This document shows positions 1-64,000 of a stretch of 64,000 nt of DNA, piece by piece (the stretch's first letter is position 1; the number at the start of each line of letters is the position of its first letter). The notes under the pieces are model-generated. The model was not told where the DNA came from. It searched no databases and saw only the letters and a list, made by a program, of their open reading frames with translations. Origin of the DNA: Hydractinia symbiolongicarpus (Eukaryota; Cnidaria; Hydrozoa; Anthoathecata; Hydractiniidae); contig NC_079886.1 in assembly GCF_029227915.1 (NCBI RefSeq), positions 20,684,501-20,748,500 on the forward strand, given 5' to 3'. The position numbers and the translations under genes were made by a program.

Positions 1-270
1 CTTATTTGTCCACAAATATATGTATTTTTTTTCTTGTCATAGCCCCCGAACGGTCCGCGACAGATAGCCCTACGATAACAAAAGTTTGAAATAAGGACGG
101 ATATAAGGACGTTAAATGTGTTTTTTTCACAGAGTTGGCGGATCATACGCTATATACTTATCAACAGTAAAATAACATAGTTACATTTACTTATTTTAAA
201 GAATAAACATTGCTGGACACCAACAATTAAAAATAACAACGTTAAATCCTGCATGTCATAAAAAGCCTAC

Positions 271-783
271 ATTGATGGGAATAATACAATTTCACCAGCA
301 GAGACACAATCTTGCTGGAATTTTTACTGGAAAAAAGAAGCAAGATATGCTGAGTAATCAATATAAGTTATCCCAATACTTTTTTTAAATCCTCTATTAC
401 TCACATAGGTAAAATATGAGCTTTGCAAAAAGAATCTATCTGGCAATTTAATAATAAAATCGGTTAAATACAAAGCTCCATAAAGGTGCAGCATATAGCT
501 ACAGACCAAATTACGTGAACAACAAATAATAGCTACCTTTCTTTCTTACAATATTTGTTTGCAATGGGTATTCAAATACGTAACTTGCAGCCAATACTTT
601 TATAGCAAATGGATTTCCCTCGTCGGTAAAAAGCGTTGGCATTTTTGTACGTGATGAAGAAAACAACCGAGCAAGAAAGTTCTTTTGTGTAATCTGTTTT
701 AAAAATGACGGGATGGTGTGATTTCTACACAGTACTTTTGACTTAAATACAACTTTAGAAGTAAAAGTAAAAAATGATACCAT
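271..783 (-). CDS. Partial gene: GST-like N-terminal domain, resembles methionyl-tRNA synthetase N-terminus; continues past left edge
   Basis: Reading leftward, three exons join in phase: 783-537, 439-405 and 314-271, with splice sites gtagct, ttgccag/gtgagt and ttccag/gtaggc. The start of the domain, TLFTDEGNPFAIKVLAAS, looks like the first strand and helix of the GST-like domain at the N-terminus of animal cytosolic methionyl-tRNA synthetase (EGNP...KVLAA pattern). The third exon, with AGEIVLF, would be the strand before the conserved 'SNAI' helix. There are two possible starts. Met at 642 begins at the domain itself. Met at 783 adds 47 residues with many Lys, Arg, Ser and Phe and no Asp or Glu, ending LFSSSR, which looks like a mitochondrial presequence. 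Exons 2 and 3 are short and rest on splice-site reading. Another GST-fold protein is possible. Confidence 0.38.
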
Positions 784-3648
784 TCAAACTATTAACTAAA
801 AATACGTAAAAATTAACCACCACAAACGTCGCACATTTTTGGTACCATTTTTATTTCGTCATTCACAATCAATACGGACGTTAACGGAACCATTCAACAA
901 GTTTGGAAGCTTACAAGGCGCATGCCCCCTTGTCCTTATAGGACAGATCGGGATCGGAATTCGGGGACTCTGATTCTGCTGAGGATTTGGATTACGCGAA
1001 ATCATTCTGCTGCCGCAGATTTGGTTCTGCATTATTATTTAGCCTCCATTTTACTTTTGCTAAAAAGAAAAGCTTGTTGTTGCGGCGTAGATTAGAGGTT
1101 ATAGCTCTCGTACTCCGTGCCGGAGGACCGGGATTCGATTCCTCTTGACGGCGATTCAGCACGGGCGAGTGAATGTTACCATAGCCCCGGGTTAACCCAA
1201 ACCATGTGAGAGAAATTGGGGAGATGGCACACTATGTGCGGCGTTGGATGTTGCCTGGAGTTGTCTAGTAGAGAGCGCGGACCCTAATTGGGTCTCCATC
1301 CATCCATCCATCCATCCATCTATCTATCTACCGCTTGGAAACCTTATTTACCGATTGATAGCCTGGATGAGTGTTTATTGAAAGAATTGGTTACTTTTTT
1401 TAGTACAAAATTCCTTTTTCCTATTTTTTTTTTTTTTTTTTTTTTTTTTGCACAAGACTTTATATAATACATTTACGCTTTATTAAAGAAGATCTCACAA
1501 AAATTTGAATTAGAACCTTGTTTTATAACCCTTTTAGCAAGATTTCGGTCAATTCATCAATTTACTTTTTTAATTTTCTTAATCTTCGCAGTTAACAGTT
1601 GAAAATATAATCTCGATAAAATACAGATGTGTATCGGACGTGTTTACTTAGATGGAGCGTTTATCAGCACAACCTACTCTCTACGCTGCCGGCCGTGTGA
1701 CCATTAATGGGTCAAATGTGGTAATTGTGGATATAGTCCTTGATATCTCCAACATTATGACTTTGCTGAGAAACTTTTCCATACAAACGCCCCTAGTCCT
1801 CGAATGTTTTATTACAAGGTAACAAGTAGAGTTTTATATCTGTGTTGTTGAAGAATTTTATTGCGAAAGTAAAAACTGCTGCAGAATGATAACAGAAAAT
1901 TCACGGCAGAAAAATTTTAAAAATTCTTAACCCAAATCTTTTAGAGATAATTTTGTTGTCGTTATAAATCTTATTTTTTTAAATCTCCAACGCATATGAA
2001 CGATTTAACGCTAGTTTGGAGATTTCTAAGGAAAGGTTTTGTATTTTTTACCAGCCTCGTGGAATTTAGGAAAGATCAAAGAATATTGGCACCCCGCACA
2101 CTAAATTATGATTAACGCCACTATCCAAAATGATCGCCTTCACTTAAATAAACACTCTGGATAACATTGAACAAGGTAAAAATCAACCTTGTTCCCAGCG
2201 CCTCTTGTCTCTTTTTACATCAGGACGTGACACATAACGTTAAAAAGAGACAACAGCCGTTGGAAACGTGGTTAGGTAATATCAGTAGCTTACTACTGAT
2301 TAGCGCTCGAAAAAACATTACTGAGTGTTAACTTATAACAAAAATCTGAAGGTACACGTTTGTTGAAATTTAATTTATTCCAACTTATTTTAACACCAAC
2401 AAGACGTATGATATACGCAAACAACCTCACGAATAAAGTTTACAAAAAGCTGTCTATCAAATTGGGATTTTTGTTACGAAGTTAGACACGACATATTTTA
2501 CTATTCAGATACGCAATAATATTTGTTACACACTTATTTTTCAAAATTGATTTGTGAGACTTTCCTGAACGGAAAATTCCTCGAACTTTTAATTTTCGAT
2601 GGGTCCGTCTTGGGTGAACCGACTGACAGGAAGAAGAAAGACCACAAACCCACAAACCCCAAAATTTGCGAAATTCATTAATTCAGTTAATTCTGCCTAC
2701 ATTCACTTTTAAAAAGTTTGGTGGAAACACCTTTATTTACTAGTTAGTTAAACAAGTGTTTTGAACACTTGTCTTATCTTTTTAAAAAAGAAAAAAGAAA
2801 AAAAAAGTAAAAATAGTTACCAAGATGAGATTCGAACACACGACGACTCCCGTGTTGGTGCTCAGAGAGGCAAAAATTTCCATTCTTGTAGGACACATTT
2901 GCGTTTTAATACAAGCTCACGAGCTTGTAATAAAACGAGAACGCCTTGAGATGATGGCTCATAAAAAATCTGCTGCTTCCAAATAGACGCCAATAAGGTT
3001 GATAATATTAGGCCTAAAATTAGGTCAAAATTAGCCTAGGATTTCCCGTTTATTCAGAAGTTGTATATCCTGAGTTTCATACTTTTCTTTAATCTTGCTC
3101 CAAACACAAGTGTAATACACGAGCTGAAAATAAAGACAGTAGAAGTGATGGTTTTGATAACCAAAGCTTTCTTTGCTTCTTATAAAGTTGTCGTTTAAAG
3201 TAAATATTGAATTTGTATCACGCAAATATTACGTGTACGCAAAATAGAAGACCAGTAAGACATATGTCTTTTAAAATTAAAATAAATACAGATATTTAAT
3301 TTGATAACTATTTCCTTTAATCCCTTCATCAATAATTCTTTTTCTTTATTCTTTTTTATTTGATATTGAAAATATAGCAATTTGGTTAGGTTACCTAAAA
3401 AGCAACACATTCTATCTGTACATGTTAAACATGCAGTTGTTAAATAAAGCTTTTTTATGGCAATTGCTCAAAAACAAAAGTTTTCAAGACAGCTGTCTTC
3501 AATAAGAATAGTTTAATTCAAAGCCTTTTTTTAAAAGGTACAATTTGCCCTTTCCGTCAATTTATTAGCTCAATCTAAACTAAAATGAAAAAATATATTA
3601 AAAAACTCCAAAAGTATAGTTTTAAAATTATAACACAACAATTGAAGC
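784..3648. other. Intergenic, no gene seen
   Basis: It holds a SINE-like copy (1082-1332), a run of about 28 T at 1421-1449, and two short foldbacks: arms around 2169-2199, and 13-bp arms at 2205-2217 and 2241-2253. A minus-strand stretch at about 2820-2890 contains a B-box-like ttcgaatctc and may be a SINE fragment. Short open frames here have no recognisable domain. Confidence 0.6.
1082..1332 (+). mobile_element. tRNA-derived SINE with tetranucleotide tail
   Basis: An RNA polymerase III A-box-like site (tagattagagg, 1088-1098) lies about 33 bp before a B-box (gattcgattcc, 1132-1142), the spacing of a tRNA gene. About 150 bp of body follow, and the copy ends in a (tcca/catc)n run at 1295-1320 that shades into (tatc)n to 1330. 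Its 1169-1225 part is clearly related to 9495-9552 in a second copy. Tetranucleotide tails are common in SINEs mobilised by LINEs. No target duplication could be fixed. Confidence 0.6.
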
Positions 3649-4619
3649 ATGAATGCAAGTTGCAATGTTTGTTTCGAGATGGGTAAATTAGTCCCTAAAC
3701 TTATGCTACCATATGTTGTACCAATGGCAATAATTGCATTGATTCTTCATTCGTTTGGTTTTTATATGCTATGTAAAAAGGAAATACGTATAACAAAAAT
3801 TCAAAGATTTTAGATAATTCAAAGATATTATTGCTCAATTTATGCGCATCAGAAATGTCAATATGTGCATTCATCATTTTGGATATTTCGATACATATGA
3901 ACTTATTCTTTCCAGCAACTACTATTTCATGCACTCTAATCATGTTTGTTTTAACAGTTGATCGGTTTGCACAAGTTTATTTGAACATTCGATATCCTTT
4001 TTATTGCTCGATTAAAAGAACAAAGTATCTAGTTGGATTTATATGGTCGCTTGAATTAATGGTTGCTGCCTTCCTTGTAATGGCTAAATACGTGAGAGAA
4101 GATAGTTTCGGCCGATTTCTATCACCGATCTATCGTTATTATTGGTATATTATTTATGACACCTCATTTTTGGCTTTTTCTGCAAGCGTGTACGTATACA
4201 TTGGAATAAAATTAGTCCAAAATAAACAAAGTATGCAATGGACAAGTAAAAAATCCTCATCAGTCGTTGTTAACCATATTTTGCACAAACCAATCGAATT
4301 AACAATGCCACTATTGTTGGTACTTTGCTACGCTGTATTTCATACCGTCCCATCAGTGATGTCTTTTTTAGGAGAACTAGATGTTTTAAATCCTGAGATA
4401 GGTTTAAGATTTAAAATTCTGTACCTTGTTGGCTATATATGCGATGCTATAATTTATATGTATTTATCGACGGTTACTGGACACCAATGTCTGCAGAAGT
4501 TAATGAAAGGAGACAGACAACTTGCAAAGGAAGATCAACATTTTTGTGATGTCTCAACAAGCTGGCTACACGGTATTCCTACTAATAAAAAATTTGAAAA
4601 AGTGATTCCGTGTCGGTAA
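3649..4619 (+). CDS. Class A (rhodopsin-like) GPCR, intronless, one frameshift after TM1
   Basis: The frame opening at ATG 3649 (MNASC..., a candidate N-glycosylation site) encodes one hydrophobic helix ending LCKKEIRITK, and stops at 3811-3813. The next frame is already open from 3777 and runs to 4619. It begins with the TM2 signature (LLLNLCASE) and continues with TM3 ending DRF (DRY motif), TM4-TM5, TM6 (LLLVLCY..FHTVP) and a TM7 with DAIIY in place of NPxxY, then a short cytoplasmic tail. The two parts fit head to tail in the first intracellular loop, so together they make a normal-length receptor of about 323 residues. The frame changes by one base somewhere in 3777-3810, next to A-runs at 3775-3779 and 3795-3799. 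It is either a recent pseudogene or a one-base assembly error. Single-exon GPCRs of uncertain ligand are common in cnidarians. Confidence 0.75.
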
Positions 4620-5387
4620 GATCAAAACAATTACGTTGAAAGACAAAAGAAATCATTCGTGCAGATCGTAGAAAAGCAAAAGCGATTCAGAGGCTAACGA
4701 ACAGACAGGTGATGCACGTCAGATATTAGAATACAGATAATCGGTAGCCCTTGGATAAATCCACGGGTTATCCTTTTTACATCGCATTTCTTCTTTCTAA
4801 TTTCACCGTCTATACTGGGCGACAAAGACATTTTAACGTCAACATGGCCAATATATTTCAAGGTATTCCGATTTGCTGATTAGAGTTTCGACTTTCACTT
4901 ATTCTGCCGTAAAATACGCGTCAGATTAAAAAAAAGGAAACACCATCCGAAAAAGATATGACCACTTGACGTAGTTGCATTTGAAAACGAAAGGCATGCT
5001 TCATGTGTCACAAGTTCTTTTAACTTTCTTGTCAGTGCAAATGTCCTAAAGGTAACGTGGCAACCAACCAAACAAATCTTTATCTCAGTTTTGCAGTACC
5101 GACTTGTACATTGTTTAAAGCTAAAAATACATTTAAAAAAACATTCATTTAAGGCTTACAAAATTCTCTATTATATTTTGTTAAACTTCACCTTTAGTGA
5201 GATCAGGAGTTTCTGTTGCATAATAGGGTATAAAATAACTTCATTGAACTCAAAAGACTCTTGAGGTTTGATAGAAGTGAAAAGTTGTGACGAAAATGAT
5301 AACAGTTGTTGTTGCTCCTTGATAGTTGGCTTTACTTTTTTGTCATTTGTTGTCATCGTTGCCATGGACAAAGATGAAACACATTTG

Positions 5388-5625
5388 TCCCAGTTACGGA
5401 ATAAGGAGTTTATGTGAAAAGTTACAAAAATCTCGTTAAGAGAGTTAGCCAACCAACTGATCTTTTGAAACCAACCAGGTTGACAATCAATTTCATCCGT
5501 GAAAATTTTTACAATTAACTCCTTACGTATCAACAGTTTCACGAAATTTAAAAAAAATGAGGAAATTTGGATATTTTCTGATCTGTCTGAATTGTAAGCG
5601 TGATCTCGATTTTAAACGCCCTGTT
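5388..5625. repeat. Diverged dispersed repeat, copy 1
   Basis: This block aligns by eye in the same orientation with 6718-6970. Shared stretches include cccagtt..gga..aggagttta, gacaatcaattt.a.ccgt and attaactcctta.gta, followed by ttcacraaattt. The two copies have many substitutions and small indels, so the duplication is old. The short open frames over it are not conserved between the copies. Confidence 0.6.
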
Positions 5626-6717
5626 TGGAAAGCGTATCCGTAAATCGCACACCCAGTTTTATTGCCAAACGAATTATCAGGCCTTATCTCAAACAAAAGA
5701 TTTCGAGATCGAACAAGATTTTGCTGAACTAATTTTAAACAATATGTAAAGGCGGCCAGTGCTGTCAAATTATCTCCTCCCTTCGTAAATATTTATCAAC
5801 TGATTGAATGTACAAAACCAAAAAAAACAAAGTGGTCACAATTTTTATTTTCTATTTCACTTTTTGTCGTATTGAATTTGTCATCAAGGTTTTAAAGGCG
5901 GGAAATTGGATGTACTAAACAAAGAACTTTACCAAAACAATCTCATCATCACTAGCCATAAGTTGAGTGGAAAATACGTGACGTCTGGCATGAATATCTT
6001 CTACGGCTTTAGCCGGTAAAATTTTAAAATAGGCTTCTTTTTTTGTCGCCGTGTTTACTACCGAGACTAGTGTAGCGGCGCAGGATACGACTCTAGTGTA
6101 GAGGTACAGGATTTACTAGTTTTTGAGTGTTATAACAGACTACTCTGTTACACTAAGGTACAAATACATATTATGTTTACAAATTAATCATTTTGCATTA
6201 TTATTTTATGTTCAGTTGGTTTCGCTGGTACCAAGTTGCAACGGTCGTTTGTTATCTTTTAGGTGATCTGGAAGTTACCAAAGCTAGATTTGTACTTCGT
6301 ACAACAAGTTTCAACAGGCCAAAATTTTGTTTTAAAAACGAAATAAATCAAAAACAGTTTTTTATTGCTTTTTACGTATCATGTAGATTTAATAAAAGCA
6401 GTATTTACAAACTTGAACTCATATTTTCTACTACTTTCATTCATTCTCTTGTGCTGTGCACAATTAAGTAAAGCAACTACGAGGAGCATTTGCTTTAAAG
6501 AACTATAAAATCAGTAATACGCCGTAGAACTTCCTGCCGAAACGGCTCGTTTATTCATAGTTAATTTCATGTTATTTGTGTTTTAAAGTTTGTCCTCCTA
6601 TTTTTACGATTGAGAAGTTTCAAAGAAAAGCTTGTCTATCAAAACATTAAAAACATTAGTTAATAAAGTTCTACGAACAAATTTTTCCTGCTACCTAAAA
6701 AAAGATAAAACATATTA

Positions 6718-6970
6718 GTCCCAGTTCCAGGATGAGGAGTTTATATGAGAATGTTATGAAAATCAAGATAGTTTACCCACTGGGTAGAGTTTTAGAAACA
6801 ACCCAACAGCTTGGCAATCAATTTTACCCGTAAACAAATTTAAATTAACTCCTTATGTACCGGTTAACATTTTCACAAAATTTGGAAAGTTCAGAAAACT
6901 TTTAAATTTTGATTCGTTCTGTTCTGTCCAAGTCTCAAACGATTAAAAACACTTTCCCCGTCCTGTTTGT
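6718..6970. repeat. Diverged dispersed repeat, copy 2
   Basis: Second copy of the block at 5388-5625, same orientation, about 1.3 kb downstream. No inverted termini or coding potential were seen, so the element class is unknown. Confidence 0.6.
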
Positions 6971-9418
6971 AAACGGGAGGCAACTATGTTATCCCGGTTG
7001 GAAAAGCTATGGGTTAGGACGGTCATTTGTAAGCTGTTTCTTAGCTTGGTTACCAGGACTTTTACTCAAAATAACAACACTTAATTTAGTCCAAGTATCT
7101 CCTGATTGTGCTGAGTTTATAAACAAACAAATGGTTGATGCAAACGTTTCCTACTTGTTTTTCTTTTGCGGAATTTTTTAGTGGACTCGCGCACTTCGCG
7201 CACATCTGTAGGCACAGTAATTTTTTATAGCAGATATACTCAACTGTCACTCAACTGCCAAGAAAAAGTGTATATCCATAAAGCCGAGTGATCACCAAAC
7301 TATATAAGCTTTTTTTTTGGAAATTTGCAAAAAGCTTCCTACTTCATTCATTCGCCTAAATGTTTGTCTTGTGAAATTACGAATCTTTTTTTTATCAACA
7401 GTGCAGATTTTGTCAGCAATTTCAAGGGATAACAACTTGTTTTCAAACTGTGATAATCGATTGGATGATGGCGCGTTCATATAAAAATAGTTGTATATAC
7501 ACGCTATTAATGACAATGTTAATCTGACGTGCGCTAATCATGTCAACGACGACGTTCTCGACATTATACGGCGACAAAACTGTGAAAGTAAACAACGTTT
7601 CGTGATGGCAGACGATATAAAAATAAAAGCCAAACATTCTTGTCCACAGTACTTCTATTACCACACAGTAAGGACATATTTGGGAAGATTGTTTAGGTAA
7701 GTCAGTTTTGTTTGTTCTAAGCAAGGCTCGATAAATAGAAAAATAAGTTTGATTTGTTTAATTGACACCTCCATATTTGTTGTTTGGAAAAGTTATTCCT
7801 GTTAAAGTTTCGAAAAAAAAATACAATTTCAACGATTATGAACTGCAATATGTTTCGATATATATAGCTTAAAAAATCGGAAAAGGGTTCAAAAAGTGCT
7901 GACTTATGGTTGGAAAACACAACTGTTTTTTGCACTTTCTAACATGAACAACAAAATGCTTCTAAAATAATAACGAAGGTTATTCCGGCACAATACCTGG
8001 ATCAGCCACTCACGCGTGTAACACGAGTGTTACACGCAATAATGTTGTATTGAAAACCACTGGTATACAAACACGTAAAAATATATATTAATGTATATTT
8101 ATTGACGACATCAACACTCGTTGAATAAAACTTGAAAATGTAACCAAAATAATGTATTTGGATGATAAGGATGCTACTTGGGGTACTGAATATAGATTTC
8201 TCGGGCTAGGATAAACATAAAATTCAAATCTGATTTTAATGTCAATATTTTTTTAAAAAAATTCTGGGTCAACGTACAGACGCGTTTTTTTTAATTTCAA
8301 GCAAATGTTTTGATGTGTATTTTGTGTTGATCTTGTTTGGATGTTTGTGTGACGCGTTGATCTATTGTTGCATTAAAACAATATCGTAATGGACAATGTG
8401 TTTTTATCTGATGTTTTAACCAAAGTGAAAGTAACAAAAAGGCAACAGAAATACTTTAATTCCAGTGGTTGTAGCTGCACTTGAAAACGGTTTGCGAAAA
8501 AAAATATATATGGCGAAGATAGGCACAGTCAGTCTGACTTATTTTCCCGCCTTGCCACATAAGTCGGTTCGCAGTCAGTCATTAGCTGCAAGTGGGCTGA
8601 CTAAAAGTGTCTCGCGGTGGAAAATATATTTACCCTCCGTGGTCCTGCTTTTTCCCTCCCTGCAGATGCGTCTTTTCCATTAAGAAATACGGAAGAAGAC
8701 AGGTTCTCACAATTTATCTCTCAAATACTGATTTCGTGTGCCATGTTTTTACAAGACGTTAGAAAAAGGCTAAAAAAATTTATAACAAAAAAGTTTTTTT
8801 TATATATAAAAAAGAACAAACTGAAAAATTGCTTTTAATCAACAGCATGTTTTCCAACCCGTACATACAATTTTGTTTATAAGGAAAACCTTCACCTATT
8901 CGCTTATTATCTTTAATCAAACTAAATTATTAATTATCTCTCACGCAGCAGGTACAGTCAAGGGCTCAGATGGTTTTGGTTGCTCTCCCTGTATGTAGCG
9001 CTGTCGCTACGCAAAATTGTCAGATAGAAACATTTTAGGCCAATTGCACCATAGTGTCACCATCTTGGACAAAAGCGACGAGTTGTACTGGACGTAATTA
9101 AAGTTCCTTTTGTGTAACCGTTTTTGTTAAATTGAGGCAAAAAAATGTGTTACCAGATGTTAACCCTCAATGGACGGGTTGTGGAAATAGCCGATAAAAA
9201 ATACTTCCTAAGGACCGTCACAATTCCTGAGGTTAGGTTGAATTAAAAAGTACTGCACATGTTTTAGAAATTGGATGAAGTGGGCTAACCAGCTGACCAC
9301 ACATGAACTATTTAGGACTTGTCCTTAACGACCAACTTGGATTCGGAAAGCTGATTATATGTTGATTAGAAAAAGAAAGGTCTTTTCAATAACAGGCTGC
9401 ACGACAAGGGTTACCTGG

Positions 9419-9565
9419 TGGCCGTGGCCTAGTGGTTATAGAATTTTCTTCGTAACTGCATGGTCCGTGGTTCTGTCCACAGCGCGTGCATGTTTAGCAA
9501 ATGCTTTCGCCACAACTACCGGTCAACCCACGTCGTGTAAAGAAAATTGGATATGAAATGCCGGT
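9419..9565 (+). mobile_element. tRNA-derived SINE, second copy of the family at 1.1 kb
   Basis: An A-box (tggcctagtgg, 9425-9435) matches the pol III consensus. A B-box-like ggttctgtcca lies at 9469-9479. The 9495-9552 segment (caaatgc..cgcca..ccggtcaaccca..gtgtaaagaaaattgg) is homologous to 1169-1225 of the first copy. No tetranucleotide tail remains. The copy is probably old. Confidence 0.55.
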
Positions 9566-9623
9566 GTATATCCAAAGTTTTCGTTCAGAACACAGGACAG
9601 AAATTGATAATAGTGTTCTTGAC

Positions 9624-9757
9624 ACTAAAGTGGCTATGCTGTAAAAAAATTTGGAATAGCTGATTTTTTATGGTGGGGATGCAACGATGTTTTCCACGAT
9701 AAAATAACACACTAAAGTGGCTATGCTGTAAAAAAAATTTGGAATAGCTGATTTTTT
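9624..9757. repeat. Direct repeat of about 48 bp, two copies
   Basis: The motif starting cactaaagtggctatgctg and ending ggaatagctgatttttta occurs at about 9624-9672 and 9712-9757, nearly identical, about 88 bp apart. It may be a tandem duplication or part of a local repeat. Confidence 0.7.
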
Positions 9758-12700
9758 AAAATAACATCTGCTTAATAGTAAGAAAGATTAGATTGGTTGA
9801 TTCAATATCAGAACACATTTTAGTTGTTCTATGATGACCATGTCATCTAAAACGTCACAAAATATGTCAATTTAAGAAGTGAAACGTCCTTGTGGTTTGT
9901 CATGCCGAAAATGCCAAGAAAAGTCAGAATATCAATGTATTGTTTTCACAAGACATAAATATGCTGTAAACTTACTGAGGTGTGTGGTATTGTTGTAAAA
10001 AACATTGTCAAATATTTTGCACATTAAAATAAAAGAGAACAAAAACCTGGCACAAAGAGCTTAATGTCTGCTATTTTTTGTTTATATATATTTATCAAAC
10101 GTCCCTCAGACCAACCTCATTTCTACGCCTGCTGATTGAAAAGACAATTCTGCAAAGGCAAGGAACTGTGAAATGTTTTTGGTTGTCTTTTCTACTCCAG
10201 TCTCTTTAGAACTTGGTAAAGCGAGCTCAAGACAGTTAACATTGTTATGAAAGTTACGTAAACTTATCGAGTATATTCAAACCGCGATATTGCTCCGATT
10301 AATTGGCTTACCAAGTACTTCTGTTTTGATTGGTCGGAATAGGCATGGGTAAAAATAGAATTAATCAGCCCTCTTAAAGTAATCGATTGTTCTTAAGTTT
10401 AGCGTGTGCTTTTATCCACCGAACTCTTCGATGAATTGTAAACTTTACTATACCGCGAATATTATTTTTTTATCCTCTTTTAAGATTTGTCATGATCAAG
10501 AAATTATTATTTGTGGGGATATTATAAACACATTCTTTGGTAGTTTTATATGTATAAAATACCTCTAGTCCTTACCTGCCTACCCGATTTTGACTGCAAT
10601 AATAATAAAAATGAAAAAGAGTGATCAAAAATCAATTTGATTTTAACTTTTGTATTAGTACTAAGGATGGCGTAATCCAAAAAGCTTACTTTTGAAAATA
10701 TATATTGATTTTAAAATACAAAACGGCGAAGAGATTTTATAAAAAATTAATTAGCGCCCGACTTTTGAGTATTTATCATTTGTTTGTTTGCTAAAAATTT
10801 CGCAACTCCTTGAAACAATCCTCAAGATTGACATCTCTTGTTATGAATGCGGTTTTAAAAATAAATATCGTTCTTGATGGCCATCAATTTAAAAATTTTT
10901 CATAAACAAGAGTTGGACTTCAAAATCTCGTCACATATATGGTGCACAACAAGTATGGGAGCAGTGCAAGCATAAAATGTACCATAAACTTATCATGTTG
11001 GATGTTGACAATCGCTGTTTCCACAATTTTACCTTTTCTTTCCATTCAGTTAAATTTTTGGATTTTTTTATAAATTTGAGTTTTTCTCTGTCATCGCAAA
11101 TGATAACCACACAAACAAAATATTGCGGTCTATTCGTCGTTACTAATACAGTCTGAGGTTGGTGAGACCTGGTAATGATAAATGAGAGATTTCAACACAA
11201 ATGACACGCGTATGTGGTTTTATTTTTGAATGAATTAAAACCACTACATAATATGCCGAAGATAAGGAGCTCTGAGTTATCATCAAACATTTTCAAACTT
11301 GTCAAGAGATATTTTATTGTTTTGTGTGTTTATTTGTTTAGTTCTAGAAACTTGTCTTTGCCTGCATCAGAAATTTATTGAAAGGAGTGAGCAATAGCTA
11401 AGGTGTACATGTTTACAAAATTTATCGCGATATAGTCCCTGAGTTCTTGTAAACAACGGTTGCTTCTGAAAATGTAGAACAAATATATATCTGCGACCGA
11501 TATTAAAGTGGAGATGACTGTAACCAGTTATTATTTTCGGACACATGTATTACCTTATCCCTATTTCTGCAGAAAGGGGGAATGCTGATCCTCTCCCGCT
11601 CCTTGTAATTTCTAAAGTTGTTTTTCATTTAACATGAAACTTACCACAACTGTTACCCAGGCCTTACGTAAAAACTCTTGGTCCTAAAAATTTTATGATG
11701 TCATAATTACTAATGACGTCATCAAATTTGGTAAAAATGGGTAAATTTTAACTTTAAATTGGAGATTCGTAAAATATTTGTATGATTGTTAAGTACTAAA
11801 TCATAGTAACGCGACAAACAAAAATGAGGTGCCAATATATACTATAGCTTACAAAAACATTTTTAGGAAATTTTTTTTCCAAAAGTAAATCTGCATGGAA
11901 TTTTTTTGCAAAAAAAAATCTGCATTTTTTCACATCACAAAAAAAAACTGGCAACACTTCGGCATATTTTGCAAAAAAAATTCTAAAAAATCAAACTAAA
12001 TAAACGCTAGGGAATTATCAAGGTTTCAAGGTTTAATTATAAGCGCATGAAACGTTATTACAAAGAGGTCATACGACAATAGTTCGAAAGACATACATGA
12101 TTGCGAAAGGTTTTACATCGCACATGCGATTAGAACCTAAAGTTTGACCTCACTTGGTACAACATCAACTGGAATACAAATATTGAATTTAGCCTGTAAA
12201 AGAGAGAAACTTAAGCAACGCCTTAGCTTGGAGAAAGGTCTCAGCTAAAAGTTTGTTTCTAAAAGAGGCTATTGTTTACAGTTGGCATGGCTACAATCCT
12301 CTTCAAGCGTATTATTACAACAACAATCTCTCATGACATACACACCTTGTATTGTTACATTATATTAGCTGAAAAATATTTTAAATACATGCTTACGACA
12401 TCAGCTATTGTTAGCTGATGTTTGTTCATGAAAAATGAGTTGAAAAACAAAACATACTATAACCAAATCAGAGGCGGACCTGGCAAGAGCTTCTAACAAT
12501 CAAGCAGCTTCCAAAAATACAAATAAATAGATTAAAGAGATTGATTACGATTTCTAGTGAATTGCGTTATTTCAAGCTCGCACCCACGCATCATCGAAAA
12601 CAAGTTTTGACAACTCTTCTGTAAACAAACGTCAGAAATAATTAGAAATAGAGATCATTCTTCCATCACAAAACACTTGCAACAAAAACGACCTTACTTA

Positions 12701-13463
12701 GATACGAACAACAACTAAATTGCAGTTTCCAACGGAGTAAACACTGTAAGAGTTGTATTTATGACAATATGCATATTTTCAGTCATACTATGAAACGAAA
12801 AAAGAGGTTCTAAAGAATGATTTAATATGTTGGTATATTTTGTTTTCTTTTTTGTTTAGTGCCAAGAAACGAAGTAAATGATGATCGTATTGCAAGGTAG
12901 GCTGGACATGTTTTTTTCCTTGTCAGTTTTTTTTTCTTTTTTAATGAAACACGCTTGCCAGAAAGTTTTCACAATAACTTGTTTTTATTGAAAATACAAG
13001 TATCGTCAACACACTGAAGAAAAGAAAGTGACAGCAAAATGAACTGTTTTGTTGATAGATTGTCAACAGTAAGAGTGGTGGTAAAATCGTCAGCAAATTA
13101 AGGAAGGGCAAACGAGTATTATAAAAAAGCGCTTGGTGTTATATTTATTGCTATTTGACGGGAAGTAAAAACGGAAATGTCAAATTGTTTATAAACAAAA
13201 TTATTAAAATAATTCGCACATCTTTACCGTTCGTTTATTTCCTGAATGTTTTTTTTCAAGACTAAATTCGTGACGACACAGCTAGCGTGTTGGCGATAGA
13301 GTAGCAAGCAAAGTTCAAGTTGTCTTTAAAATATGCACTGGTATCTTGTATCTCCAAAAAATGCTCTTGTATTGAATGTCATGAGAAGCACTAATTGTAA
13401 GACTGGGATTAATTCTTTTAGTTTCCTCTAATGTGAAAATTTTTATTTCGTAGAGCTATAAAT

Positions 13464-13520
13464 ATGAAGATTTACATGTTGGCGTTGTTTTGTTTCGTTT
13501 GGATTCAGTACAATGTTCAG
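13464..13520 (+). CDS. Exon 1 of the giant gene: signal peptide
   Basis: ATG followed by 19 codons ([15 protein letters not shown]...), a basic residue then a hydrophobic core, ending exactly at CAG before a gtaaga donor (phase 0). Exon 2 also begins in phase 0. No other signal-peptide-like exon lies nearer to exon 2. A TATAAAT at about 13457 is too close to the ATG to be its core promoter. The link across the 2.4-kb intron needs transcript evidence. Confidence 0.65.
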
Positions 13521-16500
13521 GTAAGAAAATAAATACAAAATAATTACAAAATTCTATTTGTCCTTCCATAGTATAAGTTACAGGATAACTCATCGCATAA
13601 AAACGCCGAGTTTGCGAAAAAGGTCTTACTCTCTTTTCTATTGGGACGTTTCTTATTATAAGAACTTAAGAATTGATAACTAAGCTATCACTTTGATGTG
13701 CTACGAGCCTTGAAAAAGAAAAAGAATACCGTAATTTATAATTTTTTTGCGCAAGTTTAAATTTCGCGATGAGTTACTTTAAATCAATCAAACTGAAGAG
13801 CTACAAAATGCAAAAGTTAAAAAAGGCGTTAAACAAAAAATTCTTAGATTGCTTTCCACTTTTCGTAAATTTTAGACCTATCAAATATTAGTTTCATAAG
13901 ATACTCCTTACAAACAACGTGATTAAAAAATTTATAAAGAGAGATATATGGCACGTGCACTAATCATCAGCAAATATTTGCTTCTATTGAGCCATCAATT
14001 ATTTTGTAAATATATAAACATTTTTAAAACAAGCACAAACAAGCGTGTGTTGTGTGTACATAAAGAAAATTTTGTTTGTATGCAGTCACATAATGTAGTA
14101 CAATGGTAGCACATAAAAAATAAAAAATTGAACATTGCTAACATTTGCAAGAACAGTTTCTTTAAAAAAATATTAGTATGGCTAAGCTCTAAACTCTTAA
14201 ATGCTTATAAAAATACAAAAGATTTAAAAAAAATGTTTTTATTAGTCTTCTTACTTGTCAAAGTTTTGAATTTTATGGTTTAGACAACGCACCAACTACA
14301 CGTACATATTAAAAAACCTCTTTTGGTGGTCTATTTATTACAATAGATAATTCATTCTGACGGTAAAACATCAATAATCTAACATAACAGAACTATATGA
14401 ACAACTGATAAATTCAGGGAAAATAAATAAGGATATAAAATTGATAATGAAATAAGTACAGGCCCATTCACAATTTGATTTTTGAATAAAAAAAATTGCT
14501 TTAGGGCTACTTTTTCGTTTAAGGTATATGTAACTAATATTGCTTGATCTTATGAAAAAAAACTGTTGGTCCAGGACTTATGACAACCTACATCCTATCA
14601 AATATAACCTACAAATGTAAAAAGAAAAGATAGTTAAAAAGAAGGCTAATTTTCAAAAAAAAATTACAAAAAGTTGCTTGTGATTTACACAAGGTTTATA
14701 TACATTACAATTTAATATACCTTTCAACATTGCTTCTTAATTCGCTAATAACTTCCCTTGGATTAGGATTTTTAACAACTGCTGTTCCAGACACTATCAT
14801 ATTAGCACCAGCTTTAGCAGCTATATCTATATTTGCTGGGCCCACACCACCATCTACTTCAATGTCCATATAAGGAAAGGTCTTTCTGATAAGTTCAACT
14901 TTAGGCATCATGTCTGTCATGAACTTTTGTCCTCCAAAGCCAGGTTCCACTGTCATCACTAAAACCATGTCAACATCATCCATGTAAGGAAGCACGGTTG
15001 ATATATCAGTATTTGGTTTTACCCCAATTCCTACTTTCATACCAGACTCTTTAATTTTACGAATAACAAGTTCATGTTGGTTAGTCGCTTCCACATGGAA
15101 TGTGTACTGATTTGCACCAGCATCAGCCATATCGTTGATCCACCGTTCAGGGGTTATAACCATCATGTGCATGTCAAAAAAAGCTTTTTCTATTTTTGAT
15201 CGAAGACACTTAACCACTGGGGCTCCAAAAGTAATATTTGGTACAAATTGCCCATCCATCACATCCAAATGAAGGTAATCCGCACCAGACATCAGAAGTT
15301 TTTCACATTCATCATGTAGCATTGATAAATCAGAGTTAAGTATAGAGGGACCAATTTTGCATTGTAGGGGGTTATGACACGTAGACATAATTTTTATCAC
15401 CTGAAATGAAGAATAAGGTTGATATTTTGACAAAAAACTTCAGTTAGCTGCCAAGCTAACAATACAATTCTTGACGACCTTAGCAAGTTTTGCCGGAAAG
15501 TGACACTGCATTTGAGTGGGCGAGGCATTCTCTATATTGTCGTTTTGCAGACCTAATTTCATATGTTTTAAAACCTATTTGATAAGTAATTCTACCCCAA
15601 AAACATGTTTTTTTTGCTATTTTAATTTAAATAATATTTAAAACAAGTTAAAGTAATAAGGTTTTATGCAATATTCCATATTCTACCGTTGTTTACCTGA
15701 TTCGTGCCACAGTTCAGTGTTTTACTTTGAAATCGAAAGCCGGGAAAACAAGGTATATACAAACAATATGGTAGACATTATCAAAGCAAACTTCCACGTG
15801 TTCTTGATTTGGCCGCCAAAAGTTTACAACCAAAGTTGTTTCACTTCTATATTTTCACTTAAATGTAAGAAATGTTATTTTTTACTTTTATAGGTGGTTA
15901 ATGGTGACATCACTGTAGAATTAAAGCTTATATCTTATATAAATAAACAAGGACTCAAAAATGATAAAGAATGTTGTGACAGCGGTAAAAACTGTAGTTC
16001 AAATCCATGCGATCCAGAAATTACTGGATGTTTATCCGCTATTATAAACTCTGCAAATTGTGACATTGGCAGATTTACAACAAAACAATACATTGATCAA
16101 AATTACATTTCATTTGGTCATACATTGGGATTAAACATTATAAATCCAATTATCTTTAACTATGAAAATGAATGGAAAAATAGTATAAATGTTCAATTAA
16201 CAGTAAAAGATATTGATGAAGGAAATACACATGATATTATTGACACATTTCATGATGAGATCAAATTTGTCAAGGTGTATTCTACCAAATCTGAATCCAT
16301 TCCTTTATTACGAAATTGGCAAGGAAAAGTTTCAAGTATCAAGTATGCATTGCAAATATACTGCTCTAATAACTACTATGGTGACACATGCAGCACATTT
16401 TGTTTTTCTGCAGGTAATCAGCAGTATGAATGCAATAGGAATGGATCCAAAGTTTGTAAAGATAACTGGTATGGTGATAAGTGTGATAAATTTTGTATGG

Positions 16501-19500
16501 AAAAGGACAGTGACATAGATGGTCACTATAGATGTGATAAGAATGGAGATAAAATTTGTTATACTAATTGGTACACTTCAAACTGTACAGTTCATTGCAA
16601 GGAAAACAACACAAGTACTTACAAGTGTAGTGTTTTGGGTGACAAAAAGTGCTTACGTTTTTGGTACGGCCCTCAGTGTGATGTTTATTGTAACCCTAAC
16701 TTATTAGATAGTGGTTACTACACGTGTGATGCAAGTACTGGTAAAAAAATCTGCTTAGCTAATTGGTTTGGTGTTAATTGTTCAGTATTTTGTAGAGAAG
16801 ATGTAAAGTCAAATTATATATGCAATTCATATACTGGTGAAAAGCGATGCCAGCCAAATTACTATGGCAAGGACTGTGAAAATTATTGTAAGGAAGAAGT
16901 AGGAAGCAATTACACTTGTAATGACAATGGCGGAAAGAAATGTCATCATCATTTTTATGGAAAAGATTGTTCTATCTATGGTATGTACATTTTTAAGATA
17001 TACATTTATACATGTATGAATACATAAATACATGAAAATATAGCACAGGTAGCATTATTTTTATTCCAAATCAATTGATTTTATATTGAAATGTTATAAA
17101 AGTAAAGTGACTTTATTGTTGCTACACTATGTCTTTAGGTATTGATAGAAAACTATTTAACTCTTAAAGATGTATATATAAAAATGGCATAAAAAATGTT
17201 ATATATTGAGTCCATCGAACTTTGACTTTATTGTCAATCATTTTGGCAGAAAGAAAATATGGTGGAATTTGTGGTCCTTGCATTTTTTTTCTTGCTATCC
17301 ACAGAATTAAATTCCCCCACAATTATATAATTTACTTTTTTAAAAAATAATTGGTAGGAAAATAGGATTTTTATACTTTAAGACTGACTTTCTTTTTTAC
17401 ATAAGATGGTTGCTTTTATTATTGGTGCCTGATTTAAAAAAAAATAATCAAATTTCATGTTTTTTTCCAAAACAAGCTTTTGCCATCCACTAAATTAAAT
17501 TGCTTTACAAATTTGTTTCTGTGAGGTAATATAAAAATAAAAAAAATAAAAAGGTTATTTTTTTTTGGTATTTTTTCTTATATAAATTAATACCTTATCT
17601 ATATATATATTTGTAAACTTGAAGATTTGAAAAAAATGAAAGGTGTTCCAAAATTTGTAAGCAAACTACTTTGACAAAATAATTGGTTGATTTTTTTTTA
17701 TTTTTAGTGCCATCATTACCAACTTCAGAAGCCAAATGTGTTGTCTCTAATTCGTTCTTCTACAAGTCATTTGATGGACATTTTTTTACATTTTCTGGTG
17801 GTTGCACATACCAGTTAACTGCAGATTGTATAGATAACACTTTTGCTGTACACTTATTCACAGAACCAAACTGTATGTCACTGTCTCAATCATGTAAACA
17901 CTCTGTAAATATATACTTTGGGATCGTAAATATTAAACTGGAGCACAATAATGTCAAAGTTAACAATGATTCCATATCTCTTCCTTACGTTTTTAAAAAT
18001 ATATTGTTTGAAAAATCAGGTTTTAACTATGTTGTCATATCTGGCTGGCCAGGTGTTACTATAAAGTGGGATGGCACTTCTGTTTATATAGAACTGGCTG
18101 CATCTTATGCAAATAAAACCTGTGGCCTTTGTGGAAATTTTAATGGAAATCCGAAAGATGATTTTACAAGCTCACAAGGTGAAATGGCAACATCCTCAGA
18201 AACATTTGCTAATAGCTGGAAACGGCTTCGACTTGGAGAAGTTTGTTCGAAAAGTTACTCGCATTACGGTTACATTAATCCTGTTGTTAATAGATACAAC
18301 CAATTACCTGTTGTTGATAAAAATAAAGTAACTCAAATTTGCAGTGTCTTGTATAGTTTGAAATTTCAGCGCTGCAATGGAAGTGTTGATCCATCTACTT
18401 TTTACAATCAGTGTTTAGAAGATGTTGCTAGTTGTAATGTACCATTTGGTGTAAATTGCTCATGCCAAGCATTGACAGAGTATTCCAGAACTTGTGCAGA
18501 AAAAAATGTTGTTTTGCAATGGAGGAGTCAGTCATTATGTTGTATGTCAATTTAATTCTTTAGCTTTTTTATCTTCTTGGAATATAGTTTTTAAATCATA
18601 CTTGTCATTTTGTAAGATAATTTGTGCGGCAGAGTTTATGTCATGAGGGTGGGAAGCATTTTGTGCTTACTGCAGGTTAAAGCATTAAAACCTTTTTTAA
18701 AACAACTGCTGTTCTTATTGTTTAGTCACCAGTTTGTACTGAAAAATTGTTTAGCAGTACATAAAACTTTATTCAACTCTTGCTAAGCCTTGTAACCCCT
18801 TTTTCCTTTTTTTATTTTTTATATAAATATACCACCACCTGAACATAGCTATGTAGTTGAAAATCATATAGGGGTATATCACTTGTCTGTTAAAAACAGA
18901 TATTACTGTACTGTATAGCACAAATTTAATCATGAAATCAAAAAGAATAATTCTTCGATTATATATTGATGATGATGAGCTAAACAAGCTTTACCTGTGA
19001 CTAACAGACCAATAATACTCATACTAAATACTTCTGCACCATTATTTTAGATAGGTCCTGTCCAAGAGATATGATATATTCCGAATGTGATTCAACTTGC
19101 CCCAGAACCTGCAAGATAAAATATCAAAATGTACCATGCATAAATAAATGCATTGATGGTTGTGTTTGTCCATCTGGATATGTAAAATATAATAGTACTT
19201 GCATTCTTGAAAGTGAATGTCCTTGTACACACAATGATAAAATCTATCAAAAAGGGGAGACTATACAAAAGGACTGCAACAAATGGTAAGTTTTAATTTG
19301 ATGTTTCATCACCATATAGAAATTTTAAATTTACAACTGTAACACAAAATCAAGGAAAGTAACCTTTGCTAATCGCCACTTTTTTTGCAAAAATGATTTT
19401 TTCGTGACAATTAGCATTTCCAATAAATACAGTTGTTTATATTTTATATCATAAAATGCCAGCATCAATAAGCAGCTATTATTTTGGATTCATTTAAAGA

Positions 19501-22500
19501 ATTTGTTAACAGTGAATGTACTCCAAACCTTCAGGCCATTCCTTAAGACGAGTGCGATCGCACACGCACTCGCCCGCACACTCATAAAAAAAGTTACGAG
19601 TGCTTTTTATCACACTCGTGAATTTTTTCGTTTTCTAAAATATTATAGAGCGATGAAAAAGGCTATTACGCTGATTACTCTTCGTGATTGATTTTGTTTC
19701 AAAGATATTTTCTTCATGTTTTCATACTCACTTTGATAATTGATCTTTTTTTTAAAAAAAAAAACAAGTGCTCACATGCTTTTTTTTCTTTTCACATTGA
19801 TCCCACTCACTTGCTACGTTTTATTTTGAAACAATGACTGAGTTGTTCCACAGTAATCCCTTGTGACGTATTTCACCTGTTCTATCTGATAAAATGTTTG
19901 TATTCGAAAAAAAAAAAAAACTTCATTCCGATGTTGAATTATCATGGAAGCAAAGATAAAGCGAGTTGAACTTTCAACATTTAAATCATATGGACAAGAA
20001 GAAGTTATAGGACATAAAACAGAAGAAATAAATAATAAGACATACATACCTTTTATGTGGTGCAAATTATGTGCAAAATTATTTTTACTAGAAAAGAACA
20101 TTATCTTTTTAACTTTTTTTGAACAGCAGGAAAAAAGGTGTTTAAATGTATTTTTATACTTTCACCACCAGGTAGCTAAAGATTAAAATACCTTCTGGTG
20201 GCCCACAAATATAAAAACGAAAGAAACTGTTTTTAAACAAATAATTGTTTGTACACAAGGAGAGTATGACTGAATATTAGACCAAAAATAAATACTAAAA
20301 AAAGTTGTTTAATAAAACAAAATTTTGTTCATACACAATGAGAGTGCACAAAAGTATATCGTATTAAAAAGAAGTCTGGAAATTTTCTCTCAAACAAGAC
20401 GCAGCAGGCAATAAGTCAGCCCTGCCCTTGGTTTTGTGAGGAGAGATGTTCTGCAAAGACTATCAATTGAGTCTCCTGTACAGTTTGCTTCATGTTGAAC
20501 TGTGCCTGTGATAAGCATTTTCGACGCATGTCACCGGCGACTTCTGCGATATACAACCTAATGATGCCATAACCTTCAGTTCGTAAAGAGCATGTGCTCA
20601 ACGTACTTCCTAATGAGTTCATCTCGAAACATAGAAAGCCAGTTAGCAGTGAACTATTAACTTACTGAAGTACACCATCCGGTAGGTAGGTCAATGGGAC
20701 TTGTACTCCATTTCCAAATCAGCTGAAATGTATCTCATGTCGGCATTTTTATTGCCGACGCAAAACAATCTAATTTTAGGGGCGTTATGCAGCTTAAAAA
20801 ACATAACGTTCTGGTAAACAAAAAATAGTGCAGTGTGAATCACACTTGCAAATATTCACATCACACTAGTAAATTTTGCTTACGAGTGCGATTTTTCGCA
20901 CACCATAGCACTCGTAATTTTTTTAGCGGGTGCTTTTTGTAGCTCTGGCATAGTTTTATTCAAGACATGGCCTGCCTTATCAAAGAAAATGAAATTAAAA
21001 TAAAAAAGTTCCTTTTGGTTTGTAAAAGAAATTTAAAGGATAAAAAAAATCACAGATTTAACTTTTCTCGAATATCCTTCTCAATCATATTTTGTTTTGA
21101 TAATCATTAAGCTTTTTCAAAAATTTTAGTGGGGCCAAAATTTGCCAAATCACAAAATTTTTTTCTTTGATATATTGTTTTGTTTTATTTCTTTAATCTT
21201 AGCTACATATTTTTCTATTTATTTCTTTTACTTTTAGCCTTTGTTTAAGTGGTAGATGGAACTGTACAACAAATGTATGTCCAGGTGTGTTTATTGATTA
21301 TTACCTTATTGTCAAATTTTAGAAAATATAAAAATATAATCAGGCCATTCCTTGAGACGAGTGCGCACGCTCGTAAAAAAATTACGAGTGCTTTTTATCG
21401 CACTCAGAATTTTTTCTTTTTTCAAAATATTAGCTATAGAGTGATGAAAAAAGCTTTTGTGATATTTTAACAATCTACAGCGATATTTTTGCTTTCTTCG
21501 ATGCTGTTTTATTGTTTTTACACAATCCACATCGGTATTTTCACTTTCTAAAATCGTATAGATATCAATTCAAATGAAATATTATACAAATTGAAGCAAT
21601 CGTGGAGACAATTCCTTAGTATTCAAGCATCATTTCTATGCAGCTTAAATAACATATAATGGTATGGAAAACAAAAAATACTTAAGTGTGAAACACACTT
21701 GCAGCAGTAGCTCTACCATAGTTTTAATTAAGAAATGGCAGTTTTAATTAAGAAATGGCCTGTATAATGTTATTATAATATAATACTAAAGTAAATCTTA
21801 ATGTTCAATTCGGTGTCCGAATGTTATAAAAAAACCAAGAAGTGTAGGTCAAAATTAAACCCAATGCTTCATTTTTTGTGTATTTTTATTAAAAAATCTA
21901 TGCCATCTTCAACACAGGTACTTGTGCAACATATGGTGATCCACACTATAAAACGTTTGATGGGAAGTGGTTTGATTTTAATGGCATATGTAAATATGTT
22001 CTGGCACAAGATTGGGAAACTCATTTATTCAGAGTAACTACTGAAAATATTGCTTGCAGCACAACAAAAGATGTTTCCTGTGCAAAGTCTGTTACTCTGC
22101 AACTAAATGGGAGCGTTATTGTGTTAAATCAAGGAATGAAAGTTGCTGTTGAAAAGAAAGCTGTTCTACTACCTTATACAGGCCCTGGCATACTTATACG
22201 AAAGGTTAGCCTTTTTTTATTAATTAGTTTATTGTCATCTATAGTAAGTTTACTTAAGCTAATTACCATTATGCTTTATTAAAAGCTTCTAGATTTATTT
22301 TTTCCTTCTTTCTTTTTAGGTCTCCTCCATGTTTCTAAAAGTGTCAACAACTATTGGGTTGGAAATTCTATTTGATGGTTCTTCACGTATTTATGTCACG
22401 GTTTCTCCTCGCTTTCGAAATAAGACCCGAGGTTTGTGTGGCACATTTAATTTGAACCAAAAGGATGATTTTATGACACCTGAAGGCATTATAAATAAAA

Positions 22501-25500
22501 ATGAAATAGCTTTTGGAAACGCGTGGAAATTTGGTACTAACTGTGATCCTGTTGTTGAAAAGCGACATCCTTGTGAATTGCAAACTCAGAAAGAACCAGT
22601 GGCAAGTAAAAAATGTAGAAAAATGTTATTATCACCCTTTTCTGCTTGTCATAATATTGTTCTTCCTGATCCGTATATTGAGGCATGTCGATTTGATGTT
22701 TGTGGATGTTTGGATGGTGTGAAATGTTTATGCAATGCTGTTGCTGCTTATACTAAAGCTTGCGCAGACAAAGGTGTAAAAATTAACTGGAGAAATGAAG
22801 AAATCGTATCAGAATGTGGTAAGTTTTCCCCCCTTTTAACTATGGAAATAAGTGTCAGGTGTATAGGAGCACAGCAAAAACTGATTTTGTCATACTAGTT
22901 GTTTTAAACTGTAAGACATGTATATTGAATTCTTTTTGTTAGCTATTTCATGTCCAACTGGTCGAACATATCAAGAGTGTGGAAACATATGCCATAACAA
23001 GTGTGAAGACTTGGTACTTGAGACAAACTGTAATGAAAAATGCATTGCTGGATGCAACTGCCCTAATGGAACCTTAGAAAATGAGCTTGGTTCTTGTGTT
23101 CCTATATCTCAGTGTTCGTGCAATCATCAAGGAAACTCTTATCCAGCAGGTTATGTGGTGTATCAAGAAAAGTGCAAGAAATGGTATGTATAATTCTACC
23201 TAACCCTTATTTTTAAATTATTAAACAACAACAAATTATTAGGATTAACATTATTATTAGATTATTGAGTTTCACGAAGGAAAATAGAAATTTCCTGATA
23301 GAAACTGTTTCCTTTGTGAAACAAACGAGATTTGAATAAAAAATATAGTCAAGTATTATGTCAACCTTCTTATGTTATCATTCATTGGTAGTTAAAACTA
23401 AAATTGTGAAAACGTTGTGGTCTTTCTTCATATTTTTTCATATATGCCACCATGTTATTAAAACACAGTTGTTATGGTGGCAGACATTACCGGGAAATAT
23501 TGCCTGTTATGACGTAACTTCTAACCAATCATGCAGTACAATTTTTGAAACTATTTATGCGACCATCTTACGCAGGTTATAAATTATAGTAGCTTTTTTA
23601 ACTGGATATTTTTTCCATCAATTCAATATTGAAATATATTTAAAACTTTTTGTATAGTATTTGTGCAAATGGTCAATTAAAATGCGAAAACGATAAGCTT
23701 TGTGGGAAATCAAAATGTCCTGGTAATCAAGTATGGTCAGATGTGGGGGTAGAATGTCTGAAAACTTGTGAAACTCTGCACCTTCCATGCTTAAATCAGC
23801 TTTCAACTGCTGGTTGTCATTGTTCAAATGGAACAATCTGGGACTCATTAAACAATAAGTGTGTTGATGCTCTAAGCTGTCCTTGTCATTATAATGGTAG
23901 AGCTTACAAAGATGGAGAAACATATTCTTGGGATTGTAATACGTGGTATGTATAACCTTTGTTATATACACACACTGTTTTTTACTAACAAAGAGAAAAT
24001 TTATAATTCTGACATTTGGGTAATCGAACAGTTGCTTAATGTTGTTCTATTGAGTGTTTTCAATGCTTGTATTAAATTCAAAAATTATTTTCCTGATTTG
24101 CATTCTTGGTTATTTGTAGCACTTGCAATAATAACAAGTGGAGTTGCACTGCCAATATTTGTCCTGGTACCTGTTCTGTTTATGGAGATCCACACTATAC
24201 AACTTTTGATGGAAAGCGTTTTATGTTTGAAGGTCGTTGTGACTATCTAATATCACAAGACTTTTGCGATGGACGAAATGGAACATTTCGAATTCAAGCA
24301 GAGAATATACCCTGTGGAAACTCGGGTATGTTGTTTATGTTTTTTTTATTTATTTTATGTTAATATTTGTAGAATATTATTATACTGTTGAGTATATAAA
24401 ATGTATTTTGTAGGTTCCACGTGCACAAAGTCCATCTATTTTACCTTTGAAGATACAATCCTCCATTTGCAGAAAGATCAACCAATGACTGCTCTACCTG
24501 CACCAAATCATAATATAATGACTGCAAAGTATGATGTTATCAAAACAACATTTTTTGATATCATACATACACAGATTGGTATAACTGTATTGTGGGATCG
24601 TGGCACAAGGATTCTTATATCATTAAATCCCAAGTATAAAGGTATACTTTGTTATTATTAGGGCTTGACTTTATCATGTGCAAAAGTTTAAAGATTTGTT
24701 TTTTCAAGCTGTTTTATTGTTTCGTTAGGAGAATAGTAAGAAACAGATTTGCCTGTGATATGTTTAATATATTATGATATATCTGTGCAAATCCGCCTAT
24801 CGAATAATTCATTATAACCCACTTCTATTATTCAATGAAAATAATCAATTGTAATTTTGATTTTTATCATTAAATCGTTCAAGCATTTTAAAAGTAATTT
24901 AGAATGATTTAGGAATTTTGTAAACATCTATACAAACACGTTTTTTCTTCTGAAAGCAAAAAATAAATCGATTTTAAAAGTTATGTTTAGTCCACATAAA
25001 TGCTTGTGGGCTTCTTTTTTTAAGGAACAGTTTATGCATGTAATAAAACAGATATTACGGTCCCATCTTTTTGAATATGTACCTTCAAGACAATATTTCA
25101 CTCCGTTACTTACCTCGGGTGGATACATCTTCACATTCAAAGAATGCGCATGCATTATCTACTTTTTAAGTAATATGATATTATGTAATTTAAGAAATAG
25201 TTCATTAACTGTTGTACACAAGCCTTCATTACTGAAGAAATTTTGAATTTAGGGTCAACATGTGGACTTTGTGGCAACTTTAACGATGATCAAAATGATG
25301 ACTTTACGACACCTGAACTGGATGTTGTGGTCAATGCTGCAAGTTTTGGTGACAGTTGGAAAGTCAATGATCGTTGTCCTGATACGAAACCAAGCGTTCA
25401 TCCTTGCAGTATCCACAAGTCACGTGCTCCTTGGTCGCACAAGCAATGTAATGTTATCAATAGAGAGGTGTTTAAGCCTTGCCACGCAGTTGTCAATCCA

Positions 25501-28500
25501 CATCCCTATTTTGATGCATGTTATCACGACGCTTGTGGTTGTGATATGGGTGGTGATTGTGAATGTTTATGTACAGCTGTATCAGCATATGCAGAAGCAT
25601 GTAATGCACAGGGCGTTCACATTAAGTGGAGATCACAACAATTATGTCGTGAGTATTTATTTATGGAACATTTATATCCTTATGCAGAATCATTGCAGTG
25701 ACGAATTTAAATAACCTGTTGATATTTACATTTGCTTCTGAAAGAGTAACTGATATGAAAAAATAAAAAGGCAAATATGTCATTTTATTTTTTGTGTTTG
25801 CTTCATTTTCAGCTATCCAATGTGAGCAGTGTCAAGAATATAAACCTTGTGGCTCCTCAAATCCCCGCACGTGTAGAAACATATGTACTGTACAGTCAGA
25901 ATTTCCTGTCAAGTGTGTTGAAGGTTGTGTTTGCTCGAATGATACAGTTTTACATAATGGTAAATGTATTAAACAAGCTGAGTGTCCTTGCTATCATGAC
26001 AACATGGAACATAAACCAGGATCCTTTATTATTATCAACTGTCAAGAATGGTAAGCATTAAGTAACAGTTCCGGAGGGGCAAGTTGGGGGCTTCACGCCA
26101 CCCTCCACCCCCACCCCCATTAGTTTTGTTCTTTTGTTTCGAATAATCGAAAGGTGCTAATTTTAAAAGTCTTCAAAATCCATCTACACCCCATCCCTCA
26201 AATAAATGCTTCTATAACACTGAGTAGAAAAGGTATTTCTAACATATGCTGTAGATATTTAAATTTCATCAAACTGATGATATATTTTTTATATATTTTT
26301 ATATTTTCCATTTAATGGCAGTAAATTAGTGTCGATCTAATTATGTAGTCTAGTTGTTGTTGCGCTTATATTATTGCAGTTGTTATCTTGTAAGCTGTCA
26401 ACTTTATACAATGAATATTGACGGGTTTTGCTTGCGTCATGAAAATCATAATTTTTTTATTTTTGGTCTGTCTAAGTGAATTCTCAATTAAAACTAGGTG
26501 ATTTGTATTGTTCAGAGCTTAAAACTAAGTAATTTGTATTGTTTAGAGGTTACAACTAGGTAATTTGTATTGTTCGGAGCTAACAACTAGGTAATCTGTA
26601 TTGTTCAGAGCTTACAACTAGGTAATCTGTATTCTTTAGAGCTTACAACTAGGTAATTTGTATTGTTCAGAGCTTACAACTAGGTAACCTGTATTGTTCA
26701 GAGCTTACAACTAGGTAATCTGTATTGTTCAGAGCTTACAACTAGGTAATCTGTATTGTTTAGAGCTTACAACTAGGTAATTTGTATTGTTCAGAGCTTA
26801 CAACTAGGTAATTTGTATTGTTCAGAGCTTACAACTAGAAAATTTGTATTGATCAGAGCTTACAACTAGGTAATCTATTGTTTAGAGATTACAACTAGGT
26901 GATTTGTATTGTTTAGAGCTTACAACTAGGTAATTTGTATTGTTCAGAGCTTACAACTAGGTAATTTGTGTTGTTCAGAGTTGACAACTAGGTAATTTGT
27001 AATGTTTTAATTCTTTAGTACTTGCAAAGATGGTTGTCTCCAATGTACAGGACAGACATGTACTTCAAGTATGTTATGTTATCAAAAAAAGTTGTTTTTT
27101 ACTGACACGGAAAAAGATAATACTGAAGTTTTACACGTTTACAGGATCTAGTACTAATACTGAGAATACACAAACAGTTTCAAAAAATATAGCACATTAG
27201 CCAATTGACAAATTTACGTGAATTTTTAAATAGCGCCTTTTTACTATGAAAATGAAAGTAAAATTGACGTTGATGGTTTTGTGGATTTCCGATATTCCTT
27301 AAGCACTAGGGACATTTTCATGCGCGTGCTATGTAACATTTCTCCATTGCATGCACATGACAAAAATTGCTTGTGTCCTTTATCTATTTTTTACTGCAAT
27401 GGAGCAAAATAATGTTGTTCCACAACTTCGCGGACAAAATCGATCTGAATCTATTTTGTGCCCGTGTTCCAAGGACAAAATTTGATGAACATTTTTTTAC
27501 ATAGCAAATGTTGCTCGTGTCTCCACCTTCTGCAACATTTCCTGGGACACAATTATTTTTACGGCACGTTTGTGCCTCGTGTCCCCATATCATGCAACAG
27601 ATATTTTGCAAAATTATTTGAGGCATGGTGTGATTGACCAATGAAAATGCAAGAAACTGTAAACATTGCTTTTCTTGATAAGTCGAACATCAAGTGAAGA
27701 AAGAAGACAGGAGAAAAAGCAAAAATGTCGGATGAAGAGAAAAAGCTATCTGATGAGAAAAAGATAAATTTAGTCGACTTTTATAAAACAAATCCTGCGT
27801 TATGGGTTAGTAGTGATGTAAAAAAAAGCATATTCTTCTTCATCGTCTAGCAAAAGTAAAGCCAATACTATTTCTCTGCGTATTCCTGCTGCCATAATTG
27901 AATCGCACTTTCACTTAAAAATAATTAAGGACATTTAAATCAAAGTTTTTCATAACATCATTCTGCAGCAAATGAAAAGTAGCGTCACGAGAAACATTTT
28001 CATGCGCATGCTATAGGACATGTTGCATAGCGCGCACATGAAAATAACTTCTGTCCCCTTACCTTAACTTCACTTAATTGCTTTTCATTACAGCTGCTTT
28101 ACCACCAACTACGACGCCTGGAAGCACATCATCTACGTCATCTGCAACTCAAACTTCAACTCCAACAACATCAAGTACCACTACTGAGTCAACAACATTA
28201 GGCACCACAGCTGGGTCAACAACATCACGTCCCACTACTGAGTCAACAAAATTGGGTACTACTGCTGGGTCAACAACACCTGGTACCACTATTGAGTCAA
28301 CAACAACATCACGTACTACCACTAAATCAAAAACACCAAGCACCAGTACGGAGTCAACAACAAAATCCTGGATCACTACTGAGTCTACTACGACTAGTAG
28401 CAGCACAAAGAGTACTCTCAGTGCTACCACTGTAGGTGAAACAAAAACAACAACAGCCACACATGAAACATCTACACCAACGCAAACTACTACAAGCAGT

Positions 28501-31500
28501 TCAACGAAAAGCAGAAGTACCTCTCCTAGTAGTACTTTATCAACAGAAACCAGCACTGCCTCTAAAACGAAGCCACCCACTACAACTCAATCATCCACTT
28601 TGTCAACATCCAGTACACAAAGCAAGACTACCTCATCTAGCACTGAAACCATAACTGATCGACCAAGCACACCTACTACAGGAAGCACCACCCCATCTAG
28701 CACGAGTAAAGCTACTTCGCAAACCACTCCAGAAGTAACAAGTAGCTCCACACGAACAAGCACTTCAGTAACTAAGAAAACAAGCACCAGTCCCAGCACT
28801 ACTCCAGAAACTACCAGCACATCAACATCTCTGACAAGCCGTGAGAGTAGCACAAGTTCCACACAATCTCCCACTACAACGGAGACTAGTACACGTGTCT
28901 TGTCTACCAGCAAACCAACAGTCACGAAAGAGACGACGTTGTCGACAAGGAAAAGCACGACACTTATTAGAGCTTGTCGGATTGGAAATGAAATTGGATA
29001 TGAATGCAGAAACTCGCCTAAGTTTTGTATCGAAAGAGAGTATGTTTCTTTCTTTCGTAATTGAATTTAATATAACAGCAGCGACCGTAAACTACACCTG
29101 AACTTTTGTGGGAATGAAATTTTGTTATACGTGTTGTTTTTATGATATGTAAAAAATTCCTTAATTGCAATAGAACATGTAGGTTTTCCGTTAATTCTTC
29201 TTTAAGTCACTATATTCTGCAACTTTTTTCTACCTTTATGGGGTTAAATGTTCAAATCCAAATTTAATCTCTTAAGACGATTGTGCGATGGAGTTTATAA
29301 CTGTCCCGAATTTGAAGATGAAGAAAACTGCCCAACCAAGCCGCCACCACCAACTACATCACCTTGGAACATGACCACCATATTTCCACCCAAAACCACA
29401 GCTTCCACCACACCTAAAGCATGTGATGGCTTTCTATGTAACACCAACTTTTGTATACGAAAGGGGTAAGTCTACTTGCCTTCACTATAAATGATTCACT
29501 TTTGTTTGAACCTACCATACACTCCTCAATAATATGTATAAAGGTGTTGATACCGTTATTAAGGAATATAGTTTTAAATATAGGATAAACATAAAAATAT
29601 CCTGATTTTAGAATGGTGTGTGATGGCGAAGCAGATTGCCCTGGAGAGGAAGATGAATTCAACTGCCCATCAACCACTGCCACATCAACCACCACAACAA
29701 CAACCAACCTACCAACAGAATCTACCACAGGATCAACAAAACGACCATCTACATCGAAAGAAACAACAACAACAACTGTGAAGTCGTCATCTACAACATC
29801 TTCGTCTACGTCATCACCGTTAACATCATTGCCATCCACATCATCGCCATCCACGTCTTCTTTTACAACGTCATCGTCTACGACATCCTCTACGTCGCCG
29901 TCTACAACACAAACGTCTACCACAAAAGCGACGACACCACTTGAATGTGTGTTATCACCGTACAAAGTGATATGCAAAGATAAAAGCAATTGTTTAGACT
30001 CTACTCAAATATGCGACAACAAAATAGACTGTAAAGATGGTAGCGATGAAGATAAATGTCCGACTTTGTGTCCCAACTGTTCAAGGTTGAATTTTAAATG
30101 TCACAAGACATGCCAATGCACGCCAGTGGAATACGTTTGTGATGGCAAAAATGATTGTACGGATGAATCAGATGAATTGGGTTGTCCAAAAATAAGTACG
30201 TCAACTTCACCGACCACTTTTCCGCCCACAACTACGCTCACCACACTGCCTCCCACTACACTACCGCCCTGTCCAAACAACAAAATTTACAAACCTTGTC
30301 AAAGAAATTGTCAGGGTAAGTGCACATTTTTGTTGGATAAATGTATCGAATCCAGCAGGTCATGCAAGCCAGGTTGTGGTTGTCCTCAAGGACTTGTTGG
30401 AAATGGTACGTTTTGTGTGCTTCCGTCAGCTTGTCCGTGCTACGATCCAGTTTTGAGACAATATTTTCGTGCTGAGCAGAATTGGAATCGAACATCATGC
30501 GAAATCTGTAGCTGTTTTAACGATGCTGTTACATGTGCGAAGAAACCTTGTGAGAAATTATACTGTGTCCCTCCTATGACCCTCAAAACGAAACCTGGTG
30601 ACTGCTGCCCCACTTGTGTCGCTGGCACCTTCCAGCCAACCACACTGGCTACAACGTCCAAACCCACATGTCTACTCAGTGAGTTTTTATGTGGTAATGG
30701 GCAATGTATACCAAAACACTGGGTTTGTGATGATGAGAGAGATTGTTTTCACGCTGATGACGAGCGCAACTGCACAACGAAAAAGCCATATTGCTTCGCT
30801 CCAATAGGTAGCCTTACAATTTTTTGAACATGATTTTATTTAAACGGTTGATAGGAATGCTTAAATCTACTTTTTTCGCATGCAGGATTTTCAATTCAAG
30901 GAAGTGTAGGGAGTTGTCGTGAATTTCAATGGGTGTAAAATGTGAACCTGTTTTTCAATATATTCAAAGGGAAATATATATTTAATATATAGAATATATA
31001 TTGCAGTATATATTTAAAGCAAACACATCAGCTTCTGGTTGAAGGGCAGGAGAAAATAAAGAATTTATCGACCTTTATTTATAGAAAGCCTTTACCACAA
31101 AAATATGACAAATTTTTGTTTTCGTTGCATGCAAACATTTCAGCCATTTTCTATTTTGTCCATTTAGGTGTGGCCAATCCTAGCATCATCAAAGCTTCAG
31201 CGTTTGCATCTAGTTCACATCAGTACACCATACGGGGACCTGTGTTCCAGGCATCTAATGCGAGACTGAATCACAGAGAAAAACTGAACGTGACTGCAGG
31301 AGCGTGGTGCGCGAATATATATGTTTCCGGAATACATTGGATAAGTGTCGACCTCGGACAAATCTACACTGTAAATAAAATTGCTGTTCAAAGTAAGATG
31401 TTTAATAGCTTGCCCTGTTTAATGTTGTTGTTGTTAAAGTATTGTATTTATAAATTCTTCAATCAATGAGTAATTGTAAGTAACGCCACGTGGTTTGCAC

Positions 31501-34500
31501 CAAATCATGCGCGCACATAACTGAACGTCACTTGATTCGCACCAAATTATTGCGCGCGCACAACTCAACATCACTTGATTCGCATCAAATTATTGCGCGC
31601 CACAACTCAATGTCACGTGGTTTGCATCCAATTATGCGTGTGCACAACTCAGCATGACTTAATTCGCCTCAAATTATTGCGCGCGCACAACTCAACGTCA
31701 CATAGTTTGCACTAAATTATAGTGTACGCACAACTAAACATCACTTGATTCGCATCTAATTATTGCGCGCGCACAATTGATTCCGCATTCATAACAGAGC
31801 GAAGAAATGTCATCACCGACGTCACACTTCTCTTTTAGGTCGAGACAGTGCAATTGCGTTCATCCGAAATTTTAAACTCAAGTATAGCATCAACCAGTAC
31901 GATTTTCAATATTATAAATTGCACGGAAATGTTAAGGTGAATTTTTTTTACATTTTTAGTGACGCGGTTGCTTTTGTGGTTGTGTTTTGTGTAATCTACA
32001 TTGTTTTTTCCAGATTTTCTCTGGTAACAGAAGAGTCAACCAGGTTGTTTACCGAAAATTCGAACACGCCATCCAAGCACGTGTCATACGACTTGAAGTT
32101 GTCAAATATTACGGCAGACCTTGTTTACGATTCGAGTTATACGGTTGTATTAACACTAGTTTGACCACCACCCCTCCACCTACAACAACCCTTAGCACGT
32201 TTCGGCCGACTACAGTTTGCAGTGAATTTGAATGCCAAAACGGGGAATGTATAGCGAATCGATTGGTATGTAATAACGTGGCGAACTGTAAAGATGGTTC
32301 TGATGAGTTCAACTGTAACAGAACTTGTGGGTATGTTATTTTAAAAACAATCTTAAATTGATCGTGTACTTTAAGTTATGCTTTGCACATTTCTATTTTT
32401 CAGGTTACATTAGGGAGCTTTCGCACAACTCAGTTTTGCGACGGACTTTTACCTGAATTTCCAGTCAATTAGGAAATAGTCAACGTGCGAAATTCACATG
32501 TGCTGTTTTTTTCTGTCTGTCATAAATTCTCAGAACAATTAACACTTGACAAATCTTTTTTAAAGTTAAGACGGGTTTCCACTTAAACGAATGTGCTCGA
32601 ATCGATCGACGTCGATCAAATCAACCACATTCGTTTGAGTAGAAATCAGCCTTTAGAAGATGATAATTTTTCTTACTCGATTCATTTCTTTTTAATAGTA
32701 GCATTGGTTTTTTGTTTTCAGTCCAAACGAGTTTACATGCGAATCCGGTCAGTGTACATTGTCTGTCAATGTTTGTGACGGCGATCATGATTGTAAGGAT
32801 GGAAGTGACGAATGGTATTGTCCGAATCGAACATGTCAACCGTCGCAATTCAAATGTCCAAGTGGAAAGTGTATTTTTAGAACGTAAGTTGCCTTTTCCA
32901 GTGTCTCAAAAGTTTTGTGCAAGAAGTTCACGTATGATCACATGCCCTGAAATTTTTGTTTACGTCTCCTTCAAAAGGAGGAGACTTTCATCCATTAGTG
33001 GTGTCGAATGTGTTAACATTTAAACGGCTTTGTTTTTTGCTGTCAGTTATTATTACCAGCAAATAATTTGTTGTAGTTTTGGATAATGGAAATTTGCGTT
33101 GCCTTTAAGGTTTCAGAGTGTCTGGAACTATTGTTCTTCTTTAAAAAAGATTGTAGCTACTGAATAATAAAGAAGATTTTTTCTATACAGCTATGTTTGC
33201 GATGGTCAGGACGATTGTCCATCTGGAGCGGACGAGAAAAATTGTACAGACACAACAACAACTGTGCTACCATCTACTACAACATCTACCACCGTAGTGA
33301 CTACGACCACTCAATGTAATGGCTTTATATGCCCCAGCTCAAAAAATTGCATTGATAAGAGTTGGATATGTGATAAAGTGACGGACTGTATGAACCAAGA
33401 AGATGAGAAATGTTGTAGCGAGGAGCTTTTCTTATGTCCGAAGTCTCTTGGTTCTGTGTTAGGGAAATGTATCAAAAGAACTTACGTTTGTGATAATTAT
33501 CTGGATTGTGAAGACGGATATGACGAGAAAAATTGTAGTATTACCACAACGCCGGTATGTGTGGCCACGTTTTTCTCATACGTAGTTGATGTAAGATCTC
33601 AACGTCTATGAGATTTTTTATCTTTAATAAAAAACTTTACCCTTCCATTAGCAGCCCACGACCACAATAAAAACACAGATAGTAACGGAGAGCGGCCCTA
33701 CAACAGTGACAGGTGGTGTTAAACGTTCTACACAAACGACTAAAGGTATTCTTGTTTGTTATGTTCGTCTGTTTGTTTGTTTGTTGATTTGCTTTTGTTT
33801 ATCTCACCTTAATATTCTATCGGTGATTTTTAGCTACAACTTTGTGTCCACGCAACTCCACTTGTTTGTGCATCAATACATGCAATAGTCTCGCAAAAGA
33901 CCCGCGTGGTTGTCATAGATTACAATGCATTGACGCTTGCTCCTGTCCGAAATATTTTAAATACAGTAAAAGAACTGGTTATTGCCACTCAGACCCGAAG
34001 TGTCCGTGTGTGCGAAATGGAAAGGTTTTTGTGGTGAGCATGTTTTGATTTTTTTTTTCACGTAGAAAGAACTGGATGGCGTTAACAGTTACCGTAAGAG
34101 TTTACTCGGAAACGATACGAGCTGGAAAAAAATCGTAGTTTTGCAAGATCAAATTTTCTTATAAAATATGTATTTTTCTTTTTACGTCTTTCTTTCAACT
34201 TATATCATAATTTAGACTGGATCCGTCGTTGACCAGGCTAACTGCACCAAATGCGTGTGCACACCTAGTGGCATACAATGCAGCAAATATTGCAATATCT
34301 CTTGTCCCGTGGTGAGTGCCCCTTTGCTACTACTAAACGTTTCTGCCCCAGGTTACTTCTATCCCTAATACTTTGTAAGATAGTTGACTTTAATATTTAT
34401 TTATTAATTTATTAACAAACATTAAAATAAGCTAGCTTTGTGGGTTTTTTTGAATTTATATTATGGTTAGAGTTGAATATCTAATCGTCTGTCTTAAAAT

Positions 34501-36266
34501 TTTTGCAGTCTTTTTGGGAACATGAAAATCTTTTAATTCTTAAATATTATTTTTAAAACATTCTGCGACAATTTAAATGTAAGAATTTGAAAAAAATAGT
34601 TTAAACTATAAAAAGTCTTGGTAAATACAATAATAAAAAAAAGAAAAATGTTTTTTGTAGGGTCACACGTTAGAATATCCTGTTAATCAATGTTGCAAGT
34701 GTGTCAAGGAGTTAGGTGGGTTTCCTCCCTTATTTATCTATTTTATTTCTCTATTTCATTTATGGGTTTTCCCTAATTTCATTACGTTTATAGGGTTTCA
34801 TTTCGTTTTGCGTTTTGTTCTTCTTACTTCTATACGCCATTTTCTTTAGTTTGTCGAGCCGATCAAGTGAAAACCAGCTGCGCATGCCCAGTAACGTGCG
34901 ATGATAAGGTGAATACAAAATGTACATCGCAGAATTGTAAAGAGGGTTGCGTGTGTCCGAAGGGAAAGTATGATAATGGAACTCACTGTATCGACGTCAC
35001 TGGCTGTTATTGCAAAGAAAATAATGGACGAGTGCGAAAGGTTAGTATGACAAAGAGAAACAGTTAAAACACCCAATTGCTTATGCGGTAATAAAATATT
35101 ATTTTTGTTGAATTATGAATTGTTTGTAAGATTCGAATTAAGCAATTAATCCACACATGGGATTGCTAAATATTTCGATCAAATTTGCGTGTGTTTCGCC
35201 GCATAACCGTGTAAGAATGTTACAACATTTTCCAGTATTAAACTTTACCTGTTAAGAATTTGCTGAGTTTTGATGCATTAAAAAATATTCCCACCTTTTT
35301 TTTTGTGTTGCCTCTGCTCAACTCGCTTTTATTTCAAGGTTGAAATCCTGCGGAAATAATACGATGATAACCAGTCTTCTTTGTGTCTTGAAACCAATTT
35401 TGTTGTTTCTCCTAGCCTAACTCATATTGGAACCGTGGCGAGTGCGAAGAATGCAAGTGTTCGTCAGGAACGATCAGCTGTGGCCTGTTATGTAAATACA
35501 CAACTTGTCCGATTAACTTCGAACTAATCAAGCCGAAAAATGGATGTTGCAAATGTGTCGCAATTAGTAAGTTATTTTTTTTTGGCAGAGTGAGTAAACC
35601 TCGCTTTTATTCAGCTTTTACATCACTGCAGGCATAAATATACGTTATATCCACCTTTCATACCCTACGCTAATAACTACCATGTCATTTACGCATTTAT
35701 ATACTTTTTTATATTTTTTACTATATTTTAATTTTATTTTAATTTTGACTTATTTACTTCTCTGTGTGCTCTAAGAGTTAAAAATTACAGTCTGTGTTAT
35801 AGTCTGTGAAAACTTGCATCGCTGTAAGTCGATATATTTTTCTTTAGAACAAACAACGACGATACCATTTACCACTGCGGGAACCACACCGTTTACCACA
35901 GGAAGCACTACTACAACTCAGATTGTCACAAATGGGACGATTGCTCCATTAAAGCAATGTACGCTGCTTGAACGAAGTAAGCATTATACTGACAGAAAGA
36001 CGAATTGCAAAGCTGAGTATCCGCTGATAATTAGTATGTGTATGGGCTCATGTAACTCAACGGTAGCCAGTGACTTTACGTATGGATACAGCATTTCTCG
36101 ATGCTCGTGTTGTAGACCCAGTGGTATTTATAATGTCACTGTTTCGTTAAAATGTGCAACAGGAATGAGAAGGCGTCTGACGTACGAGAGGTTTAATGCA
36201 TGTTATTGCCAGCCGTGTGATAGATCACCTTTCGTAGACGTTCCTTTACTAACGATCTCACCTTAA
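13464..36266 (+). CDS. Giant secreted MNNL-DSL(x6)-VWD(x3)-mucin-LDLa(x10)-F5/8C-CTCK protein, 29 exons
   Basis: Exons: 13464-13520, 15894-16980, 17708-18541, 19051-19285, 21238-21284, 21918-22204, 22320-22818, 22943-23183, 23658-23945, 24120-24325, 24414-24641, 25253-25648, 25813-26050, 27019-27068, 28094-29039, 29277-29465, 29612-30807, 31168-31392, 31839-31936, 32014-32330, 32722-32883, 33191-33554, 33655-33745, 33834-34033, 34216-34311, 34661-34715, 34850-35040, 35416-35566, 35848-36266. All borders are GT/AG, all 28 junction phases match, and the total is 9393 nt (about 3130 residues). The protein begins with a signal peptide, has no transmembrane segment, and should be secreted and disulfide-linked. 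The VWD to CTCK part resembles SCO-spondin, hemocytin and gel-forming mucins. The N-terminal MNNL and DSL domains are those of Delta/Jagged Notch ligands. I know of no described protein joining the two. The exon model is a hand prediction, but the frame agreement makes it strong. The block entries give domain detail. Confidence 0.85.
14705..15388 (-). CDS. RPE: Ribulose-phosphate 3-epimerase
   Basis: A complete 227-residue cytosolic enzyme that interconverts ribulose 5-phosphate and xylulose 5-phosphate in the pentose phosphate pathway. It is close to full-length animal [15 protein letters not shown] near the start, [30 protein letters not shown] and IEVDGGV. The metal-binding and catalytic residues are present as His40, Asp42, His74 and Asp179, and the phosphate-binding VSGTAVV is near the end. 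I chose the ATG at 15388 because it gives the usual N-terminus and because a 3' splice acceptor (catttcag, ending near 15403) lies just upstream, so the longer open frame to 15433 is probably intron. The coding part has no intron. It lies antisense inside intron 1 (13521-15893) of the giant gene. The upstream acceptor means either a 5' untranslated exon or spliced-leader trans-splicing. Confidence 0.93.
   Translation of the reverse strand: MSTCHNPLQCKIGPSILNSDLSMLHDECEKLLMSGADYLHLDVMDGQFVPNITFGAPVVKCLRSKIEKAFFDMHMMVITPERWINDMADAGANQYTFHVEATNQHELVIRKIKESGMKVGIGVKPNTDISTVLPYMDDVDMVLVMTVEPGFGGQKFMTDMMPKVELIRKTFPYMDIEVDGGVGPANIDIAAKAGANMIVSGTAVVKNPNPREVISELRSNVERYIKL
15894..16980 (+). CDS. Exon 2 of the giant gene: Notch-ligand MNNL domain and about six DSL modules
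   Basis: Residues about 22-170 match the MNNL (C2-like) domain of Jagged/Delta: the opening [11 protein letters not shown], a CC pair, a central cysteine cluster, and [17 protein letters not shown] leading into the DSL. Residues 176-378 are tandem DSL-type modules. The first is [14 protein letters not shown], then YEC..NGSKVC..NWYGDKC. Blocks of 31-37 residues follow with the pattern C-x3-C..Y-x-C-x3-(x)G-x-K-x-C-x3-W/F/Y-Y/F-G-x2-C. The aromatic-Gly-x2-Cys end of one block also serves as the start of the next. Known Notch ligands have one DSL followed by EGF repeats; no EGF repeats follow here. The acceptor is ttatag at 15893 and the donor gtatgt at 16981. The exon ends in phase 1, matching exon 3. 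If unspliced, the frame would stop at about 17027. Confidence 0.8.
17708..21284 (+). CDS. Exons 3-5 of the giant gene: VWD1, C8, TIL
   Basis: Exon 3 (residues about 382-659) is a von Willebrand D domain: [21 protein letters not shown] at its start (a YGDPH motif is absent), then the [15 protein letters not shown] hallmark, with its CxxC. A C8 domain follows ([14 protein letters not shown] to WRSQSLC). Exon 4 is a TIL (trypsin-inhibitor-like) cysteine-rich domain, [18 protein letters not shown] to ECPC. Exon 5 is a 47-nt linker ([10 protein letters not shown]...). This D-C8-TIL order is that of VWF, mucins and SCO-spondin. In VWF such units drive multimerisation. Confidence 0.88.
19532..20974. 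mobile_element. hAT-like DNA transposon remnant in intron 4
   Basis: The ends are inverted: caggccattccttaagacgag at the left, and a right end whose reverse complement is caggccatgtcttgaat. Gagtgcg/cgcactc motifs repeat just inside both ends, as the subterminal repeats of hAT elements do. A possible 4-bp target duplication (cctt) flanks it. The inside has one 80-residue open frame (19944-20186) with a WCKLC pair that could be a zinc-finger remnant, but no recognisable transposase. A shorter relative is at 21341-21762. Confidence 0.55.
21341..21762. mobile_element. hAT-like non-autonomous element (MITE) in intron 5
   Basis: 422 bp with inverted ends: caggccattccttgagacgag, and a right end with reverse complement caggccatttcttaatta. 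It is flanked by a 6-bp direct repeat tataat (21335-21340 and 21763-21768). It shares the end sequence and the inner gagtgc motifs with 19532-20974. It is far too short to encode a transposase. Confidence 0.65.
21918..23945 (+). CDS. Exons 6-9 of the giant gene: VWD2, C8, two TIL domains
   Basis: Exons 6-7 encode a second VWD domain with [11 protein letters not shown] at its start and [12 protein letters not shown] in the core. Here the first Cys of the CGLC motif is replaced (RGLCGT). The C8 domain runs [13 protein letters not shown] to the final SEC. Exon 8 is a TIL domain ([14 protein letters not shown] to QCSC) and exon 9 is a linker plus a second TIL ([14 protein letters not shown] to SCPC). 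Exons 8 and 9 both end in phase 2 inside the same TGx codon as exons 4 and 13, showing that one exon unit was duplicated repeatedly. Confidence 0.87.
24120..27068 (+). CDS. Exons 10-14 of the giant gene: VWD3, C8, TIL
   Basis: Exon 10 opens with a linker ([18 protein letters not shown]), then the third VWD continues through exon 11 and the start of exon 12, with the intact [15 protein letters not shown] hallmark. The C8 domain is [13 protein letters not shown] to WRSQQLC. Exon 13 is a TIL domain ([11 protein letters not shown] to ECPC). Exon 14 is only 50 nt ([15 protein letters not shown]) and links to the mucin segment. It sits directly after a 31-bp minisatellite that fills the end of intron 13. 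Confidence 0.87.
26491..27009. repeat. 31-bp minisatellite, about 16 copies, in intron 13
   Basis: The unit, roughly ggtaatttgtattgttcaga followed by gcttacaacta, is repeated head to tail without spacers. Copies differ by a few substitutions (tt/tc, cag/tag) and one short deletion near 26870. It ends about 9 bp before the ttctttag acceptor of exon 14, so array changes could alter the polypyrimidine and branch region. Confidence 0.92.
27302..28061. mobile_element. Non-autonomous DNA transposon with long inverted ends and a MADF-like fragment (PIF/Harbinger-like) in intron 14
   Basis: About 50-60 bp at the left (gggac..attttcatgcgcgtgc) match, inverted, about 60 bp at the right end (gcgcgcacatgaaaataac...gtcccc). 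Within it, ATG 27725 opens a short frame ([13 protein letters not shown], then [12 protein letters not shown]) that looks like the start of a MADF domain, a partner-protein domain found in Harbinger elements, and stops soon after. TTA trinucleotides flank both ends, but the exact target duplication is unclear. Confidence 0.5.
28094..30807 (+). CDS. Exons 15-17 of the giant gene: Ser/Thr mucin segment, LDLa 1-5, TIL, VWC
   Basis: Exon 15 encodes about 290 residues that are almost only Ser, Thr, Pro and a few charged residues (residues about 1567-1860), a dense O-glycosylation region built from loose ES-T-T-x-G-T-T repeats. Exons 15-17 then give two LDL-receptor class A modules split by phase-2 introns (CIERE|RLCDG and CIRKG|MVCDG). 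After another Thr/Ser stretch come two more LDLa (ending [10 protein letters not shown] and [10 protein letters not shown]), a TIL domain ([14 protein letters not shown] to ACPC), a VWC module ([13 protein letters not shown] to CCPTC) and a fifth LDLa ([16 protein letters not shown]). The Asp/Glu calcium-cage residues are kept in most LDLa copies. Confidence 0.88.
31168..32330 (+). CDS. Exons 18-20 of the giant gene: F5/8C (discoidin) domain and LDLa 6
   Basis: After LDLa 5, exons 18-20 encode an F5/8 type C domain: [22 protein letters not shown] near the spike region, [18 protein letters not shown], and the closing [21 protein letters not shown]. Such domains bind phospholipid, glycan or matrix; SCO-spondin and hemocytin also carry one among VWD or LDLa modules. 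A short Thr/Pro linker and LDLa 6 ([11 protein letters not shown] to [10 protein letters not shown]) follow. Confidence 0.88.
31481..31778. repeat. 43-bp minisatellite, seven units of two alternating types, in intron 18
   Basis: The units share a core ccaaattattgcgcgcgcac then aactcaacrt. They open either cacgtggtttgca (three units, one mutated) or cacttgattcgca (four units). The order is roughly A-B-B-A-B-A-B, suggesting an ancestral A-B dimer was amplified. Two units contain the E-box palindrome cacgtg. The gcgcgcgc tracts stand out in A+T-rich surroundings. Confidence 0.9.
32722..33745 (+). CDS. Exons 21-23 of the giant gene: LDLa 7-10 and Thr-rich linkers
   Basis: Exon 21 holds LDLa 7 (FTCESGQC to [10 protein letters not shown]) and the first half of LDLa 8, which is completed in exon 22 across a phase-2 intron (CIFRT|YVCDG). 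After a Thr-rich linker exon 22 adds LDLa 9 (CNGFICP to CMNQEDEKC) and LDLa 10 (LFLCPK to [10 protein letters not shown]). LDLa 9 and 10 have weaker acidic motifs. Exon 23 is a 30-residue Thr/Ser/Lys linker. Its acceptor is tagcag (NAGNAG), so one Gln may be alternatively included. Confidence 0.85.
33834..36266 (+). CDS. Exons 24-29 of the giant gene: TIL-VWC-TIL-VWC and CTCK
   Basis: Exon 24 is a TIL domain ([13 protein letters not shown] to KCPC). Exons 25-26 form a small VWC-like module ([13 protein letters not shown] to CCKC). Exon 27 is another TIL ([15 protein letters not shown] to GCYC) and exon 28 a second VWC ([13 protein letters not shown] to CCKC). Exon 29 has a Thr-rich linker, then a C-terminal cystine knot: [23 protein letters not shown] (the CxGxC ring), CSCC and CYCQPC. 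CTCK domains dimerise VWF, mucins and SCO-spondin. The stop codon is at 36264-36266. Confidence 0.88.
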
Positions 36267-36834
36267 AACTTTCTCCTCGAGGTCTGCGCTATTTAATGTA
36301 AAACTTCCAACATGATTCGTATTACATGGGTAATTTATAGTATTTATTATGTCTATTCGTGTTCTGTGGCTGCGTTTGATTGTGTTGTGCTTAGTTGAAA
36401 ATGTGAACACTTATATCAAAATATAACAACTTTCGAATGAAACTAATTTAGTGAAGAATTCGATTATGCACGGGTGTCTTTTATAAACAGACTATAAATC
36501 GAAGATTTTGGCCAATATTACCAATTTATATCTCATTTTATTTAAATTTCAAAATAATTCTACAAAATTTTAAAATGGCGCGATTTTTCTAAATTTAAAA
36601 TATCTTATATTTTGTTTAGAAGTTATTTGTAAAATATTATCAACTATGTATTTTGTAATCCAAATGATTATGACGATTTTCTGTGTGTAAATACTGACTA
36701 TTTTTTCTTTGGATACATTATTTTTCTATTTTATCATTTATAGTTGTAATTTTTTTTAAACATTAAGGATTCATTTTTTCTATTCTTTACTTTTGTGCGA
36801 AAACATTTTTGAGAAAAACTCATAATGTATATGT

Positions 36835-36840
36835 AATAAA
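36835..36840 (+). terminator. Polyadenylation signal candidate for the giant gene
   Basis: AATAAA lies about 570 bp after the stop codon in very A+T-rich DNA. It is the clearest hexamer seen downstream but its use is not proven. Confidence 0.4.
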
Positions 36841-37247
36841 ATTTTAATATCAATTCTTAATATACTTATATTCTTCTCTTCTTCTTCTGTCTTTAATAAT
36901 AACCGTATTCTGTTCAAAAGAACCTGATTTTTACCAATTTTTATTGAGAACGCAGCTTAATTTCAGAATCACAGTACAACCCGAAAAAACGGATCCCTGC
37001 TACAAAGGCCATTTTGATTTGGAAGTGATGGTTTCAGGTTTGTAGGTCGTGTTTGACCTTTTTCTCTTCCAAATACTTCGTATATACTTTCTTCCTCCAA
37101 GGTAAAAAGGAATATTTATTTTCTGTATGTTTTTACGTGCTAAGATAAAAATATCATCGCGTTTTCTAACCATGTATAAATCTTAAGTATACCAATGTTA
37201 AGATTTGGGCTACAAAGGTATATTTGAAGGTAGCATTCCGCTTAAGC

Positions 37248-37283
37248 GCTAGCTAGCTATTAGCTAGCTAGCTATTAGCTAGA
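37248..37283. repeat. tagc microsatellite
   Basis: A run of self-complementary agctagctattagctagc units that can fold on itself. Shorter gctagctagc tracts occur at about 42210. Confidence 0.8.
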
Positions 37284-38372
37284 CTAATTTATTCCTATTC
37301 TTTTAAAGTTTTTATTCAGCTTGATATATCAATATTGGGGTTGGGGCTATCTACCTAGCTCTTTAGTTAACTGTGTCTAGGAAGTGAAAGTAGCCAAATA
37401 CTGGCTACAACAAAATTCTTAACTGCCAAATGCAGCTGCAATCTTGGACAAAAATACTAAGACGAGGGCAGTTTTTATTCTCATTTTTCAATCGTGGACC
37501 AGGCAGGCAGGGTGGAATAGTTACTAGACACATTCTCTAGCACGACCGCACACCTAAATAATCCACGTCGATCCACAAAGTCCCTGAAATTCGTAAAAAG
37601 TGGCCTTGCTGACGTCAGTAACAATTAACGCATTTGAAGAATTCAGACTTCACCAAATAACCTAAGATCCGGAATCCACTTTGAACATGGTCAAATGTGT
37701 GAATTTAATATAGAATTAGCCTACGCAATTACTTGTGGTGGCAAACTTCGCAATAAGCTGTCTTGTCTCAACATATTTTGACCAAGATTGTAGGTATTTT
37801 ATTACTGATCGAAATTGAGCGCTCAGTCCGATGTCACGATTAATTTTTAACTTTCACGGAAACTTCCTCAAAAAAAAAATATTGACCGATTGTGTTTGCT
37901 ATGACCGACCGCACTGTTACTTGTGACTTAACCCGGCGTTTTAACGCTGAGTCTTCTGACTATCTTTTTAATAATAGCCGTAATTTGTAAAAAATCTCTG
38001 CAGCTTCATTTCAATCACAGTAAAACACGTTTTTTACCGGCTTTGCCCACGCGTAAGAGACCATTCACGAGGATTATTTTGAATAAAGGTAGCTTGCCAT
38101 CTAGACCTTTGCGTACTTTTTTTTGTCCAACATTGTCCAACTGCTTTTGCTATGGCAAAAACCGTGTTTTTATGTCAGTTAAAGTTGCGGAAGAGCTTTT
38201 TTTTTAATTTTGTCTTTTGAGTGATTTTACAAAAGTAAGTAAGTTCTACTGTTCGCTCAATGCATTTTTTTGTTAAAAATAAGTACACGGACAAAATTAG
38301 TGGACAATTTAAAAAGTTTGTTAACAAAGTTATTATTCTTCGGCCTTTTCAAAGAAATTAGCAACAAATTTT

Positions 38373-38552
38373 CTCTTTATAAATAGCCGTCGTATGTCTG
38401 TGTGTCCGCGAAAGCTGCGTCCCGTAACGGAAACACGAAATTTTTAAAATGCGCACTAATATCAAATGCAATAAATTTTTGTCCACTTTGTTGCGCAGGG
38501 TAAATTTAAAGGACGGATGACCCCGTTAATTTATCCATGGGCTAACGTCTAG
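38373..38552 (+). mobile_element. Possible short Helitron-like remnant
   Basis: It begins with tctttataaatagccgtcg, like the 5' end of the better copy at 39729, and ends ctaacgt-ctag before a T, with a cgtta/taacg stem just before it. The 3' hairpin spacing is not canonical, so this is tentative. Confidence 0.25.
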
Positions 38553-39182
38553 TATTATAAGAATAGCAATAAATTTTAAGAAGTCTTTGTTGTAAGTGAT
38601 TTTTTTGTTTGTTGACTCTTTTATTCTCGCCTTTTGATAGATGTAAGTCACTAATTACAAATTAGAGGCTAGATGTGCTTTTTTTGCTGGAATTGTTTTT
38701 ATTATGTTTTTAATATACCTAAACAATCTTTAAACCCGTAAGAAAATTTAAATTTAGCTTCTATTTACAAGACTCTTTCATATCGACTCTCGATATTACG
38801 AACCGGAGATATAGTAAACATCTCATTATCACGAACCAAAGTTAAAAAATCAGAAAATTAAACGCATGCAATGTAATGTCATCCAAATCGAACGATTTAA
38901 ATCAGACCATTCGAATGTTAACATAAATAAACCTACAATGTAAAAAAAAAACTAAAACCTAAAAAAGTAAAGTGCAAATGACAGATAATTATAATGTTCT
39001 GCAGAGAATGGCAGAGGGTAGAAAGTATAAACAAGGGCCTTGCAGAGGACTATCGTGTAAAAAAATACTGTTTCGACGTCGGTAGCAAACAAGAGAAAAA
39101 CCGCAGAAGCTTACGAATCCAGCCAAGTAAATTTGAACAAAAAGAAAATGAAGAAGAATGACAATCAATATAGAAAGTGTTG

Positions 39183-39432
39183 CGGAGAGGTTGCCAAGGC
39201 AAAGGCATTAAGCACGGCAAGGAAAGGGCACGGCAAAGGCAGGCAAGGAAACAGAAAGAGGAATCAGCTAGGCAGCGGTAGTCAAGACATAGAGGCACAG
39301 GCAAGGGCATAGAAGGCAGGCACCAGAAAAGGCATAGGAAGGTTAGGCAAAGGCAGGCAAGGAAACAGGAAGAGGAATCAGCAAGGCAGGGTTTTGCAAG
39401 GCAAGGGAACGGCAAGGCAGGGGCAGGCACCT
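39183..39432. repeat. Purine-rich ggcaa minisatellite
   Basis: Irregular tandem ggcaaaggca/ggcaagg units. A longer unit (ggcaaaggcaggcaaggaaa continuing to cagaaagaggaatcag) is present at about 39234 and 39351. The 136-residue open frame on the opposite strand is only a translation of this repeat. Confidence 0.8.
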
Positions 39433-39728
39433 TATAGAAAATCTCCCCCCTACAACTCAAAGATTCGTATACTCAATATATCTAAGATATGTACCATATT
39501 AATCCAGGAGTATAGAAAATATTGAGATGCAAATATTTCAAATCCAGTAACTCAAACAAAGGTCTCAAGTTTATATTCGGTCAATACAGTGAATCATGTT
39601 AGCAGAATTGTGTGCCAATACAAATATATAAACAATCGGTCATAACGCCAAAAAAACTATCAATTTTTAATAAATCTGAGATTAAAAGTTAACCTGGTTC
39701 CAATACCAACAACATTAAAAAGCCAAGA

Positions 39729-40464
39729 TCTATATAATAATACGCCAGTTCCGTGTCTCTGTGACAGGCAAAGTTGATGTTACCGAAATTTCCTTTGAAG
39801 TAACCGAAAAATGCATGTCTAATATGTTAAACTTTCTGACGTTACGGCGCGACGTCAATAACACTACGTTAACGTCAATATCCTATATTAAGTTCAGGAG
39901 GCCATTATAGTGCACTTAAAACTTTGAGGCCAAATAACTTGGAAACAAGGTGGTGACGTCAATGATTTTTCACCGCGTGGGTAACTAGGAACCACCTGGG
40001 ACCAATTTGGGTAAGTTTTTTAAACCTGGTTCTCCGAATCCGTTTCGGAATAGACGGGTTGATGACGTCATCAAAAACCTTTAAATCCCAATATCTTTGC
40101 AACCGTTTGTCAAAGATACATGATCCTATACATTTTCTTAATCGGCGTTTTAAGATCTATACGATGAAGGCAACAGGTGTACAAATTTCTTAAAAAAAAT
40201 TTGAGTTTTGACGGGCCAATGCTGTCGTCAGCAAACTTTTTAAACCCTTATTTCCTTGGTGGTGTTCCTTGAAAAATATATGATCCTATACATTATTTTG
40301 ATCAGCGTTTTAAACTCTACACATTACAGTCAACGAATAAACTAAACTTCTCCAAATATTATTTTTTGTATCTGCACTGCTGACGTCAGCAAAAAATCTA
40401 AAACAACCTATTTTACCATTGTCCCTCGGCCTAAGTGGATTTTTCCACGGGCCTTATCGACTAG
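39729..40464 (+). mobile_element. Non-autonomous Helitron-like element
   Basis: It starts with TC (tctatataataatacgcc) after an A. It ends with a short hairpin gtgga-tttt-tccac (40435-40448), 12 bases, then ctag (40461-40464) followed by T. These are the terminal features of Helitrons inserted between A and T. The inside has no open frame and contains several degenerate direct repeats (atgatcctatacatt, gcgttttaa). A degenerate relative of its 3' end lies at about 50790-50830. Confidence 0.55.
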
Positions 40465-40547
40465 TATAGAAATAATCAGAGAAGTCCACGAAAAAGGCAA
40501 AACTTTTACCTGGTTGTTGTAAGTGCAAGATAATTATGTTTTTCCTA

Positions 40548-40615
40548 GCCCTGTCCAGGATTTGAACCTGGATCTCGCATTTGCATAAGTGTCATAGCCA
40601 TTAGACCAATAGGGC
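40548..40615 (-). tRNA. tRNA-like sequence, probably pseudogene or SINE head
   Basis: On the minus strand gccctat pairs with acagggc at the end (6 of 7). A perfect T-arm (ccagg-ttcaaat-cctgg) and A- and B-boxes (tggtctaatgg and ggttcaaatcc) are present at tRNA spacing. The anticodon arm does not fold properly and the length (68 nt) is short, so I do not assign an amino acid. Confidence 0.4.
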
Positions 40616-42280
40616 ATGAATATATAAGAAAAACTTTACATGTGCATCTTATATACGCTCACATAGCCTTTTTACTAACTAGGCAGGGCAACCTGACGTT
40701 AAAATGTCCGGTTTAGTCACAAGTAACTATAACACCTGGTATTAAACGTCTGGTGTAGAGCGATTTATACGTTTTGTAAACTGTGCGCTTTAGTACAAGT
40801 GTGCAGTTTATCATAAATTATGTGAAGCACACACAACAGTAAGATGTTACAGGTGTAATATACTTTTTAAATTAATAACTTTGTTGCACATCCATATAGG
40901 TTTAATACCATTTCAAACAACAGATTAGCGCAACTTCTGTTAAATAGACACACAGGTAACAGCTTTTTGATAACATTGGGCAGAGTGATTTGTACAGGCA
41001 TACTTTCGCACATACGTTTCGGCATATACCCATTTCCAAAAACTATCCTAACTTCAATTCAAATAAACAGACAGTTAACAACCTGTTGTTATCCTACGCA
41101 CCTAAAACAATTTTACTTTGTGGAAAATTTAGTAACATTTAAAAATCAAAATACAGTTTATAACCTGTTTTTACCTTCTCTAAGTAAAATAAACCTGTAA
41201 TAGTTTATGTAAAAATTTCCTGTGAAAGATCAAAAATTAATCGTGACATTTGACACAGTTTCCAAAAAACCTTTATTGCAATTTCGGTTTAAAAAACACA
41301 GCGGAAACAGCCTGTTGTTACCCTGTCCAGCTAAAAATCAAACAGCAGTATATGTTTATTTTGCAAACAAGTTTTCATGACAGTAGGATAAAAAGCTCTT
41401 ATTCCAAACTGAACAAAAACGTCGCTAGAGCTGCATTGGTGTAAAGACCATATCAAGTTACAGAAACAGAAATTAGGGACATTATTTGCACATCTTGGGA
41501 AATTAAATAAGAAATAATGAATATACTTAAAGATTTTTAATACACGTTGACGATTGCCCGAGAACCGCTGGTCAGAATTTAAAACGCCTCAGAAATAAGA
41601 AAGATGTTGAAAAAATTGCCCTAGCTATATGTACATATATGTATACATATTGAAATAATTTCAGTTTCTGTAACCTGAGCCGCACTGGTGTATACTCAGC
41701 ACTCCCCCCTGAATGTTAAAATTGAATGCCCTTTGTGGCTGAGTAGCATTACGATTACATGTAACCCACATAAACATTATATATATAAACATGGATCAAT
41801 AATGGGGAATGGAACGTACTATATGTATAGTTAGCTATGTACTTTTGCTGGCTTTGTTGAGAGTTAGAGACAACAATTTTTGTAGATGACTGTCTATAGA
41901 ACAAAATATACGTGATGGTTCATTCTATTTACAAAGTAGAAGTATCTCACGCAAAAAATAGCTAATTTTATGCTAGCTACATTGCTAGTTTCATCCCAGT
42001 TAAATAGCTAATTTTATGCTAGCTTTGTTATCTGTCTGCAAGAATTTTTTAAGCTAGTATGTAGCTAGGTAGTATTTTGTGCTACATTCAAATTAAAATT
42101 GCCAAGGGCCAACATACTTTGCGGAGACGGATGTAACTATCAAGCACAAGCAATGTGATGGACATTCCCAATTAGAGCAGAATTATGTCATTTATTGTGC
42201 AGAATGTGTAGCAGCTAGCTAGCTCGAAAATCTGTCCTAAAGAATTCTCTTATGATGCTAGCTTAGTAGGTAGTTTTTTT

Positions 42281-43036
42281 TGGGGGGGGGCGGGGGGGGG
42301 CACAAAGTGCCCGCGGCCTTTTTGACTAGGCATAACTTTAGATACACATGTGATTAAGTGCTAAAATTTTATGACTATTCCTAACTTTTATTATTGCTTT
42401 TGATGAAAAAAAACAATTTTGGAAAAATTTTGTACTTTGCTGGGGGTATTGCTTTTTTGGACGGGGGTAAATTTTTTGGAATTTTGAAAACCGTTGACAT
42501 TCATGTAAGAAAGTTATAAGATGTTGTATTGGGTATATAATTATTTATTACATGTATGTTGGTTACTAAGAGGTAAACAAGGTGTTGCTAAGATGATATA
42601 TGGTTACTAGGGACAAAAAGCAGACCAGATTTGAAGGAAATATCGATCCAGCAAATTGACATCATTTTGGATCCCAATGACGTCATTATATTGTTTTCCT
42701 TACCTCGATTATCTTTAAATGTCATGTTCTGCATGTATGCCAAGTTTAATGACATGTGCATCAATTTTTCTGGTAGAACGGGTCTTTTTATCTTTATCGT
42801 TAAAGTAAGAATTTTTTACTGAAATGACGTCATTTTTTATCCCAATGACGTAATTAAAATTACTTTTTTCATGTGAAACACATATTTAATATTCATTCCA
42901 CAAATCTACCAAGAATCAAGGCCATATCATTAGTAACATGCGAGAAATTAAAACGTACTAATAAAATTCGGAAAATGACCATTTTTCACATGTGTGACGT
43001 CTTTCTTTTTTGTGCCCCCCCCCCCTCCCCCCCCCA
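42281..43036. mobile_element. Element bounded by inverted G-rich ends
   Basis: The left end is t-g9-c-g9-cacaaa (42281-42306). The right end, read inversely, has g9-a-g11-cacaaa (43009-43035). About 750 bp lie between, with several gacgtcatt motifs. Part of the interior (about 42420-42930) is homologous to 46840-47290. No coding capacity. G-runs of this kind could form quadruplexes. Confidence 0.4.
42420..42930. repeat. Dispersed repeat, copy 1
   Basis: It aligns in the same orientation with 46840-47290: gacgggggtaa.tttt, tgttgtaagatgt, gatatatgg, gaccagatttgaag.aaat, cccaatga.gtcattat and aatctaccaagaa. The copies differ at many positions. No coding potential was seen. Confidence 0.7.
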
Positions 43037-43435
43037 GGGTTACATGGGCCAAAAAAACTCAGGTATAATAGGGTTAATGAAGCTGTCTTTTTATAGTTCA
43101 AAAATGCACGGTCGAACAATATCCCTTTAAAGGGGTCACTATCCAAAAAGGTCACTATCCAATAGCCTCGATATAGCTGATTTTAAAACGGTTACATATT
43201 GACGTTTAATGGTTCTTGACGCTATTTCACCATTCTTACCCTTTTTTACACGGAACTTATCGACAAAATAAAAATTTTAAGCACTTTTGTTCGAAAGGGT
43301 TACAAGTCTTAAACGATCTAGGCAAACATTTTCTATTTTTCCTCACGTTGTTCCTCCCTTAGAGGTTCGTTTTATCAAGAGTCCAGTGTAATTGTAATTT
43401 AGACGTAACGCCATTTTGATATTTTTTTGTAAATA

Positions 43436-43708
43436 CAGTCGACGTTCTTATCTCGACCTTCGCGTCGATCGTGAAAATGGTCGAGACAAGAAAAGTTTGT
43501 CAATATCATGCACACATGATATTGACAAAGTTTTAGAAATTTGAACGTTAGAATGTTTTCCTGATAGAACTTTTTTTGTGTGATAAAATGCGAAAAATCA
43601 CAGGAAAGGTCGAGATAACGTGATAAAATGTACTCAAGGGACCGTAAAAATAGGTCAAGATAAGGAAAGTACGAGATAAAGGGTAGTCGAGATAAAGAAC
43701 GCCGACTG
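43436..43708. mobile_element. 273-bp Tc1/mariner-type MITE
   Basis: Near-perfect inverted ends of about 24 bp start CAGTCGACGTTC and, at the other end, CAGTCGGCGTTC, each followed by ttatctcgac. The element is flanked by TA on both sides (43434-43435 and 43709-43710), the Tc1/mariner target. The inside has a second palindrome (tcaatatcatg/catgatattga) and more cgagata repeats. It cannot code for a transposase. Confidence 0.75.
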
Positions 43709-44070
43709 TATTTCTAAGTTTGAAAATTCAAGTGGTGTTCAGTATGGTCTTAATGTGTTCTGAACTTTTGCCCAAATGACCTAAAACTTTTAATACTTCA
43801 GTACTTATAAGCAGATTTTTCAGGGAACCAAAACTACCGCAGAATTACGCCATAACCGGTGCACGGAATACGGATGTGAGTAATATGTAAGACGGCCGAA
43901 TTTCCGTGGATTTTTCTACAATTTAACCACCAGTCCCTATATTGATAATAAATACCCGTATTCTTTGTCACACTAAGTGATGTCACGGCAAAAATGCACT
44001 AAATAGCAATACAATAGCGGGCGAGAATCTAAAGTCCGGCAGATCTGCGGTTTTTTTCATGGGGTAAGGA

Positions 44071-44092
44071 CTAGTCTATAATATTAATACGT
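44071..44092 (+). mobile_element. Possible junction of two Helitron-like ends
   Basis: A ctag end (44071-44074), preceded about 20 bp upstream by the palindrome cggcagatctgcgg, is followed at once by tctataatattaatacg, which matches the 5' start of the Helitron-like copy at 39729. This could be two elements joined tail to head. Confidence 0.3.
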
Positions 44093-44697
44093 GAATTTCT
44101 TTTGCTCAAATATTTTATGTTTAATGTAGTTATATATAATTAGGTTAACTAAAGACTTCAAACAGGTTTATCTTCTACATTAGTAGAGGCAGAAGTCCAC
44201 CTTCATTCTTCGCCATCTCGTCGGTGTTTTCTCTTTCCTAATTTAATCAAAACACCACGCATGCGCAGACAACAGTATAATAGTCCAAAATAAAAACTAA
44301 ACCTCTCTTTATATTGATTTTTACAAAATTATATATGAAAAATTGTATAAAACTATTTTTGGTAGAAAAAGTCCGTTTTTTTAAAAAATAATGTGTCCAA
44401 ATTCCACACAGCAAAGGTGACCATACTGCACTGTGTCGCCATCTTTGCAGAGTAGAAGACTGTACGAACAGACAACTGTTCAAATAAATTAAGTGGTTAG
44501 TTTCAAAATTTCTATCTACCTATAGTATGCATCAATTATATTTGCGTCATTGTGTAAGTATTATAAATGAGTGTATCGTCCGAAGTTTTGCAAGCAAGAT
44601 AAATCTTATTTGTCATCCTGCTTTCAACTTAGAAGTGTAAAGTGCTTGCCAATCAAAGTATATGACAATATATTTACAATTTGCATGTGTATTGCAT

Positions 44698-46371
44698 CTA
44701 CTTTCGTTTGCTACAGCAGGCTCTACTGCAAGTTGGAGCACAAGATGGCGAACATCCGGGCTGACACATAGGCATTGGTGGTGGTGGCGGTGGTGCTTGC
44801 GGAATCATAATTGGTGGTAGAGGAACAGTCATGCAACATTGAGGCGCACACGAAGGTTGACATTGTTGTGGTGGTGGTGGTGGAGGTGGTGGTGCACAGG
44901 ATGGTGTTGCACATGGCATGGACATTGGCATTTGCATGGGCATGGGCATGGGCATGGGTGGTGGGCATGGTGGAGTTTGACAAGGCATCTGCATTGGCAT
45001 TGGCATTTGTGGCATACAACATTGTGGTGCACAAGATGGCATGCAAGAGGGCATTGGAGGAGGAGGTGGTGGTGGCGCACAGCATTGCGGTCTACATGCA
45101 GGATAGCACGCTCGTGGACATCCTGGTGGGCATGCAGGTGGAGCACGGGCTGGCATCATCATTGGAGGAGGAGGTGGTGGCATACAACACTGAGGTGCAC
45201 ACGACGGCTGACACTGACTTGGTGGTGGCATAGGCGGAGGCATAGGTGGAGCACAAGGAGGAGCAGCACATGGTGCAGGGGCAGCCATTGGTGTTCCGCA
45301 GCACCCTGGCTGTTGAGCGCATTGTGTGGGACACTGATACTGTGATTGTGGTCGTTGTTGTACAATGGCATACCAATGTAAACAGACTGGAGGACAAGAT
45401 GGTTGTGGTGGTGCTGACATTCCGGGTGGTCCTGGTGGTCCTGGAGGTCCTGGTGGACCACAACATCCAGGTGCTCCCATTTGTCCCATTGGTCCGGGTG
45501 GTCCCATGGCTCCCATAGGTCCCATCGGTCCCATTGCCCCGGGACTACCCATTGGTCCGGGCATTGCCATTGGAGGTACCGCTCCACCACTTGCACAGCA
45601 TCCTGGTGTGCAAGCTGGTGCACATGCTGATGAACATTGTAATCCACATGGGTTAGGAGATCGCTTTTCAATCTCTAGAAAAAAAAACGAATAAAAAAAG
45701 AATATATGTAAATAATTGAATGAACACTTTTTTGCATGCATGAAAGCTATGGGCAAGGTTATGCAACATAAGAAATTGAGATTGCATACCAGATCGTTTC
45801 TCTGCACGTTTATCCAACCATGCAAAACCTTCCCAATCTATACTACCTAAAGTGAGCATCGAGAATCCTTTTCAATACATCTTCAAACTTTACACATATT
45901 TTTGTTGCTATCTTAAAACCTTTTAAAATATCCCAATCACACAAACGTCACAACACCAGCAGTAACAATAACAATTCTCTACAAAGACAGACAAAAGAAA
46001 TACAGTTCAGAGTTTTAATTGACGATGGGCGCCATGAAACATACACAGAGACGAAACAACCACCATTAGGTTGTACATATGACATAACACAACCACCCAC
46101 CACGCACCAAATCGTCTGAAACCCAAACAATACACTCCACATCCATTATCAACACAACCTCACAATCGTAAACACAGCTTGTGGTCACTCATTTTTTTAC
46201 AGATCCAAAAGTACCACACGAACATGCTTTTAGTACACATAATATTATCAGCTGATTAAAATTTTGTACAGGTTAGTATAAGCAAAAAAATGACTTACGT
46301 TTTTCTTTCAATTTGGAAGCTTCGATTGATATGACAGCCATTAGGGCGACAAGTCCTATAATCTTCATCAT
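44698..46371 (-). CDS. Minicollagen with multiple cysteine-rich domains
   Basis: Three coding exons (46371-46299, 45846-45790, 45674-44698) join in phase: 1107 nt, 368 residues. Exon 1 is a signal peptide ([18 protein letters not shown]). Exon 2 plus the start of exon 3 is a propeptide with dibasic sites (KEKR, DKR, EKR, EKR). Then comes a classic cysteine-rich domain (residues 53-70, C-x3-C-x3-C-x3-C-x3-CC), 15 Gly-X-Y triplets (83-127, one being GCC), and about 240 residues of Pro/Met stretches. These contain at least two further full-pattern domains, one of them the C-terminus before SKRK, and several shorter C-x3-C-x3-CC ones. Minicollagens form the disulfide-hardened nematocyst capsule wall and are made in nematoblasts. 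A 5' untranslated intron probably spans 46375-46495. Standard minicollagens have one domain at each end, so this is an extended form. Confidence 0.93.
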
Positions 46372-46374
46372 TTT

Positions 46375-46495
46375 CTAAACAGAAAATTTCTGTTTGTTAT
46401 GCAAATTAGAGAAATAAGTTAACTATTGATCACTTCCAAATAAGAAAAGAGTTTACATTTAAAAAAACTTGCAAAGAATCTCAAAGGTACCTTAC
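46375..46495 (-). other. Probable 5' UTR intron of the minicollagen gene
   Basis: On the minus strand a gtaagg donor follows a G at 46496, and a tctgtttag acceptor lies three bases before the start codon. The untranslated first exon would extend upstream from 46496. Promoter elements were not identified. Confidence 0.5.
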
Positions 46496-46839
46496 CAGGC
46501 ACAAGAATCTTTCCCAGATGGCACGCTTAAAAATATCTGCAAATTTTAAAAGTTAAAGATATGCTGCAAGAAGAAATATATTTTCTCCGCATCACTGAGT
46601 TTTAAACACAAACAATTTTAACGCGCTCTTTCAAACAAATGTTATCACAGCATGCTTTTGTATGCAACCTGACTTTGCTCTATTGAAAATCATTCATGCG
46701 AAACTGCTATTACTTTTACCTAAAAATAGAATAAATTTTGAAACGTTTTTATTTTAAATATTTGTTCGCATTGAAATACCCTTTTTTCTCATCTAATTTT
46801 GGAACTGTGGGAAAAAAGAAAAGTTTTGGGGAGTTTTTG

Positions 46840-47290
46840 CCACTTTTTTCAAATTAATTGTTGTGAAAATAAAGTCTTATACTTTACCCCCGTCCCAAAA
46901 AGGCAATACGTTTTAGGGACAGGGGTAATTTTTATAATTTTTAAAAAGTGCTGACCTGCATGTATGAATGTTGTAAGATGTTTATTAATCATATTATTTT
47001 TTGCTACATGTACTTTCGTTATTACCAAGGTGTTTCTAAGGAGATATATGGATCCTGGAAATAAAATACGGACCAGATTTGAAGAAAATATTGATCTTGG
47101 AAAAAATTTTATCCCAACTTTTTATCCCAATGATGTCATTATTTTAACAATGACGTCATTATATCATTTTTCTTACCTCGAAAATCATATTCTATACATA
47201 TGCCATGTTTAATAACATGAAAAACGGACCTTTTCACCTTTATTATAATTTTTTATTCTATTCTATGAATAAATCTACCAAGAACTAAAG
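46840..47290. repeat. Dispersed repeat, copy 2
   Basis: Homologous to 42420-42930, same orientation. The G-rich inverted ends seen around copy 1 are absent here. The minicollagen gene lies between the two copies. Confidence 0.7.
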
Positions 47291-48221
47291 CTATACCGTC
47301 AGTAATACTTAAAGGAGAAGCGAACTGCGAAGGAAAGGCTGCTGAATAAAAGTTCATATTGACAGCATTAATTTTGAAGACCAGACCGGCTGGGTTGGTC
47401 TGCTCCAAAATAAATAAATCCTTACAGCCATAAGACTAAGAATGCTTCCATATTAACAATGGAGGCGTAAGAATTTTTGAAGTAATAAGAATTTACTTTG
47501 TGAATAGCAAATATTCGTAAATAAAGGTAAACCTACCATTTGTTCGATTTGTTGTTGAATGTTTCCGGTCTGTTTATTTATTCACATTTGGCGCCATCTC
47601 ATCATAACAAACGTCATCGTTCGAAGGTTGTAGTATTTTGTGAAACAGGGACTTAAAACATGAAAACAATATTGTTGTTGGTCATGATAGATATTTCTTA
47701 AGCTCAGAGAAGTTTAAACGAAGGTTCCAAAATGCTGTTACTGTTATAGTACGTAAAATATTCTTGGTTATCTCAAATGAAGGATCTTATTTTCGATGTT
47801 TACTGATAAGTACATCCAAAACCTACTTATTTTCATCAGCCATTAAATTCTTTAAAAATGTTGTTAGGAAAATAAAAAGATACTTTGTTCTAAAATATAG
47901 TTATTTATTTATTATTATAGTAGTTGCCTTAGTAGATTTTAGGAATTAGAAATCTATAATTTTTTTTCATTCGTTTAAAATTTATTTTCTGGCTGCCACA
48001 AAATAGTTTTTTGTTCGTCTCTCTTTAATTTTAATTTACAATTGGGAAAATAGCTTAATTTAGGTATGTATGAAGCCATTTCTGATTCCAATGATGGCAT
48101 GGAATTATATTTCTACCTGCAATCTGTTTGTATTTAGAATTTCTGCAAGTATAGCAAGTTTTATCACCTAGTATAAGAAATTCCGAATTTATTACCGCGA
48201 GGGTCATTTAAACTAGAAGCA

Positions 48222-48565
48222 TGCTTAATCAAGAGGGATCCTTAATCAAGACAAGCGTTTAATCAATAGGCCGCTTAATCAAGACGGGGGCTTCATCAAA
48301 AGGGGTGCCTATTCAAGAAAAGCGCTTAATCAAAGGGGGCACTTAATCAAGAGAGGCACTTCATCTGAAGGTGCGTATTTTCTAAAAGGGCGCTTCATCT
48401 GGAAGTATACCTTCATGCTAGAGGGGAGCTTAATCAAGAGGGGCGCCTAATCTAGAAGTGCGTATATTTAAAAAAGGCGCTTATTCGGGAAGGGAGCTTA
48501 TTCAAAATTGGCGCTTAATCAAGAGAGGCGCTTAATCTAGAGGGGGGCCTAATCAATAGAGCTTT
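48222..48565. repeat. Imperfect tandem array, period about 17-18 bp
   Basis: About 19 degenerate units of the form cgcttaatcaagaggg. Variants include cttcatc, cctaatc and cttattc. The array is heavily diverged. Confidence 0.75.
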
Positions 48566-49448
48566 TAACAAAAATAATCGTTTTGTTACTTTTATCAGTA
48601 ACATTATGTAATTATATTGTACTAAAAAACACTTACTTTAGTTTAGTCTGAAGTACTTTTTCACTCATTCAACATTACCGGCTAAAAGAAGGCAAAAATA
48701 AGAATTTTTCAAGAAAAAGTTTCCTATAGGATGTTTTTTGACATAAATTAGTGTTTTCTACATCGAAACCTTACTATTAAAACATGACAAAAATAAACCG
48801 AAAGAAGTGAAATAATATCAGCAAATTTCATATTATGAGCTGGATCAGAAAGTTCATTCTATTTGTATTATTTGGGCCTGACACGTTGTATTGTCACATG
48901 ATTGACAAAGCGGTTTGACACACGGAATAGATGTTTTCCTCTAGGAATATTTTTCTTCTGTTTTGTCAGCCTGACAATACCTTTCTGCAAATACAGGAAC
49001 AATAGCTGCACGCAATTCCAGGATACATTGCGCATTGCTCATTGCTCATGATAAGATTACTTTACTGGATAATGGATTTCGTTGCTTGAAATCTTTCATT
49101 TCAATTGGAATTAATTTTTTGTTGCATTGTACCAACACAAGTAACGTCGTTTCCATACAACCAAAGCGCAAGCGGGATTGACGTACATAATTAAAAGATA
49201 TATTACGGTTTCATCAAGTAAAACCCTGTATTTGTATCTGTAAACCCTGTATTTTTGAAACTTTTAGTTACGAATGCATGCATGTCGAAAATAATAATTT
49301 CTTATGAGCAAAAATACAGTTTCGTTTGTACAGTCCTCGATAAAGGTACGATCCAATAACTGCATAAATTTCTTCGGTGGGTTTTCTTTTCATGTTTGAG
49401 TACTTACTAAATTTGTGGCTGCATCAATACTAACTGTTGTTCGCAAGT

Positions 49449-49560
49449 CAAAGTCTACTCAAATTATTTGCTCCAGCTTTCTCTTCATCTTCATCATGGT
49501 CAACATCACCTACAAAATGTTGATGATCCTCTTCTTTATTATCATTTTCATCCACGAAAC
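49449..49560 (-). CDS. Possible terminal exon, acidic C-terminus
   Basis: On the minus strand an acceptor (ttctgtcag) is followed by an open stretch of 37 codons ending in TGA. It encodes FVDENDNKEEDHQHFVGD, then VDHDEDEEKAGANNLSRL. The composition is coding-like and acidic. No partner exon with a matching phase was found upstream (higher coordinates), so the gene, if real, is not reconstructed. An AATAAA on the minus strand at about 49682 lies upstream, not downstream. Confidence 0.22.
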
Positions 49561-51090
49561 TGACAGAAATACCAAAAATAAGTGTGTGTGATATGTGTTA
49601 GCTAGCTAAAAATATTTTTTAAGAAGGACAACGAAATGAATAACAAAAGAACTAACACTGAATGTAAATATACAGCATGGTTTATTGAATTCCCTATCAC
49701 AATGAGTTCATGAACTACAGTAAGAAAGAGACTTTCAACAAAAGAAAGAGCACCAGAGAACAGCTATACCTTGAGGTACACATTTACGACCGATAAAATA
49801 CACAAAGCAACACAGATCTACAAAAACAAACTTTTTTGAAGTTTCTTGCAGAGAGTTGAATTCAGGTTTGTAAACTCGGTAAGGTTGGATATATACCCAT
49901 ACACCAATAGAATCTGCATTAATTTTCCGCCAATTGATAATTAAGTCGGTTTCTATTGTAACTTGCACAAGGTCGAGGCAAACACATTTCTTTCTCTTTT
50001 TTTCCGTTGAAGTAGAAAAGGGCATATATTAAATGAATTACTATGGAGCGAAAAGAGACCGTTAGAAAAGAGATCGGTGTTGTCCTTTTTAGTCTTAATG
50101 CACTGACAAAAAAAAGACACACAGATAGAACTTAAATGACAAACATTTCTCATTAAAAATTATTGGGATATGAAGCTTTTTGGGGAGTGGGCAAAATGTC
50201 TTAGAATTTCGGTTATCTAAAGCTGAAAAAAGCTGACCTCCACAGTTTTTGTAATTTCATTTATTACTGGATTAAATCTCTACGTTCGCTCAGTTTTAAC
50301 CAGATAACGTGGTTCTTGAGCTATAGCTTTTATATTATTGAACTAACTAAAACATAAGGTGAGCGCAAGAACCAGTCAGCGTGGTTGCTATAAAACTGTT
50401 TTCATATGCGAAATATTTATGTAGTGTTACATTGTAAAAGAAATTTCGGTAACGTAATATATTTATATTTCGGACCAAAAATTTTTTTTTTGTGAAACAG
50501 GGTTTACCCATCCGTTTTGAAAAAGATGGAATGACGTACGTCAAAAGCACATATTCCTATACATTTCCAAACTTCATAAAATGGTAACAACGCGTGCACA
50601 ATTTTAAAAAAGTCTGCAAATTTGGCTCAAATTCTTACATTTTTAAAACTTAACATTTTATTACCGTTTGTCGGAAACACAAGATTTTATGCATTATTTT
50701 GGTCAGTGTTTCTACACGCAAGAGGTAACGTTAACAAATTCTAAACAAAAACTCTTTTGTGTCAACACATGAGATTATCATAATACAACGACAGGCCTGA
50801 GTGGATTTTTCAACGGTCTTATCGAGTAATTCCTATAGACATCACATTAAAGCAACCTCGTTCCTAGGGTTCTTTTTCCCTTTCTGATCTTGGACAGAGA
50901 GAAGAAATCTCGCCATCAGATTGTCAAAAAGGTAAAAAAAAAAAAAAAAAATGGGTACAAAAGTGATTTGCATGATGTTGTAAATATTTTTTTAAGAAAA
51001 GCAATCTTATCCCCAGGCTAAGCCATAGTAAAGTCAACACAGCTGTTTCGTTAACAAATTTATTTAACCTAGTTTATATCAAACATCCTA
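49561..51090. other. Intergenic 3' flank of the fucosyltransferase cluster
   Basis: No supported gene. It includes a degenerate Helitron-like 3' end (about 50790-50830) and an A-run at about 50936-50951. Its last 100 bp are a diverged version of the 3' flanks of the other two fucosyltransferase copies. Confidence 0.55.
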
Positions 51091-52608
51091 TCAGCTACTA
51101 TCTGGATAAAAATGATAGGACGGATTTCCTGGCCATTTTATGAGATGATCTTGTATGACATATCCTTCTTGTTCACCATGTCCCTTCCGATACTTTGTAT
51201 AAACGTAACAATAAATTGTCTTTTTACCATCTGATGCAACATGTGTAAATCTCTTATTAGCAGAGACGTCGAATAATTGACCTGCCTCGTATTTTAAAAC
51301 TTTTTTACTATCTATTATAATTTCTTGTGAATGGGCAGAGGTGGAAACCCATTGATACCGAATCCAGTAATCCGCGTATCCATTCCATAGATAAACCATT
51401 GATTTCGGATTATCCATGGATACCACATTCTCGTAGGCTATGTATGGAGGAATTGCATTTTTGAGTTCATATACGAGTCGACATAAGTTGGATGAAAAAG
51501 TACATATCGTGTAGTTTGAATAAACGAGAAAGTGCAAGTCAAGAAGCAGATTTGTAAATATTTCTTTTGGAAATCCACGTTGAAAGTACGATCCTTGATT
51601 TTTACTTGGTACATTTGCAGGAAGCTCAAAAAGCTTGTATTCCTGAGGTAAAAAATGTCGGATGTTATCTATTGTCGTTCTACTATCACTTGCGACAAAT
51701 ATTTTCTTCTCCTGTATGGTAGGAAAGTGTTCTGTAAAATATCTTACAGCTTCATTAGCATACAATTTTTCAGACACCAGATTGCTTTCTCCTGATATTA
51801 TTTTATCGCCACGCCGTACATGCATAGCCACAAAGGGGTACCCAAGGTGAAGACCTTCAGTAATTTCTTTGATCTTCATTTTAAATGCATCATTCACGCG
51901 AAGTAAAAGGTAGCCGAGAAACTGTGAAGAGAACCACAACCAGGGTTTGTAGATGGGTTGAGACAATAAAGCAAGCCTAATTTCTTTGGGTATTGTTGTA
52001 GGAATATGCCTTGGAGCTGGGAAATCTGGTATAGAGTTATAAACGAGGACTTTATAAGAATTATCAATATCATAACCATTTTCTAGGTAGCATTGCCGTT
52101 GTTGCATGTTGCAAGAATGCTTATAATTTAAATATTTAGCCTTCAGGTAACCGCATTTTTTCGATTCGGGCATCATCCACTCGGAAAATCCTCCGAAATG
52201 TTCGTATTCTTTTTGTTTAATGAAAACTATCCGACCTAAACCAAACGCAATCTGTAAACAAACTCCAAAGCGATGTACCATTGATCCCATACCAGCGTAA
52301 TTCCCAATATTTTCACAATAGAGAATTTTTTTACTCTCACACTCTCCTTGTTCTTGTAAGATTTCAATTTGTTTCCAAATTTTATCATGAATATTAACTA
52401 AAGTTTTAAAACTATGTGTTTGTGAAGAATCACTTTTCTCTTCTTTAAATAAAACTTTTTCCTTCGTCTGCCCATGTTTTTGTAACAATGTGGTTTCCCC
52501 GACTTTAATTTTTACGTCTGCATATCCCAGCTTTCGTCCAAATTCAAAAGTGGTGTATAAAATAAACAACGAACTTAATAATATACATAAAAACACTTTT
52601 GTTTTCAT
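51091..52608 (-). CDS. FUT8-like (GT23) fucosyltransferase, copy 1
   Basis: A 505-residue intronless type II membrane protein. A short cytoplasmic start (MKTK) and a signal anchor (VFLCILLSSLFILYTTF, residues 5-21) are followed by a stem and the catalytic domain. Features of alpha-1,6-fucosyltransferases are present: YCENIGNYAGMGS (97-109), the GDP-fucose motif AMHVRRGDK (261-269; FUT8 has HVRRTDK), FVASDSRTT (304-312), and LDLHFLVYSNYTICTFSS (356-373), closely matching the FUT8 segment. The C-terminus (about 436-495) looks like the FUT8 SH3 domain. It is shorter than human FUT8 (575) because the stem coiled coil is reduced. It would act in the Golgi on glycoproteins; the acceptor is unknown and the Thr to Gly change in the motif leaves the exact activity open. 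Confidence 0.88.
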   Translation of the reverse strand: MKTKVFLCILLSSLFILYTTFEFGRKLGYADVKIKVGETTLLQKHGQTKEKVLFKEEKSDSSQTHSFKTLVNIHDKIWKQIEILQEQGECESKKILYCENIGNYAGMGSMVHRFGVCLQIAFGLGRIVFIKQKEYEHFGGFSEWMMPESKKCGYLKAKYLNYKHSCNMQQRQCYLENGYDIDNSYKVLVYNSIPDFPAPRHIPTTIPKEIRLALLSQPIYKPWLWFSSQFLGYLLLRVNDAFKMKIKEITEGLHLGYPFVAMHVRRGDKIISGESNLVSEKLYANEAVRYFTEHFPTIQEKKIFVASDSRTTIDNIRHFLPQEYKLFELPANVPSKNQGSYFQRGFPKEIFTNLLLDLHFLVYSNYTICTFSSNLCRLVYELKNAIPPYIAYENVVSMDNPKSMVYLWNGYADYWIRYQWVSTSAHSQEIIIDSKKVLKYEAGQLFDVSANKRFTHVASDGKKTIYCYVYTKYRKGHGEQEGYVIQDHLIKWPGNPSYHFYPDSS

Positions 52609-55600
52609 TATCCAAATATTTCTACTATCAAGTTTTTTAACGAAATAACTCTTGTACTAAATTCTATACAACCAAATTTATTAAAACAAATGTTCATTAA
52701 TTTTTTATCAAAGCCGTAAACTGATAAACTAATAACAAACTTTATGTATAAATGCATTTTATGTGACAAGCTTGCATTCAACAATTAGCAATAGTAATGA
52801 CGTACGGCTACTTTGTTATAATAGCGACAATTATTAATTCAAAATGACCTTTTAGCCTATAATTAACAGTATTAAAAGAAGTCAACCTTGTTTCTAGAAT
52901 AATTTTTAAACAGTATCAAACACTTGTTTTTAGCTTCGTAAACGGAATTGACGGGTTAGTATTGTTTATAGATCCTAATAGGTTTGTCAACCTTTCAAGC
53001 TAACATCCTGCCTCATAAGAAAATTAACAAACATGTTTATTTCTCCTGTTAATACGTTGCAAGAATCGGGCACAGAACTTGTGTATAAGTTAAAGTTTAT
53101 TTTGCAGGTTTGTTTCCGAGGCTTTCCAATTTAAAAACCCTTGAACAATTAAAGAATTCACCATTTTTAAAAGTAAAAAAAAAGCAAAAAAAAGCAAGCA
53201 CTAAAAGCTGACAGTTGAATATGAAGAATAAACTAAAAATATGTTGAGAAATGCAAAAGGTGAAGTTCCATCTTTTTAAAATAGAGTGAATTCTGTTTTC
53301 GGACTTTGTGCTTTACTCTTTAAGTTTTTTAGATGGTAATACTTCCTGGAAAGGAGGTTGGTACACTTTGTTTATTTCTTCCACAAAATACACATTTTCT
53401 CAAAAAGATATTATAAAAAGAATCTCGAGTCTCGTTGATGAGAGGCGCTTTTACGAAAAACTCGATAAATATTCTTAAAAATTCTATACCTACACAGCAC
53501 TTGCTTCTGAAATACAAAACAAAGATGAAAGCTCGAAATAAACTATTTGTACTTTCGCTTTTCAACTTACACTTTGTGTGACTTTTAAACAAAAGCATTT
53601 TCTATAAAAAGTGATGTTGGTTTATTTGCATTCTTTGGTTATATTTCTCTACTTTCAATTTCGCAGCAACGTTAGTTAGTGTTTTGTTTACAATCTCGAT
53701 TAAAGTCTTTTTCGAAGTGAAATAAGGACGGCTAAATGACCACTAAGTAAATGTCATCCACAGATATTTTACCTGACTTTTGGTGCGCAAAAGTAGAAAT
53801 TTTGCATCTGATGGCAGCATAATAATATAAACTATTTGAGGCTTTCTCCATATTTAAGAAAAAATGAAGAAAAACAACCTTTGCCACGACAATTCCCTTG
53901 CAGCATTTTCACAGCAGACTGATCTTACAAGGTGTTAGGTTTACACAGAAGAAAAAGCAATTTAGTTTGCTTAATTTCAAAACGAAATTCAAAAGAAAAG
54001 GGAAAAAGAATATATATCTTTGATAATACGGGCTAATGAGATGTACTATTGATTCTTTGTGTTACCTTTGCTGTACATGCTTAAAAAAATCCATGTTTAC
54101 TAGAGAAGTTTTCTATATATGTTAAATGAAATTTGATTTGGATAAGAAGACGTCCATATCCACCTCCTTCTTAACTTTAAGTTGATAAATTAAAAATAAA
54201 ATATTTCGCAAAAATATGTGCTGACCAAAGTCTTCAACATCGACGATTACATTTGCAAAACTTTTTTGATCCAAAATTCCACATCGCACAAATGTCTAGC
54301 GAAATCAACTCACAAACTAGAAATATCACCATGAACTGTTAAATAACATGTGCTGGTGATTACGAAATATTTGATTACAAATTAAATAAAGTATGATATG
54401 TAATCAAAACCCCAAGTAGCATGATGCATTTTGGTTTGTTCAAATATTAATTAAACAACAGAACTCGATGTGACATCACTGTCACTGTTTTTGTAGTTGA
54501 ACATTTTTAATATCGAGACATTTTTTATCAAAATTTAAACAAAATTCTTTACAATTTGGTAAAATCTACAATATATACTATTAAAAACGTAGCCTTGGTA
54601 ACATAAAAAGGCAAGTAATTAAAAACAATAAAATATATTATCACCAATTAGATGGTTTCTACAGCGTTCACTTATTAAGAGGATGGTTTCTCTCTGCCCG
54701 TACGTTTTTCCCGGTTGCAATCGTGGGTTCCGTTTAGACCGCAATGCTCTTTGATATCATTTGATATCATTAACATGTACCCAAGTATTGATACTGCGAA
54801 TGGCATAAACGAGCAAGTAAAACGCCGTCAACCTCATGCATCATTGAAAGACTCAATATATGCCTTTTTAAAAAAAGTCATTATTTGCCAGTGATAACTT
54901 ACTACAAACAAATGGAACAGCAACAGGTGCCCCAAACTCCTGTTCATATGCTGATTTGGCTATTTTGCCTATTGATGATGCAGTTTTTGAATCCATGAAA
55001 TCTACTTATCCTGAAATGTTATACTATGGTCGGTATCATGACGACTGTTTGTCACTCTGGTGTGGCTCAACAGAAAGATTAAATGAATTTTTACGTTTTT
55101 AAATTCCCTGAATGAAGATTTAAAATTTACCATGGAAATAGGCCGTTATGACTTGTGTTTCTTGGATCTACAATTAAAGTTGAGTAATAATCTTATTTCT
55201 ACCACTGTTTATAGCAAACCTACTGTTCACACTTGTATCTTCATGCTACATCATGCCATAATAAATCATTTATTAAAGGCGTTTCTAAAGGTGTGGCATT
55301 GAGACTTCGACGAATATGTAATAGTGACGGAAATTATCAGAAAAAGGCTAAGGAATGTACATCATATCTAATGTGTGGATCATTAATTTCAAATGGTTTC
55401 ACAAATGACACGAACTGAAGCAAGAAAAAAGACGAAACGTTGATGATGAAATGATGAATTTAAAAGGATAGCTAAACCCATATTAAATTAGAATTTTTTT
55501 AAAATACACATATCTTCCGTATAATCTTCAAAAACAACTTTAACCTCTTCTTTAAGTAACTTAAATATAGATATTAATAACCCATCGTGTATTCAATTTT

Positions 55601-56119
55601 CTTCTTTAACGTAGCCATCACGTAGACCACTGTATAAAATTATAATAAGTATAGATTAACTTGGTGGACCATATAAAAAATATGAGAGTTTAATACGTAC
55701 GAACTAAAACAGCACGTGCAAACTCTTCAAAAACACAACTAACCGAACACACATTCGGAACACATATATACCCATAGTAAATATCATTTCTCAAAACCAC
55801 ATTGACAGAATCAATTAGATAAAAAATTAATGAATTTAAAACGCATACGTACCAATTTAGTAAAACTCATATCGTACAATTTAGTTGTAAGAGGTCGAGG
55901 AATGTTGAAAGTGAAGAAGAAAGAAACTTCCTTGGTAATTGCGGGAAAAACTCACAGATTTCAGATAATTTTTAGCTAAAATCTATTTTTTTTTTAATAT
56001 GAATGATGTTTTTAAGAAAGGCAATACAATCAGGGATTTTCAGGTTAAGTCATAGCAGAGTCTGCACAAATCAATAGCTGTTTCGTTTGTATTGTTTTTC
56101 AACTGGTTTATATCAAAAA
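52609..56119. other. Spacer A of the tandem array
   Basis: 52609-55319 is nearly identical to 57638-60337, and 55620-56119 to 60338-60836, showing that spacer and gene were duplicated together. It holds a Penelope-like reverse transcriptase fragment (54912-55418). An 89-residue minus-strand open frame at 53329-53598 is present in both spacers but has no recognisable domain. Confidence 0.8.
54912..55418 (+). pseudogene. Penelope-like element reverse transcriptase fragment, copy A
   Basis: Translation in pieces gives RT motif B (NGTATGAPNSCSYADLA), the catalytic YGRYHDD motif, a thumb-side stretch (FTMEIGRYDLCFLDLQL) and the VYSKPT...SCHNKS...LRLRRIC segment typical of Penelope-like elements. 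Frames break after about 55100 and again at about 55225, where one base is missing relative to copy B. The 5' and endonuclease parts are absent. Confidence 0.65.
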
Positions 56120-57637
56120 TCAGCCACTATCTGGATAAAAATGATAGGACGGATTTCCTGGCCATTTAATGAGATGATCTTGTATGACATATCCTTCATT
56201 GTTCTTATATCCCCTCTGAAAATTTCTATACACGTAACAATAAATTGTTTTTTTACCATCTGATGCAACAAGTGTAAATGTCTTATTAGCAGAGACGTCA
56301 AATAATTGACCTGGCTCGTATTTTAAAACTTTTTTGCCGTCTATTATAATTTTTTGTGGATTGGCAGAGGTGGAAACCCATTGATACCGAATCCAGTAAT
56401 CCGCAAACCCATGCCATAGATAAACCATTGATTTCGGATTATCCATGGATACCACATTCTTGTAACCTATGTATGGAGGAATTGCGTTTTTGAGTTCATA
56501 TACGAGTCGACATAGGTTGGATGAAAAAGTACATATTGTGTAGTTTGAATAAACGAGAAAGTGCAAGTCAAGAAGCAGACTTGTAAATATTTCTTTTGGA
56601 AATCCACGTTGAAAGTACGATCCTTGATTTTTACTGAGTACATTTGCAGGGAGCTCAAAAAGCTTGTATTCCTGAGGTAAAAAATGTCGAATGTTATCTA
56701 TTGTCGTTCTACTATCACTTGCGACAAATATTTTCTTCTCCTGTATGGTAGGAAAGTGTTCTGTAAAATATCTTACAGCTTCATTAGCATACAATTTTTC
56801 AGACACCAGATTGCTCTCTCCTGATATTATTTTATCGCCACGCCGTACATGCATAGCCACAAAGGGGTACCCAAGATGAAGACCTTCAGTAATTTTTTTG
56901 ATTTTCATTTTAAATGCATCATTCACGCGAAGTAAAAGGTAGCCGAGAAACTGTGAAGAGAACCACAACCAGGGTTTGTAGATGGGATGAGACAATAAAG
57001 CAAGCCTGATTTCTTTGGGTATTGTTGTAGGAATATGCCTTGGAGCTGGGAAATCAGGTATAGAGTTATAAACGAGGACTTTATAAGAATTATCAATATC
57101 ATAACCATTTTCTAAGTAGCATTGCCGTTGTTGCATGTTGCAAGAATGCTTATAATTGAAATATTTAGCCTTCAGGTAACCGCATTTTTTCGATTCGGGC
57201 ATCATCCAGTCGGAAAATCCTCCGAAATGTTCGTATTCTTTTTGTTTGATGAAAACTATCCGACCTAATCCAAACGCAATCTGTAAACAAACTCCAAAGC
57301 GATGTACCATTGATCCCATACCAGCGTAATTCCCAATATTTTCACAGTAGAGAATTTTTTTACTCTCACACTCTCCTTGTTCTTGTAAGATTTCAATTTG
57401 TTTCCAAATTTTATCATGAATATTAACTAAAGTTTTAAAATTATGTTTTTGTGAAGAATCACTTTTCTCTTCTTTAAATAAAACTTTTTCTTTCGTCTGC
57501 TCATGTTTTTGTAACAATGTGGTTTCCCCGACTTTAATTTTTACGTCTGCATATCCCTGCTTTCGTCCAAATTCAAAAGTGGTGTATAAAATAAACAACG
57601 AACTTAATAATATACATAAGAACACTTTTGTTTTCAT
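56120..57637 (-). CDS. FUT8-like (GT23) fucosyltransferase, copy 2
   Basis: A 505-residue intact open frame, same architecture as copy 1 including AMHVRRGDK and CTFSS. The sequence is a mosaic. The N-terminal part up to about residue 212 (IKVGETT, NSIPDFPAP, TTIPKEI) and the upstream spacer follow copy 1. The C-terminal part from about residue 273 (NVLSKNQ, IFTSLLLD, RNFQRGYKNNEG) and the downstream flank match copy 3. This is what unequal crossing over between flanking copies would give. Private changes, such as Gln to His at 217, show some time has passed. Confidence 0.88.
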   Translation of the reverse strand: MKTKVFLCILLSSLFILYTTFEFGRKQGYADVKIKVGETTLLQKHEQTKEKVLFKEEKSDSSQKHNFKTLVNIHDKIWKQIEILQEQGECESKKILYCENIGNYAGMGSMVHRFGVCLQIAFGLGRIVFIKQKEYEHFGGFSDWMMPESKKCGYLKAKYFNYKHSCNMQQRQCYLENGYDIDNSYKVLVYNSIPDFPAPRHIPTTIPKEIRLALLSHPIYKPWLWFSSQFLGYLLLRVNDAFKMKIKKITEGLHLGYPFVAMHVRRGDKIISGESNLVSEKLYANEAVRYFTEHFPTIQEKKIFVASDSRTTIDNIRHFLPQEYKLFELPANVLSKNQGSYFQRGFPKEIFTSLLLDLHFLVYSNYTICTFSSNLCRLVYELKNAIPPYIGYKNVVSMDNPKSMVYLWHGFADYWIRYQWVSTSANPQKIIIDGKKVLKYEPGQLFDVSANKTFTLVASDGKKTIYCYVYRNFQRGYKNNEGYVIQDHLIKWPGNPSYHFYPDSG

Positions 57638-60600
57638 TATCCAAATATTTCTACTATCAAGTTTTTTAACGAAATAACTCTTGTACTAAATTCTATACAA
57701 CCAAATTTATTAAAACAATTGTTCATTAATTTTTTATCAAAGCCGTAAACTGATAAACTAATAACAAACTTTATGTATAAATGCATTTTATGTGACAAGC
57801 TTGCATTCAACAATTAGCAATAGTAATGACGTACAGCTACTTTGTTATAATAGCGACAATTATTAATTCAAAATGACCTTTTAGCCTATAATTAACAGTA
57901 TTAAAAGAAGTCAACCTTGTTTCTAGAATAATTTTAAAACAGTATCAAACACCTGTTTTTAGCTTCGTAAACAGGTTAGTATTGTTTATAGATCCTAATA
58001 GGTTTGTCAACCTTTCAAGCTGACATCCTGCCTCATAAGAAAATTAACAAACATGTTTATTTCTCCTGTTAATACGTTGCAAGATTCGGGCACAGAACTT
58101 GTGTGTAAGTTAAAGTTTATTTTGGAGGTTTGTTTCCGAGAATTTCCAATTTAAAAACCCTTGAACAATTAAAGAATTCACCATTTTTAAAAGTAAAAAA
58201 AAGCAAAAAAAAGCAAGCATTAAAACCTGACAGTTGAATATGAAGAATAAACTAAAAATATGTTGAGAAATGCAAAAGGTAAAGTTCCATCTTTTTAAAA
58301 TAAAGTGAATTCTGTTTTCGGACTTTGTGCTTTACTCTTTAAGTTTTTTAGATGGTAATACTTCCTGGAAAGGAGGTTGGTACACTTTGTTTATTTCTTC
58401 CACAAAATACACATTTTCTCAAAAAGATATTATAAAAAGAATCTTGAGTCTCGTTGATGAGAGGCGCTTTTACGAAAAACTCGATAAATATTCTTAAAAA
58501 TTCTATACCTACATACCACTTGCTTCTGAAATACAAAACAAAGATGAAAGCTCGAAATAAACTATTTGTACTTTCGCTTTTCAACTTACACTTTGTGTGG
58601 CTTTTAAACAAAAGCATTTTCTATAAAAACTGATGTTGGTTTATTTGCATTCGTTGGTTATATTTCTCTACTTTCAATTTCGCAGCAACGTTAAATTAGT
58701 GTTTTGTTTACAATCTCGATTAAAGTCTTTTTCGAAGTGAAATAAGGACGGCTAAATGACCACCAAGTAAATGTCATCCACAGATATTTTACCTGACTTT
58801 TGGTGCGCAAAAGTAGAAATTTTGCATCTCATGGCAGCATAATAATATAAACTATTTGAGGCTTTCTCCATATTTAAAAAAAAATGAAGAAAAACAACCT
58901 TTGCCACGACAATTCCCTTGTAGCATTTTCACAGCAGACTGATCTTACAAGGTGTTAGGTTTACACGGAAGAAAAAGCAATTTAGTTTGCTTAATTTCAA
59001 AACGAAATTCAAAAGAAAAGGAAAAAAGAATATATATCTTTGATAATACGGGCTAATGAGATATACTATTGATTCTTTGTGTTACCTTTGCTGTACATGC
59101 TTAAAAAAATCCATGTTTACTAGAGAAGTTGTCTATATATGTTAAATGAAATTTGATTTGGATAAGAAGACGTCATCCACCTCCTTCTTAACTTTAAGTT
59201 GATAAATTAAAAATAAAATATTTCGCAAAAATATGTACTGACCAAAGTCTTCAACATCGACGATTACATTTGCAAAACTTTTTTGATCCAAAATTCGACA
59301 TCGCACAAATGTCTAGCGAAATCAACTCACAAACTAGAAACATCACCATGAACTGTTAAATAACATGTGCTGGTGATTACGAAATATTTGATTACAAATT
59401 AAATAAAGTATGATATGTAATCAAAACCCCAAGTAGCATGATGCATTTTGGTTTGTTCAAATATTAATTAAACAACAGAACTCGATGTGACATCACTGTC
59501 ACTGTTTTTGTAGTTGAACATTTTTAATATGAGACATTTTTTATCAAAATTTAAAAAAATTCTTTACAATTTGGTAAAATCTACAATATATACTATTAAA
59601 AACGTAGCCTTGGTAACATAAAAAGGCAAGTAATTAAAAACAATAAAATATATTATCACCAATTAGATGGTTTCTACAGCGTTCACTTATTAAGAGGATG
59701 GTTTCTCTCTGACCGTACGTTTTTCCCGGTTGCAATCGTGGGTTCCGTTTAGACCGCAATGCTTTTTGATATCATTTGATATCATTAACATGTACCCAAG
59801 TATTGATAATGCGAATGGCATAAACGAGCAAGTAAAACGCCGTCAACCTCATGCATCATTGAAAGACTCAATATATGCCTTTTTAAAAACTGTCATTATT
59901 TGCCAGTGATAACTTACTACAAACAAATGGAACAGCAACAGGTGCCCCAAACACCTGTTCATATGCTGATTTGGCTATTTCGCCTATTGATGATGCAGTT
60001 TTTGAATCCATGAAATCTACTTATCCTGAAATGTTATACTATGGTCGGTATCATGACGACTGTTTGTCACTCTGGTGTGGCTCAACAGAAAGATTAAATG
60101 AATTTTTACGTTTTTAAATTCCCTGAATGAAGATTTAAAATTTACCATGGAAATAGGCCGTAATGACTTGTGTTTCTTGGATCTACAATTAAAGTTGAGT
60201 AATAATCTTATTTCTACCACTGTTTATAGCAAACCTACTGATTCACACTTGTATCTTCATGCTACATCATGCCATAATAAATCATCTATTAAAGGCGTTC
60301 CTAAAGGTGTGGCATTGAGACTTCGACGAATATGTAACGTAGACCACTGTATGAAATTATAATAAGTATAGATTAACTTGGTGGACCATATAAAAAATAT
60401 GAGAGTTTAATACGTACGAACTAAAACAGCACGTGCGAACTCTTCAAAAACACAACTAACCGAACACACATTCGGAACACATATATACCCATAGTAAATA
60501 TCATTTCTCAAAACCACATTGACAGAATCAATTAGATAAAAAATTAATGAATTTAAAACGCATACGTACCAATTTAGTAAAACTCATATCGTACAATTTA

Positions 60601-60836
60601 GTTGTAAGAGGTCGAGGAATGTTGAAAGTGAAGAAGAAAGAAACTTCCTTGGTAATTGCGGGAAAAACTCACAGATTTCAGATAATTTTTAGCTAAAATC
60701 TATTTTTTTTTTAATATGAATGATGTTTTTAAGAAAGGCAATACAATCAGGGATTTTCAGGTTAAGTCATAGCAGAGTCTGCACAAATCAATAGCTGTTT
60801 CGTTTGTATTGTTTTTCAACTGGTTTATATCAAAAA
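57638..60836. other. Spacer B of the tandem array
   Basis: Duplicate of spacer A, with a gap of about 300 bp at 60337 where the spacer A sequence 55320-55620 is missing. The gap removes the end of the retroelement fragment. The rest matches at almost every base. Confidence 0.8.
59924..60340 (+). pseudogene. Penelope-like element reverse transcriptase fragment, copy B
   Basis: Same fragment as copy A, duplicated with the spacer. The frame break after the YHDD block is shared with copy A, so it predates the duplication. The VYSKPTDSHLYLHATSCHNK region is in one frame here. The sequence then ends abruptly at the 300-bp deletion. Confidence 0.65.
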
Positions 60837-62354
60837 TCAGCCACTATCTGGATAAAAATGATAGGACGGATTTCCTGGCCATTTAATGAGATGATCTTGT
60901 ATGACATATCCTTCATTGTTCTTATATCCCCTCTGAAAATTTCTATACACGTAACAATAAATTGTTTTTTTACCATCTGATGCAACAAGTGTAAATGTCT
61001 TATTAGCAGAGACGTCAAATAATTGACCTGGCTCGTATTTTAAAACTTTTTTGCCGTCTATTATAATTTTTTGTGGATTGGCAGAGGTGGAAACCCATTG
61101 ATACCGAATCCAGTAATCCGCAAACCCATGCCATAGATAAACCATTGATTTCGGATTATCCATGGATACCACATTCTTGTAACCTATGTATGGAGGAATT
61201 GCGTTTTTGAGTTCATATACGAGTCGACATAGGTTGGATGAAAAAGTACATATTGTGTAGTTTGAATAAACGAGAAAGTGCAAGTCAAGAAGCAGACTTG
61301 TAAATATTTCTTTTGGAAATCCACGTTGAAAGTACGATCCTTGATTTTTACTGAGTACATTTGCAGGGAGCTCAAAAAGCTTGTATTCCTGAGGTAAAAA
61401 ATGTCGAATGTTATCTATTGTCGTTCTACTATCACTTGCGACAAATATTTTCTTCTCCTGTATGGTAGGAAAGTGTTCTGTAAAATATCTTACAGCTTCA
61501 TTAGCATACAATTTTTCAGACACCAGATTGCTCTCTCCTGATATTATTTTATCGCCACGCCGTACATGCATAGCCACAAAGGGGTACCCAAGATGAAGAC
61601 CTTCAGTAATTTCATTGATTTTCATTTTAAATGCATCATTCACGCGAAGTAAAAGGTAGCCGAGAAACTGTGAAGAGAACCACAACCAGGGTTTGTAGAT
61701 GGGTTGAGACAATAAAGCAAGCCTGATTTCTTCGGGTACTGTTGTTGGTATATGCCTTGGAGCTGGGAAATATAAAACAGAGTTATAAACGAGGACTTTA
61801 TAAGAATTATCAATATCATAACCATTTTCTAGGTAGCATTGCCGTTGTTGCATGTTGCAAGAATGCTTATAATTGAAATATTTAGCCTTCAGGTAACCGC
61901 ATTTTTTCGATTCGGGCTTCATCTACTCGGAAAATCCTCCGAAATGTTCGTATTCTTTTTGTTTGATGAAAACTATCCGACCTAAACCAAACGCAATCTG
62001 TAAACAAACTCCAAAGCGATGTACCATTGATCCCATACCAGCGTAATTCCCAATATTTTCACAATAGAGAATTTTTTTACTCTCACACTGTCCTTGTTCT
62101 TGCAAGATTTCAATTTGTTTCCAAATTTTATCATGAATATTAACTAAAGTTTTAAAACTATGTTTTTGTGAAGAATCACTTTTCTCTTCTTTAAATAAAA
62201 CGTTTTCCTTCTTCCGCGCATGTTTTTGTAACAATGTGGTTTCCTCGACTTTCATTTTTACGTCTGCATATCCCTGCTTTCGTCCAAATTCAAAAGTGGT
62301 GTATAAAATAAACAACGAACTTAATAATACACATAAGAACACTTTTGTTTTCAT
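60837..62354 (-). pseudogene. FUT8-like fucosyltransferase, copy 3, with one in-frame stop
   Basis: The 505-codon frame aligns end to end with copies 1 and 2 without any frameshift. Codon 144, TGG (Trp) in both others, is TAG here (complement of 61923-61925). This cuts the protein to 143 residues, before the catalytic motifs. The remaining 361 codons after the stop are open and keep AMHVRRGDK, CTFSS and the SH3-like end. Its N-terminal third is the most divergent of the three (KMKVEETT, HARKKEN, NSVLYFPAP, TVPEEI). It is either a young pseudogene, a polymorphic null allele, or a sequence error. Confidence 0.85.
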
Positions 62355-64000
62355 TATCCAAATATTTCTACTATCAAAACTTTTGTACTAAATTCTAGAC
62401 AACGTAATTTATTAAAATAAATATTTGTGTAAATGCAGCGAGGAAAATTTGTTTTAAAACATTTACCACAAGCTTTTATTCAACAATTAGTATTGATCCC
62501 AAGATACTGACAATAACTACTGAAGCCTATTAGGGACATATTATACTTAATACTATGTTTACACTATGATTTTAAGATAATTCTACGATCTTAAGTTAAT
62601 TTTTTTTATCTGATTATAAAAATTATCTGGAAATCGTAGAATTATCTGCAGATCGTAGAGTTATCTTATGACCGGGGGAGGAATTCTCCCTCCCCCCCCC
62701 CCCTCAGTAACTTTTCATAGGCTTGTTTAACTGAATCAAACTTGGCACAGTTATAGCACGTAGTACGTACGTCAAAATGCCACCATCTGCTTAAAATTCA
62801 ATTACTTTAGTTCTAGAGCGAATTCTTACATTCTATTTAAAGTTTCTGAAAGCTTAATAAAGGTTATTTAACATATTTTCCGGTTTTTACATAGATCGTA
62901 TGAAAAATTGCCAAATGTTGCCAGAAAATTCGGTTTTTCCCGATTTTCGGGTAAAATCCGAAAAAATCGGGAATCGGAATGATCACGTGACCAAAACATG
63001 CAAAGAAATTCTTCTTAATGAAACAAAATTGTGTTGTAAGTTTCAAGTTCTTGACATAATCATAAGAGGTATTATATTTTCCCTATTATAAGTGTTCATA
63101 GAGATTTTTAGGGGTAGTTTCGAGTAATAGCCAATATCCTCTGAAAGGTATTGGACCTAAAAACTTGCATGCAGGTGGATAAACATTGGAACTCAGTAAA
63201 AATTGTAGCCATGCAACATAGCATTAAAGAGTTATTAAACAAAATCCGTTAGGGGGGGGCGGATTCCGTCCCCCCCCCCCCCTTTGACGGTTTCATGTTG
63301 TAATAAGCACATTAGTCAGAGAAGAAATACGTTAAGCATATCCTCAAATCGGTTACGTACCATTAGTATTCCACTACAGTTGAATCGGCATAATTCAAAT
63401 ATTATGGTATATTATAAAAAGCTATTCCATTCTTTTCTCGTTACACAATACCACTAGGGTATAGAGTTCAGCCCCTATTAAAACATATTTACGAATGATT
63501 GTTTCGCACCATAGTTATAGAAAAAACATGTTTTTTCTATTAACTATGTAGAGTCACAAAAAAAAATTGAATTACCTTCATTTGTGTTGTCACGCGACTT
63601 GAAAAGCAAGGGCTTTTCATTTCGCTTTTAGCACGATATTGCCACCAGATATCATTACGCAAAGTTCGTGTATCTTCATTCATATATCTTTTTCTTTATT
63701 TTGTCCTAGTAAAAGAACGTAACCCAGAAAATAGCCTTATTTTATGAAGAGATTTCTTTCCCAATTTTCTCGATATTTTTGAGTTTATATTTAAAATCTA
63801 GCCAGTCAATATAAATGTTATTGTAAGTGGGAAAGAAAACGATCGCAAGCAAAGACGATTGCCGCCAACTTGTGAGAGAACTGTTTGCGTCTTGAAATGT
63901 TCTTCTTGCATAATTCACACTCGCGTTGAACGAGTCTCATAATCGGAAACAACCTCGTCCTAGAGCATGTTGCATCTTTTCGAATATCTTGCCGTCCTGG
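62355..64000. other. Right-hand intergenic region with palindromes and C/G tracts
   Basis: About 100 bp next to copy 3 are a diverged version of the promoter-side flank of copies 1 and 2. Beyond that no gene is seen. Foldbacks include 24-bp arms at about 62563-62590 and 62650-62673, g/c-rich hairpins at 62672-62703 and 63250-63293, and an almost perfect A/T palindrome at 63510-63549 centred on acatgt. Confidence 0.6.
62557..62703. repeat. Foldback element with adjacent C-rich hairpin
   Basis: Arms atgattttaagataattctacgatct and, inverted, about ccggtcataagataactctacgatct face each other with a third partial copy between. They end directly at ggggaggaattctccctccccc, itself an inverted repeat. 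Small non-autonomous DNA elements look like this, but no target duplication was identified. Confidence 0.5.

Follow-up and report, generated by a model that had tools for sequence, protein, structure and literature searches.

The window analysed here is a stretch of 64,000 nucleotides of the Hydractinia symbiolongicarpus genome (C12:20684501-20748500). On its forward strand, between positions 13464 and 36266, 29 exons whose borders we picked by hand on a GT-AG criterion join into one frame of 9396 nt with the stop codon, encoding 3131 amino acids. All 28 introns have GT-AG borders, every exon phase agrees and the sole stop is the last codon. An earlier note on this DNA had claimed 29 exons adding to 9393 nt in a single frame. 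This is borne out, the lower figure being ours without the stop codon or the form using the other acceptor of exon 23. The NCBI prediction P0001 (‘SCO-spondin-like isoform X2’, H. symbiolongicarpus, 3130 amino acids) is one glutamine short of identity with our model, and the difference sits at a NAGNAG acceptor of exon 23. The gene is already predicted by NCBI, under a name (‘SCO-spondin-like’) that conceals the MNNL-DSL head described below.

The protein runs from a signal peptide through an MNNL (C2) domain, six DSL units, a D1-D2-D'-D3 series, Ser/Thr-rich linkers, ten LDLa repeats, an F5/8 type C domain and TIL/VWC modules to a cystine knot, all exons being on the forward strand. Exon 1 (13464..13520) supplies the start codon, the same as in P0001, and a hydrophobic N-terminus taken as the signal peptide. 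Intron 1 carries, on the opposite strand, an intronless ribulose-phosphate 3-epimerase frame (14711..15400; PF00834, 225 bits). By Pfam, cysteine pattern and AlphaFold model, exon 2 (15894..16980, ending in phase 1) holds the entire head: an MNNL (C2-like) match (15915..16232, residues 27-132) and six tandem DSL units (16362..16973, residues 176-379) that share cysteine loops with four cysteines per repeat. When residues 1-561 are scanned, Pfam gives 37.8 bits for MNNL (cut-off 22.5), 107.8 for the six DSL units (cut-off 24.2) and 116.1 for VWD (cut-off 22.9). Together with the phases, these scores confirm that the MNNL domain and DSL array of exon 2 are joined in phase to the VWD of exon 3, as had been claimed. 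MNNL is absent from the Pfam list when a 1600-residue piece is scanned, probably through an effect of the HMMER filters.

In the body, Pfam finds three VWD and three C8 domains with TIL/E modules, VWC and ten LDLa stretches. Exons 3-5 (17708..21284) encode the D1 assembly (VWD1-C8-TIL-E) and exons 6-8 (21918..23183) the D2 assembly (VWD2-C8-TIL); exon 9 (23658..23945) holds the end of E2 and then D' (TIL'-E'), placed by Pfam and the D'-D3 alignment, and exons 10-14 (24120..27068) encode D3. GDPH motifs occur at residues 760 and 1214 (exons 6 and 10), in VWD2 and VWD3, and are not found in the Hydra protein discussed below; an excerpt of PMC10880436 gives GDPH as an Asp-Pro self-cleavage motif of other VWD proteins. 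Intron 13 contains a tandem array of 31-base units (26488-27006, 16.8 copies, 90% matches). Exon 15 (28094..29039) encodes a Ser/Thr-rich mucin-like stretch, after which the first LDLa begins, and exons 16-17 (29277..30807) continue with LDLa, Ser/Thr-rich linkers, TIL, VWC and LDLa. The F5/8 type C (discoidin) domain (PF00754, 62.1 bits), which the earlier note overlooked, is encoded with a following LDLa by exons 18-20 (31168..32330). LDLa repeats and a linker fill exons 21-23 (32722..33745), TIL and VWC modules exons 24-28 (33834..35566), and exon 29 (35848..36266) ends the gene with a linker, the C-terminal cystine knot and the stop codon. The knot (PF00007, 32 bits against a cut-off of 24) is listed only when the tail is scanned alone, and not in longer scans.

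No EGF family scores above its own cut-off in residues 1-1600 or 1858-3131 (residues 1601-1857 being Ser/Thr-rich), nor is one listed above it for the full-length Hydra protein. After the signal peptide there is no anchor-like hydrophobic stretch, the highest 19-residue hydropathy past residue 30 being 1.22, against 2.6-3.5 in anchored DSL arrays. Both absences had been claimed from the first reading, and both hold. The Teneurin-EGF profile PF25024 was considered and set aside, since neither the Hydractinia nor the Hydra protein reaches its cut-off of 65. Nematostella P0123 (76.3) and Oculina P0124 (78.5) do reach it, but the match overlaps the stretch of the DSL array; P0123 also passes for laminin-EGF (22.1 against a cut-off of 21). 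An N-terminal EMI domain was likewise rejected, as the families that Pfam lists for residues 1-561, up to E 10, do not include it. TSP1 repeats are not listed for residues 1-1600 and 1858-3131, or for the full-length Hydra protein.

The same domain order, which the earlier note had proposed to seek in other cnidarians, is found in Hydra vulgaris. A search with residues 1-560 gave 188 matches, and among the best 120, which are those listed, only P0001 and P0002 carry a DSL domain. P0002 (‘SCO-spondin isoform X2’, H. vulgaris, 3099 amino acids) is 42% identical over 97% of the searched region, and over twelve compared segments the two proteins share 38-64% identity (39% in the head). Hydra MNNL scores 37.4 bits with the first 181 residues scanned and is unlisted in the longer scan; DSL gives five Pfam stretches in the head alone, three in the full length and six units by cysteine pattern. 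The statement that no described protein resembles this one has therefore to be withdrawn, since NCBI predicts both the Hydractinia protein itself and a Hydra one.

The Hydra protein also bears on whether two neighbouring genes, one for a small secreted protein of MNNL and DSL and another of the mucin/SCO-spondin type, have been misjoined. Separate MNNL-DSL proteins do exist in anthozoans, P0121 and P0122 are head-only predictions, and intron 2 contains four polyA-like motifs. Against this, Hydra has the same fusion with the same VPSLP junction, all phases match, an in-frame stop lies at the exon 2 acceptor, and exon 3 has neither start nor signal peptide, with no Met in the first 64 residues of its open frame. 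P0121 and P0122 extend 15 and 14 residues beyond the end of the Hydractinia exon, as predictions consisting of the exon only would be expected to, and their Gly-Asn and Gly-Lys at that point fit a G|GTAA donor, as read from the protein alone. Transcripts ending after exon 2 near 17027, with a new start near 17700, were the case that the first reading offered against itself; the frames of exons 2 and 3 and the Hydra junction disfavour it. Given the Hydra fusion, the matching phases and the lack of a start in exon 3, we regard a misjoining as very improbable.

The head has the order of the Notch-ligand (DSL) family, with a signal peptide followed by MNNL/C2 and then DSL. Its AlphaFold model has a mean pLDDT of 87.4, and the 24 best Foldseek matches to this model in the PDB are all Notch ligands. 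We compared the head with Jagged-1, for which an excerpt of PMC3888931 reports that F207A abolishes Notch-1 binding and leaves liposome binding intact, that D140A/D144A reduces liposome binding and leaves Notch binding intact, and that calcium is coordinated by D72 and D140. An equivalent of the F207 Phe is found in none of the six DSL units in Hydractinia and none of the six in Hydra, and the same is true of the R203 Arg. In a survey of 24 array proteins (161 units, some of them near-copies or from doubtful predictions) and 94 Delta/Jagged-type proteins (93 readable), Phe occupies position 207 in 6/161 array units against 89 of the 93 Delta/Jagged-type loops, the other four having Leu. Arg occupies position 203 in 37/161 and 92/93, respectively. 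P0122 has one unit with FGNY and one with the Arg.

The aspartates of the calcium site are present in the head. The D72 and D140 positions are Asp59 and Asp125 in Hydractinia, and Hydra retains both. Among 17 aligned array rows the D72 position is Asp in 11, a gap in three, Glu in two and Asn in one, and D-x-D stands at the D140 position in 15. In this alignment the Asp at the D140 position is missing from 13 Delta rows; we draw no inference from this contrast between arrays and Delta, because the excerpt of PMC3888931 describes D140/D144 as conserved in human ligands.

A profile search with five heads returned 118 proteins, comprising Delta/Jagged and DSL arrays, the latter in Nematostella, Oculina, Actinostola, Dendronephthya, Desmophyllum, Xenia and the ctenophore Bolinopsis. 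Nine array proteins scanned together have 5-15 Pfam DSL stretches each and Nematostella, in another scan, has ten; four of 13 relatives tested (P0124, P0126, P0130 and P0134) have an anchor-like stretch. Pfam lists MNNL for P0125 and P0136, with a precomputed match for P0133; it is unlisted for P0121, P0122, P0123, P0124, P0126, P0127, P0128, P0130, P0134 and P0139, and the C2-like N-terminus of the other arrays is seen by alignment. In a tree of 27 heads, the arrays (11) are split from Delta (13) and Jagged (3) by a branch with support of 98/94. This split is to be read with the weak forks among arrays, the coincidence of label and phylum, the long Bolinopsis branch and the deviating composition of Hydractinia. 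The tree contains no cnidarian Delta/Jagged, P0136 was dropped (no readable unit), P0126 and P0130 were left out, and some rows were labelled Delta or Jagged by us where the listing gives no such name.

The 481-Mb Hydractinia assembly contains at least 20 scored DSL matches, five of them in the fusion gene, and we covered 6-10 kb at each DSL locus outside the window. At 23.27-23.30 Mb of C11 three open frames contain 26, 28 and 7 DSL units, and two of them end in an anchor-like stretch. This cluster (C11:23272000-23302000; L009 and L010) has near-identical repeats and also an MNNL-like exon that belongs to a next copy. Judged from their sequences, these arrays would be relatives of the head that the same genome encodes in membrane-anchored form. 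Two further loci encode a single DSL each: C9:4872000-4881000 (-), at 4.88 Mb, with ten EGF-like stretches nearby and the loop KPRFDKYGHYY (L014), and C9:7018000-7026000 (-), at 7.02 Mb, with one EGF-like stretch nearby and the loop KPRNNSAGHFR (L013). Both are candidates for the canonical Notch ligands of Hydractinia. They have the Arg and, at position 207, Tyr and Ala, respectively, so loss of the Phe alone proves little; in Hydractinia it is the Arg rather than the Phe that marks the EGF-bearing candidates, and the array head has neither. MNNL and DSL had been described in the earlier note as existing only in the heads of Notch ligands, which is contradicted by DSL arrays that lack the usual EGF repeats and are found in anthozoans, in a ctenophore and at other places in the Hydractinia genome. 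Gazave et al. in 2009 listed cnidarian genes that encode nothing but DSL domains, 1-11 of them, and one that combines MNNL with three DSL, were unsure whether they were real and suspected possible misassemblies (PMC2770060, in part). A secreted 332-residue DSL protein of Hydra gland cells, likened to worm DSL2, is mentioned in an excerpt of PMC3180645, citing Hwang 2007. This protein may represent the 5' portion of the Hydra fusion gene.

The D'-D3 region aligns with FCGBP, MUC2, VWF, MUC5AC and MUC5B. Cys1439, in the GGDC of C8-3, is aligned on MUC2 Cys1088 and VWF Cys1097, the Hydractinia DCECLC corresponding to the VWF DCACFC. The excerpts at hand give Asp1087 and Cys1088 for MUC2 at this point (PMC6739602) and, for VWF, the peptide 1096-DCACFC-1101 with Cys1097 in an inter-chain bond (PMC8847404). 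Cys1475, in TIL-3 and like Cys1439 encoded within exons 10-14, is matched by eye only to MUC2 Cys1130 and VWF Cys1142; its distance from Cys1439 is 36 residues, equal in Hydra, and 42 in MUC2 by its numbering. The earlier note was right in describing a SCO-spondin/mucin body; it has cysteines as expected of a multimer, and disulfide polymers showing a head on each subunit would be the expected product. Release of the head by furin was rejected for want of an RX[KR]R motif, of which there is none in the Hydractinia or Hydra protein; ten dibasic pairs leave room for other cleavage.

Among known systems, SCO-spondin is like the Hydractinia protein in having D1-D2-D'-D3, an LDLa array, F5/8 type C, TIL/VWC and a C-terminal cystine knot. 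In vertebrates, SCO-spondin begins with an EMI domain and contains many TSP1 repeats, whereas in Hydractinia the MNNL-DSL6 head stands where EMI would be and no match to EMI or TSP_1 is listed. MUC2, MUC5AC and VWF share the D1-D2-D'-D3 order, the C8-3 inter-chain cysteine in D3, a Ser/Thr-rich stretch and the cystine knot. They have nothing ahead of D1, no LDLa and no F5/8C, and A domains and a furin site are further features of VWF; in both Hydractinia and Hydra, LDLa repeats and an F5/8 type C domain separate D3 from the knot. Delta and Jagged/Serrate share the signal peptide, the C2 (MNNL) then DSL and the predicted fold, but combine a single DSL with EGF repeats and a membrane anchor; the Hydractinia protein has six DSL units and lacks EGF, an anchor and equivalents of F207/R203. 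The cnidarian DSL-array proteins (Nematostella P0123, Oculina P0124/P0128, Actinostola P0125, Desmophyllum P0136 and the Hydractinia C11 cluster) share a C2-like N-terminus and DSL units that follow in tandem and have the same pattern of cysteines; no VWD/mucin body is seen on them, some being free-ended and some having an anchor-like stretch. Among the literature matches listed there is no DSL-VWD or DSL-mucin fusion, and nothing joins SCO-spondin with a DSL domain, or a DSL domain with a mucin in cnidaria; the texts of PMC9080433 and PMC11452194 contain neither ‘DSL’ nor ‘SCO-spondin’. Two Hydra SCO-spondin-like mRNAs are enriched in the head (PMC4820225). A SCO-spondin-like Hydractinia gene has been described with TSP1 repeats (PMC12464821), and is by these a different gene from the fusion gene.

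Because EGF repeats, a membrane anchor and the loop residues were all looked for and are absent, we do not class the protein as a canonical Notch ligand. We suggest, at slightly better than even odds (about 0.55), that it is a secreted gel-forming polymer of the mucin/SCO-spondin class whose C2-DSL head serves as a calcium-dependent anchor to membranes or surfaces. The cystine knot would form tail-to-tail dimers and D1-D2-D'-D3 head-to-head disulfide multimers, with the Ser/Thr-rich stretches as spacers. The C2 (MNNL) domain would retain calcium-dependent membrane binding, and the six DSL units, having lost the usual Notch-contact loop, may form a rod that acts as a stiff spacer or adheres, and many heads would then tether the polymer, as mucus, glue or matrix, to membranes or surfaces.

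The EGF repeats of Jagged-1 also contact Notch, and their lack here, with that of the contact-loop Phe and Arg in all six units of Hydractinia and Hydra, weighs against the earlier proposal of a secreted Notch modulator, in which the polymer's many C2-DSL heads would bind Notch as a soluble decoy or a matrix-fixed agonist. The EGF-bearing candidates of the same genome both have the Arg, and the array heads stand apart from Delta/Jagged in the tree, albeit one without cnidarian Delta/Jagged. What the proposal retains is a head with the Notch-ligand fold and MNNL/DSL above cut-off, hydrozoan ligand loops that are themselves divergent at 207 (one EGF-bearing candidate has no aromatic residue there), and the question, raised by the HyJagged paper in the excerpt of PMC3180645, whether the 332-residue Hydra protein takes part in Notch signalling. 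It is weakened by the loops, and we consider it unlikely. Quite unlikely, too, is a gel-borne polymer whose heads meet Notch with an altered contact surface and either tie up receptors or, once the polymer is fixed, exert a pull on them; were it true, hydrozoans would have a Notch cue independent of cell-cell contact. The other suggestion of the earlier note, a structural protein that adopted the fold, fits at least as well as the Notch modulator. Here a matrix, mucus or adhesive protein would use the head only as a stable spacer or for self-association, and the head would not bind lipid, in keeping with the mucin/SCO-spondin-like body and with a unit number and cysteine pattern that are constant while the loops vary. 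This leaves the D-x-D at the D140 position in 15/17 array rows unexplained, and we hold it possible, if on the unlikely side.

The gene places the head of a signalling ligand on a putative polymer of the mucin class, an arrangement retained in two hydrozoan lineages. Cnidarian C2-DSL arrays, a group once suspected as an assembly error, come in secreted, anchored and polymer-borne forms. Lipid binding and receptor binding of the Notch-ligand head may be separated in nature, each being testable apart, and the case is relevant to whether the C2-DSL unit had an adhesive role that preceded Notch signalling or existed alongside it.

Elsewhere in the window, a 280-residue hydrophobic frame at 3777-4619 (+) resembles a receptor fragment, with no Pfam family listed. 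The frame at 44698-45837 (-) has a short Gly-X-Y stretch amid Pro-rich cysteine motifs (Collagen, 31.7 bits), and we take it from its motif to be minicollagen-like. Three tandem alpha-(1,6)-fucosyltransferase-like frames (FUT8_N_cat) lie on the reverse strand at 51091-52656, 56120-57685 and 60837-62387, the third being split by an in-frame stop.
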